Under the pieces are notes generated by a model. That model ran no database searches. It was not told where the DNA came from and saw nothing but the letters and a program-made list of their open reading frames with translations. Positions 1 to 64,000 of a stretch of 64,000 bases of DNA are shown in pieces. Source of the stretch: Mimachlamys varia (taxonomy: Eukaryota; Mollusca; Bivalvia; Pectinida; Pectinidae). The position numbers and the translations under genes were made by a program. Positions within the stretch are counted from its first letter, which is position 1. Each line of letters begins with the position of its first letter. Location: contig OX392541.1 of NCBI GenBank assembly GCA_947623455.1, positions 4,044,701 through 4,108,700 of the forward strand, given 5' to 3'.

Positions 1-3000
1 CGTCTGGTATCACCGTGGTATAACATACGTCACAGGGACCTACGTGTCTGACAGGACACGTCTGGTATCAGCGTAGTATACAATACGTCACAGGGACCTA
101 CATGTCTGACAGGACACGTCTGGTATCACTGTGGTATACAATACGTCACAGGGACCTACATGTCTTACAGGACACGTCTGGTATCACTGTGGTATAACCT
201 ACGTCACAGGGACCTACATGTCTTACAGGACACGTCTGGTATCACTGTGGTATAACATACGCCACAGGGACCTACGTGTCTGACAGGACACGTCTGGTAT
301 CACTGTGGTATATAATACGTCACAGGGACCTACATCTCTGACAAGACACGTCTGGTATCAGTGTGGTATATAATACGTCACAGGGACCTACATGTCTGAC
401 AGGACACGTCTGGTATCAGTGTGGTATATAATACGTCACAGGGACCTACATGTCTGACAGTACACGTCTAGTATAAGTGTGGTATATAATACGTCACAGG
501 GACCTATATCTCTGACAGGACACGTCTGGTATCACTGTGGTATAACATACGTCACAGGGACCTACATGTCTGACAGGACACGTCTGGTATCACTGTGGTA
601 TAACATACGTCACAGGGACCTACATGTCTGACAGGACACGTCTGGTATCAGTGTGGTATATAATACGTCACAGGGACCTACATGTCTGACAGGACACGTC
701 TGGTATCACTGTGGTATATAATACTTGACAGGGACCTACATGTCTGACAAGTCACGTCTGGTATCGGCGAGGTATAAAATACGTCACAGGGACCTACATG
801 TCTGACAGGACACATCTGGTATCAGTGCGGTATAAAACACGGCACAGGAACCTACATGTCTGACAGGACACGTCTGGTGTCAGTGTGGTATACAATACGT
901 CACAGGGACATACATCTGTGACAGGACACATCTGGTATCAGCGTGGTATACAATACGGCACAGGGACATACATGTTTGACATGACACATCTGGTATTAGC
1001 GTGGTATACAATACGTCACAGGGACATACATATCTGATAGGACACGTCTGGTATCACCGTGGTATAACATACGTCAAAGGGACCTACGTGTCTGACAGGA
1101 CACGTCTGGTATCAGCGTAGTATACAATACGTCACAGGGACCTACATGTCTGACAGGACACGTCTGGTATCACTGTGGTATACAATACGTCACAGGGACC
1201 TACATGTCTGACAGGACACGTCTGGTATCACTGTGGTATAACCTACGTCACAGGGACCTACATGTCTTACAGGACACGTCTGGTATCACTGTGGTATAAC
1301 ATACGCCACAGGGACCTACGTGTCTGACAGGACACGTCTGGTATCACTGTGGTATAACATACGTCACAGGGACCTACATCTCTGACAAGACACGTCTGGT
1401 ATCAGTGTGGTATATAATACGTCACAGGGACCTACATGTCTGACAGGACACATCTGGTATCAGCGTGGTATACAATACGTCACAGGGACATACATGTCTG
1501 ATAGAACACGTCTGGTATCACCGTGGTATAACATACGTCACAAGGACCTACGTGTCTGACAGGACACGTCTGGTATCAGCGTAGTATACAATACGTCACA
1601 GGGACCTACATGTCTGACAGGACACGTCTGGTATCACTGTGGTATACAATACGTCACAGGGACCTACATGTCTGACAGGACACGTCTGGTATCACTGTGG
1701 TATAACCTACGTCACAGGGACCTACATGTCTTACAGGACACGTCTGGTATCACTGTGGTATAACCTACGTCACAGGGACCTACGTGTCTGACAGGACACG
1801 TCTGGTATCACTGTGGTATATAATACGTCACAGGGACCTACATCTCTGACAAGACACGTCTGGTATCAGTGTGGTATATAATACGTCACAGGGACCTACA
1901 TGTCTGAAAGGACACGTCTGGTATCAGTGTGGTATATAATACGTCACAGGGACCTACATGTCTGACAGGACACGTCTGGTATCAGTGTGGTATATAATAC
2001 GTCACAAGGACCTACATCTCTGACAAGACACGACTGATATCAGTGTGGTATATAATACGTCAGGGGAACTTCATGTCTGACAGGACACGTCTGGTATCAG
2101 TGTGGTATACAATACGTCACAGGGACATACATGTCTGACAGGACACGTCTGGTATCAGTGTGGTATATAATACGTCACAGGGACCTACATCTCTGACAAG
2201 ACACGTCTGGTATCAGTGTGGTATATAATACGTGACAGGGACCTACATGTCTGACAGGACACGTCTGGTATCACTGTGGTATAACATACGTCACAGGGAC
2301 CTACATCTCTGACAAGACACGTCTGGTATCAGTGTGGTATATAATACGTCACAGGGACCTACATGTCTGACAGGACACGTCTGGTATCAGTGTGGTATAT
2401 AATACGTCACAGGGACCTACATCTCTGACAAGACACGTCTGGTATCAGTGTGGTATAAAATACGTCACAGGGACCTACATGTCTGACAAGACACGTCTGG
2501 TATCGGCGAGGTATAAAATACGTCACAGGGACCTACATGTCTGACAGGACACGTCTGGTATCAGTGCGGTATAAAACACGGCACAGGAACCTACATGTCT
2601 GACAGGACACGTCTGGTGTCAGTGTGGCATACAATACGTCACAGGGACATACATCTGTGACAGGACACATCTGGTATCAGCGTGGTATACAATACGGCAC
2701 AGGGACATACATGTTTGACATGACACATCTGGTATCAGCGTGGTATACAATACGTCACAGGGACATACATGTCTGACAGGACACATCTGGTATCAGCGTG
2801 GTATACAATACGTCACAGGGACATACATATCTGATAGGGCACGTCTGGTATCACCGTGGTATAACATACGTCACAGGGACCTACGTGTCTGACAGGACAC
2901 GTCTGGTATCAGCGTAGTATACAATACGTCACAGGGACCTACATGTCTGACAGGACACGTCTGGTATCACTGTGGTATACAATACGTCACAGGGACCTAC

Positions 3001-5362
3001 ATGTCTGACAGGACACGTCTGGTATCACTGTGGTATAACCTACGTCACAGGGACCTACATGTCTTACAGGACACGTCTGGTATCACTGTGGTATAACATA
3101 CGCCACAGGGACCTACGTGTCTGACAGGACACGTCTGGTATCACTGTGGTATAACATACGTCACAGGGACCTACATCTCTGACAAGACACGTCTGGTATC
3201 AGTGTGGTATATAATACGTGACAGGGACCTACATGTCTGACAGGACACGTCTGGTATCAGTGTGGTATATAATACGTCACAGGGACCTACATCTCTGACA
3301 AGACACGTCTGGTATCAGTGTGGTATAAAATACGTCACAGGGACCTACATGTCTGACAGGACACGTCTGGTATCGGCGAGGTATAAAATACGTCACAGGG
3401 ACCTACATGTCTGACAGGACACGTCTGGTATCAGTGTGGTATAACATACGTCACAGGGACCTACATCTCTGACAAGACACGTCTGGTATCAGTGTGGTAT
3501 ATAATACGTCACAGGGACCTACATGTCTGACAGGACACGTCTGGTATCAGTGTGGTATATAATACGTCACAGGGACCTACATCTCTGACAAGACACGTCT
3601 GGTATCAGTGTGGTATAAAATACGTCACAGGGACCTACATGTCTGACAGGACACGTCTGGTATCAGTGCGGTATAAAACACGGCACAGGGACCTACATGT
3701 CTGACAGGACACGTCTGGTGTCAGTGTGGCATACAATACGTCACAGGGACATACATCTGTGACAGGACACATCTGGTATCAGCGTGGTATACAATACGGC
3801 ACAGGGACATACATGTTTGACATCACACATCTGGTATCAGCGTGGTATACAATACGGCACAGGGACATACATGTCTGACAGGACACATCTGGTATCAGCG
3901 TGGTATACAATACGTCACAGGGACATACATATCTGATAGGACACGTCTGGTATCACCGTGGTATAACATACGTCACAGGGACCTACGTGTCTGACAGGAC
4001 ACGTCTGGTATCAGCGTAGTATACAATACGTCACAGGGACCTACATGTCTGACAGGACACGTCTGGTATCACTGTGGTATACAATACGTCACAGGGACCT
4101 ACATGTCTTACAGGACACGTCTGGTATCACTGTGGTATAACCTACGTCACAGGGACCTACATGTCTTACAGGACACGTCTGGTATCACTGTGGTATAACA
4201 TACGCCACAGGGACCTACGTGTCTGACAGGACACGTCTGGTATCACTGTGGTATATAATACGTCACAGGGACCTACATCTCTGACAAGACACGTCTGGTA
4301 TCAGTGTGGTATATAATACGTCACAGGGACCTACATGTCTGACAGGACACGTCTGGTATCAGTGTGGTATATAATACGTCACAGGGACCTACATGTCTGA
4401 CAGTACACGTCTAGTATAAGTGTGGTATATAATACGTCACAGGGACCTATATCTCTGACAGGACACGTCTGGTATCACTGTGGTATAACATACGTCACAG
4501 GGACCTACATGTCTGACAGGACACGTCTGGTATCACTGTGGTATAACATACGTCACAGGGACCTACATGTCTGACAGGACACGTCTGGTATCAGTGTGGT
4601 ATATAATACGTCACAGGGACCTACATGTCTGACAGGACACGTCTGGTATCACTGTGGTATATAATACTTGACAGGGACCTACATGTCTGACAAGTCACGT
4701 CTGGTATCACTGTGGTATAACATACGTCACAGGGACCTACATCTCTGACAAGACACATCTGGTATCAGTGTGTTATATAATACGTCACAGGGACCTACAT
4801 GTCTGACACGACACGTCTGGTATCAGTGTGATATATAATACGTCACAGGGACCTACATGTCTGACAGGACACGTCTAGTATCAGTGTGGTATATAATACG
4901 TCACAGGGACCTACATCTCTGACAAGACATGTCTGATATCAGTTTGGTATATAATACGTCACAGGGACCTACATGTCTGACAAGACACGTCTGGTATCAG
5001 TGTGGTATATAATACGTCACAGGGACCTACATCTCTGACAAGTCACGTCTGGTATCGGCGTGGTATATAATACGTCACAGGGACCTACATCTCTGACAAG
5101 ACACGTCTGGTATCGGCGTGGTATATAATTCGTCACAGGGACCTACATGTCTGATAGGACACGTTTGGTATCAGTGTGGTATATAATACGTCACAGGGAC
5201 CTACATGTCTGACAGGACACGTCTGGTATCAGTGTGGTATAAAATACGTCACAGGGACCTACATGTCTGACAAGACACGTCTGGTATCAGTGTGGTATAT
5301 AAAACGTCACAGGGACCTACATGTTTGACAGGACACGTCTGGTATCAGTGTGGTATAAAATA
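1..5362. repeat. 58-bp minisatellite array (about 92 units), truncated at the left edge
   Basis: A head-to-tail tandem repeat with a 58-bp period fills the first 5.36 kb. The unit contains ACGTCTGGTATCA, then GTGGTATA, then ACGTCACAGGGACCTAC and TGTCTGACAGGAC. Units differ by point changes such as TCACTG/TCAGTG/TCAGCG and ATGTCTG/ATCTCTG, with almost no length change. A distinctive pair of units (TCACCGTGG followed by TCAGCGTAG) recurs near 1, 1,045, 1,510, 2,841 and 3,946, so blocks of about 8 to 23 units have themselves been duplicated. No coding frame or RNA gene is visible. The array starts at base 1 and probably continues to the left. Confidence 0.97.
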
Positions 5363-5567
5363 TGAGTTGTATGACGTCAGTTAGTTCCGTTATAAGCTAC
5401 ACCTGCCTGGATTGGATGTGATATAGAGAGTTGTAAATTCCAGGTAAATACTTGTGTTAGACACATTTATAACTTCGTTACTCAGTACCGCTGTACCATG
5501 TACTCAGCATTGCCATGCTAAATACACAATAAACCACAATGAGACATTCTCGGGGACCTTCTTTATA
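5363..5567. other. Unique spacer with a polyadenylation-like signal
   Basis: About 200 bp of non-repetitive, AT-rich sequence follows the 58-bp array. It has an AATAAA hexamer at 5528-5533 on the plus strand, but no coding frame leads into it, so a gene 3' end here is only a possibility. Confidence 0.4.
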
Positions 5568-6460
5568 ACAAGAGGCCCATGGGCCTTAACGGTCATCTGA
5601 CTTTAACGACAATGCATTTTGTGTTGGTAATTGCGTTGTTCTTTAAAGATATCAACATATTTGTCACAGGTGACCTTGTAAGAAGGTCAATGATCAAACT
5701 TGGTATCCCTTCATTAAAGCATGCTGCTAGTCAATTATCAGTACCCTGTGTCACTTAGTTACTGAGAAGAATCCATTTTTACACATTTTGCTCTGTGACT
5801 TTGGGCGTTGGTCAAGGTCATTTACTTAAGCGAATTTTGTAGACCTTCATGCAGCATACTGCAGGCCAAATGTCAGTACCCTAAGCCAATCTGTTATTGA
5901 AAAGAGGTTTCTTTAAGACTTAAAGACTTTTGACCACTGTGATCTTGAAAGATGGTCAAGGTCATTAATTTGCACCAACTTTGTTGACCTTCATTTACGC
6001 TTGTTAAAATCCAAATGTCAGTACCCTGAGCCAGTCAGTTATTGCAAAGACTTTAAGACTCAAGTTAATTAATTTGAACAATCTTAGTAGCCCTTAATTC
6101 TAGCATGCCACAGGCCAAATATAAATACCATAATCCATTCGTTTACAGAAAATAATTTAATTGGCGATTTATAACACGTTTGACACCTGTGACCTTGAAT
6201 GTATGAATTTTGAGAATGATCCACCCAGTACTTCTCAAGAAATATCAATAACAAACTATTACTCACGAATCCAAGATGGCAGCCTGTCGACCATATTAGC
6301 CTTTCATTCCATCATGTTACTAGCAGAGTTTTAGAGCTCTGGGCCTTTAAGGTACTGAGTGAACAGTTGTTTAAAAGATTTTTTAACACATGTGACCTTG
6401 AACGTAGGTCAATGTCAGTTATTTCAACAAACGTTGTAGCCCTTCATCAACGCATGCAGC
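5568..6460. repeat. Decayed bivalve-type interspersed repeat (composite of ~150-bp subunits)
   Basis: The stretch opens with AAGAGGCCCATGGGCCTTAA and then repeats a diverged ~140-200-bp theme four or five times. Each copy has a TGACCTTGAA-like start, a GGTCAAGGTCATT block, a TAGCCCTTCAT block, a GCATGCTGC or CAGGCCAAAT block and a CAGTACCCT block. I recognise this wording from interspersed repeats common in bivalve genomes, from memory and without a database search. The copies are clearly diverged and the small open frames inside them look accidental. It could be a relic non-autonomous transposon or a long tandem-structured SINE. Confidence 0.65.
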
Positions 6461-6549
6461 ATGCATACTGTGATCACTCTTAGCTTTCGGTTATTGCGAA
6501 AAATGCAAAGAAGAGTAAAAGTTTGTCGTGTACTTCACCGACAACTCCA

Positions 6550-6717
6550 TGGTCGTGTGGTTCACATCTTAGTCATCGGGTCGTGTTTTCGATTTGTAAA
6601 CAGGGTTTATTTGTCGAATGACAGGTCACGAATGTCTCCTGTCCCAGATTTTAACACCATACCGGTAGGACGAGTTTAATAAAAGTTCAGTATTTTTTAT
6701 CGTCACAGATTTTAACG
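6550..6717 (+). repeat. Dispersed repeat, copy 1 of 2
   Basis: This segment shares ordered blocks with 8199-8392 in the same orientation: GTGGTTCAC, TTTTCGATTTGTAAA, CCCAGATTTTAACAC, ATACCGGT and a second CAGATTTTAACG near the end. The two copies are diverged. Nothing coding is visible. It is probably part of a larger old interspersed element. Confidence 0.6.
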
Positions 6718-6736
6718 CTTTAAGATTGTTAGGAAT

Positions 6737-7092
6737 GAAAAGACAATACCCGGGGAATGCTATAAACGTCGGAAACCCGGGATATAATAAAACAAATCAG
6801 AAATCCGGGAATATTAAAAACGTCGGAAACCTGGGATATAATAAAACAAATCAGAAATCCGGGAATATTAAAAACGTCGGAAACCCGGGATATAATAAAA
6901 CAAATCAGAAATCCGGGAATATTAAAAACGTCGGAAACCTGGGATATAATAAAACAAATCGGAAATCCGGGGAATTATTAAAAATCGTCGGAAACCCGAG
7001 AAAAATTGAAAACGTCGGAAACCCAGAAAATGTTAAAAAAAACCCGGCAGAAACCAGGAAAATGTTTTTAAAAAAACGTCGGAAACCGGGAG
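6737..7092. repeat. 54-bp minisatellite (four good units plus degenerate tail)
   Basis: A 54-bp unit containing GGAAACCCGGGATATAATAA, AATCAGAAATCCGGGAATAT and AAAAACGTC repeats from 6771, with three clean copies and a fourth of 57 bp. A decayed tail (GGAAACCCGAG, GGAAACCCAG, GGAAACCGGGAG) runs to about 7092. Because 54 is 18 codons, an open frame of 124 codons (6726-7100) survives with an 18-residue period. That is expected of the repeat length alone, so I do not call a gene. Confidence 0.85.
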
Positions 7093-7100
7093 AACATTAA

Positions 7101-7612
7101 ACACGTTTAAACACGTTACAGTTACTATTGCCTGTCTTCGTTTAAAATCGTTTCTATCTAATTTTAGAAGTTTCTAAACAAGCTATATTTTCATATAGAG
7201 TTAGGCTGTCCCTTTTGATTGACTAAGTTAGGAAAAGATCATATACTTATATTTACATTTCCGGTGTGTATTCCCTATATATATAGTACTACCAACGATT
7301 TTGACGTTTACACTTCGGTAAACGTTAGTCCAGCGCGTAGGAATACAAGCCGAACCACTATCACGCTTGCGCTATTAGTGTCAATCCGCATTGCTAATTT
7401 GTTACCTTTGATTAAAACTTCGGATGAACATGTTTTTTTTAAAATATGATAAGCAAATGAAAGCAATATACAGTATATGAAAAAAAAATCTTCAATTTCT
7501 AATTTCTAATCAATTGTCGACTGTTCCGTCAGTGCGTATAACGTTCAATAAATGATAATTGTTACTTTTGTAAGTTGCGTAAATCAAATTTAAAGTGTCA
7601 AAATGTAAATAT
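7101..7612. other. AT-rich spacer, nothing recognised
   Basis: No repeat array, convincing coding frame or RNA gene is visible. Short frames such as 7219-7449 lack any recognisable protein feature. Confidence 0.5.
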
Positions 7613-7768
7613 AAGAAATAATTGTTCTTTTTTTGTTGTTTACTGGTGTGTAAACTGATTGTTTATACAGACATTTTAACATAAAGCGCTGAAGCGCGTC
7701 ATTTAAAATATGTGTATAAAAATCAGTATACACACCAGTAAACAACCAAAATGAACAATTATTTCTTA
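7613..7768. mobile_element. Foldback element or MITE-like long imperfect hairpin
   Basis: The left arm starts AAGAAATAATTGTTC and includes GTTGTTTACTGGTGTGTA and TTTATACA. The right arm carries the reverse complement in the same order: TACACACCAGTAAACAAC, then GAACAATTATTTCTT at its end. The arms are about 75 bp each and meet at AGCGCTGAAGCGC around 7685-7697, so there is almost no loop. This fits a palindromic MITE or foldback element. A long hairpin precursor RNA is the alternative. I could not define a target-site duplication. Confidence 0.75.
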
Positions 7769-8059
7769 AGTAAGCACACACTGAATATAATATATCACAT
7801 ATAACATGGATTGTAGTACATGTCTGTGTCAATTTAAACCATTTTCATACATACATGTGTATGTATTCTAGCAACATCACATATATATTTATGATTTATA
7901 TTGATAACTTAGTTTTATGTTTTATGTGCATTCCGTGTTTGTAATGTAACGTGTATTTGGTGTCTTGATAAAGGGGTGGACAGCCTATACAATTTGTTAC
8001 TAGACTATCTGTATACATGTATACATAAATAACAAAGAAACACATATGACGAAGGGAGA
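7769..8059. other. AT-rich spacer
   Basis: AT-rich sequence with microsatellite-like ATACATGT stretches. No coding or RNA feature can be supported. Confidence 0.45.
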
Positions 8060-8160
8060 CAATAGTTTGACTTGTGCCCTGACAGGGCCTCCAACTCACG
8101 ATCTACAGCTAGCCAGAAATACATCACTGCGCCGACTCGGCATCCCTTTAAAAAGGTGTT
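8060..8160 (-). mobile_element. tRNA-like SINE head (partial)
   Basis: Read on the minus strand, about 8146 to 8080 carries GGATGCCGAGTCGGCGCAGT, which resembles an A box of Leu/Ser-like tRNAs. About 35 bp later comes GATCGTGAGTTGGAGGCC, which resembles a B box (GGTTCGAANCC class). The order and spacing match an internal RNA polymerase III promoter. There is no good acceptor stem or anticodon loop, so it is a tRNA-derived SINE head or decayed tRNA relic and not a working tRNA gene. Confidence 0.45.
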
Positions 8161-8198
8161 TTGATGTCGCAGTGATAAACACTCAGGCATTCTTAAAT

Positions 8199-8392
8199 GA
8201 TCACAGTGGTTCACCCAAAGCTGCGTGGTCGGGTCTTTGTTTTCGATTTGTAAATAGGAATCACAATGGTCCCGTCCTCTATATTGTGGAAGAGAGTATC
8301 GTTTTAGCGTCCCAGATTTTAACACAATACCGGTTTAGGCGAGTTAAAATGACAGTAACTATTTTTAGCGTCCCAGATTTTAACGTATATAG
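8199..8392 (+). repeat. Dispersed repeat, copy 2 of 2
   Basis: Diverged same-orientation partner of 6550-6717. It has GTGGTTCACCC, TTTTCGATTTGTAAAT, GTCCCAGATTTTAACAC, ATACCGGTTTAGG and a second GTCCCAGATTTTAACG. It lies directly beside the SINE-like head, so both may belong to one older composite element. Confidence 0.6.
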
Positions 8393-8782
8393 AGACATTA
8401 TAATATTGCTGGTTTAAACACCAGTATGTAAAGTTCTATATTCAGTTAAGGATTAATTTTTTATTTTGTTTATTTTTGAGATTAGAAATCCAATGGAGCA
8501 CGAGATCATTCGCATAGCTCCGCAAACATGTATTGTTGTTGAAGTCTGCACAAAGTTGGCACATTCACAGGTATAGATATGGGATTATAGCTCTAGCTTG
8601 CGGAACAGTATATATCATATGTTATCAAGTAACTGTCAGTTTAGATTGTAAATTGTACAGTTTTTATATGACAACAGATGTCCCCCAGCATACAAATACG
8701 CGCCGAGTACCCCCCCCCCACCTTTCGTTCACATGTAACTCAATAATTGACATGGTAACGGGTTTACAGTTTGATTCCAGGG
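8393..8782. other. AT-rich spacer
   Basis: Non-coding sequence with a short C homopolymer near 8712. No further feature is recognised. Confidence 0.4.
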
Positions 8783-9016
8783 CCGAGTTGTTCAAAAGGT
8801 GATTAGCTTAATCAGTGATTAGCGCAAGCATTGATTATCCTGTGACTTTAAAATGAAATCATATCTTTAGTTACAATTTTGCAAATAGCAAATATAATGT
8901 AGTCTCTATTTACATGTAAAATTGTAAGACTTTATTTTGTTAATTGACAGAATTATAAAAGTTTGAAAAGTGTCGTTAAATAGTGATTAAGCTAATCACC
9001 CTTTGAACAACTGGGT
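8783..9016. mobile_element. MITE with ~31-bp terminal inverted repeats
   Basis: The left end reads CGAGTTGTTCAAAAGGTGAT then TAGCTTAATCA (8784-8814). The right end (8983-9015) is its near-perfect reverse complement, ending ATCACCCTTTGAACAACTGG. The 230-bp element has an AT-rich interior and no coding capacity, as expected for a MITE. Its right end abuts the 40-bp minisatellite that starts at about 9018. No target-site duplication is obvious. Confidence 0.75.
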
Positions 9017-9017
9017 G

Positions 9018-12000
9018 CAGGTCATTACAATGCATTGATCGACGTTAACTTTGACGCCTGGTTCTAACAATGTAATGATCGACGTTAACTTTGACGCCTG
9101 ATTCTAATAATGTAATGATCGACGTTTACTTTGACGCCTGGCTCTAAAAATGTAATGATCGACGTTAACTTTGACGCCTGGTTCTAACAATGTAATGATC
9201 TACGATAACTTTGACGCCTGGTTCTAACAATGTAATTATCGTCGTTAACTTTGACGCCTGGTTCTAACAATGTAATGATAGTCGTTAACTTTGACGCCTG
9301 GTTCTAACAATGTAATGATCGACGTTTACTTTGACGCCTGGTTCTAACAATGTAATGATCGACGTTTACTTTGACGCCTGGTTCTAACAATGTAATAATC
9401 GTCGTTAACTTTGACGCCTGGTTCTAACAATGTAATGATCGACGTCACTTGGACGCCTGGTTCTAACAATGTAATGATAGTCGTTAACTTTGACGCCTGG
9501 TTCTAACAATGTAATGATCGACGTAAACTTTGACGCCTGGTTCTAACAATGTAATGATCGACGTTTACTTTGACGCCTGGTTCTAACAATGTAATGATCG
9601 ACGTTTACTTTGACGCCTGGTTCTAACAATGTAATAATCGTCGTTAACTTTGACGCCTGGTTCTAACAATGTAATGATCGACGTCACTTGGACGCCTGGT
9701 TCTAACAATGTAATGATCGACGTTAACTTTGACGCCTGGTTCTAACAATGTAATGATAGTCGTTAACTTTGACGCCTGGTTCTAACAATGTAATGATCGA
9801 CGTTTACTTTGACGCCTGGTTCTAACAATGTAATGATCGACGTTTACTTTGACGCCTGGTTCTAACAATGTAATAATCGTCGTTAACTTTGACGCCTGGT
9901 TCTAACAATGTAATGATCGACGTCACTTGGACGCCTGGTTCTAACAATGTAATGATCGACGTTAACTTTGACGCCTGGTTCTAACAATGTAATGATCGAC
10001 GTTAATTTTGACGCCTGGTTCTAACAATGTAATGATAGTCGTTAACTTTGACGCCTGGTTCTAACAATGTAATGATCGACGTTTACTTTGACGCCTGGTT
10101 CTAACAATGTAATGATCTACGTTAACTTTGACGCCTGGTTCTAACAATGTAATGATAGTCGTTAACTTTGACGCCTGGTTCTAACAATGTAATGATCGAC
10201 GTTTACTTTGACGCCTGGTTCTAACAATGTAATGATCGACGTTTACTTTGACGCCTGGTTCTAACAATGTAATAATCGTCGTTAACTTTGACGCCTGGTT
10301 CTAACAATGTAATGATCGACGTCACTTGGACGCCTGGTTCTAACAATGTAATGATAGTCGTTAACTTTGACGCCTGGTTCTAACAATGTAATGATCGACG
10401 TTTACTTTGACGCCTGGTTCTAACAATGTAATGATCGACGTTTACTTTGACGCCTGGTTCTAACAATGCAATGATCGACGTTGACTTTGACGCCTGGTTC
10501 TAACAATGTAATGATCGACGTTTACTTTGACGCCTGGCTCTAACAATGTAATGATCGACGTTTACTTTGACGCCTGGTTCTAACAATGCAATGATCGACA
10601 TTTACTTTGACGCCTGGTTCTAACAATGCAATGATCGACGTTAACTTTGACGCCTGGTTCTAACAATGTAATGATCGACGTTAACTTTGACGCCTGGTTT
10701 TAACAATGTAATGATCGACGTTAACTGTGACGCCTGGTTCTAACAATGTAATGATCGACGTTAACTTTGACGCCTGGTTCCAACAATGTAATGATCTACG
10801 ATAACTTTGACGCCTAGTTCTAACAATGCAATGATCTACGATAACTTTGATGCCTGGTTCTAACAATGTAATGATCGAGTTAAACTTTGACGCCTGGTTC
10901 TAACAATGTAATGATCTACGATAACTTTGACGCCTGGTTCTAACAATGTAATGATCGACGTTAACTTTGCCGCCTGGTTGTAACAATGTAATGATCGACG
11001 TTAACTTTGACGCCTGGTTCTAACAATGTAATGATCAACGTTTACTTTGAGCCTGGTTCTAACAATGTAACGATCGTCGTTAACTTTGCCGCCTGGTTGT
11101 AACAATGTAATGATCGACGTTAAATTTGACGCCTGGTTCTAACAATGTAATGATCGACGTTAACTTTGACGCCTGGTTCTAACAATGTAATGATCGACGT
11201 TAACTTTGACGCCTGGTTCTAACAATGTAATGATCGACGTTTACTTTGACGCCTGGTTCTAACAATGTAATGATCGACGTAAACTTTGACGCCTGGTTCT
11301 TACAATGTAATGATCGACGTTAACTTTGACGCCTGGTTCTAACAATGTAATGATCAATGTTTACTTTGAGCCTGGTTCTAACAATGTAATGATCGTCGTT
11401 AACTTTGACGCCTGGTTCTAACAATGTAATGATCGACGTAAACTTTGACGCCTGGTTCTAACAATGTAATGATCGACGTTAACTTTGACGCCTGGTTCTA
11501 ACAATGTAATGATCAATGTTTACTTTGAGCCTGGTTCTAACAATGTAATGATCGACGTTAACTTTGACGCCTGGTTCTAACAATGTAATGATCGACGTTA
11601 ACTTTGCCGCCTGGTTGTAACAATGTAATGATCGACGTTAAATTTGACGCCTGGTTCTAACAATGTAATGATCGTCGTTAACTTTGCCGCCTGGTTGTAA
11701 CAATGTAATGATCGACGTTAAATTTGACGCCTGGTTCTAACAATGTTATGATCGACGTTAACTTTGACGCCTGGTTCTAACAATGTAATGATCGTCGTTA
11801 ACTTTGACGCCTGGTTCTAACAATGTAATGATCGACGTAAACTTTGACGCCTGGTTCTTACAATGTAATGATCGACGTTAACTTTGACGCCTGGTTCTAA
11901 CAATGTAATGATCAACGTTTACTTTGAGCCTGGTTCTAACAATGTAATGATCGACGTTTACTTTGAACCTGGTTCTAACAATGTAATGATCGTCGTTAAC

Positions 12001-12628
12001 TTTGACGTCTGGTTCTAACAATGTAATGATCGACGTTAACTTTGACGCCTGGTTCTAACAATGTAATGATCGTCGTTAACTTTGACGTCTGGTTCTAACA
12101 ATGTAATGATCGACGTTAACTTTGACGCCTGGTTCTAACAATGTAATGATCGTCGTTAACTTTGACGCCTGGTTCTAACAATGTAATGATCGACGTTGAC
12201 TTTGACGCCTGGTTGTAACAATGTAATGATCGACGTTAATTTTGACGCCTGGTTGTAACAATGTAATGATCTACGATAACTTTGACGACTGGTTCTAATA
12301 ATGTAATGATCGACGTTTACTTTGACGCCTGGTTCTAACAATGTAATGATCGACGTTTACTTTGACGCCTGGTTCTAACAATGTAATGATCGTCGTTAAC
12401 TTTGACGCCTGGTTCTAACAATGTAATGATCGACGTTTACTTTGACGCCTGGTTCTAACAATGTAATGATCGTCGTTAACTTTGACGCCTGGTTCTAACA
12501 ATGTAATGATCGACGTTTACTTTGACGCCTGGTTCTAACAATGTAATGATCTACGATAACTTTGACGCCTGATTCTAACAATGTTATTATCGACGTTAAC
12601 TTTGACGTCTGGTTCTAACAATGTAATA
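9018..12628. repeat. 40-bp minisatellite array I (about 90 units)
   Basis: A 40-bp unit is repeated head to tail. It contains GACGCCTGGTTCTAACAATG followed by TAATGATCGACGTTAACTTT. Variants include GTCGTTAAC, CTACGATAAC and GACGTTTAC. A 39-bp variant with GACGTCACTTGGACG recurs at about 9441, 9680, 9919 and 10318, showing 6- and 10-unit higher-order blocks. A shortened TTTGAGCC variant is frequent between 11,040 and 11,930. The array ends at 12,628. It lies upstream of the esterase gene and is unrelated in sequence to the 40-bp array in intron 1. Confidence 0.97.
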
Positions 12629-13276
12629 CTAGACTATAGCAAATGAACGTCATCGTAGAACATTGAACATTTCTCAGATTTTATTGCAAGTGGTTACCCC
12701 CCCCCCTCCCCCAGTACTTTACGCCACTCCTAATGTACTACGTTTATTGCGTAAGGGGCTGTATCTTATGATTAGACGACATGTAGATACTGACATGGTA
12801 CCTAGTCCGTATTTATATGCATTTTTTTTTAAATTATCACTTTAGCTTAGATTGTAATAACTTCTTTATTTATGCATTGTTAGTATCAAATTATTATCTA
12901 CAAGTTGTGAATCGCTTTAGAGTAATTATACAAATTATATAGAGCGCTATATAAATGTTGTATATTAGTATGATTATGTAATTACACGACGATATCGAAC
13001 CACAGGTAAAGCATTATTTAATCTTGTAAATCTAAATTGCATTTACTCGGTCGCGTTTAAATACCCTGACCAAACTTTCTCAAGGTAAATATTTCATTTT
13101 AATTCTAGCGAACTGAACAGTGTATACCGAAGACTCTGGGCTTTGTGTACCGAGGTCATGCTTTCGTGGTTGCTTGCCATTGTGAAAGCTACAAGTGTAT
13201 ACACGGCCTACAATTTGAACTACCAAATGTATTACTTAAGCGGTGTGAACCGCCTCGGCTAACACATCCACCGAAT
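12629..13276 (+). promoter_or_regulatory. Candidate promoter and 5' leader of the multi-esterase gene
   Basis: This is the only single-copy stretch between the 40-bp array and the first esterase exon. It contains a C-homopolymer tract near 12,697-12,712 and two TATA-like sites, TATATAAAT at 12,948-12,956 and TTTAAATA at about 13,056. The first sits in AGCGCTATATAAATG, a wording also seen at SINE tails, so it may not be a promoter. CAAG|GTAAAT at 13,081-13,090 and TTCTAG at about 13,103-13,108 resemble a splice donor and acceptor but are too close to bound one intron. The leader could be spliced to an upstream exon. The transcription start cannot be fixed from sequence alone. Confidence 0.35.
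13158..13262 (+). other. Upstream open reading frame, 34 codons, out of frame with the esterase
   Basis: An ATG at 13158 opens a 34-codon frame that stops with TAA at 13260-13262, 14 bp before the proposed esterase ATG. It is in a different frame from the esterase. Its start context has G at -3, so it could be initiated moderately well and dampen translation of the main frame. The encoded N-terminus is hydrophobic (MLSWLLAIV), which may be chance. It matters only if the transcript starts upstream of 13158. Confidence 0.4.
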
Positions 13277-14763
13277 ATGGGGTACCTAGAGCGGGTATGC
13301 CTGACGCTCGTGATTAGTTTGGCTGGGTTAGGTATTCACAATGTATCCGGGACGCTTGTTTCCACAGAAAGTGGGATCATGGAAGGCACTGCTGTTACGT
13401 CACAGAGTGGTGACGTTTACCAGTTCCGAAAGATACCTTACGCCAAACCACCTGTCGGGTCCTTACGGTTTAGCAAACCCATGAAGATATCTCCCTGGAA
13501 TACCACATTAAACGCCACGGAGTACGGACCGGCGTGTATCCAACCGGTGGCACGCGGATCTAATTTCTCCGTGTCAGAAGACTGCCTTTTCCTGAACATT
13601 TTTGTTCCAAATGAGATTTCAACATCAGCCAATAAGTCGGTAATGGTTTGGATTCATGGTGGGGGTTTCACACAAGGTACAGGGATGTCATACGACGGAA
13701 CATCACTAGCACTTCACGGTGACGTCATTGTGGTGACGCTGAACTACAGACTAGGTGTGTTTGGTTTCCTCAGTACAGGAGATTCCAGCGCGAGGGGCAA
13801 CTACGGACACTGGGATCAGATAGAAGCTTTGAAATGGATTAAAACAAACATCAAATATTTTGGTGGAAATCCAGATTCAATAACGCTATTTGGTGGATCG
13901 GCCGGTGCACTCAGCGTTTCCCTCTTAGCTATGATTCCTGAAAACAAGGGACTTTTTCACCGAGTTATTACGCAAAGTGGATCTTTTGGTTCATATAAAT
14001 CTATAACATCAGATTCGGGTACAAACGCACGAGTTTTGGGGGGTCTATTACAATGTAGCAATAACCATAGTACCGAATCGCTTGTTACCTGCTTTCGTGA
14101 AAAAGATGCGGTTGCTTTGAGTAACCCCTACGAATCGTCAGATTCTCTCCCGAAAATCGGAAACACACTGTCATATGGCCCGGTCATCGACGGAGAAATG
14201 CTAACAAGTAATCCTTTCTCCCTTCTTCAAAATCAATCCTCTGAAGAATTCAAGTTTTACCGGTCGCTTGACATCATTTCCGGTTGCAACTCAGCCGAAG
14301 GATCTTTGTCTCTGGTCATCATTCCGAATCTGCCTTTTCCGGCCTTTAATATATCTGAAGGAATTCCTAGCTGGATTCTCAAGCTGTTTGCTGAAGCGGC
14401 AACCGAGGACTTATACAGCAACGACACTAGGATTTTACCATATATCTATGACAAATACATATCGACAGACATGGAAGAACAAGGACGACTTTTTTTGAAT
14501 TATTTTGGTGACGTGAACTTTTATGTACCCATGATGGAATCACTACTAGTTCATGACCGAGGCAGGAATTCTAAAACAAATACATTTCAATATTTCTTCT
14601 CAAAGTCTTCGGCAGTTGATTTTTTTAGTGGTGTTCTGCCGAAATGGTTTGTTGGAGCTGGGCATGGAGATGAGGTACCGTACATTTTTAAATCTGGGCA
14701 AGGTCTTGATACTGTTCTTTCAGCACAAATGATGTCATACTGGACCAACTTTGCAAAATATGG
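13277..14763 (+). CDS. E1: first coding exon of a multi-domain secreted type-B carboxylesterase (class A domain)
   Basis: Encodes a signal peptide plus most of an alpha/beta-hydrolase type-B carboxylesterase/cholinesterase-like domain. I start at ATG 13277 because it has a strong context (A at -3, G at +4) and begins a typical signal peptide (residues 1-25, hydrophobic core VCLTLVISLAGLGI). The frame stays open upstream to 13145 but without an ATG. Visible features are EDCLFLN at 101-107, the oxyanion-hole HGGG at 127-130, nucleophile Ser208 in GGSAG, Glu341 in SAEGS and His463 in GAGHGDE. Cys87/Cys103 and Cys260/Cys272 match the family's first two disulfides. The domain stops at NFAKYG, lacking the usual C-terminal ~50 residues. 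The exon ends GG|GTAAGT, a phase-2 donor, and the missing tail is encoded at the start of E2. Substrate unknown: hydrolysis of carboxylic esters is inferred from family. Confidence 0.88.
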
Positions 14764-15269
14764 GTAAGTAAACTATTTGTCATATTTTGGTAAATAAAAT
14801 GTATATTATTAGATAAGATATAGTCCTTTGTTTGACAGTACAACACACAACGAAAACAAGATACTTGATATAAGAGATGTACATATACAGATTAAAGGTT
14901 GTACATGCAGTTTAACAATGTCTTGTAAAACACTGGTGTCCAGAAGGACAACTTTTCTGTGTTTAAGCTAAATATTTCATTGACACAGAGAAAAGCTGAC
15001 GGACGGCTTATTTATATATATTATATGGTCTAGTAAGTAATATCGACAGTATGATCCACTATATGTACTGGATCCTAACAAACAAATGTTCGTTGGATGC
15101 GTATTACTAGTAATAGATATATGATCGTGGAAGTAATAGCAACAGTACGGACAAATATATTGTCAAATTGCCCGCACTGTCGCTATTACTTCCACGATCA
15201 TATACACTGTATGCATAAAAATATATATATGTGGACAATATTTGTTTAATAAATGTAGATGATAATATA
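14764..15269 (+). other. Unique left part of intron 1
   Basis: The intron opens with GTAAGT at 14764. This AT-rich stretch is nearly identical to 49010-49517 after E3, including a hairpin. Otherwise it has no recognised feature. The similarity shows that intron 1 and intron 3 are copies of one ancestral intron. Confidence 0.8.
15118..15204. repeat. 34-bp inverted repeat (hairpin) in intron 1
   Basis: The left arm TATATGATCGTGGAAGTAAT runs on through AGCAACAGTACGG (15118-15151). It is complementary to CCGCACTGTCGCTATTACTT followed by CCACGATCATATA (15171-15204), with only a few mismatches and a ~19-nt loop. In the sense transcript it would form a stable stem. It may be a relic palindromic element or a hairpin RNA precursor. 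A second copy lies at 49364-49450. Confidence 0.8.
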
Positions 15270-18200
15270 TAGAGCCAGTACAGAACCCCTCCCGGCCTGT
15301 GGTGTTTGTTGAGTCACAAGAGAACCCCCTCCCGGCCTGTGATGTTTGTAGAGTCACTAGAGAACCCCCTCTCGGCCTGTTGTGTTTGTATAGTCATTAG
15401 ATAACCCCCTCCCGGCCTGTGATGTTTGTAGAGCCATTAGAGAACCCCCTCCCGACCTGTGATGTTTGTAGAGACATTAGATAACCCCCTCACGGCCTGT
15501 GATGTTGGTAGAGTCACTAGAGAACCCCCTCCCGGCCTGTGATGTTTATAGAGACACTAGAGAACCCCCTCCCGGCCTGTGAAGTTTGTAGAGTCATTAG
15601 AGCACCCCGTCCCGGCCTGTGATGTTTGTAGAGCCATAAGAGAACCCCCTCCCGGCCTGTGATGTTGGTAGTGTCACTAGAGAACCCCCTCCCGGCCTGT
15701 GATGTTTGTAGAGTCACTGGAGAACCCCCTCCCGGCCTGTTAAGTTTGTAGAGTCACAAGGGAACCCCCTCCCGGCCTGTGGTGTTTGTAGAGTCATTAG
15801 AGAACCCCCTCCCAGCCTGTGATGTTTGTAGAGACATTAGAGAACCCCCTCCCGGCCTGTGATGTTTGTAGAGTCACTAGAGAACCCCCTCTCGGCCTGT
15901 TGTGTTTGTAGAGTCATTAGATAACCCCCTCCCGGCCTGTGATGTTTGTAGAGCCATTAGAGAACCCCCTCCCGACCTGTGATGTTTGTAGAGACATTAG
16001 ATAACCCCCTCACGGCCTGTGATGTTGGTAGAGTCACTAGAGAACCCCCTCCCGGCCTGTGATGTTTATAGAGACACTAGAGAACCCCCTCCCGGCCTGT
16101 GAAGTTTGTAGAGTCATTAGAGCACCCCGTCCCGGCCTGTGATGTTTGTAGAGCCATAAGAGAACCCCCTCCCGGCCTGTGATGTTGGTAGTGTCACTAG
16201 AGAACCCCCTCCCGGCCTGTGATGTTTGTAGAGTCACTGGAGAACCCCCTCCCGGCCTGTTAAGTTTGTAGAGTCACAAGGGAACCCCCTCCCGGCCTGT
16301 GGTGTTTGTAGAGTCATTAGAGAACCCCCTCCCAGCCTGTGATGTTTGTAGAGACATTAGAGAACCCCCTCCCGGCCTGTGGTGTTTGTAGAGCCTTAAG
16401 AGAACCCCTTCCCGGCCTGTGGTGTTTGTAGAGCATTAAGAGAACCCCCTTCCGGCCGGTGGTGTTTGTAGAGTCATTAGAGAACCCCCGCCCGCCCTGT
16501 GATGTTTGTAGAGTCATTAGAGAACCCCCTCCCGGCCTGTGGTGTTTGTAGAGTCATTAGAGAACCCCCTCCCGGCCTGTGATGTTAGTAGAGTCATTAG
16601 AGCACCCCGTCCCGGCCTGTGATGTTTGTAGAGCCATTAGAGAACCCCCTCCCGGCCTGTGATGTTGGTAGTGTCACTAGAGAACCCCCTCCCGGCCTGT
16701 GATGTTTGTAGAGTCACTGGAGAACCCCCTCCCGGCCTGTGGTGTTTGTTGAATCATTAGAGAACCCCTCCCGGCCTGTGGTGTTTGTAGAGTCATTGTA
16801 TAGAGAACCCCCTCCCGGCCTGTGGTGTTTGTAAATTCATTAGAAAACCCTCTCCCGGCCTGTGATGTTTGTAGAGTCATTAGAGAACCCCCTCCCGGCC
16901 TGTGGTGTTTGTAGAGTCATTAGAAAACCCCCTCCCGGCCTGTGGTGTTTGTAGAATCTTTAGAGAACCCACCCGGCCTGTGGTGTTTGTAGAGTCATTA
17001 TATAGAGAACCCCTTCCCGGCCTGTGGTGTTTGTAGAGTCATTAGAAAACCCTCTCCCGGCCTGTGATGTTTGTAGAGTCATTAGAGAACCCATTCCTGG
17101 CCTGTGATGTTGGTAGAGTCATTAGAGAACCCCCTCCCGGCATGTGATTTTTGTAGAGTCATTAGAGAACCCCCTCCCGGCCTGTGGTGTTTGTAGAGAC
17201 ATTAGAGAACCCCTCCCGGCCTGTGATGTTTGAAGAGTCATTAGAGAACCCCCTCCCGGCCTGTGGTGTTTGTAGAGTCATTAGAGAATCCCTCCCGGCA
17301 TGTGATGTTTGTAGAGTCATTAGAGAACCCCCTCCCGGCCTGTGATGTTTGAAGAGTCATTAGAGAACCCCTCCCGGCCTGTGATGTTTGAAGAGTCATT
17401 AGAGAACCCCTTCCCGGCCTGTGGTGTTTGTAGAGTCATTACAGAACCCCCTCCCGGCCTGTGATGTTTGTAGAGTCATTAGAGAACCCCTCCCGGCCTG
17501 TGATGTTTGTAGAGTCATTAGAGAACCCCCTCCCGGCCTGTGGTGTTTGTAGAGTCATTAGAGAACCCCCTCCCGGCCTGTGATGTTGGTAGAGTCATTA
17601 GAGAACCCCCTCCCGGCATGTGATGTTTGTAGAGTCATTAGAGAACCCCCTCCCGGCCTGTGGTGTTTGTAGAGACATTAGAGAACCCCCTTCCGGCCTG
17701 TGATGTTTGAAGAGTCATTAGAGAACCCATCCCGGCCTGTGATGTTTGAAGAGTCATTAGAGAACCCCTTCCCGGCCTGTGGTGTTTGTAGAGTCATTAG
17801 AGAACCCCTCCCGGCCTGTGATTTTTGTAGAGTTATTAGAGAACCCCCTCCCGGCCTGTGGTGTTTGAAGAGACATTAGAGAACCCCCTCCCGGCCTGTG
17901 ATGTTTGAAGAGTCATTAGAGAACCCCCTCCCGGCATGTGATGTTTGAAGAGTCATTAGAGAATCCCTCCCGGCATGTGATGTTTGAAGAGTCATTAGAG
18001 AACCCCCTCCCGGCCTGTGGTGCTTGTAGAGTCATTAGAGAACCCCCTCCCGGCCTGTGGTGCTTGTAGAGTCATTAGAGAATCCCTCCCGGCCTGTTGT
18101 GTTTGTAGAGACATTAGAGAATCCCTCCCGGCATGTGATGTTTGTAGAGTCATTAGAGAACCCCCTCCCGGCCTGTGATGTTTGAAGAGTCATTAGAGAA

Positions 18201-21200
18201 CCCCTCCCGGCCTGTGATGTTTGAAGAGTCATTAGAGAACCCCCTCCCGACCTGTGGTGCTTGTAGAGTCATTAGAGAACCCCCTCCCGGCCGCCTGTGG
18301 TGCTTGTAGAGTCATTAGAGAACCCCCTCCCGGCCTGTGGTGCTTGTAGAGTCATTAGAGAATCCCTCCCGGCATGTGATGTTTGAAGAGTCATTAGAGA
18401 ACCCCCTCCTGGCCTGTGGTGTTTGTAGAATCATTAGAGAACCCCTCCCGGCCTGTTGTGTTTGTAGAGACATTAGAGAATCCCTCCCGGCATGTGATGT
18501 TTGAAGAGTCATTAGAGATCCCGCTCCCGGCCTGTGGTGTTTGTAGAGTCATTAGAGAACCCCCTCCCGGCCTGTGATGTTTGTAGAGACATTAGAGAAC
18601 CCCCTCCCGGCCTGTTGTGTTTGTAGTGACATTAGAGAATCCCTCCCGGCATGTGATGTTTGTAGAGTCATTAGAGAACCCCCTCCCGGCCTGTGATGTT
18701 TGAAGAGTCATTAGAGAACCCCCTCCCGGCCTGTGATGTTGGTAGTGTCACTAGAGAACCCCCTCCCGGCCTGTGATGTTTGTAGAGTCACTGGAGAACC
18801 CCGTCCCGGCCTGTGGTGTTTGTTGAATCATTAGAGAACCCCTCCCGGCCTGTGGTGTTTGTAGAGTCATTGTATAGAGAACCCCCTCCCGGCCTGTGGT
18901 GTTTGTAAAGTCATTAGAAAACCCTCTCCCGGCCTGTGATGTTTGTAGAGTCATTAGAGAACCCCCTCCCGGCCTGTGGTGTTTGTAGAGTCATTAGAAA
19001 ACCCCCTCCCGGCCTGTGGTGTTTGTAGAATCTTTAGAGAACCCCTCCCGGCCTGTGGTGTTTGTAGAGTCATTATATAGAGAACCCCTTCCCGGCCTGT
19101 GGTGTTTGTAGAGTCATTAGAAAACCCTCTCCCGGCCTGTGATGTTTGTAGAGTCATTAGAGAACCCCTCCCGGCCTGTGATGTTTGAAGAGTCATTAGA
19201 GAACCCCCTCCCGGCCTGTGGTGTTTGTAGAGTCATTAGAGAATCCCTCCCGGCATGTGATGTTTGTAGAGTCATTAGAGAACCCCCTCCCGGCCTGTGA
19301 TGTTTGAAGAGTCATTAGAGAACCCCTCCCGGCCTGTGATGTTTGAAGAGTCATTAGAGAACCCCCTCCCGGCCTGTGGTGTTTGTAGAGTCATTAGAGA
19401 ACCCCCTCCTGGCCTGTGATGTTTGTAGAGTCATTAGAGAACCCCTCCCGGCATGTGATGTTTGTAGAGTCATTAGAGAACCCCCTCCCGGCCTGTGGTG
19501 TTTGTAGAGTCATTAGAGAACCCCCTCCCGGCCTGTGATGTTGGTAGAGTCATTAGAGAACCCCCTCCCGGCATGTGATGTTTGTAGAGTCATTAGAGAA
19601 CCCCCTCCCGGCCTGTGGTGTTTGTAGAGACATTAGAGAACCCCCTCCCGGCCTGTGATGTTTGGAGAGTCATTAGAGAACCCATCCCGGCCTGTGATGT
19701 TTGAAGAGTCATTAGAGAACCCCTTCCCGGCCTGTGGTGTTTGTAGAGTCATTAGAGAACACCTCCCGGCCTGTGATGTTTGTAGAGTTATTAGAGAACC
19801 CCCTCCCGGCCTGTGGTGTTTGTAGAGACATTAGAGAACCCCCTCCCGGCCTGTGATGTTTGAAGAGTCATTAGAGAACCCCCTCCCGGCCTGTGGTGTT
19901 TGTAGAGACATTAGAGAACCCCCTCCCGGCCTGTGATGTTTGAAGAGTCATTAGAGAACCCCCTCCCGGCATGTGATGTTTGAAGAGTCATTAGAGAATC
20001 CCTCCCGGCATGTGATGTTTGAAGAGTCATTAGAGAACCCCCTCCCGGCCTGTGGTGCTTGTAGAGTCATTAGAGAACCCCCTCCCGGCCTGTGGTGCTT
20101 GTAGAGTCATTAGAGAACCCCTCCCGGCCTGTGCTGTTTGTAGAGTCATTAGAGAACCCCCTCCCGGCCTGTGATGTTTGAAGAGTCATTAGAGAACCCC
20201 TCCCGGCCTGTGATGTTTGAAGAGTCATTAGAGAACCCCCTCCCGACCTGTGGTGCTTGTAGAGTCATTAGAGAACCCCCTCCCGGCCGCCTGTGGTGCT
20301 TGTAGAGTCATTAGAGAACCCCCTCCCGGCCTGTGGTGCTTGTAGAGTCATTAGAGAATCCCTCCCGGCATGTGATGTTTGAAGAGTCATTAGAGAACCC
20401 CCTCCCGGCCGCCTGTGGTGCTTGTAGAGTCATTAGAGAACCCCCTCCCGGCCTGTGGTGCTTGTAGAGTCATTAGAGAATCCCTCCCGGCATGTGATGT
20501 TTGAAGAGTCATTAGAGAACCCCCTCCCGGCCTGTGGTGTTTGTAGAATCATTAGAGAACCCCTCCCGGCCTGTTGTGTTTGTAGAGACATTAGAGAATC
20601 CCTCCCGGCATGTGATGTTTGAAGAGTCATTAGAGAACCCCCTCCCGGCCTGTGGTGTTTGTAGAGTCATTAGAGAACCCCCTCCCGGCCTGTGATTTTT
20701 GTAGAGACATTAGAGAACCCCCTCCCGGCCTGTTGTGTTTGTAGTGACATTAGAGAATCCCTCCCGGCATGTGATGTTTGTAGAGTCATTAGAGAACCCC
20801 CTCCCGGCCTGTGATGTTTGAAGAGTCATTAGAGAACCCCCTCCCGGCCTGTGGTGCTTGTAGAGTCATTAGAAAACCCCCTCCCGGCCTGTGGTGTTTG
20901 TAGAATCATTAGAGAACCCCTCCCGGCCTGTTGTGTTTGTAGAGTCATTATATAGAGACCCCCTTCCCGGCCTGTGGTGTTTGTAGAGTCATTAGAAAAC
21001 CCTCTCCCGGCCTGTGATGTTTGTAGAGTAATTAGAGAACCCCCTCCCGGACTGTGGTGTTTGTAGAGACATTAGAGAACCCCTTCCCGGCATGTGATGT
21101 TTGTAGAGTCATTAGAAAACCCTCTCCTGGCCTGTGATGTTTGTAGAGTCATTAGAGAACCCTCTCCCGGCCTGTGATGTTGGTAGAGTCATTATAGAAC

Positions 21201-24200
21201 CCCCTCCCGGCCTGTGGCGTTTGAAGAGTCATGAAGAGAAACTCCTCCCGGCGTGTGATGTTTGTAGAGACATTAAAGAACCCCCTCCCGGCCTGTTGTG
21301 TGTGTAGAGTCATTAAGAGAACCCCCTCCCGGCCTGTGATGTTTTTAGAGTCATTGGAGACTCCCCCCCGTCCTGTGATGTTTGTAGAGTCATTAGAGAA
21401 CCCCCTCCCGGCCTGTGATGTTTGTAGAGTCATTAGAGAATCCCTCCCGGCATGTGATGTTTGAAGAGTCATTAGAGAACCCCCTCCCGGCCTGTGGTGT
21501 TTGTAGAGTCATTAGAGAACCCCCTCCCGGCCTGTGATGTTTGAAGAGTCATTAGAGAACCCCTCCCGGCCTGTGATGTTTGAAGAGTCATTAGAGAACC
21601 CCCTCCCGGCCTGTGGTGTTTGTAGAGTCATTAGAGAACCCCCTCCTGGCCTGTGATGTTTGTAGAGTCATTAGAGAACCCCTCCCGGCCTGTGATGTTT
21701 GTAGAGACATTAGAGAACCCCCTCCCGGCCTGTGATGTTTGAAGAGTCATTAGAGAACCCCCTCCCGGCATGTGATGTTTGAAGAGTCATTAGAGAATCC
21801 CTCCCGGCATGTGATGTTTGAAGAGTCATTAGAGAACCCCCTCCCGGCCTGTGGTGCTTGTAGAGTCATTAGAGAACCCCCTCCCGGCCTGTGGTGCTTG
21901 TAGAGTCATTAGAGAATCCCTCCCGGCCTGTTGTGTTTGTAGAGACATTAGAGAATCCCTCCCGGCATGTGATGTTTGTAGAGTCATTAGAGAACCCCCT
22001 CCCGGCCTGTGATGTTTGAAGAGTCATTAGAGAACCCCTCCCGGCCTGTGATGTTTGAAGAGTCATTAGAGAACCCCCTCCCGGCCTGTGATGTTGGTAG
22101 TGTCACTAGAGAACCCCCTCCCGGCCTGTGATGTTTGTAGAGTCACTGGAGAACCCCCTCCCGGCCTGTGGTGTTTGTTGAATCATTAGAGAACCCCTCC
22201 CGGCCTGTGGTGTTTGTAGAGTCATTGTATAGAGAACCCCCTCCCGGCCTGTGGTGTTTGTAAAGTCATTAGAAAACCCTCTCCCGGCCTGTGATGTTTG
22301 TAGAGTCATTAGAGAACCCCCTCCCGGCCTGTGGTGTTTGTAGAGTCATTAGAAAACCCCCTCCCGGCCTGTGGTGTTTGTAGAATCTTTAGAGAACCCC
22401 TCCCGGCCTGTGGTGTTTGTAGAGTCATTATATAGAGAACCCCTTCCCGGCCTGTGGTGTTTGTAGAGTCATTAGAAAACCCTCTCCCGGCATGTGATGT
22501 TTGTAGAGTCATTAGAGAACCCCTCCCGGCCTGTGATGTTTGAAGAGTCATTAGAGAACCCCCTCCCGGCCTGTGATGTTTGAAGAGTCATTAGAGAACC
22601 CCCTCCCGGCCTGTGATGTTGGTAGTGTCACTAGAGAACCCCCTCCCGGCCTGTGATGTTTGTAGAGTCACTGGAGAACCCCCTCCCGGCCTGTGGTGTT
22701 TGTTGAATCATTAGAGAACCCCTCCCGGCCTGTGGTGTTTGTAGAGTCATTGTATAGAGAACCCCCTCCCGGCCTGTGGTGTTTTTAAAGTCATTAGAAA
22801 ACCCTCTCCCGGCCTGTGATGTTTGTAGAGTCATTAGAGAACCCCCTCCCGGCCTGTGGTGTTTGTAGAGTCATTAGAAAACCCCCTCCCGGCCTGTGGT
22901 GTTTGTAGAATCTTTAGAGAACCCCTCCCGGCCTGTGGTGTTTGTAGAGTCATTATATAGAGAACCCCTTCCCGGCCTGTGGTGTTTGTAGAGTCATTAG
23001 AAAACCCTCTCCCGGCCTGTGATGTTTGTAGAGTCATTAGAGAACCCCTCCCGGCCTGTGATGTTTGAAGAGTCATTAGAGAACCCCCTCCCGGCCTGTG
23101 GTGTTTGTAGAGTCATTAGAGAATCCCTCCCGGCATGTGATGTTTGTAGAGTCATTAGAGAACCCCCTCCCGGCCTGTGATGTTTGAAGAGTCATTAGAG
23201 AACCCCTCCCGGCCTGTGATGTTTGAAGAGTCATTAGAGAACCCCCTCCCGGCCTGTGGTGTTTGTAGAGTCATTAGAGAACCCCCTCCTGGCCTGTGAT
23301 GTTTGTAGAGTCATTAGAGAACCCCTCCCGGCCTGTGATGTTTGTAGAGACATTAGAGAACCCCCTCCCGGCCTGTGATGTTTGAAGAGTCATTAGAGAA
23401 CCCCCTCCCGGCATGTGATGTTTGAAGAGTCATTAGAGAATCCCTCCCGGCATGTGATGTTTGAAGAGTCATTAGAGAACCCCCTCCCGGCCTGTGGTGC
23501 TTGTAGAGTCATTAGAGAACCCCCTCCCGGCCTGTGGTGCTTGTAGAGTCATTAGAGAATCCCTCCCGGCCTGTTGTGTTTGTAGAGACATTAGAGAATC
23601 CCTCCCGGCATGTGATGTTTGTAGAGTCATTAGAGAACCCCCTCCCGGCCTGTGATGTTTGAAGAGTCATTAGAGAACCCCTCCCGGCCTGTGATGTTTG
23701 AAGAGTCATTAGAGAACCCCCTCCCGGCCTGTGATGTTGGTAGTGTCACTAGAGAACCCCCTCCCGGCCTGTGATGTTTGTAGAGTCACTATAGAAACCC
23801 CTCCCGGCCTGTGGTGTTTGTTGAATCATTAGAGAACCCCTCCCGGCCTGTGGTGTTTGTAGAGTCATTGTATAGAGAACCCCCTCCCGCCCTGTGGTGT
23901 TTGTAAAGTCATTAGAAAACCCTCTCCCGGCCTGTGATGTTTGTAGAGTCATTAGAGAACCCCCTCCCGGCCTGTGGTGTTTGTAGAGTCATTAGAAAAC
24001 CCCCTCCCGGCCTGTGGTGTTTGTAGAATCTTTAGAGAACCCCTCCCGGCCTGTGGTGTTTGTAGAGTCATTATATAGAGAACCCCTTCCCGGCCTGTGG
24101 TGTTTGTAGAGTCATTAGAAAACCCTCTCCCGGCCTGTGATGTTTGTAGAGTCATTAGAGAACCCCTCCCGGCCTGTGATGTTTGAAGAGTCATTAGAGA

Positions 24201-27200
24201 ACCCCCTCCCGGCCTGTGGTGTTTGTAGAGTCATTAGAGAATCCCTCCCGGCATGTGATGTTTGTAGAGTCATTAGAGAACCCCCTCCCGGCCTGTGATG
24301 TTTGAAGAGTCATTAGAGAACCCCTCCCGGCCTGTGATGTTTGAAGAGTCATTAGAGAACCCCCTCCCGGCCTGTGGTGTTTGTAGAGTCATTAGAGAAC
24401 CCCCTCCTGGCCTGTGATGTTTGTAGAGTCATTAGAGAACCCCTCCCGGCCTGTGATGTTTGTAGAGTCATTAGAGAACCCCCTCCCGGCCTGTGGTGTT
24501 TGTAGAGTCATTAGAGAACCCCCTCCCGGCCTGTGATGTTGGTAGAGTCATTAGAGAACCCCCTCCCGGCATGTGATGTTTGTAGAGTCATTAGAGAACC
24601 CCCTCCCGGCCTGTGGTGTTTGTAGAGACATTAGAGAACCCCCTCCTGGCCTGTGATGTTTGTAGAGTCATTAGAGAACCCCTCCCGGCCTGTGATGTTT
24701 GTAGAGTCATTAGAGAACCCCCTCCCGGCCTGTGGTGTTTGTAGAGTCATTAGAGAACCCCCTCCCGGCCTGTGGTGTTTGTAAATTCATTAGAAAACCC
24801 TCTCCCGGCCTGTGATGTTTGTAGAGTCATTAGAGAACCCCCTCCCGGCCTGTGGTGTTTGTAGAGTCATTAGAAAACCCCCTCCCGGCCTGTGGTGTTT
24901 GTAGAATCTTTAGAGAACCCACCCGGCCTGTGGTGTTTGTAGAGTCATTATATAGAGAACCCCTTCCCGGCCTGTGGTGTTTGTAGAGTCATTAGAAAAC
25001 CCTCTCCCGGCCTGTGATGTTTGTAGAGTCATTAGAGAACCCATTCCTGGCCTGTGATGTTGGTAGAGTCATTAGAGAACCCCCTCCCGGCATGTGATTT
25101 TTGTAGAGTCATTAGAGAACCCCCTCCCGGCCTGTGGTGTTTGTAGAGACATTAGAGAACCCCTCCCGGCCTGTGATGTTTGAAGAGTCATTAGAGAACC
25201 CCCTCCCGGCCTGTGGTGTTTGTAGAGTCATTAGAGAATCCCTCCCGGCATGTGATGTTTGTAGAGTCATTAGAGAACCCCCTCCCGGCCTGTGATGTTT
25301 GAAGAGTCATTAGAGAACCCCTCCCGGCCTGTGATGTTTGAAGAGTCATTAGAGAACCCCTTCCCGGCCTGTGGTGTTTGTAGAGTCATTACAGAACCCC
25401 CTCCCGGCCTGTGATGTTTGTAGAGTCATTAGAGAACCCCTCCCGGCCTGTGATGTTTGTAGAGTCATTAGAGAACCCCCTCCCGGCCTGTGGTGTTTGT
25501 AGAGTCATTAGAGAACCCCCTCCCGGCCTGTGATGTTGGTAGAGTCATTAGAGAACCCCCTCCCGGCATGTGATGTTTGTAGAGTCATTAGAGAACCCCC
25601 TCCCGGCCTGTGGTGTTTGTAGAGACATTAGAGAACCCCCTCCCGGCCTGTGATGTTTGAAGAGTCATTAGAGAACCCATCCCGGCCTGTGATGTTTGAA
25701 GAGTCATTAGAGAACCCCTTCCCGGCCTGTGGTGTTTGTAGAGTCATTAGAGAACCCCTCCCGGCCTGTGATTTTTGTAGAGTTATTAGAGAACCCCCTC
25801 CCGGCCTGTGGTGTTTGTAGAGACATTAGAGAACCCCTTCCCGGCCTGTGATGTTTGAAGAGTCATTAGAGAACCCCCTCCCGGCATGTGATGTTTGAAG
25901 AGTCATTAGAGAATCCCTCCCGGCATGTGATGTTTGAAGAGTCATTAGAGAACCCCCTCCCGGCCTGTGGTGCTTGTAGAGTCATTAGAGAACCCCCTCC
26001 CGGCCTGTGGTGCTTGTAGAGTCATTAGAGAATCCCTCCCGGCCTGTTGTGTTTGTAGAGACATTAGAGAATCCCTCCCGGCATGTGATGTTTGTAGAGT
26101 CATTAGAGAACCCCCTCCCGGCCTGTGATGTTTGAAGAGTCATTAGAGAACCCCTCCCGGCCTGTGATGTTTGAAGAGTCATTAGAGAACCCCCTCCCGA
26201 CCTGTGGTGCTTGTAGAGTCATTAGAGAACCCCCTCCCGGCCGCCTGTGGTGCTTGTAGAGTCATTAGAGAACCCCCTCCCGGCCTGTGGTGCTTGTAGA
26301 GTCATTAGAGAATCCCTCCCGGCATGTGATTTTTGAAGAGTCATTAGAGAACCCCCTCCTGGCCTGTGGTGTTTGTAGAATCATTAGAGAACCCCTCCCG
26401 GCCTGTTGTGTTTGTAGAGACATTAGAGAATCCCTCCCGGCATGTGATGTTTGAAGAGTCATTAGAGAACCCCCTCCCGGCCTGTGGTGTTTGTAGAGTC
26501 ATTAGAGAACCCCCTCCCGGCCTGTGATGTTTGTAGAGACATTAGAGAACCCCCTCCTGGCCTGTTGTGTTTGTAGTGACATTAGAGAATCCCTCCCGGC
26601 ATGTGATGTTTGTAGAGTCATTAGAGAACCCCCTCCCGGCCTGTGATGTTTGAAGAGTCATTAGAGAACCCCCTCCCGGCCTGTGATGTTGGTAGTGTCA
26701 CTAGAGAACCCCCTCCCGGCCTGTGATGTTTGTAGAGTCACTGGAGAACCCCGTCCCGGCCTGTGGTGTTTGTTGAATCATTAGAGAACCCCTCCCGGCC
26801 TGTGGTGTTTGTAGAGTCATTGTATAGAGAACCCCCTCCCGGCCTGTGGTGTTTGTAAAGTCATTAGAAAACCTTCTCCCGGCCTGTGATGTTTGTAGAG
26901 TCATTAGAGAACCCCCTCCCGGCCTGTGGTGTTTGTAGAGTCATTAGAAAACCCCCTCCCGGCCTGTGGTGTTTGTAGAATCTTTAGAGAACCCCTCCCG
27001 GCCTGTGGTGTTTGTAGAGTCATTATATAGAGAACCCCTTCCCGGCCTGTGGTGTTTGTAGAGTCATTAGAAAACCCTCTCCCGGCCTGTGATGTTTGTA
27101 GAGTCATTAGAGAACCCCTCCCGGCCTGTGATGTTTGAAGAGTCATTAGAGAACCCCCTCCCGGCCTGTGGTGTTTGTAGAGTCATTAGAGAATCCCTCC

Positions 27201-30200
27201 CGGCATGTGATGTTTGTAGAGTCATTAGAGAACCCCCTCCCGGCCTGTGATGTTTGAAGAGTCATTAGAGAACCCCTCCCGGCCTGTGATGTTTGAAGAG
27301 TCATTAGAGAACCCCCTCCCGGCCTGTGGTGTTTGTAGAGTCATTAGAGAACCCCCTCCTGGCCTGTGATGTTTGTAGAGTCATTAGAGAACCCCTCCCG
27401 GCCTGTGATGTTTGTAGAGTCATTAGAGAACCCCCTCCCGGCCTGTGGTGTTTGTAGAGTCATTAGAGAACCCCCTCCCGGCCTGTGATGTTGGTAGAGT
27501 CATTAGAGAACCCCCTCCCGGCATGTGATGTTTGTAGAGTCATTAGAGAACCCCCTCCCGGCCTGTGGTGTTTGTAGAGACATTAGAGAACCCCCTCCCG
27601 GCCTGTGATGTTTGGAGAGTCATTAGAGAACCCATCCCGGCCTGTGATGTTTGAAGAGTCATTAGAGAACCCCTACCCGGCCTGTGGTGTTTGTAGAGTC
27701 ATTAGAGAACCCCTCCCGGCCTGTGATGTTTGTAGAGTTATTAGAGAACCCCCTCCCGGCCTGTGGTGTTTGTAGAGACATTAGAGAACCCCCTCCCGGC
27801 CTGTGATGTTTGAAGAGTCATTAGAGAACCCCCTCCCGGCCTGTGGTGTTTGTAGAGACATTGGAGAACCCCCTCCCGGCCTGTGATGTTTGAAGAGTCA
27901 TTAGAGAACCCCCTCCCGGCATGTGATGTTTGAAGAGTCATTAGAGAATCCCTCCCGGCATGTGATGTTTGAAGAGTCATTAGAGAACCCCCTCCCGGCC
28001 TGTGGTGCTTGTAGAGTCATTAGAGAACCCCCTCCCGGCCTGTGGTGCTTGTAGAGTCATTAGAGAATCCCTCCCGGCCTGTTGTGTTTGTAGAGACATT
28101 AGAGAATCCCTCCCGGCATGTGCTGTTTGTAGAGTCATTAGAGAACCCCCTCCCGGCCTGTGATGTTTGAAGAGTCATTAGAGAACCCCTCCCGGCCTGT
28201 GATGTTTGAAGAGTCATTAGAGAACCCCCTCCCGACCTGTGGTGCTTGTAGAGTCATTAGAGAACCCCCTCCCGGCCGCCTGTGGTGCTTGTAGAGTCAT
28301 TAGAGAACCCCCTCCCGGCCTGTGGTGCTTGTAGAGTCATTAGAGAATCCCTCCCGGCATGTGATGTTTGAAGAGTCATTAGAGAACCCCCTCCCGGCCG
28401 CCTGTGGTGCTTGTAGAGTCATTAGAGAACCCCCTCCCGGCCTGTGGTGCTTGTAGAGTCATTAGAGAATCCCTCCCGGCATGTGATGTTTGAAGAGTCA
28501 TTAGAGAACCCCCTCCCGGCCTGTGGTGTTTGTAGAATCATTAGAGAACCCCTCCCGGCCTGTTGTGTTTGTAGAGACATTAGAGAACCCCTCCCGGCCT
28601 GTGGTGTTTGTAGAGTCATTGTATAGAGAACCCCCTCCCGGCCTGTGGTGTTTGTAAAGTCATTAGAAAACCCTCTCCCGTCCTGTGATGTTTGTAGAGT
28701 CATTAGAGAACCCCCTCCCGGCCTGTGGTGTTTGTAGAGTCATTAGAAAACCCCCTCCCGGCCTGTGGTGTTTGTAGAATCTTTAGAGAACCCCTCCCGG
28801 CCTGTGGTGTTTGTAGAGACATTAGAGAATCCCTCCCGGCATGTGATGTTTGAAGAGTCATTAGAGAACCCCCTCCCGGCCTGTGGTGTTTGTAGAGTCA
28901 TTAGAGAACCCCCTCCCGGCCTGTGATTTTTGTAGAGACATTAGAGAACCCCCTCCCGGCCTGTTGTGTTTGTAGTGACATTAGAGAATCCCTCCCGGCA
29001 TGTGATGTTTGTAGAGTCATTAGAGAACCCCCTCCCGGCCTGTGATGTTTGAAGAGTCATTAGAGAACCCCCTCCCGGCCTGTGGTGCTTGTAGAGTCAT
29101 TAGAAAACCCCCTCCCGGCCTGTGGTGTTTGTAGAATCATTAGAGAACCCCTCCCGGCCTGTTGTGTTTGTAGAGTCATTATATAGAGACCCCCTTCCCG
29201 GCCTGTGGTGTTTGTAGAGTCATTAGAAAACCCTCTCCCGGCCTGTGATGTTTGTAGAGTAATTAGAGAACCCCCTCCCGGACTGTGGTGTTTGTAGAGA
29301 CATTAGAGAACCCCTTCCCGGCATGTGATGTTTGTAGAGTCATTAGAAAACCCTCTCCTGGCCTGTGATGTTTGTAGAGTCATTAGAGAACCCTCTCCCG
29401 GCCTGTGATGTTGGTAGAGTCATTATAGAACCCCCTCCCGGCCTGTGGCGTTTGAAGAGTCATGAAGAGAAACTCCTCCCGGCGTGTGATGTTTGTAGAG
29501 ACATTAAAGAACCCCCTCCCGGCCTGTTGTGTGTGTAGAGTCATTAAGAGAACCCCCTCCCGGCCTGTGATGTTTTTAGAGTCATTGGAGACTCCCCCCC
29601 GGCCTGTGATGTTTGTAGAGTCATTAGAGAACCCCCTCCCGGCCTGTGATGTTTGTAGAGTCATTAGAGAATCCCTCCCGGCATGTGATGTTTGAAGAGT
29701 CATTAGAGAACCCCCTCCCGGCCTGTGGTGTTTGTAGAGTCATTAGAGAACCCCCTCCCGGCCTGTGATGTTGGTAGAGTCATTAGAGAACCCCCTCCCG
29801 GCATGTGATGTTTGTAGAGTCATTAGAGAACCCCCTCCCGGCCTGTGGTGTTTGTAGAGACATTAGAGAACCCCCTCCCGGCCTGTGATGTTTGAAGAGT
29901 CATTAGAGAACCCATCCCGGCCTGTGATGTTTGAAGAGTCATTAGAGAACCCCTTCCCGGCCTGTGGTGTTTGTAGAGTCATTAGAGAACCCCTCCCGGC
30001 CTGTGATTTTTGTAGAGTTATTAGAGAACCCCCTCCCGGCCTGTGGTGTTTGTAGAGACATTAGAGAACCCCCTCCCGGCATGTGATGTTTGAAGAGTCA
30101 TTAGAGAACCCCCTCCCGGCATGTGATGTTTGAAGAGTCATTAGAGAATCCCTCCCGGCATGTGATGTTTGAAGAGTCATTAGAGAACCCCCTCCCGGCC

Positions 30201-33200
30201 TGTGGTGCTTGTAGAGTCATTAGAGAACCCCCTCCCGGCCTGTGGTGCTTGTAGAGTCATTAGAGAATCCCTCCCGGCATGTGATGTTTGTAGAGTCATT
30301 AGAGAACCCCCTCCCGGCCTGTGATGTTTGAAGAGTCATTAGAGAACCCCTCCCGGCCTGTGATGTTTGAAGAGTCATTAGAGAACCCCCTCCCGGCCTG
30401 TGATGTTGGTAGTGTCACTAGAGAACCCCCTCCCGGCCTGTGATGTTTGTAGAGTCACTGGAGAACCCCCTCCCGGCCTGTGGTGTTTGTTGAATCATTA
30501 GAGAACCCCTCCCGGCCTGTGGTGTTTGTAGAGTCATTGTATAGAGAACCCCCTCCCGGCCTGTGGTGTTTGTAAAGTCATTAGAAAACCCTCTCCCGGC
30601 CTGTGATGTTTGTAGAGTCATTAGAGAACCCCCTCCCGGCCTGTGGTGTTTGTAGAGTCATTAGAAAACCCCCTCCCGGCCTGTGGTGTTTGTAGAATCT
30701 TTAGAGAACCCCTCCCGGCCTGTGGTGTTTGTAGAGTCATTATATAGAGAACCCCTTCCCGGCCTGTGGTGTTTGTAGAGTCATTAGAAAACCCTCTCCC
30801 GGCCTGTGATGTTTGTAGAGTCATTAGAGAACCCCTCCCGGCCTGTGATGTTTGAAGAGTCATTAGAGAACCCCCTCCCGGCCTGTGGTGTTTGTAGAGT
30901 CATTAGAGAATCCCTCCCGGCATGTGATGTTTGTAGAGTCATTAGAGAACCCCCTCCCGGCCTGTGATGTTTGAAGAGTCATTAGAGAACCCCTCCCGGC
31001 CTGTGATGTTTGAAGAGTCATTAGAGAACCCCCTCCCGGCCTGTGGTGTTTGTAGAGTCATTAGAGAACCCCCTCCTGGCCTGTGATGTTTGTAGAGTCA
31101 TTAGAGAACCCCTCCCGGCCTGTGATGTTTGTAGAGTCATTAGAGAACCCCCTCCCGGCCTGTGGTGTTTGTAGAGTCATTAGAGAACCCCCTCCCGGCC
31201 TGTGATGTTGGTAGAGTCATTAGAGAACCCCCTACCGGCATGTGATGTTTGTAGAGTCATTAGAGAACCCCCTCCCGGCCTGTGGTGTTTGTAGAGACAT
31301 TAGAGAACCCCCTCCCGGCCTGTGATGTTTGGAGAGTCATTAGAGAACCCATCCCGGCCTGTGATGTTTGAAGAGTCATTAGAGAACCCCTTCCCGGCCT
31401 GTGGTGTTTGTAGAGTCATTAGAGAACCCCTCCCGGCCTGTGATGTTTGTAGAGTTATTAGAGAACCCCCTCCCGGCCTGTGGTGTTTGTAGAGACATTA
31501 GAGAACCCCCTCCCGGCCTGTGATGTTTGAAGAGTCATTAGAGAACCCCCTCCCGGCATGTGATGTTTGAAGAGTCATTAGAGAATCCCTCCCGGCATGT
31601 GATGTTTGAAGAGTCATTAGAGAACCCCCTCCCGGCCTGTGGTGCTTGAAGAGTCATTAGAGAACCCCCTCCCGGCCTGTGGTGCTTGTAGAGTCATTAG
31701 AGAATCCCTCCCGGCCTGTTGTGTTTGTAGAGACATTAGAGAATCCCTCCCGGCATGTGATGTTTGTAGAGTCATTAGAGAACCCCCTCCCGGCCTGTGA
31801 TGTTTGAAGAGTCATTAGAGAACCCCTCCCGGCCTGTGATGTTTGAAGAGTCATTAGAGAACCCCCTCCCGACCTGTGGTGCTTGTAGAGTCATTAGAGA
31901 ACCCCCTCCCGGCCGCCTGTGGTGCTTGTAGAGTCATTAGAGAACCCCCTCCCGGCCTGTGGTGCTTGTAGAGTCATTAGAGAATCCCTCCCGGCATGTG
32001 ATGTTTGAAGAGTCATTAGAGAACCCCCTCCCGGCATGTGATGTTTGTAGAGTTATTAGATAACCCCCTCCCGGCCTGTGGTGTTTGTAGAGACATTAGA
32101 GAACCCCTTCCCGGCATGTGATGTTTGTAGAGCCATTAGAAAACCCTCTCCTGGCCTGTGATGTTTGTAGAGTCATTAGAGAACCCCCTCCTGGCCTGTG
32201 ATGTTTGTAGAGTCATTAGAGAACCCCTCCCGGCCTGTGATGTTTGTAGAGTCATTAGAGAACCCCCTCCCGGCCTGTGGTGTTTGTAGAGTCATTAGAG
32301 AACCCCCTCCCGGCCTGTGATGTTGGTAGAGTCATTAGAGAACCCCCTCCCGGCATGTGATGTTTGTAGAGTCATTAGAGAACCCCCTCCCGGCCTGTGG
32401 TGTTTGTAGAGACATTAGAGAACCCCCTCCCGGCCTGTGATGTTTTGAGAGTCATTAGAGAACCCATCCCGGCCTGTGATGTTTGAAGAGTCATTAGAGA
32501 ACCCCTTCCCGGCCTGTGGTGTTTGTAGAGTCATTAGAGAACCCCTCCCGGCCTGTGATGTTTGTAGAGTTATTAGAGAACCCCCTCCCGGCCTGTGGTG
32601 TTTGTAGAGACATTAGAGAACCCCCTCCCGGCCTGTGATGTTTGAAGAGTCATTAGAGAACCCCCTCCCGGCATGTGATGTTTGAAGAGTCATTAGAGAA
32701 TCCCTCCCGGCATGTGATGTTTGAAGAGTCATTAGAGAACCCCCTCCCGGCCTGTGGTGCTTGAAGAGTCATTAGAGAACCCCCTCCCGGCCTGTGGTGC
32801 TTGTAGAGTCATTAGAGAATCCCTCCCGGCCTGTTGTGTTTGTAGAGACATTAGAGAATCCCTCCCGGCATGTGATGTTTGTAGAGTCATTAGAGAACCC
32901 CCTCCCGGCCTGTGATGTTTGAAGAGTCATTAGAGAACCCCTCCCGGCCTGTGATGTTTGAAGAGTCATTAGAGAACCCCCTCCCGACCTGTGGTGCTTG
33001 TAGAGTCATTAGAGAACCCCCTCCCGGCCGCCTGTGGTGCTTGTAGAGTCATTAGAGAACCCCCTCCCGGCCTGTGGTGCTTGTAGAGTCATTAGAGAAT
33101 CCCTCCCGGCATGTGATGTTTGAAGAGTCATTAGAGAACCCCCTCCCGGCCTGTGGTGTTTGTAGAATCATTAGAGAACCCCTCCCGGCCTGTTGTGTTT

Positions 33201-36200
33201 GTAGAGACATTAGAGAATCCCTCCCGGCATGTGATGTTTGAAGAGTCATTAGAGAACCCCCTCCCGGCCTGTGGTGTTTGTAGAGTCATTAGAGAACCCC
33301 CTCCCGGCCTGTGATTTTTGTAGAGACATTAGAGAACCCCCTCCCGGCCTGTTGTGTTTGTAGTGACATTAGAGAATCCCTCCCGGCATGTGATGTTTGT
33401 AGAGTCATTAGAGAACCCCCTCCCGGCCTGTGATGTTTGAAGAGTCATTAGAGAACCCCCTCCCGGCCTGTGGTGCTTGTAGAGTCATTAGAAAACCCCC
33501 TCCCGGCCTGTGGTGTTTGTAGAATCATTAGAGAACCCCTCCCGGCCTGTTGTGTTTGTAGAGTCATTATATAGAGACCCCCTTCCCGGCATGTGATGTT
33601 TGTAGAGTCATTAGAAAACCCCCTCCCGGCCTGTGGTGTTTGTAGAGTCATTAGAGAACCCCCTCCCGGCCTGTGATGTTGGTAGAGTCATTAGAGAACC
33701 CCCTCCCGGCATGTGATGTTTGTAGAGTCATTAGAGAACCCCCTCCCGGCATGTGGTGTTTGTAGAGACATTAGAGAACCCCCTCCCGGCCTGTGATGTT
33801 TGAAGAGTCATTAGAGAACCCATCCCGGCCTGTGATGTTTGAAGAGTCATTAGAGAACCCCTTCCCGGCCTGTGGTGTTTGTAGAGTCATTAGAGAACCC
33901 CTCCCGGCCTGTGATTTTTGTAGAGTTATTAGAGAACCCCCTCCCGGCCTGTGGTGTTTGTAGAGACATTAGAGAACCCCCTCCCGGCCTGTGATGTTTG
34001 AAGAGTCATTAGAGAACCCCCTCCCGGCATGTGATGTTTGAAGAGTCATTAGAGAATCCCTCCCGGCATGTGATGTTTGAAGAGTCATTAGAGAACCCCC
34101 TCCCGGCCTGTGGTGCTTGTAGAGTCATTAGAGAACCCCCTCCCGGCCTGTGGTGCTTGTAGAGTCATTAGAGAATCCCTCCCGGCCTGTTGTGTTTGTA
34201 GAGACATTAGAGAATCCCTCCCGGCATGTGATGTTTGTAGAGTCATTAGAGAACCCCCTCCCGGCCTGTGATGTTTGAAGAGTCATTAGAGAACCCCTCC
34301 CGGCCTGTGATGTTTGAAGAGTCATTAGAGAACCCCCTCCCGGCCTGTGATGTTGGTAGTGTCACTAGAGAACCCCCTCCCGGCCTGTGATGTTTGTAGA
34401 GTCACTGGAGAACCCCCTCCCGGCCTGTGGTGTTTGTTGAATCATTAGAGAACCCCTCCCGGCCTGTGGTGTTTGTAGAGTCATTGTATAGAGAACCCCC
34501 TCCCGGCCTGTGGTGTTTGTAAAGTCATTAGAAAACCCTCTCCCGGCCTGTGATGTTTGTAGAGTCATTAGAGAACCCCCTCCCGGCCTGTGGTGTTTGT
34601 AGAGTCATTAGAAAACCCCCTCCCGGCATGTGGTGTTTGTAGAATCTTTAGAGAACCCCTCCCGGCCTGTGGTGTTTGTAGAGTCATTATATAGAGAACC
34701 CCTTCCCGGCCTGTGGTGTTTGTAGAGTCATTAGAAAACCCTCTCCCGGCCTGTGATGTTTGTAGAGTCATTAGAGAACCCCTCCCGGCCTGTGATGTTT
34801 GAAGAGTCATTAGAGAACCCCCTCCCGGCCTGTGGTGTTTGTAGAGTCATTAGAGAATCCCTCCCGGCATGTGATGTTTGTAGAGTCATTAGAGAACCCC
34901 CTCCCGGCCTGTGATGTTTGAAGAGTCATTAGAGAACCCCTCCCGGCCTGTGATGTTTGAAGAGTCATTAGAGAACCCCCTCCCGGCCTGTGGTGTTTGT
35001 AGAGTCATTAGAGAACCCCCTCCTGGCCTGTGATGTTTGTAGAGTCATTAGAGAACCCCTCCCGGCCTGTGATGTTTGTAGAGTCATTAGAGAACCCCCT
35101 CCCGGCCTGTGGTGTTTGTAGAGTCATTAGAGAACCCCCTCCCGGCCTGTGATGTTGGTAGAGTCATTAGAGAACCCCCTCCCGGCATGTGATGTTTGTA
35201 GAGTCATTAGAGAACCCCCTCCCGGCCTGTGGTGTTTGTAGAGACATTAGAGAACCCCCTCCCGGCCTGTGATGTTTGAAGAGTCATTAGAGAACCCCTT
35301 CCCGGCCTGTGGTGTTTGTAGAGTCATTAGAGAACCCCTCCCGGCCTGTGATGTTTGTAGAGTTATTAGAGAACCCCCTCCCGGCCTGTGGTGTTTGTAG
35401 AGACATTAGAGAACCCCCTCCCGGCCTGTGATGTTTGAAGAGTCATTAGAGAACCCCCTCCCGGCATGTGATGTTTGAAGAGTCATTAGAGAATCCCTCC
35501 CGGCATGTGATGTTTGAAGAGTCATTAGAGAACCCCCTCCCGGCCTGTGGTGCTTGAAGAGTCATTAGAGAACCCCCTCCCGGCCTGTGGTGCTTGTAGA
35601 GTCATTAGAGAATCCCTCCCGGCCTGTTGTGTTTGTAGAGACATTAGAGAATCCCTCCCCGCATGTGATGTTTGTAGAGTCATTAGAGAACCCCCTCCCG
35701 GCCTGTGATGTTTGAAGAGTCATTAGAGAACCCCTCCCGGCCTGTGATGTTTGAAGAGTCATTAGAGAACCCCCTCCCGACCTGTGGTGCTTGTAGAGTC
35801 ATTAGAGAACCCCCTCCCGGCCGCCTGTGGTGCTTGTAGAGTCATTAGAGAACCCCCTCCCGGCCTGTGGTGCTTGTAGAGTCATTAGAGAATCCCTCCC
35901 GGCATGTGATGTTTGAAGAGTCATTAGAGAACCCCCTCCCGGCATGTGATGTTTGTAGAGTTATTAGATAACCCCCTCCCGGCCTGTGGTGTTTGTAGAG
36001 ACATTAGAGAACCCCTTCCCGGCATGTGATGTTTGTAGAGCCATTAGAAAACCCTCTCCTGGCCTGTGATGTTTGTAGAGTCATTAGAGAACCCCCTCCT
36101 GGCCTGTGATGTTTGTAGAGTCATTAGAGAACCCCTCCCGGCCTGTGATGTTTGTAGAGTCATTAGAGAACCCCCTCCCGGCCTGTGGTGTTTGTAGAGT

Positions 36201-39200
36201 CATTAGAGAACCCCCTCCCGGCCTGTGATGTTGGTAGAGTCATTAGAGAACCCCCTCCCGGCATGTGATGTTTGTAGAGTCATTAGAGAACCCCCTCCCG
36301 GCCTGTGGTGTTTGTAGAGACATTAGAGAACCCCCTCCCGGCCTGTGATGTTTGGAGAGTCATTAGAGAACCCATCCCGGCCTGTGATGTTTGAAGAGTC
36401 ATTAGAGAACCCCTTCCCGGCCTGTGGTGTTTGTAGAGTCATTAGAGAACCCCTCCCGGCCTGTGATGTTTGTAGAGTTATTAGAGAACCCCCTCCCGGC
36501 CTGTGGTGTTTGTAGAGACATTAGAGAACCCCCTCCCGGCCTGTGATGTTTGAAGAGTCATTAGAGAACCCCCTCCCGGCATGTGATGTTTGAAGAGTCA
36601 TTAGAGAATCCCTCCCGGCATGTGATGTTTGAAGAGTCATTAGAGAACCCCCTCCCGGCCTGTGGTGCTTGAAGAGTCATTAGAGAACCCCCTCCCGGCC
36701 TGTGGTGCTTGTAGAGTCATTAGAGAATCCCTCCCGGCCTGTTGTGTTTGTAGAGACATTAGAGAATCCCTCCCGGCATGTGATGTTTGTAGAGTCATTA
36801 GAGAACCCCCTCCCGGCCTGTGATGTTTGAAGAGTCATTAGAGAACCCCTCCCGGCCTGTGATGTTTGAAGAGTCATTAGAGAACCCCCTCCCGACCTGT
36901 GGTGCTTGTAGAGTCATTAGAGAACCCCCTCCCGGCCGCCTGTGGTGCTTGTAGAGTCATTAGAGAACCCCCTCCCGGCCTGTGGTGCTTGTAGAGTCAT
37001 TAGAGAATCCCTCCCGGCATGTGATGTTTGAAGAGTCATTAGAGAACCCCCTCCCGGCCTGTGGTGTTTGTAGAATCATTAGAGAACCCCTCCCGGCCTG
37101 TTGTGTTTGTAGAGACATTAGAGAATCCCTCCCGGCATGTGATGTTTGAAGAGTCATTAGAGAACCCCCTCCCGGCCTGTGGTGTTTGTAGAGTCATTAG
37201 AGAACCCCCTCCCGGCCTGTGATTTTTGTAGAGACATTAGAGAACCCCCTCCCGGCCTGTTGTGTTTGTAGTGACATTAGAGAATCCCTCCCGGCATGTG
37301 ATGTTTGTAGAGTCATTAGAGAACCCCCTCCCGGCCTGTGATGTTTGAAGAGTCATTAGAGAACCCCCTCCCGGCCTGTGGTGCTTGTAGAGTCATTAGA
37401 AAACCCCCTCCCGGCCTGTGGTGTTTGTAGAATCATTAGAGAACCCCTCCCGGCCTGTTGTGTTTGTAGAGTCATTATATAGAGACCCCCTTCCCGGCAT
37501 GTGATGTTTGTAGAGTCATTAGAAAACCCTCTCCTGGCCTGTGATGTTTGTAGAGTCATTAGAGAACCCTCTCCCGGCCTGTGATGTTGGTAGAGTCATT
37601 ATAGAACCCCCTCCCGGCCTGTGGCGTTTGAAGAGTCATGAAGAGAAACTCCTCCCGGCGTGTGATGTTTGTAGAGACATTAAAGAACCCCCTCCCGGCC
37701 TGTTGTGTGTGTAGAGTCATTAAGAGAACCCCCTCCCGGCCTGTGATGTTTTTAGAGTCCTTGGAGACTCCCCCCCGGCCTGTGATGTTTGTAGAGTCAT
37801 TAGAGAACCCCCTCCCGGCCTGTAATGTTTGTAGAGTCATTAGAGAATCCCTCCCGGCATGTGATGTTTGAAGAGTCATTAGAGAACCCCCTCCCGGCCT
37901 GTGGTGCTTGGAGAGTAATTAGAAAACCCCCTCCCGGCCTGTGGTGTTTGTAGAATCATTAGAGAACCCCTCCCGGCCTGTTGTGTTTGTAGAGTCATTA
38001 TATAGAGACCCCCTTCCCGGCCTGTGGTGTTTGTAGAGTCATTAGAAAACCCTCTCCCGGCCTGTGATGTTTGCAGAGTCATTAGAGAACCCCCTCCCGG
38101 CATGTGATGTTTGTAGAGTCATTAGATAACCCCCTCCCGGCCTGTGGTGTTTGTAGAGACATTAGAGAACCCCTTCCCGGCATGTGATGTTTGTAGAGCC
38201 ATTAGAAAACCCTCTCCTGGCCTGTGATGTTTGTAGAGTCATTAGAGAACCCTCTCCCGGCCTGTGGCGTTTGTAGAGTCATTAAGAGAACCCCCTCCCG
38301 GCCTGTGGCGTTTGTTGAGTCATTAAGAGAACCCCCTCCCGGCCTGTGGCGTTTGTAGAGTCATTAAGAGAACCCCCTCCCGGCCTGTGGTGTTTGTAGA
38401 GTCATTAGAGAACCCCCTCCCGGCCTGTGATGTTAGTAGAGTCATTAGAGCACCCCGTCCCGGCCTGTTATGTTTGTAGAGCCATTAGAGAACCCCCTCC
38501 CGGCCTGTGAAGTTGGTAGTGTCACTAGAGAACCCCCTCCCGGCCTGTGATGTTTGTAGAGTCACTGGAGAACCCCCTCCCGGCCTGTGGTGTTTGTTGA
38601 ATCATTAGAGAACCCCTCCCGGCCTGTGGTGTTTGTAAAGTCATTAGAAAACCCTCTCCCGGCCTGTGATGTTTGTAGAGTCATTAGAGAACCCCCTCCC
38701 GGCCTGTGGTGTTTGTAGAGTCATTAAGAGAACCCCCTCCCGGCCTGTAGTGTTTGTAGAATCTTTAGAGAACCCCTCCCGGCCTGTGGTGTTTGTAGAG
38801 TCATTATATAGAGAACCCCTTCCCGGCCTGTGGTGTTTGTAGAGTCATTAGAAACCCTCTCCCGGCCTGTGATGTTTGTAGAGTCATTAGAGAACCCCTC
38901 CCGGCCTGTGATGTTTGTAGAGTTATTAGAGAACCCCCTCCCGGCCTGTGGTGTTTGTAGAGACATTAGAAAACCCCCTCCCGGCCTGTGATGTTTGAAG
39001 AGTCATTAGAGAACCCCCTCCCGGCATGTGATGTTTGAAGAGTCATTAGAGAATCCCTCCCGGCATGTGATGTTTGAAGAGTCATTAGAGAACCCCCTCC
39101 CGGCCTGTGGTGCTTGTAGAGTCATTAAGAGAACCCCCTCCCGGCCTGTGGTGTTTGTAGAGTCATTAGAGAACCCCCTCCCGGCCTGTGATGTTAGTAG

Positions 39201-42200
39201 AGTCATTAGAGCACCCCGTCCCGGCCTGTTATGTTTGTAGAGCCATTAGAGAACCCCCTCCCGGCCTGTGAAGTTGGTAGTGTCACTAGAGAACCCCCTC
39301 CCGGCCTGTGATGTTTGTAGAGTCACTGGAGAACCCCCTCCCGGCCTGTGGTGTTTGTTGAATCATTAGAGAACCCCTCCCGGCCTGTGGTGTTTGTAAA
39401 GTCATTAGAAAACCCTCTCCCGGCCTGTGATGTTTGTAGAGTCATTAGAGAACCCCCTCCCGGCCTGTAGTGTTTGTAGAATCTTTAGAGAACCCCTCCC
39501 GGCCTGTGGTGTTTGTAGAGTCATTATATAGAGAACCCCTTCCCGGCCTGTGGTGTTTGTAGAGTCATTAGAAACCCTCTCCCGGCCTGTGGTGTTTGTA
39601 GAGTCATTAGAAACCCTCTCCCGGCCTGTGATGTTTGTAGAGTCATTAGAGAACCCCTCCCGGCCTGTGATGTTTGTAGAGTTATTAGAGAACCCCCTCC
39701 CGGCCTGTGGTGTTTGTAGAGACATTAGAAAACCCCCTCCCGGCCTGTGATGTTTGAAGAGTCATTAGAGAACCCCCTCCCGGCATGTGATGTTTGAAGA
39801 GTCATTAGAGAATCCCTCCCGGCATGTGATGTTTGAAGAGTCATTAGAGAACCCCCTCCCGGCCTGTGGTGCTTGTAGAGTCATTAGAGAACCCCCTCCC
39901 GGCCTGTGGTGCTTGTAGAGTCATTAGAGAATCCCTCCCGGCCTGTTGTGTTTGTAGAGACATTAGAGAATCCCTCCCGGCATGTGATGTTTGTAGAGTC
40001 ATTAGAGAACCCCCTCCCGGCCTGTGATGTTTGAAGAGTCATTAGAGAACCCCTCCCGGCCTGTGATGTTTGAAGAGTCATTAGAGAACCCCCTCCCGAC
40101 CTGTGGTGCTTGTAGAGTCATTAGAGAACCCCCTTCCGGCCGCCTGTGGTGCTTGTAGAATCATTAGAGAACCCCCTCCCGACCTGTGATGTTTGAAGAG
40201 TCATTAGAGAATCCCTCCCGGCATGTGATGTTTGAAGAGTTATTAGAGAACCCCCTCCCGGCCTGTGGTGTTTGTAGAATCATTAGAGAACCCCTCCCGG
40301 CCTGTTGTGTTTGTAGTGACATTAGAGAATCCCTCCCGGCATGTGATGTTTGTAGAGTCATTAGAGAACCCCCTCCCGGCCTGTGATGTTTGTAGAGTCA
40401 TTAGAGAACCCCCTCCCGGCCTGTGGTGCTTGTAGAGTCATTAGAAAACCCCCTCCCGGCCTGTGGTGTTTGTAGAATCATTAGAGAACCCCTCCCGGCC
40501 TGTTGTGTTTGTAGAGTCATTATATAGAGACCCGCTTCCCGGCCTGTGGTGTTTGTAGAGTCATTAGAAAACCCTCTCCCGGCCTGTGATGTTTGTAGAG
40601 TAATTAGAGAACCCCCTCCCGGACTGTGGTGTTTGTAGAGACATTAGAGAACCCCTTCCCGGCATGTGATGTTTGTAGAGTCATTAGAAAACCCTCTCCT
40701 GCCCTGTGATGTTTGTAGAGTCATTAGAGAACTCTCTCCCGGCCTGTGATGTTGGTAGAGTCATTAGAGAACCCCCTCCCGGCCTGTGGCGTTTGAAGAG
40801 TCATGAAGAGAAACTCCTCCCGGCGTGTGATGTTTGTAGAGACATTAAAGAACCCCCTCCCGGCCTGTGATGTTTTTAGAGTCATTGGAGACCCTCCCCC
40901 GGCCTGTGATGTTTGTAGAGTCATTAGAGAACCCCCTCCCGGCCTGTGATGTTTGTATAGTCATTAGAGAATCCCTCCCGGCATGTGATGTTTGAAGAGC
41001 CATTAAAGAACCCCCTCCCGGCCTGTGGTGCTTGTAGAGTCATTAGAAAACCCCCTCCCGGCCTGTGGTGTTTGTAGAATCATTAGAGAACCCCTCCCGG
41101 CCTGTTGTGTTTGTAGAGTCATTATATAGAGACCCCCTTCCCGGCCTGTGGTGTTTGTAGAGTCATTAGAAAACCCTCTCCCGGCCTGTGATGTTTGCAG
41201 AGTCATTAGAGAACCCCCTCCCGGCATGTGATGTTTGTAGAGTCATTAGATAACCCCCTCCTGGCCTGTGATGTTTGTAGAGTCATTAGAGAACCCTCTC
41301 CCGGCCTGTGGCGTTTGTAGAGTCATTAAGAGAACCCCCTCCCGGCCTGTGATGTTTGAAGAGTCATTAGAGAACCCTTCCCGGCCTGTGATGTTTGAAG
41401 AGTCATTAGAGAACCCCTTCCCGGCCTGTGGTGTTTGTAGAGTCATTAGAGAACCCCTTCCGGCCTGTGATGTTTGTAGAGTTATTAGAGAACCCCCTCC
41501 CGGCCTGTGGTGTTTGTAGAGACATTAGAGAACCCCCTCCCGGCCTGTGATGTTTGAAGAGTCATTAGAGAACCCCCTCCCGGCATGTGATGTTTGAAGA
41601 GTCATTAGAGAATCCCTCCCGGCATGTGATGTTTGAAGAGTCATTAGAGAACCCCCTCCCGGCCTGTGGTGCTTGTAGAGTCATTAGAGAACCCCCTCCC
41701 GGCCTGTGGTGCTTGTAGAGTCATTAGAGAATCCCTCCCGGCCTGTTGTGTTTGTAGAGACATTAGAGAATCCCTCCCGGCATGTGATGTTTGTAGAGTC
41801 ATTAGAGAACCCCCTCCCGGCCTGTGATGTTTGAAGAGTCATTAGAGAACCCCTCCCGGCCTGTGATGTTTGAAGAGTCATTAGAGAACCCCCTCCCGAC
41901 CTGTGGTGCTTGTAGAGTCATTAGAGAACCCCCTTCCGGCCGCCTGTGGTGCTTGTAGAGTCATTAGAGAACCCCCTCCCGGCCTGTGGTGCTTGTAGAG
42001 TCATTAGAGAATCCCTCCCGGCATGTGATGTTTGAAGAGTCATTAGAGAACCCCCTCCCGGCCTGTGGTGTTTGTAGAATCATTAGAGAACCCCTCCCGG
42101 CCTGTTGTGTTTGTAGAGACATTAGAGAATCCCTCCCGGCATGTGATGTTTGAAGAGTCATTAGAGAACCCCCTCCCGGCCTGTGGTGTTTGTAGAGTCA

Positions 42201-43650
42201 TTAGAGAACCCCCTCCCGGCCTGTGATGTTTGTAGAGACATTAGAGAACCCCCTCCCGGCCTGTTGTGTTTGTAGTGACATTAGAGAATCCCTCCCGGCA
42301 TGTGATGTTTGTAGAGTCATTAGAGAACCCCCTCCCGGCCTGTGATGTTTGTAGAGTCATTAGAGAACCCCCTCCCGGCCTGTGGTGCTTGTAGAGTCAT
42401 TAGAAAACCCCCTCCCGGCCTGTGGTGTTTGTAGAATCATTAGAGAACCCCTCCCGGCCTGTTGTGTTTGTAGAGTCATTATATAGAGACCCCCTTCCCG
42501 GCCTGTGGTGTTTGTAGAGTCATTAGAAAACCCTCTCCCGGCCTGTGATGTTTGTAGAGTAATTAGAGAACCCCCTCCCGGACTGTGGTGTTTGTAGAGA
42601 CATTAGAGAACCCCTTCCCGGCATGTGATGTTTGTAGAGTCATTAGAAAACCCTCTCCTGCCCTTTGATGTTTGTAGAGTCATTAGAGAACCCTCTCCCG
42701 GCCTGTGATGTTGGTAGAGTCATTAGAGAACCCCCTCCCGGCCTGTGGCGTTTGAAGAGTCATGAAGGGAAACTCCTCCCGGCGTGTGATGTTTGTAGAG
42801 ACATTAAAGAACCCCCTCCCGGCCTGTGATGTTTTTAGAGTCATTGGAGACCCTCCCCCGGCCTGTGATGTTTGTAGAGTCATTAAGAGAACCCTCTCCC
42901 GGCCTGTGATGTTTGTATAGTCATTAGAGAATCCCTCCCGGCATGTGATGTTTGAAGAGCCATTAAAGAACCCCCCCCCGGCCTGTGGTGCTTGTAGAGT
43001 CATTAGAAAACCCCCTCCCGGCCTGTGGTGTTTGTAGAATCATTAGAGAACCCCTCCCGGCCTGTTGTGTTTGTAGAGTCATTATATAGAGACCCCCTTC
43101 CCGGCCTGTGGTGTTTGTAGAGTCATTAGAAAACCCTCTCCCGGCCTGTGATGTTTGCAGAGTCATTAGAGAACCCCCTCCCGGCATGTGATGTTTGTAG
43201 AGTCATTAGATAACCCCCTCCTGGCCTGTGATGTTTGTAGAGTCATTAGAGAACCCTCTCCCGGCCTGTGGCGTTTGTAGAGTCATTAAGAGAACCCCCT
43301 CCCGGCCTGTGGCGTTTGTAGAGTCATTAAGAGAACCCCCTCCCGGCCTGTAATGTTTGTAGTGACATTAGAGAACCCCCTCCCGGCCTGTTGTGTGTGT
43401 AGAGCCATTAGAACCCCCCCCGGCCTCTGGTGTTTGTAGAGCCTTAAGAGAACCCCCTCCCGGCCTGTGGTGTTTGTAGAGTCATTAGAGAAAAATCCCT
43501 CCCGGCCTGTGGTGTTTGTAGAGTCACTAGAGAACTCCCTCCCGGTCTCTGGTATTTGTAGAGACATTCGAGAACCCCGTCCCGGCAAGTTGTGTTTGTA
43601 GAGTAATTAGAGCACCCCGTCCTGGCCTGTGATGTTTGTAGGTGTTCTTT
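15270..43650. repeat. 40-bp minisatellite array II, GC-rich, ~28.4 kb (about 700 units), inside intron 1
   Basis: The unit contains GAGAACCCCCTCCCGGCCTG then TGATGTTTGTAGAGTCATTA. The transcribed strand is C-rich and the other strand G-rich. Units vary in length by 1-3 nt (four or five C's, an extra CGC in CCGGCCGCCTG, a TATATAG insertion) and by recurrent point variants. Long blocks are duplicated nearly intact: a 520-bp shift near 15.5-16.5 kb, a 1,643-bp shift (21.87-22.3 to 23.5-24.2 kb), a 7,950 to 8,231-bp shift (about 16.6-21.5 to 24.6-29.7 kb), a ~3.9-kb shift (30.4-33.6 to 34.3-37.6 kb), and 1,800 to 1,960-bp shifts (39.9-41.2 to 41.7-43.2 kb). Many short frames of 60-106 codons on both strands come from the repeat and are not genes. 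Confidence 0.97.
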
Positions 43651-43692
43651 GTCAAGTCGAGTACCCCGATTGTCGAACAAACGTGCGGTCTA

Positions 43693-43986
43693 CTTGTTTA
43701 TCGGTTCGATGCCCACTGTGTAACTGTATGTTCACTTGTGTTTCTGTCCAGTGCCCGCCGTGTACATGTATGCTTACTTGTGTATCGGTCCAGTGCCCGC
43801 CGTGTACATGTATGCTTACTTGTGTATCGGTCCAGTGTCAGCTATGTACATGTATGTTTACTTGTGTATCGGTCCAGTGTCAGTTGTGTACATGTATGCT
43901 TACTTGTGTATCGGTCCAGTGTCAGCTTTGTACATGTATGTTTACTTGTGTATCTGTCGGGTGTCCGCTGAGTACCTGTACATCTT
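43693..43986. repeat. 42-bp minisatellite (7 units) in intron 1
   Basis: The unit contains CTTGTGTATCGGTCCAGTG followed by TGTACATGTATG. It repeats seven times, the first and last units being more diverged. The last unit (GAGTACCTGTACATCTTAC) grades into the 24-bp array. A paralogous array is at 51011-51344. Confidence 0.9.
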
Positions 43987-44214
43987 ACACAACACACTAG
44001 AATACATCTTACACAACACCCTAGAATACATCTTACACAACACCCTAGAATACATCTTACACAACACCCTAGAATACATCTTACACAACACACTAGAATA
44101 CATCTTACACAACACCCTAGAATACATCTTACACAACACCCTAGAATACATCTTACACAACACCCTAGAATACATCTTAAACAACATCCTAGAATACATC
44201 TCACACAACATCGC
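43979..44214. repeat. 24-bp minisatellite (about 10 units) in intron 1
   Basis: The unit is ACATCTTACACAACACCCTA then GAAT, repeated about ten times without length change and ending in ACACAACATCGCATC. It is the short counterpart of the ~86-unit array at 51339-53394. Confidence 0.93.
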
Positions 44215-44790
44215 ATCTAAAAAGTGCTCATCAAACAAATACGTATACTTTGTGATAAATTCAGTCCGCATATTACAATGGCATATTATAGTTCAATCAC
44301 TTTCAATGTTAAATGAAAATTACTTATTCAAAATATAACAAAGACCGGTATTTACTAAGTGAATAAATCGTTAGTAGTTAATGAACAATGATAAACGTGT
44401 GAAATTATTACGCTGAAAATAATCCAATTTTATTGACATTTTCCATTGGTAGAGGGACATTATCTTACTGCCAATATATTTGTGTAATCTATTGAATTAA
44501 GAACAAACTCAGCCAAAAGGCACATACTGTTTTTTGATAACTATATCATTCCAGGAACTTCCAGTACCAGTCTGACCTGAATTTGACACAAACACTAGAC
44601 GTTGTTATTCTCATGTTAATCTTGAGTGGTTTCCATCATGACAAAAATAATACAAAGGAATAAAAAAAATCACTCCTCTCTCCCCCACCCCCCTCCTCGC
44701 CACCTCAAACAGGAGTTTGTTTTTGAAGGCAACATATTTCAATCTTTTTTTGAAAGAATTTTATTATTTTATTTATTGAATCTGTTTCAG
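44215..44790 (+). other. Unique right part of intron 1 with 3' splice site
   Basis: Nearly identical to 53395-53972 before E4. It has a C-rich tract (CCCCCACCCCCCTCC) near 44,682-44,696 and ends with AATCTGTTTCAG|G at 44,779-44,791, the acceptor of E2. The same acceptor wording precedes every later exon. A decayed exon start lies within it at 44555-44602. Confidence 0.8.
44555..44602 (+). pseudogene. Decayed esterase exon start fused to intron sequence
   Basis: After TTCCAG the sequence GAACTTCCAGTACCAGTCTG then ACCTGAATTTGACACAAACA matches the first ~60 nt of E2-E8 with a 13-nt internal deletion. It then passes directly into CTTGAGTGGTTTCCATCATG, which matches the interior of introns 2, 4 and 6. 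The rest of an exon was therefore lost by deletion, leaving its acceptor end. If spliced in, it would be out of frame and soon reach a stop. Confidence 0.7.
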
Positions 44791-46404
44791 GAACCCAAAC
44801 ACGGGACTTCCAGTACCAGTCTGGCCTGAATTTGACGAAAACGCGAGACGATTTATCAACCTAGACACGGACATCACCACCGGAACTGATTTATTGGGAG
44901 ACCGGATACGATTCTGGACCGACGAAATACCTCGTATCATGTCAGAAACAGAAATACTGATTGATATTCCTATGGGACCAATTAAAGGAATTGTACAAAC
45001 TGTGAAAGGTTCAACTATCAACCAATTCCGAAAGATTCCGTTTGCTAAGGCGCCAACGGGTCCTTTGAGGTTCGCAAAACCTGTATCTATTTCGAATTGG
45101 ACTGGCACACTTGATGCTACACGTTTCGGACCTTCTTGTATTCAAACGATGGACCCAAGCATGGACACGGTTCTTCCCAACTCCGATATATCGGAAGATT
45201 GTCTCTTTTTGAATATTTATGTACCGAACGAAGTGTCAATGGCAGCCAATAAGTCGGTGATGGTTTGGATTCATGGTGGGGGCTTCACACAAGGTACAGG
45301 GATGACGTACGACGGAACATCACTAGCACTTCACGGTGACGTCATTGTGGTGACGCTGAACTACAGACTAGGTGTGTTTGGTTTCCTCAGTACAGGAGAT
45401 TCCAGCGCGAGGGGCAACTACGGACTCTGGGATCAGATAGAAGCTCTGAAATGGATTAAAAGAAACATCAAATATTTTGGTGGAAATCCAGATTCAATAA
45501 CGCTATTTGGTGAATCGGCCGGCGCATTCAGCATTTCGCACTTAGCTGTGATTCCTGGAAACAAGGGTCTTTTTCATCGAGTTATTATGCAAAGTGGATC
45601 ATTGAGTTCCTTCGGGTCCATCATGAAGGATCCCCTAACGAAGGCCCGAGCTTTTGGGAGCTTTCTTGGATGTACCAACCCTGATAATACCACGTCACTG
45701 CTTTCCTGTTTACGTGCAATCGATTCATCAGAATTACAGAGTGGGGCGGACGTAATCTATTCAGCGATTGCTTCACTAGGAGGAATATTTGAATTGTCGT
45801 TATCACCTGTGATAGACGGAGAATTGATTTCAAGTCATCCACTTTCTGTATTTCAAAATCAGTCCTCGGAACAGTTTGCATTCTATCAATCGCTTGACGT
45901 CATTTCCGGTTGCAATTCCGCCGAAGGATCAGTATTTCTATTTCTTTTCGAAATGTTTCCATATCTATCTTTACCTGCCGTCAATATTTCGGATGGAATT
46001 CCAAGTTGGACTTTCAAGTTGATTGCCCAAGCTGTGACCGAGGCATACTACAACAATGATACGAGGATTCTACAACATATATATAAAAAATATATGTCCA
46101 CCGACGAAGAAGAACAAGGTCGACGTGTAATGAATCTTTTGGGTGATATTACATTTTACATCCCCATGTGGGAATCCCTTCTCGTTCATGACAGAGGAGG
46201 AAACTCAATAGCCAACACATTCCAATATTTCTTTTCGAAGAAACCTCTAGTAGATGTGATTGGTGTTTTCCCAAAGTGGTTTAAAGGAGCAGGTCATGCT
46301 GCCGAGATCAATTTTCTTTTTGATAATTGGGGATATCTCCATGGTGACGACAAAGATCTGTCAATGGAAATGATGACTTATTGGACTAACTTTGCACATT
46401 ATGG
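44791..46404 (+). CDS. E2: tail of domain 1 plus esterase domain 2 (class B1)
   Basis: A 1,614-nt exon, exactly 538 codons, with phase 2 at both ends. The first ~50 codons (NPNTGLPVPVWPEF to WTDEIPRI) are the C-terminal strand/helix region of a type-B carboxylesterase and complete the domain begun in E1. A new domain follows without linker (MSETEILIDIPMGPIKG). It has EDCLFLN, oxyanion HGGG, nucleophile Ser in GESAG (TCG at 45515), Glu in SAEGS (45923) and His in GAGHAAE (46295). There is no internal signal peptide and no stop until after the donor GG|GTAGGT at 46405. Bases 45248-45510 are almost identical to E1, while flanking coding parts differ strongly. The His loop lacks the GDE of class A, so substrate preference may differ (inference). 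Confidence 0.88.
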
Positions 46405-46715
46405 GTAGGTTTTAAAACGTTATTTTATATTTTGCTCTTTTCAAAATCACAGCGCGCGCTGTTTTTAAGATTTAAAGCCATACCTAGTACACATGTACAA
46501 GTAGCTTTTTGTATTTGTCTGCAATTCGAATATTGCATACTCGTCGAATCAATATCATCTTCGACTATAGCGAGTAATGGGTTTGATTCTCCCAAATTAA
46601 TGATTTTAATTATCCCCTTTAACCGTTGTTTTTTCATGTAAATCTTGAGTGGTTTCCATAATGACAAATAATAATACAAAGAAACAGAGAAGAAACAAGA
46701 GTTTTGTAATTCCGC

Positions 46716-47160
46716 GATATCTTATGAAGGAATGATTGGATTTTGATGAAACTTGCTTGGATTGGCCCAACAGATCCTTTTAGGTTCGCAAAATCTGTAT
46801 CTGTTTCGAATTGGGGATATACAAATGGATTTCGTCCGTCGGAATCGCTTTCCGGGCAATATCTTTTGAAGGAATGATTGGATTTTTTATGAAACTTGCT
46901 TGGTAGACTTATAACCTGAACCCCTCGTTCAAGTTCGATCATCGGCATATTCTGCGCATATTTAATGAGGCTGCTGTGACCTGATTGGCTGATTGCTTTC
47001 CGCACGATATCTTTCGAAGGAATGATTGGATTTTGATGAAACTTTCTGTTTAGACTCATAAGCTGAACCCCTCGCTCAGGTGCAATCATCGGCCTTATTC
47101 CGTGTATATTTAATAAGGCTGCTGGGACCTGATTGGCTAATGGCTTTCCACATCATATCT
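46716..47160. repeat. ~145-bp tandem repeat (3 units) in intron 2
   Basis: The marker GAAGGAATGATTGGATTTT begins near 46,726, 46,868 and 47,016. Units 2 and 3 share CTGAACCCCTCG, ATTTAATGAGGCTGCTG (or the AATAAGG form) and GACCTGATTGGCT. Unit 1 instead carries a piece of esterase exon after GATGAAACTTGCTTGG. The same structure recurs in introns 4 and 6. Confidence 0.8.
46761..46815 (+). pseudogene. Esterase exon fragment in intron 2
   Basis: CCTTTTAGGTTCGCAAAATC and TGTATCTGTTTCGAATTGG match the coding stretch of neighbouring exons for GPLRFAKPVSISNW (for example 45,054-45,105) with several substitutions. It is about 55 bp long, has no splice sites of its own and lies inside a tandem-repeat unit. 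Confidence 0.75.
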
Positions 47161-47419
47161 TATTGAATTGTTACTAATTATATTAATTACTTTCACAGGA
47201 ACTTGCTGATTGAACATTTATATAAATGTTATGATTCTAAATGTTATATGTCATGTTGTTCATGTTTTTGTGAATGTTGCCCACTTGAATTTCACGTAAA
47301 ACAATATTTGCATGGGCGGGGGATCTTGACAACTTTGTCCTTGTTGTTGATGGCAACATATTTCAATCATTATTTGAAAGAATTTGATATATTTTTTTCA
47401 TTTATTGAACCTGTTTCAG

Positions 47420-49009
47420 GAACCCAAACACGGGACTTCCAGTACCAGTCTGGCCTGAATTTGACGAAAACGCGACAAGATTTATCAACCTAGACACGGA
47501 CATCACCACCGGAACTGATTTATTGGGAGACCGGATACGATTCTGGACCGACGAAATACCTCGTATCATGTCAGAAACAGAAATACTGATTGATATTCCT
47601 ATGGGACCAATTAAAGGAATTGTACAAACTGTGAAAGGTTCAACTATCAACCAATTCCGAAAGATTCCGTTTGCTAAGGCACCAACGGGTCCTTTGAGGT
47701 TCGCAAAACCTGTATCTATTTCGAATTGGACTGGCACACTTGATGCTACACGTTTCGGACCTTCTTGTATTCAAACGATGGACCCAAGCATGGACACGGT
47801 TCTTCCCAACTCCGATATATCGGAAGATTGTCTCTTTTTGAATATTTATGTACCGAACGAAGTGTCAATGACAGCCAATAAGTCGGTGATGGTTTGGATT
47901 CATGGTGGGGGTTTCACACAAGGTACAGGGATGACGTACGACGGAACATCACTAGCACTTCACGGTGACGTCATTGTGGTGACGCTGAACTACAGACTAG
48001 GTGTGTTTGGTTTCCTCAGTACAGGAGATTCCAGCGCGAGGGGCAACTACGGACACTGGGATCAGATAGAAGCTTTGAAATGGATTAAAACAAACATCAA
48101 ATATTTTGGTGGAAATCCAGATTCAATAACGCTATTTGGTGGATCGGCCGGTGCACTCAGCGTTTCCCTCTTAGCTATGATTCCTGAAAACAGGGGACTT
48201 TTTCACCGAGTTGTAACGCAAAGTGGATCTTTTGGTTCATATAAATCTATAACATCAGATTCGGGTACAAACGCACGAGTTTTGGGGGGTCTATTACAAT
48301 GTAGCAATAACCAAAGTACCGAATCGCTTGTTACCTGCTTTCGTGAAAAAGATGCTGTTGCTTTGAGTAACCCCTACGAATCGTCAGTTTCTCTCCCGAA
48401 AATCGGAAACACACTGTCATATGGCCCGGTCATCGACGGAGAAATGCTAACAAGTAATCCTTTCTCCCTTCTTCAAAATCAATCCTCTGAAGAATTCAAG
48501 TTTTACCGGTCGCTTGACATCATTTCCGGTTGCAACTCAGCCGAAGGATCTTTGTCTTTGGTCATCATTCCGAATCTGCCTTTTCCGGCCTTTAATATAT
48601 CTGAAGGAATTCCTAGCTGGATTCTCAAGCTGTTTGCTGAAGCGGCAACCGAGGACTTATACAGCAACGACACTAGGATTTTACCACATATCTACGACAA
48701 ATACATATCGACAGACATGGAAGAACAAGGACGACTTTTTTTGAATTATTTTGGTGACGTGAACTTTTATGTGCCCATGATGGAATCACTACTAGTTCAT
48801 GACCGAGGCAGAAATTCTAAAACAAATACATTTCAATATTTCTTCTCAAAATCTTCGGCAGTTGATTTTTTTATGGGTGTCCTGCCGAAATGGTTTGTTG
48901 GGGCTGGGCATGGAGATGAGGTACCGTACATTTTTAAATCTGGGCAAGGTCTTGATACTGTTCTTTCAGCACAAATGATGTCATACTGGACCAACTTTGC
49001 AAAATATGG
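47420..49009 (+). CDS. E3: tail of domain 2 plus chimeric esterase domain 3 (B-type 5' half, A-type 3' half)
   Basis: A 1,590-nt exon (530 codons), phase 2 at both ends. It starts with the ~50-codon tail that closes domain 2. The first part of domain 3 (MSETEILIDIPMGPIKG through GGGFTQGTGMTYD) matches class B1 exons almost base for base. From about NYGHWDQ onward it matches E1: GGSAG nucleophile Ser (48144), Glu in SAEGS (48543), His in GAGHGDE (48909), ending NFAKYG. The A-type donor GTAAGT at 49010 and the following ~500 nt of intron also match intron 1. The crossover lies within the ~260-bp tract shared by both classes. Catalytic residues are complete, so an active ester hydrolase domain is likely. 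Confidence 0.88.
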
Positions 49010-49517
49010 GTAAGTAAACTATTTGTCATATTTTGGTAAATAAAATGTATATTATTAGATAAGATATAGTCCTTTGTTTGACAGTACAACACACAACGAA
49101 AACAAGATACTTGATATAAGAGATGTACATATACAGATTAAAGGTTGTACATGCAGTTTAACAATGTCTTGTAAAACACTGGTGTCCAGAAGGACAACTT
49201 TTCTGTGTTTAAGCTAAATATTTCATTGGCACAGAGAAAAGCTGACGGACGGCTTATTTATATATATTATATGGTCTAGTAAGTAATATCGACAGTATGA
49301 TCCACTATATGTACTGGATCCTAACAAACAAATGTTCGTTGGATGCGTATTACTAGAAATAGATATATGATCGTGGAAGTAAAAGCGACAGTACGGACAA
49401 ATAAATTGTCAAATTGCCCGCACTGTCGCTATTACTTCCACGATCATATACACTGTATGCATAAAAATATATATATATATGGACAATGTTTGTTTAATAA
49501 ATGTAGGTGATAATATA
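49010..49517 (+). other. Unique left part of intron 3
   Basis: Near-identical copy of 14764-15269 after E1, starting GTAAGTAAACTATTTG. It includes the 34-bp hairpin. No gene is visible. Confidence 0.8.
49364..49450. repeat. 34-bp inverted repeat (hairpin) in intron 3
   Basis: Second copy of the hairpin at 15118-15204. Arms TATATGATCGTGGAAGTAAA..CAGTACGG and CCGCACTG..TTCCACGATCATATA surround a ~19-nt loop. The arms differ from copy 1 at a few positions. Confidence 0.78.
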
Positions 49518-50959
49518 TAGAGCCAGCACAGAACCCCTCCCGGCCTGTGGTGTTTGTAGAGTCACAAGAGAACCCTCTCCCGGCCTGTGATGTTTGTAGA
49601 GTCACTAGAGAACCCCTTCTCGGCCTGTTGTGTTTGTAGAGTCACTAGAGAACCCCCTCCCGGCCTGTTGTGTTTGTAGAGTCACAAGAGAACCCCCTCC
49701 CGGCCTGTGATGTTTGTAGAGTCACTAAATAACCCCCTCTCGGCCTGTTGTGTTTGTAGAGTCATTAGATAACCCCCTCCCGGCCTGTGATTTTTGTAGA
49801 GTCATTGGAGAACCCCCTACCGACCTGTGATGTTTGTAGAGCCATTAGAGAACCCCCTCCCGACCTGTGATGTTTTTAGAGCCATTAGATAACCCCCTCA
49901 CGGCCTGTGATGTTGGTAGAGTCACTAGAGAACCCCCTCCCGGCCTGTGATGTTTATAGAAACACTAGAGAACCCCCTCCCGGCCTGTGATGTTGGTAGT
50001 GTCACTAGAGAACCCCTCCCGGCCTGTGATGTTTGTAGAGTCACTGGAGAACCCCTTCCCGGCCTGTGAAGTTTGTAGAGCATTAATAGAACCCCCTCCC
50101 GGCCTGTGGTGTTTGTAGAGTCATTAAGAGAACCCCCTACGGCCGGTGGTGTTTGTAGAGCCATTAGAGAACCCCCTCCCGCCCTGTGATGTTTGTAGAG
50201 TCATTAGAGAACCCCCTCCCGGCCTGTGATGTTGGTAGAGTCATTAGAGAACCCCCTCCCGGCCTGTGGTGTTTGTAAAGACATTAGAGAACCACGTCCC
50301 GGCCTGTGATGTTTGTAGAGCCATTAGAGAACCCCCTCCCGGCATGTGATGTTGGTAGTGTCACTAGAGAACCCCCTCCCGGCCTGTGGTGTTTGTAGAG
50401 TCATTAGAAAACCCCCTCCCGGCCTGAGGTGTTTGTTGAATCATTAGAGAACCCCTCCCGGCCTGTGGTGTTTGTAGAGTCATTAGAGAACCCCTCCCGG
50501 CCTGTGGTGTTTGTAGACTCATTAGAAAGTCCCCTCACGGCCTGTGGTGTTTGTAGAGTCATTAGAGAACCCCCTCCCGGCCTGTGGTGTGTGTAGAGTC
50601 ATTAGAGAACCTCCTGCCGGCCTGTGATGTTGGTAGAGTCATTAGTGAACCCCCTCCCGGCCTGTGATGTTGGTAGATTCATCAGAGAACCACCTACCGG
50701 CCTGTGATGTTTGTAGAGTCATTAGAGAACCCCCTCCCGGCCTGTGGTGTTTGTAGAGTCATTAGAAAACCCCCCTCCCGGCCTCTGGTGTTTGTAGAGT
50801 AATTAGAGAAAAACCCCTCCCGGCCTGTTGTGTTTGTAGAGTCACTAGAGAACTCCCTCCCGGTCTCTGGTATTTGTAGAGACATTCGAGAACCCCGTCC
50901 CGGCAAGTTGTGTTTGTAGAGTAATTAGAGCACCCCGTCCTGGCCTTTGATGTTTATAG
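49518..50959. repeat. 40-bp minisatellite array II, short copy (about 36 units), in intron 3
   Basis: Same unit and same flanks as the 28.4-kb array (AGAGCCAG..CAGAACCCCTCCCGG at the left, TTTATAGGTGTTCTTTGTC at the right), but only ~1.4 kb. It therefore marks the paralogous position and shows that length at this site is highly unstable. Confidence 0.96.
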
Positions 50960-51010
50960 GTGTTCTTTGTCAAGTCGAGTACCCCGATTGTCGAACAAAC
51001 GTGCGATCTA

Positions 51011-51344
51011 CTTGTTTATCGGTTCGATGCCCGCTGTGTTACTGTATGTTCACTTGTGTTTCTGTCCAGTGCCGCCGTGTACATGTATGCTTACTTGTGT
51101 ATCGGTCCAGTGCCGCCGTGTACATGTATGCTTACTTGTGTATCGGTCCAGTGTCAGCTGTGTACATGTATGTTTACTTGTGTATCGGTCCAGTGTCAGC
51201 TGTGTACATGTATGTTTACTTGTGTATCGGTCCAGTGTCAGCTGTGTACATGTATGCTTACTTTTGTATCGGTCCAGTGTCAGCTGTGTAGATGTATGTT
51301 TACTTGTGTATCTGTCGGGTGTCCGCTGAGTACCTGTACATCTT
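51011..51344. repeat. 42-bp minisatellite (8 units) in intron 3
   Basis: Counterpart of 43693-43986 with one more unit. Units 2 and 3 have lost one base each (CAGTGCCGCC versus CAGTGCCCGCC), so reading frame is not kept between the two arrays, which argues against coding. Confidence 0.88.
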
Positions 51345-53394
51345 ATACAACACACTAGAATACATCTTACACAACACCCTAGAATACATCTTACACAACA
51401 CCCTAGAATACATTTTACACAACACCCTAGAATACATCTTACACAACACCCTTGAATACATCTTACACAACACACTAGAATACATCTTACACAACACCCT
51501 AGAATACATTTTACACAACACCCTAGAATACATCTTACACAACACCCTAGAATACATTTTAAACAACACCCTAGAATACATTTTACACAACACCCTAGAA
51601 TACATTTTACACAACACACTAGAATACATCTTACACAACACCCTAGAATACCTCTTACACAACACCCTAGAATACATCTTACACAACACCCTAGAATACA
51701 TCTTACACAAAAACCTAGAATACATTTTACACAACACACTAGAATACATTTTACACAACACCCTAGAATACATTTTACACAACACACTAGAATACATCTT
51801 ACACAACAACCTAGAATACATTTTACACAACAAACTAGAATACATTTTACACAACACCCTAGAATACATTTTACACAACACACTAGAATACATCTTACAC
51901 AACACCCTAGAATACCTCTTACACAACACCCTAGAATACATCTTACACAACACCCTAGAATACATCTTACACAACACCCTAGAATACATTTTACACAACA
52001 CACTAGAATACATTTTACACAACACACTAGAATACATTTTACACAACACCCTAGAATACCTCTTACACAACACCCTAGAATACCTCTTACACAACAACCT
52101 AGAAAACATCTTACACGACACCCTAGAATACATTTTACACAACACACTAGAATACATCTTACACAACACCCTAGAATACATCTTACACAACACACTAGAA
52201 TACATTTTACACAACACACTAGAACACATCTTACACAACACACTAGAATACATCTTACACAACACCCTAGAATACATCTTAAACAACACCCTAGAATACA
52301 TTTTACACAACACTCTAGAATACATCTTACACAACACCCTTGAATACATCTTACACAACACACTAGAATACATCTTACACAACACACTAGAATACATTTT
52401 ACACAACACCCTAGAATACATCTTACACAACACCCTAGAATACATTTTACACAACACCCTAGAATACATCTTACACAACACCCTAGAATACATTTTACAC
52501 AACACCTTGGAATACATCTTACACAACACACTAGAATACATCTTACACAACAACCTAGAATACATCTTACACAACACACTAGAATACATTTTACACAACA
52601 CACTAGAATACATTTTACACAACACCCTAGAATACCTCTTACACAACACCCTAGAATACATTTTACACAACACACTAGAATACATCTTACACAACACACT
52701 AGAATACATCTTACACAACACCCTAGAATACATTTTACACAACACCCTAGAATACATCTTACACAACACCCTAGAATACATCTTGCACAACACCCTAGAA
52801 TACATTTTACACAACACCCTAGAATACATCTTACACAACACACTAGAATACCTCTTACACAACAACCTAGAATACCTCTTACACAATACCCTAGAATACA
52901 TCTTACACAATACACTAGAATACATCTTACACAACACACTAGAATACATCTTACACAACACCCTAGAATACCTCTTACACAATACCCTAGAATACATCTT
53001 ACACAACAAACTAGAATACATCTTACACAACACCCTAGAATACATCTTACACAACACCCTAGAATACATCTTACACAACACCCTAGAATACATCTTACAC
53101 AACACCCTTGAATACATCTAACACAACACCCTAGAATACATCTTACACAACACCCTAGAATACATCTTACACAACACCCTAGAATACATCTTACACAACA
53201 CCCTAGAATACATCTTACACAACACCCTAGAATACATCTTAAACAACATCCTAGAATACATCTTACACAACACCCTAGAATACATCTTACACAACACCCT
53301 AGAATACATCTTACACAACACCCTAGAATACCTCTTACACAACACCCTAGAATACATCTTAAACAACATCTTAGAATACATCTCACACAACATC
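51339..53394. repeat. 24-bp minisatellite (about 86 units) in intron 3
   Basis: Unit ACATCTTACACAACACCCTA then GAAT, repeated for 2,056 bp with no length changes that I could find. Common variants are ATCTTA/ATTTTA, CACCCTA/CACACTA and ACCTCTTA. Because 24 is eight codons, long frames stay open: plus strand 51292-53121 with period YILHNTLE, and minus strand 51050-53398 with a Cys-rich period. I regard these as by-products of the repeat. Confidence 0.95.
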
Positions 53395-53972
53395 GCATCT
53401 AAAAAGTGCTCATCAAACAAATACGTATACTTTGTGATAAATTCAGTCCGCATATTACAATGGCATATTATAGTTCAATCACTTTCAATGTTAAATGAAA
53501 ATTACTTATTCAAAATATAACAAAGACCGGTATTTACTAAGTGAATAAATCGTTAGTAGTTAATGAACAATGATAAACGTGTGAAATTATTACGCTGAAA
53601 ATAATCCAATTTTATTGACATTTTCCATTGGTAGAGGGACATTATCTTACTGCCAATATATTTGTGTAATCTATTGAATTAAGAACAAACTCAGCCAAAA
53701 GGCACATACTGTTTGTTGATAACTATATCATTCCAGGAACTTCCAGTACCAGTCTGGCCTGAATTTGACACAAACACTAGACGTTGTTATTCTCATGTTA
53801 ATCTTGAGTGGTTTCCATCATGACAAAAATAATACAAAGGAATAAAAAAAATCACTCCTCTCTCCCCCACCCCCCTCCTCGCCACCTCAAACAGGAGTTT
53901 GTTTTTGAAGGCAACATATTTCAATCTTTTTTTGAAAGAATTTTATTATTTTATTTATTAAATCTGTTTCAG
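53395..53972 (+). other. Unique right part of intron 3 with 3' splice site
   Basis: Near-identical to 44215-44790. It contains a decayed exon start and ends AATCTGTTTCAG at 53972. Confidence 0.8.
53737..53783 (+). pseudogene. Decayed esterase exon start in intron 3
   Basis: Second copy of the relic at 44555-44602. It follows TTCCAG, carries the same 13-nt deletion and the same fusion to CTTGAGTGGTTTCC. Sharing the lesion shows that it predates the intron 1/intron 3 duplication. Confidence 0.7.
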
Positions 53973-55586
53973 GAACCCAAACACGGGACTTCCAGTACCA
54001 GTCTGGCCTGAATTTGACGAAAACGCGAGACGATTTATCAACCTAGACACGGACATCACCACCGGAACTGATTTATTGGGAGACCGGATACGATTCTGGA
54101 CCGACGAAATACCTCGTATCATGTCAGAAACAGAAATACTGATTGATATTCCTATGGGACCAATTAAAGGAATTGTACAAACTGTGAAAGGTTCAACTAT
54201 CAACCAATTCCGAAAGATTCCGTTTGCTAAGGCGCCAACGGGTCCTTTGAGGTTCGCAAAACCTGTATCTATTTCGAATTGGACTGGCACACTTGATGCT
54301 ACACGTTTCGGACCTTCTTGTATTCAAACGATGGACCCAAGCATGGACACGGTTCTTCCCAACTCCAATATATCGGAAGATTGTCTCTTTTTGAATATTT
54401 ATGTACCGAACGAAGTGTCAATGACAGCCAATAAGTCGGTGATGGTTTGGATTCATGGTGGGGGTTTCACACAAGGTACAGGGATGACGTACGATGGAAC
54501 ATCACTAGCACTTCACGGTGACGTCATTGTGGCGACGCTGAACTACAGACTAGGTGTGTTTGGTTTCCTCAGTACAGGAGATTCCAGCGCGAGGGGCAAC
54601 TACGGACTCTGGGATCAGATAGAAGCTCTGAAATGGATTAAAACAAACATCAAATATTTTGGTGGAAATCCAGATTCAATAACGTTATTTGGTGAATCGG
54701 CCGGCGCATTCAGCATTTCGCACTTAGCTGTGATTCCTGGAAACAAGGGTCTTTTTCATCGAGTTATTATGCAAAGTGGATCATTGAGTTCCTTCGGGTC
54801 CATCACGAAGGATCCCCTAACGAAGTCCCGAGCTTTTGGGAGCTTTCTTGGATGTACCAACCCTGATAATACCACGTCACTGGTTTCCTGTTTACGTGCA
54901 ATCGATTCATCAGAATTACAGAGTGGAGCGGACGTAATCTATTCGGCGATTGCTTCACTAGGAGGAATATTTGAATTGTCGTTATCACCTGTGATAGACG
55001 GAGAATTGATTTCAACTCATCCACTTTCTGTATTTCAAAATCAATCCTCGGAACAGTTTGCATTCTATCAATCGCTTGACGTCATTTCCGGTTGCAATTC
55101 CGCCGAAGGATCAGTATTTCTATTTCTTTTCGAAATGTTTCCATATCTATCTTTACCTGCCGTCAATATTTCAAATGGAATTCCAAGTTGGACTTTCAAG
55201 TTGATTGCCCAAGCTGTGACCGAGGCATACTACAACAATGATACGAGAATTCTACAACATATATATAAAAAATATATTTCCACCGACGAAGAAGAACAAG
55301 GTCGACGTGTAATGAATATTTTGGGTGATATTACATTTTATATCCCCATGTGGGAATCCCTTCTCGTTCATGACCGAGGAGGAAACTCAATAGCCAACAC
55401 CTTCCAATATTTCTTTTCGAAGAAACTTCTAGTGGATGTGATTGGTGTTTTCCCAAAGTGGTTTAAAGGAGCAGGTCATGCTGCCGAGATCAATTTTCTT
55501 TTTGATAATTGGGGATATCTCCATGGTGACGACAAAGATCTGTCAATGGAAATGATGTCTTATTGGACTAACTTTGCACATTATGG
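53973..55586 (+). CDS. E4: tail of domain 3 plus esterase domain 4 (class B1)
   Basis: A 1,614-nt, 538-codon phase 2-2 exon. The ~50-codon opening tail completes domain 3 and domain 4 follows directly. Nucleophile Ser in GESAG is at 54697, Glu in SAEGS at 55105 and His in GAGHAAE at 55477. EDCLFLN and HGGG are intact. Nearly identical to E6: the visible differences include IVATLNYR (IVVTLNYR elsewhere), SSEQF for SLEQF, PNSNIS for PNSDIS, and KKLLVD for KKPLVD. Donor GG|GTAGGT. Starts the 4.48-kb tandem duplication. Confidence 0.88.
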
Positions 55587-56606
55587 GTAGGTTTTAAAAC
55601 GTTATTTTATATTTTGCTCTTTTCAAAATCACAGCGCGCGCTGCTTTTAAGATTTAAAGCCATACCTAGTACACATGTACAAGTAGCTTTTTGTATTTGT
55701 CTGCAATTCGAATATTGCATACTCGTCGAATCAATATCATCTTCGACTATAGCGCGTAATGGGTTTGATTCTCACAAATTAATGATTTTAAGTATCCCCT
55801 TTAACCGTTGTTTTTTTCATGTAAAACTTGAGTGGTTTCCATAATGACAAATAATAATACAAAGAAACAGAGAAGAAACAAGAGTTTTGTAATTCCGCGA
55901 TATCTTATGAAGGAATGATTGGATTTTGATGAAACTTGCTTGGATTGGCCCAACAGATCCTTTTAGGTTCGCAAAATCTGTATCTGTTTCGAATTGGGGA
56001 TATACAAATGGATTTCGTCCGTCGGAATCGCTTTCCGGGCAATATCTTTTGAAGGAATGATTGGATTTTTTTATGAAACTTGCCTGGTAGACTTATAACC
56101 TGAACCCCTCGTTCAAGTTCGATCATCGGCATATTCTGCGCATATTTAATGAGGCTGCTGTGACCTGATTGGCTGATTGCTTTCCGCACGATATCTTTCG
56201 AAGGAATGATTGGATTTTGATGAAACTTTCTGTTTAGACTCATAAGCTGAACCCCTCGCTCAGGTGCAATCATCGGCCTTATTCCGTGTATATTTAATAA
56301 GGCTGCTGGGACCTGATTGGCTAATGGCTTTCCACATCATATCTTATTGAATTGTTACTAAATATCTTAATCACTTTCACAGGAACTTGCTGATTGAACA
56401 TTTATATAAATGTTATGATTCTAAATGTACTACGTCATGTTTTTCATGTTTTTGTGAATGTTGCCCACTTGAATTTCACGTAAAACAATATTTGCATGGG
56501 CGGGGGATCTTGACAACTATGTCCTTGTTGTTGATGGCAACATATTTCAATCAATATTTAAAAAAAAATTCCTATATTTTTTTTTCATTTATTTAATCTG
56601 TTTCAG
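55587..56606 (+). other. Intron 4
   Basis: GTAGGT..CAG intron of 1,020 nt and a close copy of intron 2. It contains the CAGCGCGCGCTG palindrome, the three-unit ~145-bp repeat (about 55,897-56,340) and an exon relic. No gene is visible. Confidence 0.85.
55944..55998 (+). pseudogene. Esterase exon fragment in intron 4
   Basis: Copy of the relic at 46761-46815, containing TTTTAGGTTCGCAAAATC and TGTTTCGAATTGGG. It has the same substitutions as that copy. Confidence 0.75.
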
Positions 56607-58220
56607 GAACCCAAACACGGGACTTCCAGTACCAGTCTGGCCTGAATTTGACGAAAACGCGACAAGATTTATCAACCTAGACGCGGACATCACCACCGGA
56701 ACTGATTTATTGGGAGACCGGATACGATTCTGGACCGACGAAATACCTCGTATCATGTCAGAAACAGAAATACTGATTGATATTCCTATGGGACCAATTA
56801 AAGGAATTGTACAAACTGTGAAAGGTTCAACTATCAACCAATTCCGAAAGATTCCGTTTGCTAAGGCGCCAACAGGTCCGTTGAGGTTCGCAAAACCTGT
56901 ATCTATTTCGAATTGGACTGGCACACTTGATGCTACACGTTTCGGACCTTCTTGTATTCAAACAATGTACCCGAGCTGGGACACGGTTCTTCCCAACTCC
57001 GAAATATCGGAAGATTGTCTCTTTTTGAATATTTATGTACCGAACGAAGTGTCAATGACAGCCAATAAGTCGGTGATGGTTTGGATTCATGGTGGGGGTT
57101 TCACACTCGGTTCTGGGATGTCATACGACGGAACATCACTAGCACTTCACGGTGACGTCATTGTGGTGACGCTGAACTACAGACTAGGTGTGTTTGGTTT
57201 CCTCAGTACAGGAGATTCCAGCGCGAGGGGCAACTACGGACTCTGGGATCAGATAGAAGCTCTGAAATGGATTAAAACAAACATCAAATATTTTGGTGGA
57301 AATCCAGATTCAATAACGTTATTTGGTGAATCGGCCGGCGCATTCAGCATTTCGCACTTAGCTGTGATTCCTGGAAACAAGGGTCTTTTTCATCGAGTTA
57401 TTATGCAAAGTGGATCATTGAGTTCCTTCGGATCCATCACGACGGATCCTCTAACGAAGTCCCGAGCTTTTGGGAGCTTTCTTGGATGTACCAACCCTGA
57501 TAATACCACGTCACTGGTTTCCTGTTTACGTGCAATCGATTCATCAGAATTGCAAAGTGGAACGGACGTAATCTATTCGGCGATTGCTTCACTAGGAAGT
57601 ATATTTGAATTTTCGTTATCACCAGTGATAGACGGAGAATTGATTTCAAGTGATCTACTTTCTGTATTTCAAAATCAATCCTCGGAACAGTTTGCATTCT
57701 ATCAATCGCTTGACGTCATTTCCGGTTGCAATTCAGCCGAAGGATCAGTATTTCTATTTCTGTTCGAAATGTTTCCATATCTATCTTTACCTGCCGTCAA
57801 TATTTCAAATGGAATTCCAAGTTGGACATTCAAGTTGATTGCCCAAGCTGTGACCGAGGCATACTACAACAATGATACGAGAATTCTACAACATGTATAT
57901 AAAAAATATATGTCCACCGACGAAGAAGAACAAGGTCGACGTGTGATGAATCTTTTGGGTGATATTACATTTTATATCCCCATGTGGGAATCCCTTCTCG
58001 TTCATGACCGAGGAGGAAACTCAATAGCCAGCACCTTCCAATATTTCTTCGATCAACCAGTAGTCGATCCTATGAATGGCATTCCCCCAAAGTGGTTCAA
58101 AGGAGCAGGCCATTTTGCCGAGGTCAATTTTCTTTTTGATAATTGGGTATATCTTCAAGGTGACGACAAAGAACTGTCAATGGAAATGATGTCTTATTGG
58201 ACTAACTTTGCACATTATGG
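56607..58220 (+). CDS. E5: tail of domain 4 plus esterase domain 5 (class B2)
   Basis: A 1,614-nt phase 2-2 exon with the shared opening tail, then a B2 domain. B2 differs from B1 at TMYPSWDTVLPNSEIS, TLGSGMSYD just after the oxyanion HGGG, and FDQPVVDPMNGIPPKWF before the catalytic His. Ser in GESAG (57331), Glu in SAEGS (57739) and His in GAGHFAE (58111) are present. The GSGMSYD stretch shares bases with E1 (GGGATGTCATACGACGG) rather than B1, suggesting a short conversion tract. Donor GG|GTAGGT followed by a 229-nt intron. An oxyanion-adjacent change in substrate pocket is possible (inference). Confidence 0.88.
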
Positions 58221-58449
58221 GTAGGTTGTAATTATTATCATTTTATTCGAAGAAAAACAGGTCACTCTCGATTAAGATAAATGTAGATAAGAACTTTTTG
58301 TTGCTAGAAATTAACATTATATAATGTAATTATTTTCTGATAATAGAGTTGTCTTCAAAAATGACAGATTTTAAATAATCTTAATATTTTGATAACTTTA
58401 AGTATTCTTTCGTGGCATTGAATTCGTCGTTTCATTTAATCTGTTTCAG
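58221..58449 (+). other. Intron 5 (229 nt)
   Basis: A short GTAGGT..CAG intron with AT-rich content and AATCTGTTTCAG at the end. It has no room for a polyadenylation-to-promoter transition, which supports E5 and E6 belonging to one transcript. Identical in layout to intron 7. Confidence 0.85.
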
Positions 58450-60063
58450 GAACCCAAACACGGGACTTCCAGTACCAGTCTGGCCTGAATTTGACGAAAA
58501 CGCGAGACGATTTATCAACCTAGACACGGACATCACCACCGGAACTGATTTATTGGGAGACCGGATACGATTCTGGACCGACGAAATACCTCGTATCATG
58601 TCAGAAACAGAAATACTGATTGATATTCCAATGGGACCAATTAAAGGAATTGTACAAACTGTGAAAGGTTCAACTATCAACCAATTCCGAAAGATTCCGT
58701 TTGCTAAGGCGCCAACAGGTCCGTTGAGGTTCGCAAAACCTGTATCTATTTCGAATTGGACTGGCACACTTGATGCTACACGTTTCGGACCTTCGTGTAT
58801 TCAAACAATGGACCCAAGCATGGACACGGTTCTTCCCAACTCCGATATATCGGAAGATTGTCTCTTTTTGAATATTTATGTACCGAACGAAGTGTCAATG
58901 ACAGCCAATAAGTCGGTGATGGTTTGGATTCATGGTGGGGGTTTCACACAAGGTACAGGGATGACGTACGACGGAACATCACTAGCACTTCACGGTGACG
59001 TCATTGTGGTGACGCTGAACTACAGACTAGGTGTGTTTGGTTTCCTCAGTACAGGAGATTCCAGCGCGAGGGGCAACTACGGACTCTGGGATCAGATAGA
59101 AGCTCTGAAATGGATTAAAACAAACATCAAATATTTTGGTGGAAATCCAGATTCAATAACGTTATTTGGTGAATCGGCCGGCGCATTCAGCATTTCGCAC
59201 TTAGCTGTGATTCCTGGAAACAAGGGTCTTTTTCATCGAGTTATTATGCAAAGTGGATCATTGAGTTCCTTCGGGTCCATCACGAAGGATCCCCTAACGA
59301 AGTCCCGAGCTTTTGGGAGCTTTCTTGGATGTACCAACCCTGATAATACCACGTCACTGGTTTCCTGTTTACGTGCAATCGATTCATCAGAATTACAGAG
59401 TGGAGCGGACGTAATCTATTCGGCGATTGCTTCACTAGGAGGAATATTTGAATTGTCGTTATCACCTGTGATAGACGGAGAATTGATTTCAACTCATCCA
59501 CTTTCTGTATTTCAAAATCAATCCTTGGAACAGTTTGCATTCTATCAATCGCTTGACGTCATTTCCGGTTGCAATTCCGCCGAAGGATCAGTATTTCTAT
59601 TTCTTTTCGAAATGTTTCCATATCTATCTTTACCTGCCGTCAATATTTCAAATGGAATTCCAAGTTGGACTTTCAAGTTGATTGCCCAAGCTGTGACCGA
59701 GGCATACTACAACAATGATACGAGAATTCTACAACATATATATAAAAAATATATTTCCACCGACGAAGAAGAACAAGGTCGACGTGTAATGAATATTTTG
59801 GGTGATATTACATTTTATATCCCCATGTGGGAATCCCTTCTCGTTCATGACCGAGGAGGAAACTCAATAGCCAACACCTTCCAATATTTCTTTTCGAAGA
59901 AACCTCTAGTGGATGTGATTGGTGTTTTCCCAAAGTGGTTTAAAGGAGCAGGTCATGCTGCCGAGATCAATTTTCTTTTTGATAATTGGGGATATCTCCA
60001 TGGTGACGACAAAGATCTGTCAATGGAAATGATGTCTTATTGGACTAACTTTGCACATTATGG
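58450..60063 (+). CDS. E6: tail of domain 5 plus esterase domain 6 (class B1)
   Basis: A 1,614-nt phase 2-2 exon. The true coding start is the splice junction at 58450. An ATG at 58412 lies in the intron in the same frame and should not be taken as a gene start. The opening tail completes domain 5. Domain 6 has Ser in GESAG (59174), Glu in SAEGS (59582) and His in GAGHAAE (59954). It is the duplicate of E4, 4,477 bp downstream, with only a few amino-acid differences. Donor GG|GTAGGT. Confidence 0.88.
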
Positions 60064-61082
60064 GTAGGTTTTAAAACGTTATTTTATATTTTGCTCTTTT
60101 CAAAATCACAGCGCGCGCTGTTTTTAAGATTTAAAGCCATACCTAGTACACATGTACAAGTAGCTTTTTGTATTTGTCTGCAATTCGAATATTGCATACT
60201 CGTCGAATCAATATCATCTTCGACTATAGCGCGTAATGGGTTTGATTCTCACAAATTAATGATTTTAAGTATCCCCTTTAACCGTTGTTTTTTTCATGTA
60301 AAACTTGAGTGGTTTCCATAATGACAAATAATAATACAAAGAAACAGAGAAGAAACAAGAGTTTTGTAATTCCGCGATATCTTATGAAGGAATGATTGGA
60401 TTTTGATGAAACTTGCTTGGATTGGCCCAACAGATCCTTTTAGGTTCGCAAAATCTGTATCTGTTTCGAATTGGGGATATACAAATGGATTTCGTCCGTC
60501 GGAATCGCTTTCCGGGCAATATCTTTTGAAGGAATGATTGGATTTTTTATGAAACTTGCCTGGTAGACTTATAACCTGAACCCCTCGTTCAAGTTCGATC
60601 ATCGGCATATTCTGCGCATATTTAATGAGGCTGCTGTGACCTGATTGGCTGATTGCTTTCCGCACGATATCTTTCGAAGGAATGATTGGATTTTGATGAA
60701 ACTTTCTGTTTAGACTCATAAGCTGAACCCCTCGCTCAGGTGCAATCATCGGCCTTATTCCGTGTATATTTAATAAGGCTGCTGGGACCTGATTGGCTAA
60801 TGGCTTTCCACATCATATCTTATTGAATTGTTACTAAATATCTTAATCACTTTCACAGGAACTTGCTGATTGAACATTTATATAAATGTTATGATTCTAA
60901 ATGTACTACGTCATGTTTTTCATGTTTTTGTGAATGTTGCCCACTTGAATTTCACGTAAAACAATATTTGCATGGGCGGGGGATCTTGACAACTATGTCC
61001 TTGTTGTTGATGGCAACATATTTCAATCAATATTTAAAAAAAAATTCCTATATTTTTTTTTCATTTATTTAATCTGTTTCAG
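60064..61082 (+). other. Intron 6
   Basis: 1,019-nt copy of intron 4 with the same palindrome, ~145-bp repeat units and exon relic, ending AATCTGTTTCAG. Confidence 0.85.
60421..60475 (+). pseudogene. Esterase exon fragment in intron 6
   Basis: Third copy of the 55-bp relic also found at 46761 and 55944. It is carried along by duplication of the intron. Confidence 0.75.
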
Positions 61083-62696
61083 GAACCCAAACACGGGACT
61101 TCCAGTACCAGTCTGGCCTGAATTTGACGAAAACGCGACAAGATTTATCAACCTAGACGCGGACATCACCACCGGAACTGATTTATTGGGAGACCGGATA
61201 CGATTCTGGACCGACGAAATACCTCGTATCATGTCAGAAACAGAAATACTGATTGATATTCCTATGGGACCAATTAAAGGAATTGTACAAACTGTGAAAG
61301 GTTCAACTATCAACCAATTCCGAAAGATTCCGTTTGCTAAGGCGCCAACAGGTCCGTTGAGGTTCGCAAAACCTGTATCTATTTCGAATTGGACTGGCAC
61401 ACTTGATGCTACACGTTTCGGACCTTCTTGTATTCAAACAATGTACCCGAGCTGGGACACGGTTCTTCCCAACTCCGAAATATCGGAAGATTGTCTCTTT
61501 TTGAATATTTATGTACCGAACGAAGTGTCAATGACAGCCAATAAGTCGGTGATGGTTTGGATTCATGGTGGGGGTTTCACACTCGGTTCTGGGATGTCAT
61601 ACGACGGAACATCACTAGCACTTCACGGTGACGTCATTGTGGTGACGCTGAACTACAGACTAGGTGTGTTTGGTTTCCTCAGTACAGGAGATTCCAGCGC
61701 GAGGGGCAACTACGGACTCTGGGATCAGATAGAAGCTCTGAAATGGATTAAAACAAACATCAAATATTTTGGTGGAAATCCAGATTCAATAACGTTATTT
61801 GGTGAATCGGCCGGCGCATTCAGCATTTCGCACTTAGCTGTGATTCCTGGAAACAAGGGTCTTTTTCATCGAGTTATTATGCAAAGTGGATCATTGAGTT
61901 CCTTCGGATCCATCACGAAGGATCCTCTAACGAAGTCCCGAGCTTTTGGGAGCTTTCTTGGATGTACCAACCCTGATAATACCACGTCACTGGTTTCCTG
62001 TTTACGTGCAATCGATTCATCAGAATTGCAAAGTGGAACGGACGTAATCTATTCGGCGATTGCTTCACTAGGAAGTATATTTGAATTTTCGTTATCACCA
62101 GTGATAGACGGAGAATTGATTTCAAGTGATCTACTTTCTGTATTTCAAAATCAATCCTCGGAACAGCTTGCATTCTATCAATCGCTTGACGTCATTTCCG
62201 GTTGCAATTCAGCCGAAGGATCAGTATTTCTATTTCTGTTCGAAATGTTTCCATATCTATCTTTACCTGCCGTCAATATTTCGGATGGAATTCCAAGTTG
62301 GACATTCAAGTTGATTGCCCAAGCTGTGACCGAGGCATACTACAACAATGATACGAGAATTCTACAACATGTATATAAAAAATATATGTCCACCGACGAA
62401 GAAGAACAAGGTCGACGTGTGATGAATCTTTTGGGTGATATTACATTTTATATCCCCATGTGGGAATCCCTTCTCGTTCATGACCGAGGAGGAAACTCAA
62501 TAGCCAGCACCTTCCAATATTTCTTCGATCAACCAGTAGTCGATCCTATGAATGGCATTCCCCCAAAGTGGTTCAAAGGAGCAGGCCATTTTGCCGAGGT
62601 CAATTTTCTTTTTGATAATTGGGTATATCTTCAAGGTGACGACAAAGAACTGTCAATGGAAATGATGTCTTATTGGACTAACTTTGCACATTATGG
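61083..62696 (+). CDS. E7: tail of domain 6 plus esterase domain 7 (class B2)
   Basis: A 1,614-nt phase 2-2 exon and duplicate of E5. I see three amino-acid differences from E5: ITKDPL for ITTDPL, SEQLAF for SEQFAF, and NISDGIP for NISNGIP. Ser in GESAG is at 61807, Glu in SAEGS at 62215 and His in GAGHFAE at 62587. Donor GG|GTAGGT followed by another 229-nt intron. Confidence 0.88.
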
Positions 62697-62925
62697 GTAG
62701 GTTGTAATTATTATCATTTTATTCGAAGAAAAACAGGTCACTCTCGATTAAGATAAATGTAGATAAGAACTTTTTGTTGCTAGAAATTAACATTATATAA
62801 TGTAATTATTTTCTGATAATAGAGTTGTCTTCAAAAATGACAGATTTTAAATAATCTTAATATTTTGATAACTTTAAGTATTCTTTCGTGGCATTGAATT
62901 CGTCGTTTCATTTAATCTGTTTCAG
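62697..62925 (+). other. Intron 7 (229 nt)
   Basis: Copy of intron 5, ending AATCTGTTTCAG at 62925. Nothing else is visible. Confidence 0.85.
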
Positions 62926-64000
62926 GAACCCAAACACGGGACTTCCAGTACCAGTCTGGCCTGAATTTGACGAAAACGCGAGACGATTTATCAACCTAGA
63001 CACGGACATCACCACCGGAACTGATTTATTGGGAGACCGGATACGATTCTGGACCGACGAAATACCTCGTATCATGTCAGAAACAGAAATACTGATTGAT
63101 ATTCCAATGGGACCAATTAAAGGAATTGTACAAACTGTGAAAGGTTCAACTATCAACCAATTCCGAAAGATTCCGTTTGCTAAGGCGCCAACAGGTCCGT
63201 TGAGGTTCGCAAAACCTGTATCTATTTCGAATTGGACTGGCACACTTGATGCTACACGTTTCGGACCTTCGTGTATTCAAACAATGGACCCAAGCATGGA
63301 CACGGTTCTTCCCAACTCCGATATATCGGAAGATTGTCTCTTTTTGAATATTTATGTACCGAACGAAGTGTCAATGACAGCCAATAAGTCGGTGATGGTT
63401 TGGATTCATGGTGGGGGTTTCACACAAGGTACAGGGATGACGTACGACGGAACATCACTAGCACTTCACGGTGACGTCATTGTGGTGACGCTGAACTACA
63501 GACTAGGTGTGTTTGGTTTCCTCAGTACAGGAGATTCCAGCGCGAGGGGCAACTACGGACTCTGGGATCAGATAGAAGCTCTGAAATGGATTAAAACAAA
63601 CATCAAATATTTTGGTGGAAATCCAGATTCAATAACGTTATTTGGTGAATCGGCCGGCGCATTCAGCATTTCGCACTTAGCTGTGATTCCTGGAAACAAG
63701 GGTCTTTTTCATCGAGTTATTATGCAAAGTGGATCATTGAGTTCCTTCGGGTCCATCACGAAGGATCCCCTAACGAAGTCCCGAGCTTTTGGGAGCTTTC
63801 TTGGATGTACCAACCCTGATAATACCACGTCACTGGTTTCCTGTTTACGTGCAATCGATTCATCAGAATTACAGAGTGGAGCGGACGTAATCTATTCGGC
63901 GATTGCTTCACTAGGAGGAATATTTGAATTGTCGTTATCACCTGTGATAGACGGAGAATTGATTTCAACTCATCCACTTTCTGTATTTCAAAATCAATCC
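62926..64000 (+). CDS. E8: tail of domain 7 plus esterase domain 8 (class B1), cut by the window edge
   Basis: The first 1,075 nt of another B1 exon. It has the ~50-codon opening tail, EDCLFLN, oxyanion HGGG and nucleophile Ser in GESAG (63650). It stops at FQNQS before the Glu and His. It is almost identical to E6 (4,476 bp upstream), so the tandem duplication continues into a third unit beyond the window. No terminal exon or stop of the gene is seen in the window. Confidence 0.86.

Follow-up and report, generated by a model that had tools for sequence, protein, structure and literature searches.

An eleven-exon gene of the scallop Mimachlamys varia probably encodes a surface-anchored string of ten carboxylesterase domains

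Members of the type-B carboxylesterase/cholinesterase family (bile-salt-activated lipase, CES, AChE/BChE and neuroligin) share a common profile, a catalytic triad and a GGG motif, and they normally have one catalytic domain per chain; the scallop gene described here has the same profile, triad and GGG but is predicted to encode ten such domains. To our knowledge, intact enzymes seldom seem to be linked covalently into long strings, and most known polymeric repeats consist of binding or carrier domains. Polymeric globins of molluscs and Artemia, for which we know of no homology to carboxylesterases, resemble the scallop gene in that a one-domain protein became a long covalent string by tandem duplication, but they are oxygen carriers and not enzymes. 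A nine-domain globin of Artemia and multi-domain globins of molluscs are described in passages of PMC4503718.

Database models of fish ces2b (Danio rerio, 1,611 aa with three domains; Acanthochromis, 2,215 aa with four) are similar to the scallop gene in having tandem carboxylesterase domains separated by short linkers. Unlike the scallop gene product, they carry a C-terminal HSEL, which we take to resemble an ER-retention signal, in place of a membrane anchor, and the zebrafish units form a separate clade. Capture with an active-site probe in zebrafish larvae enriched a 104.95-kDa fragment model of ces2b (passages of PMC9786740), a result that fits active tandem domains but is no proof of an intact chain, and tandem copies of fish ces2b have been reported (PMC10932694, whose available passages are silent on fused domains). 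An earlier note on the M. varia DNA had called a secreted string of so many intact carboxylesterase domains, as far as its author knew, an undescribed architecture. Our search of literature on tandem and multidomain carboxylesterases, which included the name of a Pecten locus (below) and covered few subscription journals, found no description of such a string, but automated database models already hold it, and the claim therefore stands for the literature searched and not for the databases.

We analyzed a window (the whole stretch of 64,000 nucleotides) corresponding to C15:4044701-4108700 of the M. varia assembly (chromosome 15), along with sequence from its right flank. Taken as a whole, the locus is probably best explained as a single 11-exon gene that encodes a ten-domain polymeric type-B carboxylesterase, that originated through exon fusion, and whose product is anchored at the cell surface. 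The predicted exons are listed here, with those beyond the right edge numbered on the scale of the window.

13277..14763, + strand: exon E1, signal peptide and core of domain 1, with GGSAG, CNSAEG and GAGHGDE; donor GTAAGT, phase 2
44791..46404, + strand: exon E2, tail of domain 1 and core of domain 2, phase 2-2
47420..49009, + strand: exon E3, tail of domain 2 and core of domain 3; a chimera with an internal-type 5' half and an E1-type 3' half
53973..55586, + strand: exon E4, tail of domain 3 and core of domain 4, phase 2-2
56607..58220, + strand: exon E5, tail of domain 4 and core of domain 5, phase 2-2
58450..60063, + strand: exon E6, tail of domain 5 and core of domain 6, phase 2-2
61083..62696, + strand: exon E7, tail of domain 6 and core of domain 7, phase 2-2
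62926..64000 in the window, + strand: exon E8, cut by the window edge; its true end is 539 bases further right
65559-67172, + strand, outside the window (right-flank sequence): exon E9
67404-69023, + strand, outside the window (right-flank sequence): exon E10
70273-70549, + strand, outside the window (right-flank sequence): terminal exon

The eight exon positions proposed in the earlier note were all borne out by splice sites, phases and an open frame in the window, and the splice junctions it had named are canonical at seven of seven donors (GTAAGT or GTAGGT) and seven of seven acceptors (TTTCAG followed by G). Each intron between these eight exons is GT-AG and in phase 2, and the complete internal exons E2-E7 are 1590 or 1614 bp long, each divisible by 3. 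With a phase-2 end to E1 and internal exon lengths that preserve the frame, the spliced product of E1-E8 (12,222 bp, 4,074 aa, against the ~12.2 kb and ~4,070 residues estimated earlier) contains no stop codon. The tail that is missing from E1 is present at the 5' end of each of E2-E8, as the note had seen, and E1 holds the sole strong signal-peptide match among those listed in tblastn searches of the window with three signal-peptide queries. The earlier count of at least eight domains, open at the right edge, can now be extended, since the array continues in the flank sequence to E10 and a terminal exon in which a tail and a hydrophilic spacer precede a hydrophobic end; two stops and AATAAA motifs follow. 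The whole predicted gene has 11 exons and encodes 5,423 residues (598 kDa), with ten domains of 530-545 residues each. All nine internal exons are phase 2-2, the exon symmetry expected of a polymeric multi-domain protein that grew by symmetric exon duplication, and their acceptors and donors are near-identical.

The Pfam profile COesterase (PF00135) matched the translations of all eight window exons with scores of 364.8-430 bits (E <= 1.2e-108, cut-off 27), and a profile search of the genome recovered all ten cores, E1-E10. Catalytic Ser, Glu and His, which the earlier note had reported for E1-E7, are kept by motif in ten of ten domains, as is the oxyanion GGG (WIHGGG). The nucleophile motif is GGSAG in domains 1 and 3 and GESAG in the other eight, and five Cys residues occupy conserved places in each of the ten domains, with a pairing that is presumably that of the type-B carboxylesterase family. 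By profile and catalytic motifs, the ten domains are predicted type-B carboxylesterases. The nearest proteins of similar length, among the best 120 of 6,500 matches, are scallop carboxylesterases from Mizuhopecten and Ylistrum (62-64% identity), and the best solved relative is bile-salt-activated lipase (1aql, 255.9 bits). Protein identity among the internal exons, E3 aside, ranges from 91.8 to 99.8%. All 45 exon pairs have a dN/dS below 1, and in every pair but one it does not exceed 0.46 (E5-E7 is the outlier at 0.88, with a dS of 0.0027); because the frames are intact and dN/dS is low, the exon copies look selected, with the qualification that the pairs share history and conversion. Many further carboxylesterase cores are clustered at C16:28.87-29.13 Mb; they lie on both strands, have separate tail exons and apparently represent ordinary single-domain genes.

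The last 19 residues of the predicted protein have a mean hydropathy of 2.38, the maximum of the chain (the value for the signal peptide is 1.63). The earlier note had described the product as secreted; the C-terminus looks membrane-attached from its hydropathy, and the protein is better read as surface-tethered. GPI-anchored acetylcholinesterases exist, and, judged by hydropathy alone, the C-terminal end is probably a GPI-anchor signal, with a transmembrane segment as the alternative.

Other scallop genera contain related predicted proteins. Pecten maximus LOC117341889 is an automated model of 5,724 aa with 11 GxSxG motifs, the last eight units of which form a chain with M. varia-type junctions and a similar hydrophobic C-terminal end. 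Its first units are of the first-exon type and are joined through internal signal peptides, and for that reason we consider the model unreliable in parts, these joins probably being modelling errors. A Mizuhopecten fragment of 1,068 aa, from a 5.5-kb contig (81% identity), spans the same junction between tail and next core. An AlphaFold model of this fragment (28 rows) had a mean pLDDT of 86.9 and a pTM of 0.76. In the model, the tail of the first domain (~535-585) has block pLDDT values of 86-92 and ends in a predicted helix (570-584), two residues after which the first strand of the next domain begins (587); the tail at the start of the fragment, the core of which is missing, has a pLDDT mostly below 50. 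The predicted fold is close to those of neuroligin 4 and mouse Ces2b, and the 50 PDB matches listed by Foldseek are, by title, carboxylesterases, cholinesterases, bile-salt-activated lipase and neuroligins, alone or in complexes.

The same exons could in principle belong to a series of independent one-domain genes, each with a first and a last exon that escaped detection, and other carboxylesterase cores of the M. varia genome are indeed clustered with separate tail exons. The locus, however, has one start, ten cores and one end, with no domain that has a start exon and an end exon of its own, and tblastn searches of the window with signal-peptide and tail queries found, among the matches listed, neither a second strong first exon nor a second complete stop-bearing last exon. 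A search of the whole genome (975,302,275 bases) with the tail and linker gave at least 56 matches (core and tail counts for the genome are lower bounds). Among those listed, nine fall within open frames of 534-583 aa, every one of them part of this array, where a single unbroken exon carries both a tail and the following core; the other 47 are in frames of at most 165 aa. Among the 47 is one close stop-bearing copy (88% identity, ~1.2 kb 3' of E10), and the next-best short-frame match by E-value, among those listed, is on another chromosome and only 42% identical. Because the fusion of a tail with the next domain occurs nine times, all of them here, along with a single close stop-bearing copy, we regard separate one-domain genes as very unlikely. 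It is similarly improbable that the array is an assembly artefact in which a repeat was collapsed or falsely multiplied, though the exact copy number is less certain. The 4,476-bp unit starting at E5 is repeated from E7 with only 7 differences, as a falsely multiplied repeat might be, but other internal-exon pairs differ by up to ~20% in DNA, and the assembly was built from 44-fold HiFi reads with a QV of 64.4 and a contig N50 of 19.4 Mb (passages of PMC11252643). Moreover, an artefact is unlikely because fused exons occur in database proteins of two other scallop genera, the Pecten model having a corresponding chain and the Mizuhopecten fragment the same junction. The genomic evidence, the Pecten chain and the Mizuhopecten junction support one transcription unit with physically fused internal exons, in keeping with the single polypeptide predicted in the earlier note.

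A more serious rival, given that skipping any internal exon leaves the frame intact, is that the array is an alternative splicing cassette that yields mainly one- or few-domain proteins, as interchangeable enzyme variants, instead of a string. E1 can join any later acceptor, and a single-domain Mizuhopecten model (P0001) joins the first exon straight to the terminal exon, but the contig that carries the Mizuhopecten fragment is 5.5 kb long, and the one-domain model may therefore be a product of assembly breakage. Two truncated copies of the tail exon were also found by tblastn.

44555..44663, + strand: relic tail exon 1, upstream of E2; truncated and frameshifted
53737..53845, + strand: relic tail exon 2, upstream of E4; second copy of the relic

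Each relic has an AG acceptor and, in the splice frame, reads 35 residues that include a hydrophobic stretch before a stop; as a consequence, it is possible that they serve as alternative ends after E1 and E3. The one-domain Mizuhopecten model and the Ylistrum and Argopecten models (P0002, P0003 and P0007), which end at an exon end, allow for possible short products. Against splicing as the main use of the array, both the Pecten model and the Mizuhopecten fragment run from one internal exon into the next, and in mutually exclusive use the single terminal tail would complete every core, leaving the fused tails useless. We therefore consider a pure cassette unlikely, with exon-skipped isoforms possible alongside the predicted ten-domain form.

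For the ten-domain polymeric protein, we propose the following origin. The ancestor would have been an ordinary scallop carboxylesterase gene with a long first exon (signal peptide and core), a phase-2 intron and a short last exon (tail). Elsewhere in the M. varia genome, four of five inspected ordinary core/tail pairs share the phase-2 intron between separate exons (in the fifth, the donor falls outside the stretch inspected), and because ordinary pairs have this intron and a separate last exon, we regard the fused exon as a last exon joined to the next first exon. A deletion between two tandem copies may then have joined a last exon directly to the first exon of the following copy, eliminating the anchor and stop of the former and the signal peptide of the latter. 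The fused exon is in phase 2 at both ends, and its duplication, loss or skipping therefore keeps the frame; unequal crossing-over and gene conversion could then have multiplied it. In the resulting product, the signal peptide would direct the chain into the secretory pathway, each tail would complete the preceding core with two or three residues between domains, and the final exon would tether the string to the outer cell surface, probably via a GPI anchor. Judging from the family, the tethered string may act as a multivalent general esterase in digestion, detoxification or ester scavenging.

Phylogenetic analyses are consistent with an old fusion. In a tree of 5' halves, the internal exons of three scallop genera form one clade (81/90) apart from first-exon types (97/95), and copies group by species inside the internal clade, with the internal 5' halves of Pecten LOC117341889 forming their own group, distinct from those of M. 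varia. These data offer moderate support (81/90) for one fusion in scallops followed by expansion or homogenization in each species. The internal exons do not keep this grouping in the tree of 3' halves, where Mizuhopecten P0121a falls with M. varia internal exons (99/98), the other Mizuhopecten unit falls with first-exon types, and two Pecten first-exon units fall with a Pecten internal one (100/99). This untidiness fits gene conversion between first and internal exons.

Similar chains are present among database models of other bivalves, including Saccostrea cucullata (3,280 aa) and Ostrea edulis (3,192 aa), with six domains each, and Mytilus galloprovincialis (1,688 aa), with three. Like the scallop protein, the oyster and mussel chains have near-full domains, linkers that are not strongly hydrophobic and hydrophobic C-termini, but they are placed in other clades in a 69-row tree. 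A common origin with the scallop chains was disfavoured, although only moderately (p-AU 0.025 for oysters and 0.018 for mussel), in a test of 35 hand-picked rows that contained long branches and in which the groups were named after the 69-row tree had been seen. The separate grouping of scallop, oyster, mussel and fish chains in the trees suggests repeated origin, and chains of this kind may well have evolved on more than one occasion. We examined 151 database proteins of at least 859 aa, a partial set made up of the best 120 of 6,500 matches, the best 120 of 389 and all 29 matches of a third search (the 6,500- and 389-match searches scored only candidates sharing most words), and 102 of them hold two or more near-full domains. 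In 47 of these 102 proteins, 14 of which have three or more near-full domains, no linker reaches a 12-residue hydropathy of 1.4. In the other 55, at least one linker does, and these may be joined gene models because such a linker could conceal a signal peptide. Database models of multi-domain carboxylesterases should thus be used with caution, as they look like a mix of real fused chains and false joins.

If our reading of the M. varia gene is correct, ten active sites are carried by one predicted chain of 598 kDa. The sequence suggests a route by which enzyme strings can grow, from fusion of a last exon with a first exon, to a cassette with equal phases, to changes in copy number that stay in frame. 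A broader and more speculative proposal, which we think somewhat less probable than its negation, is that bivalves have repeatedly and independently built frame-proof esterase arrays as surface polyenzymes, with valency tuned by unequal crossing-over and exon skipping, and that the M. varia array is the longest intact catalytic string known. The case also provides a natural test for the idea that selection in filter feeders favours esterases that are both multivalent and tethered to the membrane.

Repeats in and around the gene bear on how the array grew. No Rfam matches were present in the window, and its longest introns are rich in minisatellites.

14764..44790, + strand: intron 1, 30,027 bp, mostly minisatellite
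15270-43641: 40-bp minisatellite in intron 1, ~710 copies, 28 kb, 89% matches; followed by 42-bp and 24-bp arrays
49010..53972, + strand: intron 3, the start of which matches intron 1; same 40-, 42- and 24-bp arrays in other copy numbers

The 40-bp unit is present in ~36 copies in intron 3 (49530-50959), and the 24-bp array has ~86 copies there versus ~10 in intron 1. In 60-codon windows, the first half of E3 matches E2 (98-99% of bases) and the second half matches E1 (97-100%), and ~1,700 bases that begin inside E1 and run on into the first intron have a 97.3% match in E3 and intron 3. The block 44211-48229 matches 53393-57416 at 97.8%. Taken as a whole, E1 has a dS of ~1.2 relative to internal exons other than E3, and its 410-bp stretch at 13574-13983 is ~91% or more identical to the internal exons of the window. 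This stretch is likely a tract of gene conversion and the site of the crossover from which E3 resulted. Unequal exchange within a shared stretch would explain the E3 chimera and the repeated blocks. Because the second domain of Mizuhopecten P0121 is an E3-like chimera, with an internal-type start and a first-exon-type second half, the exchange that gives rise to E3-type exons appears to be old or recurrent. Two further minisatellites lie upstream of the gene, one at 1-5362 with a 58-bp unit (~92 copies) and one at 9027-12627 with a 40-bp unit (~90 copies).
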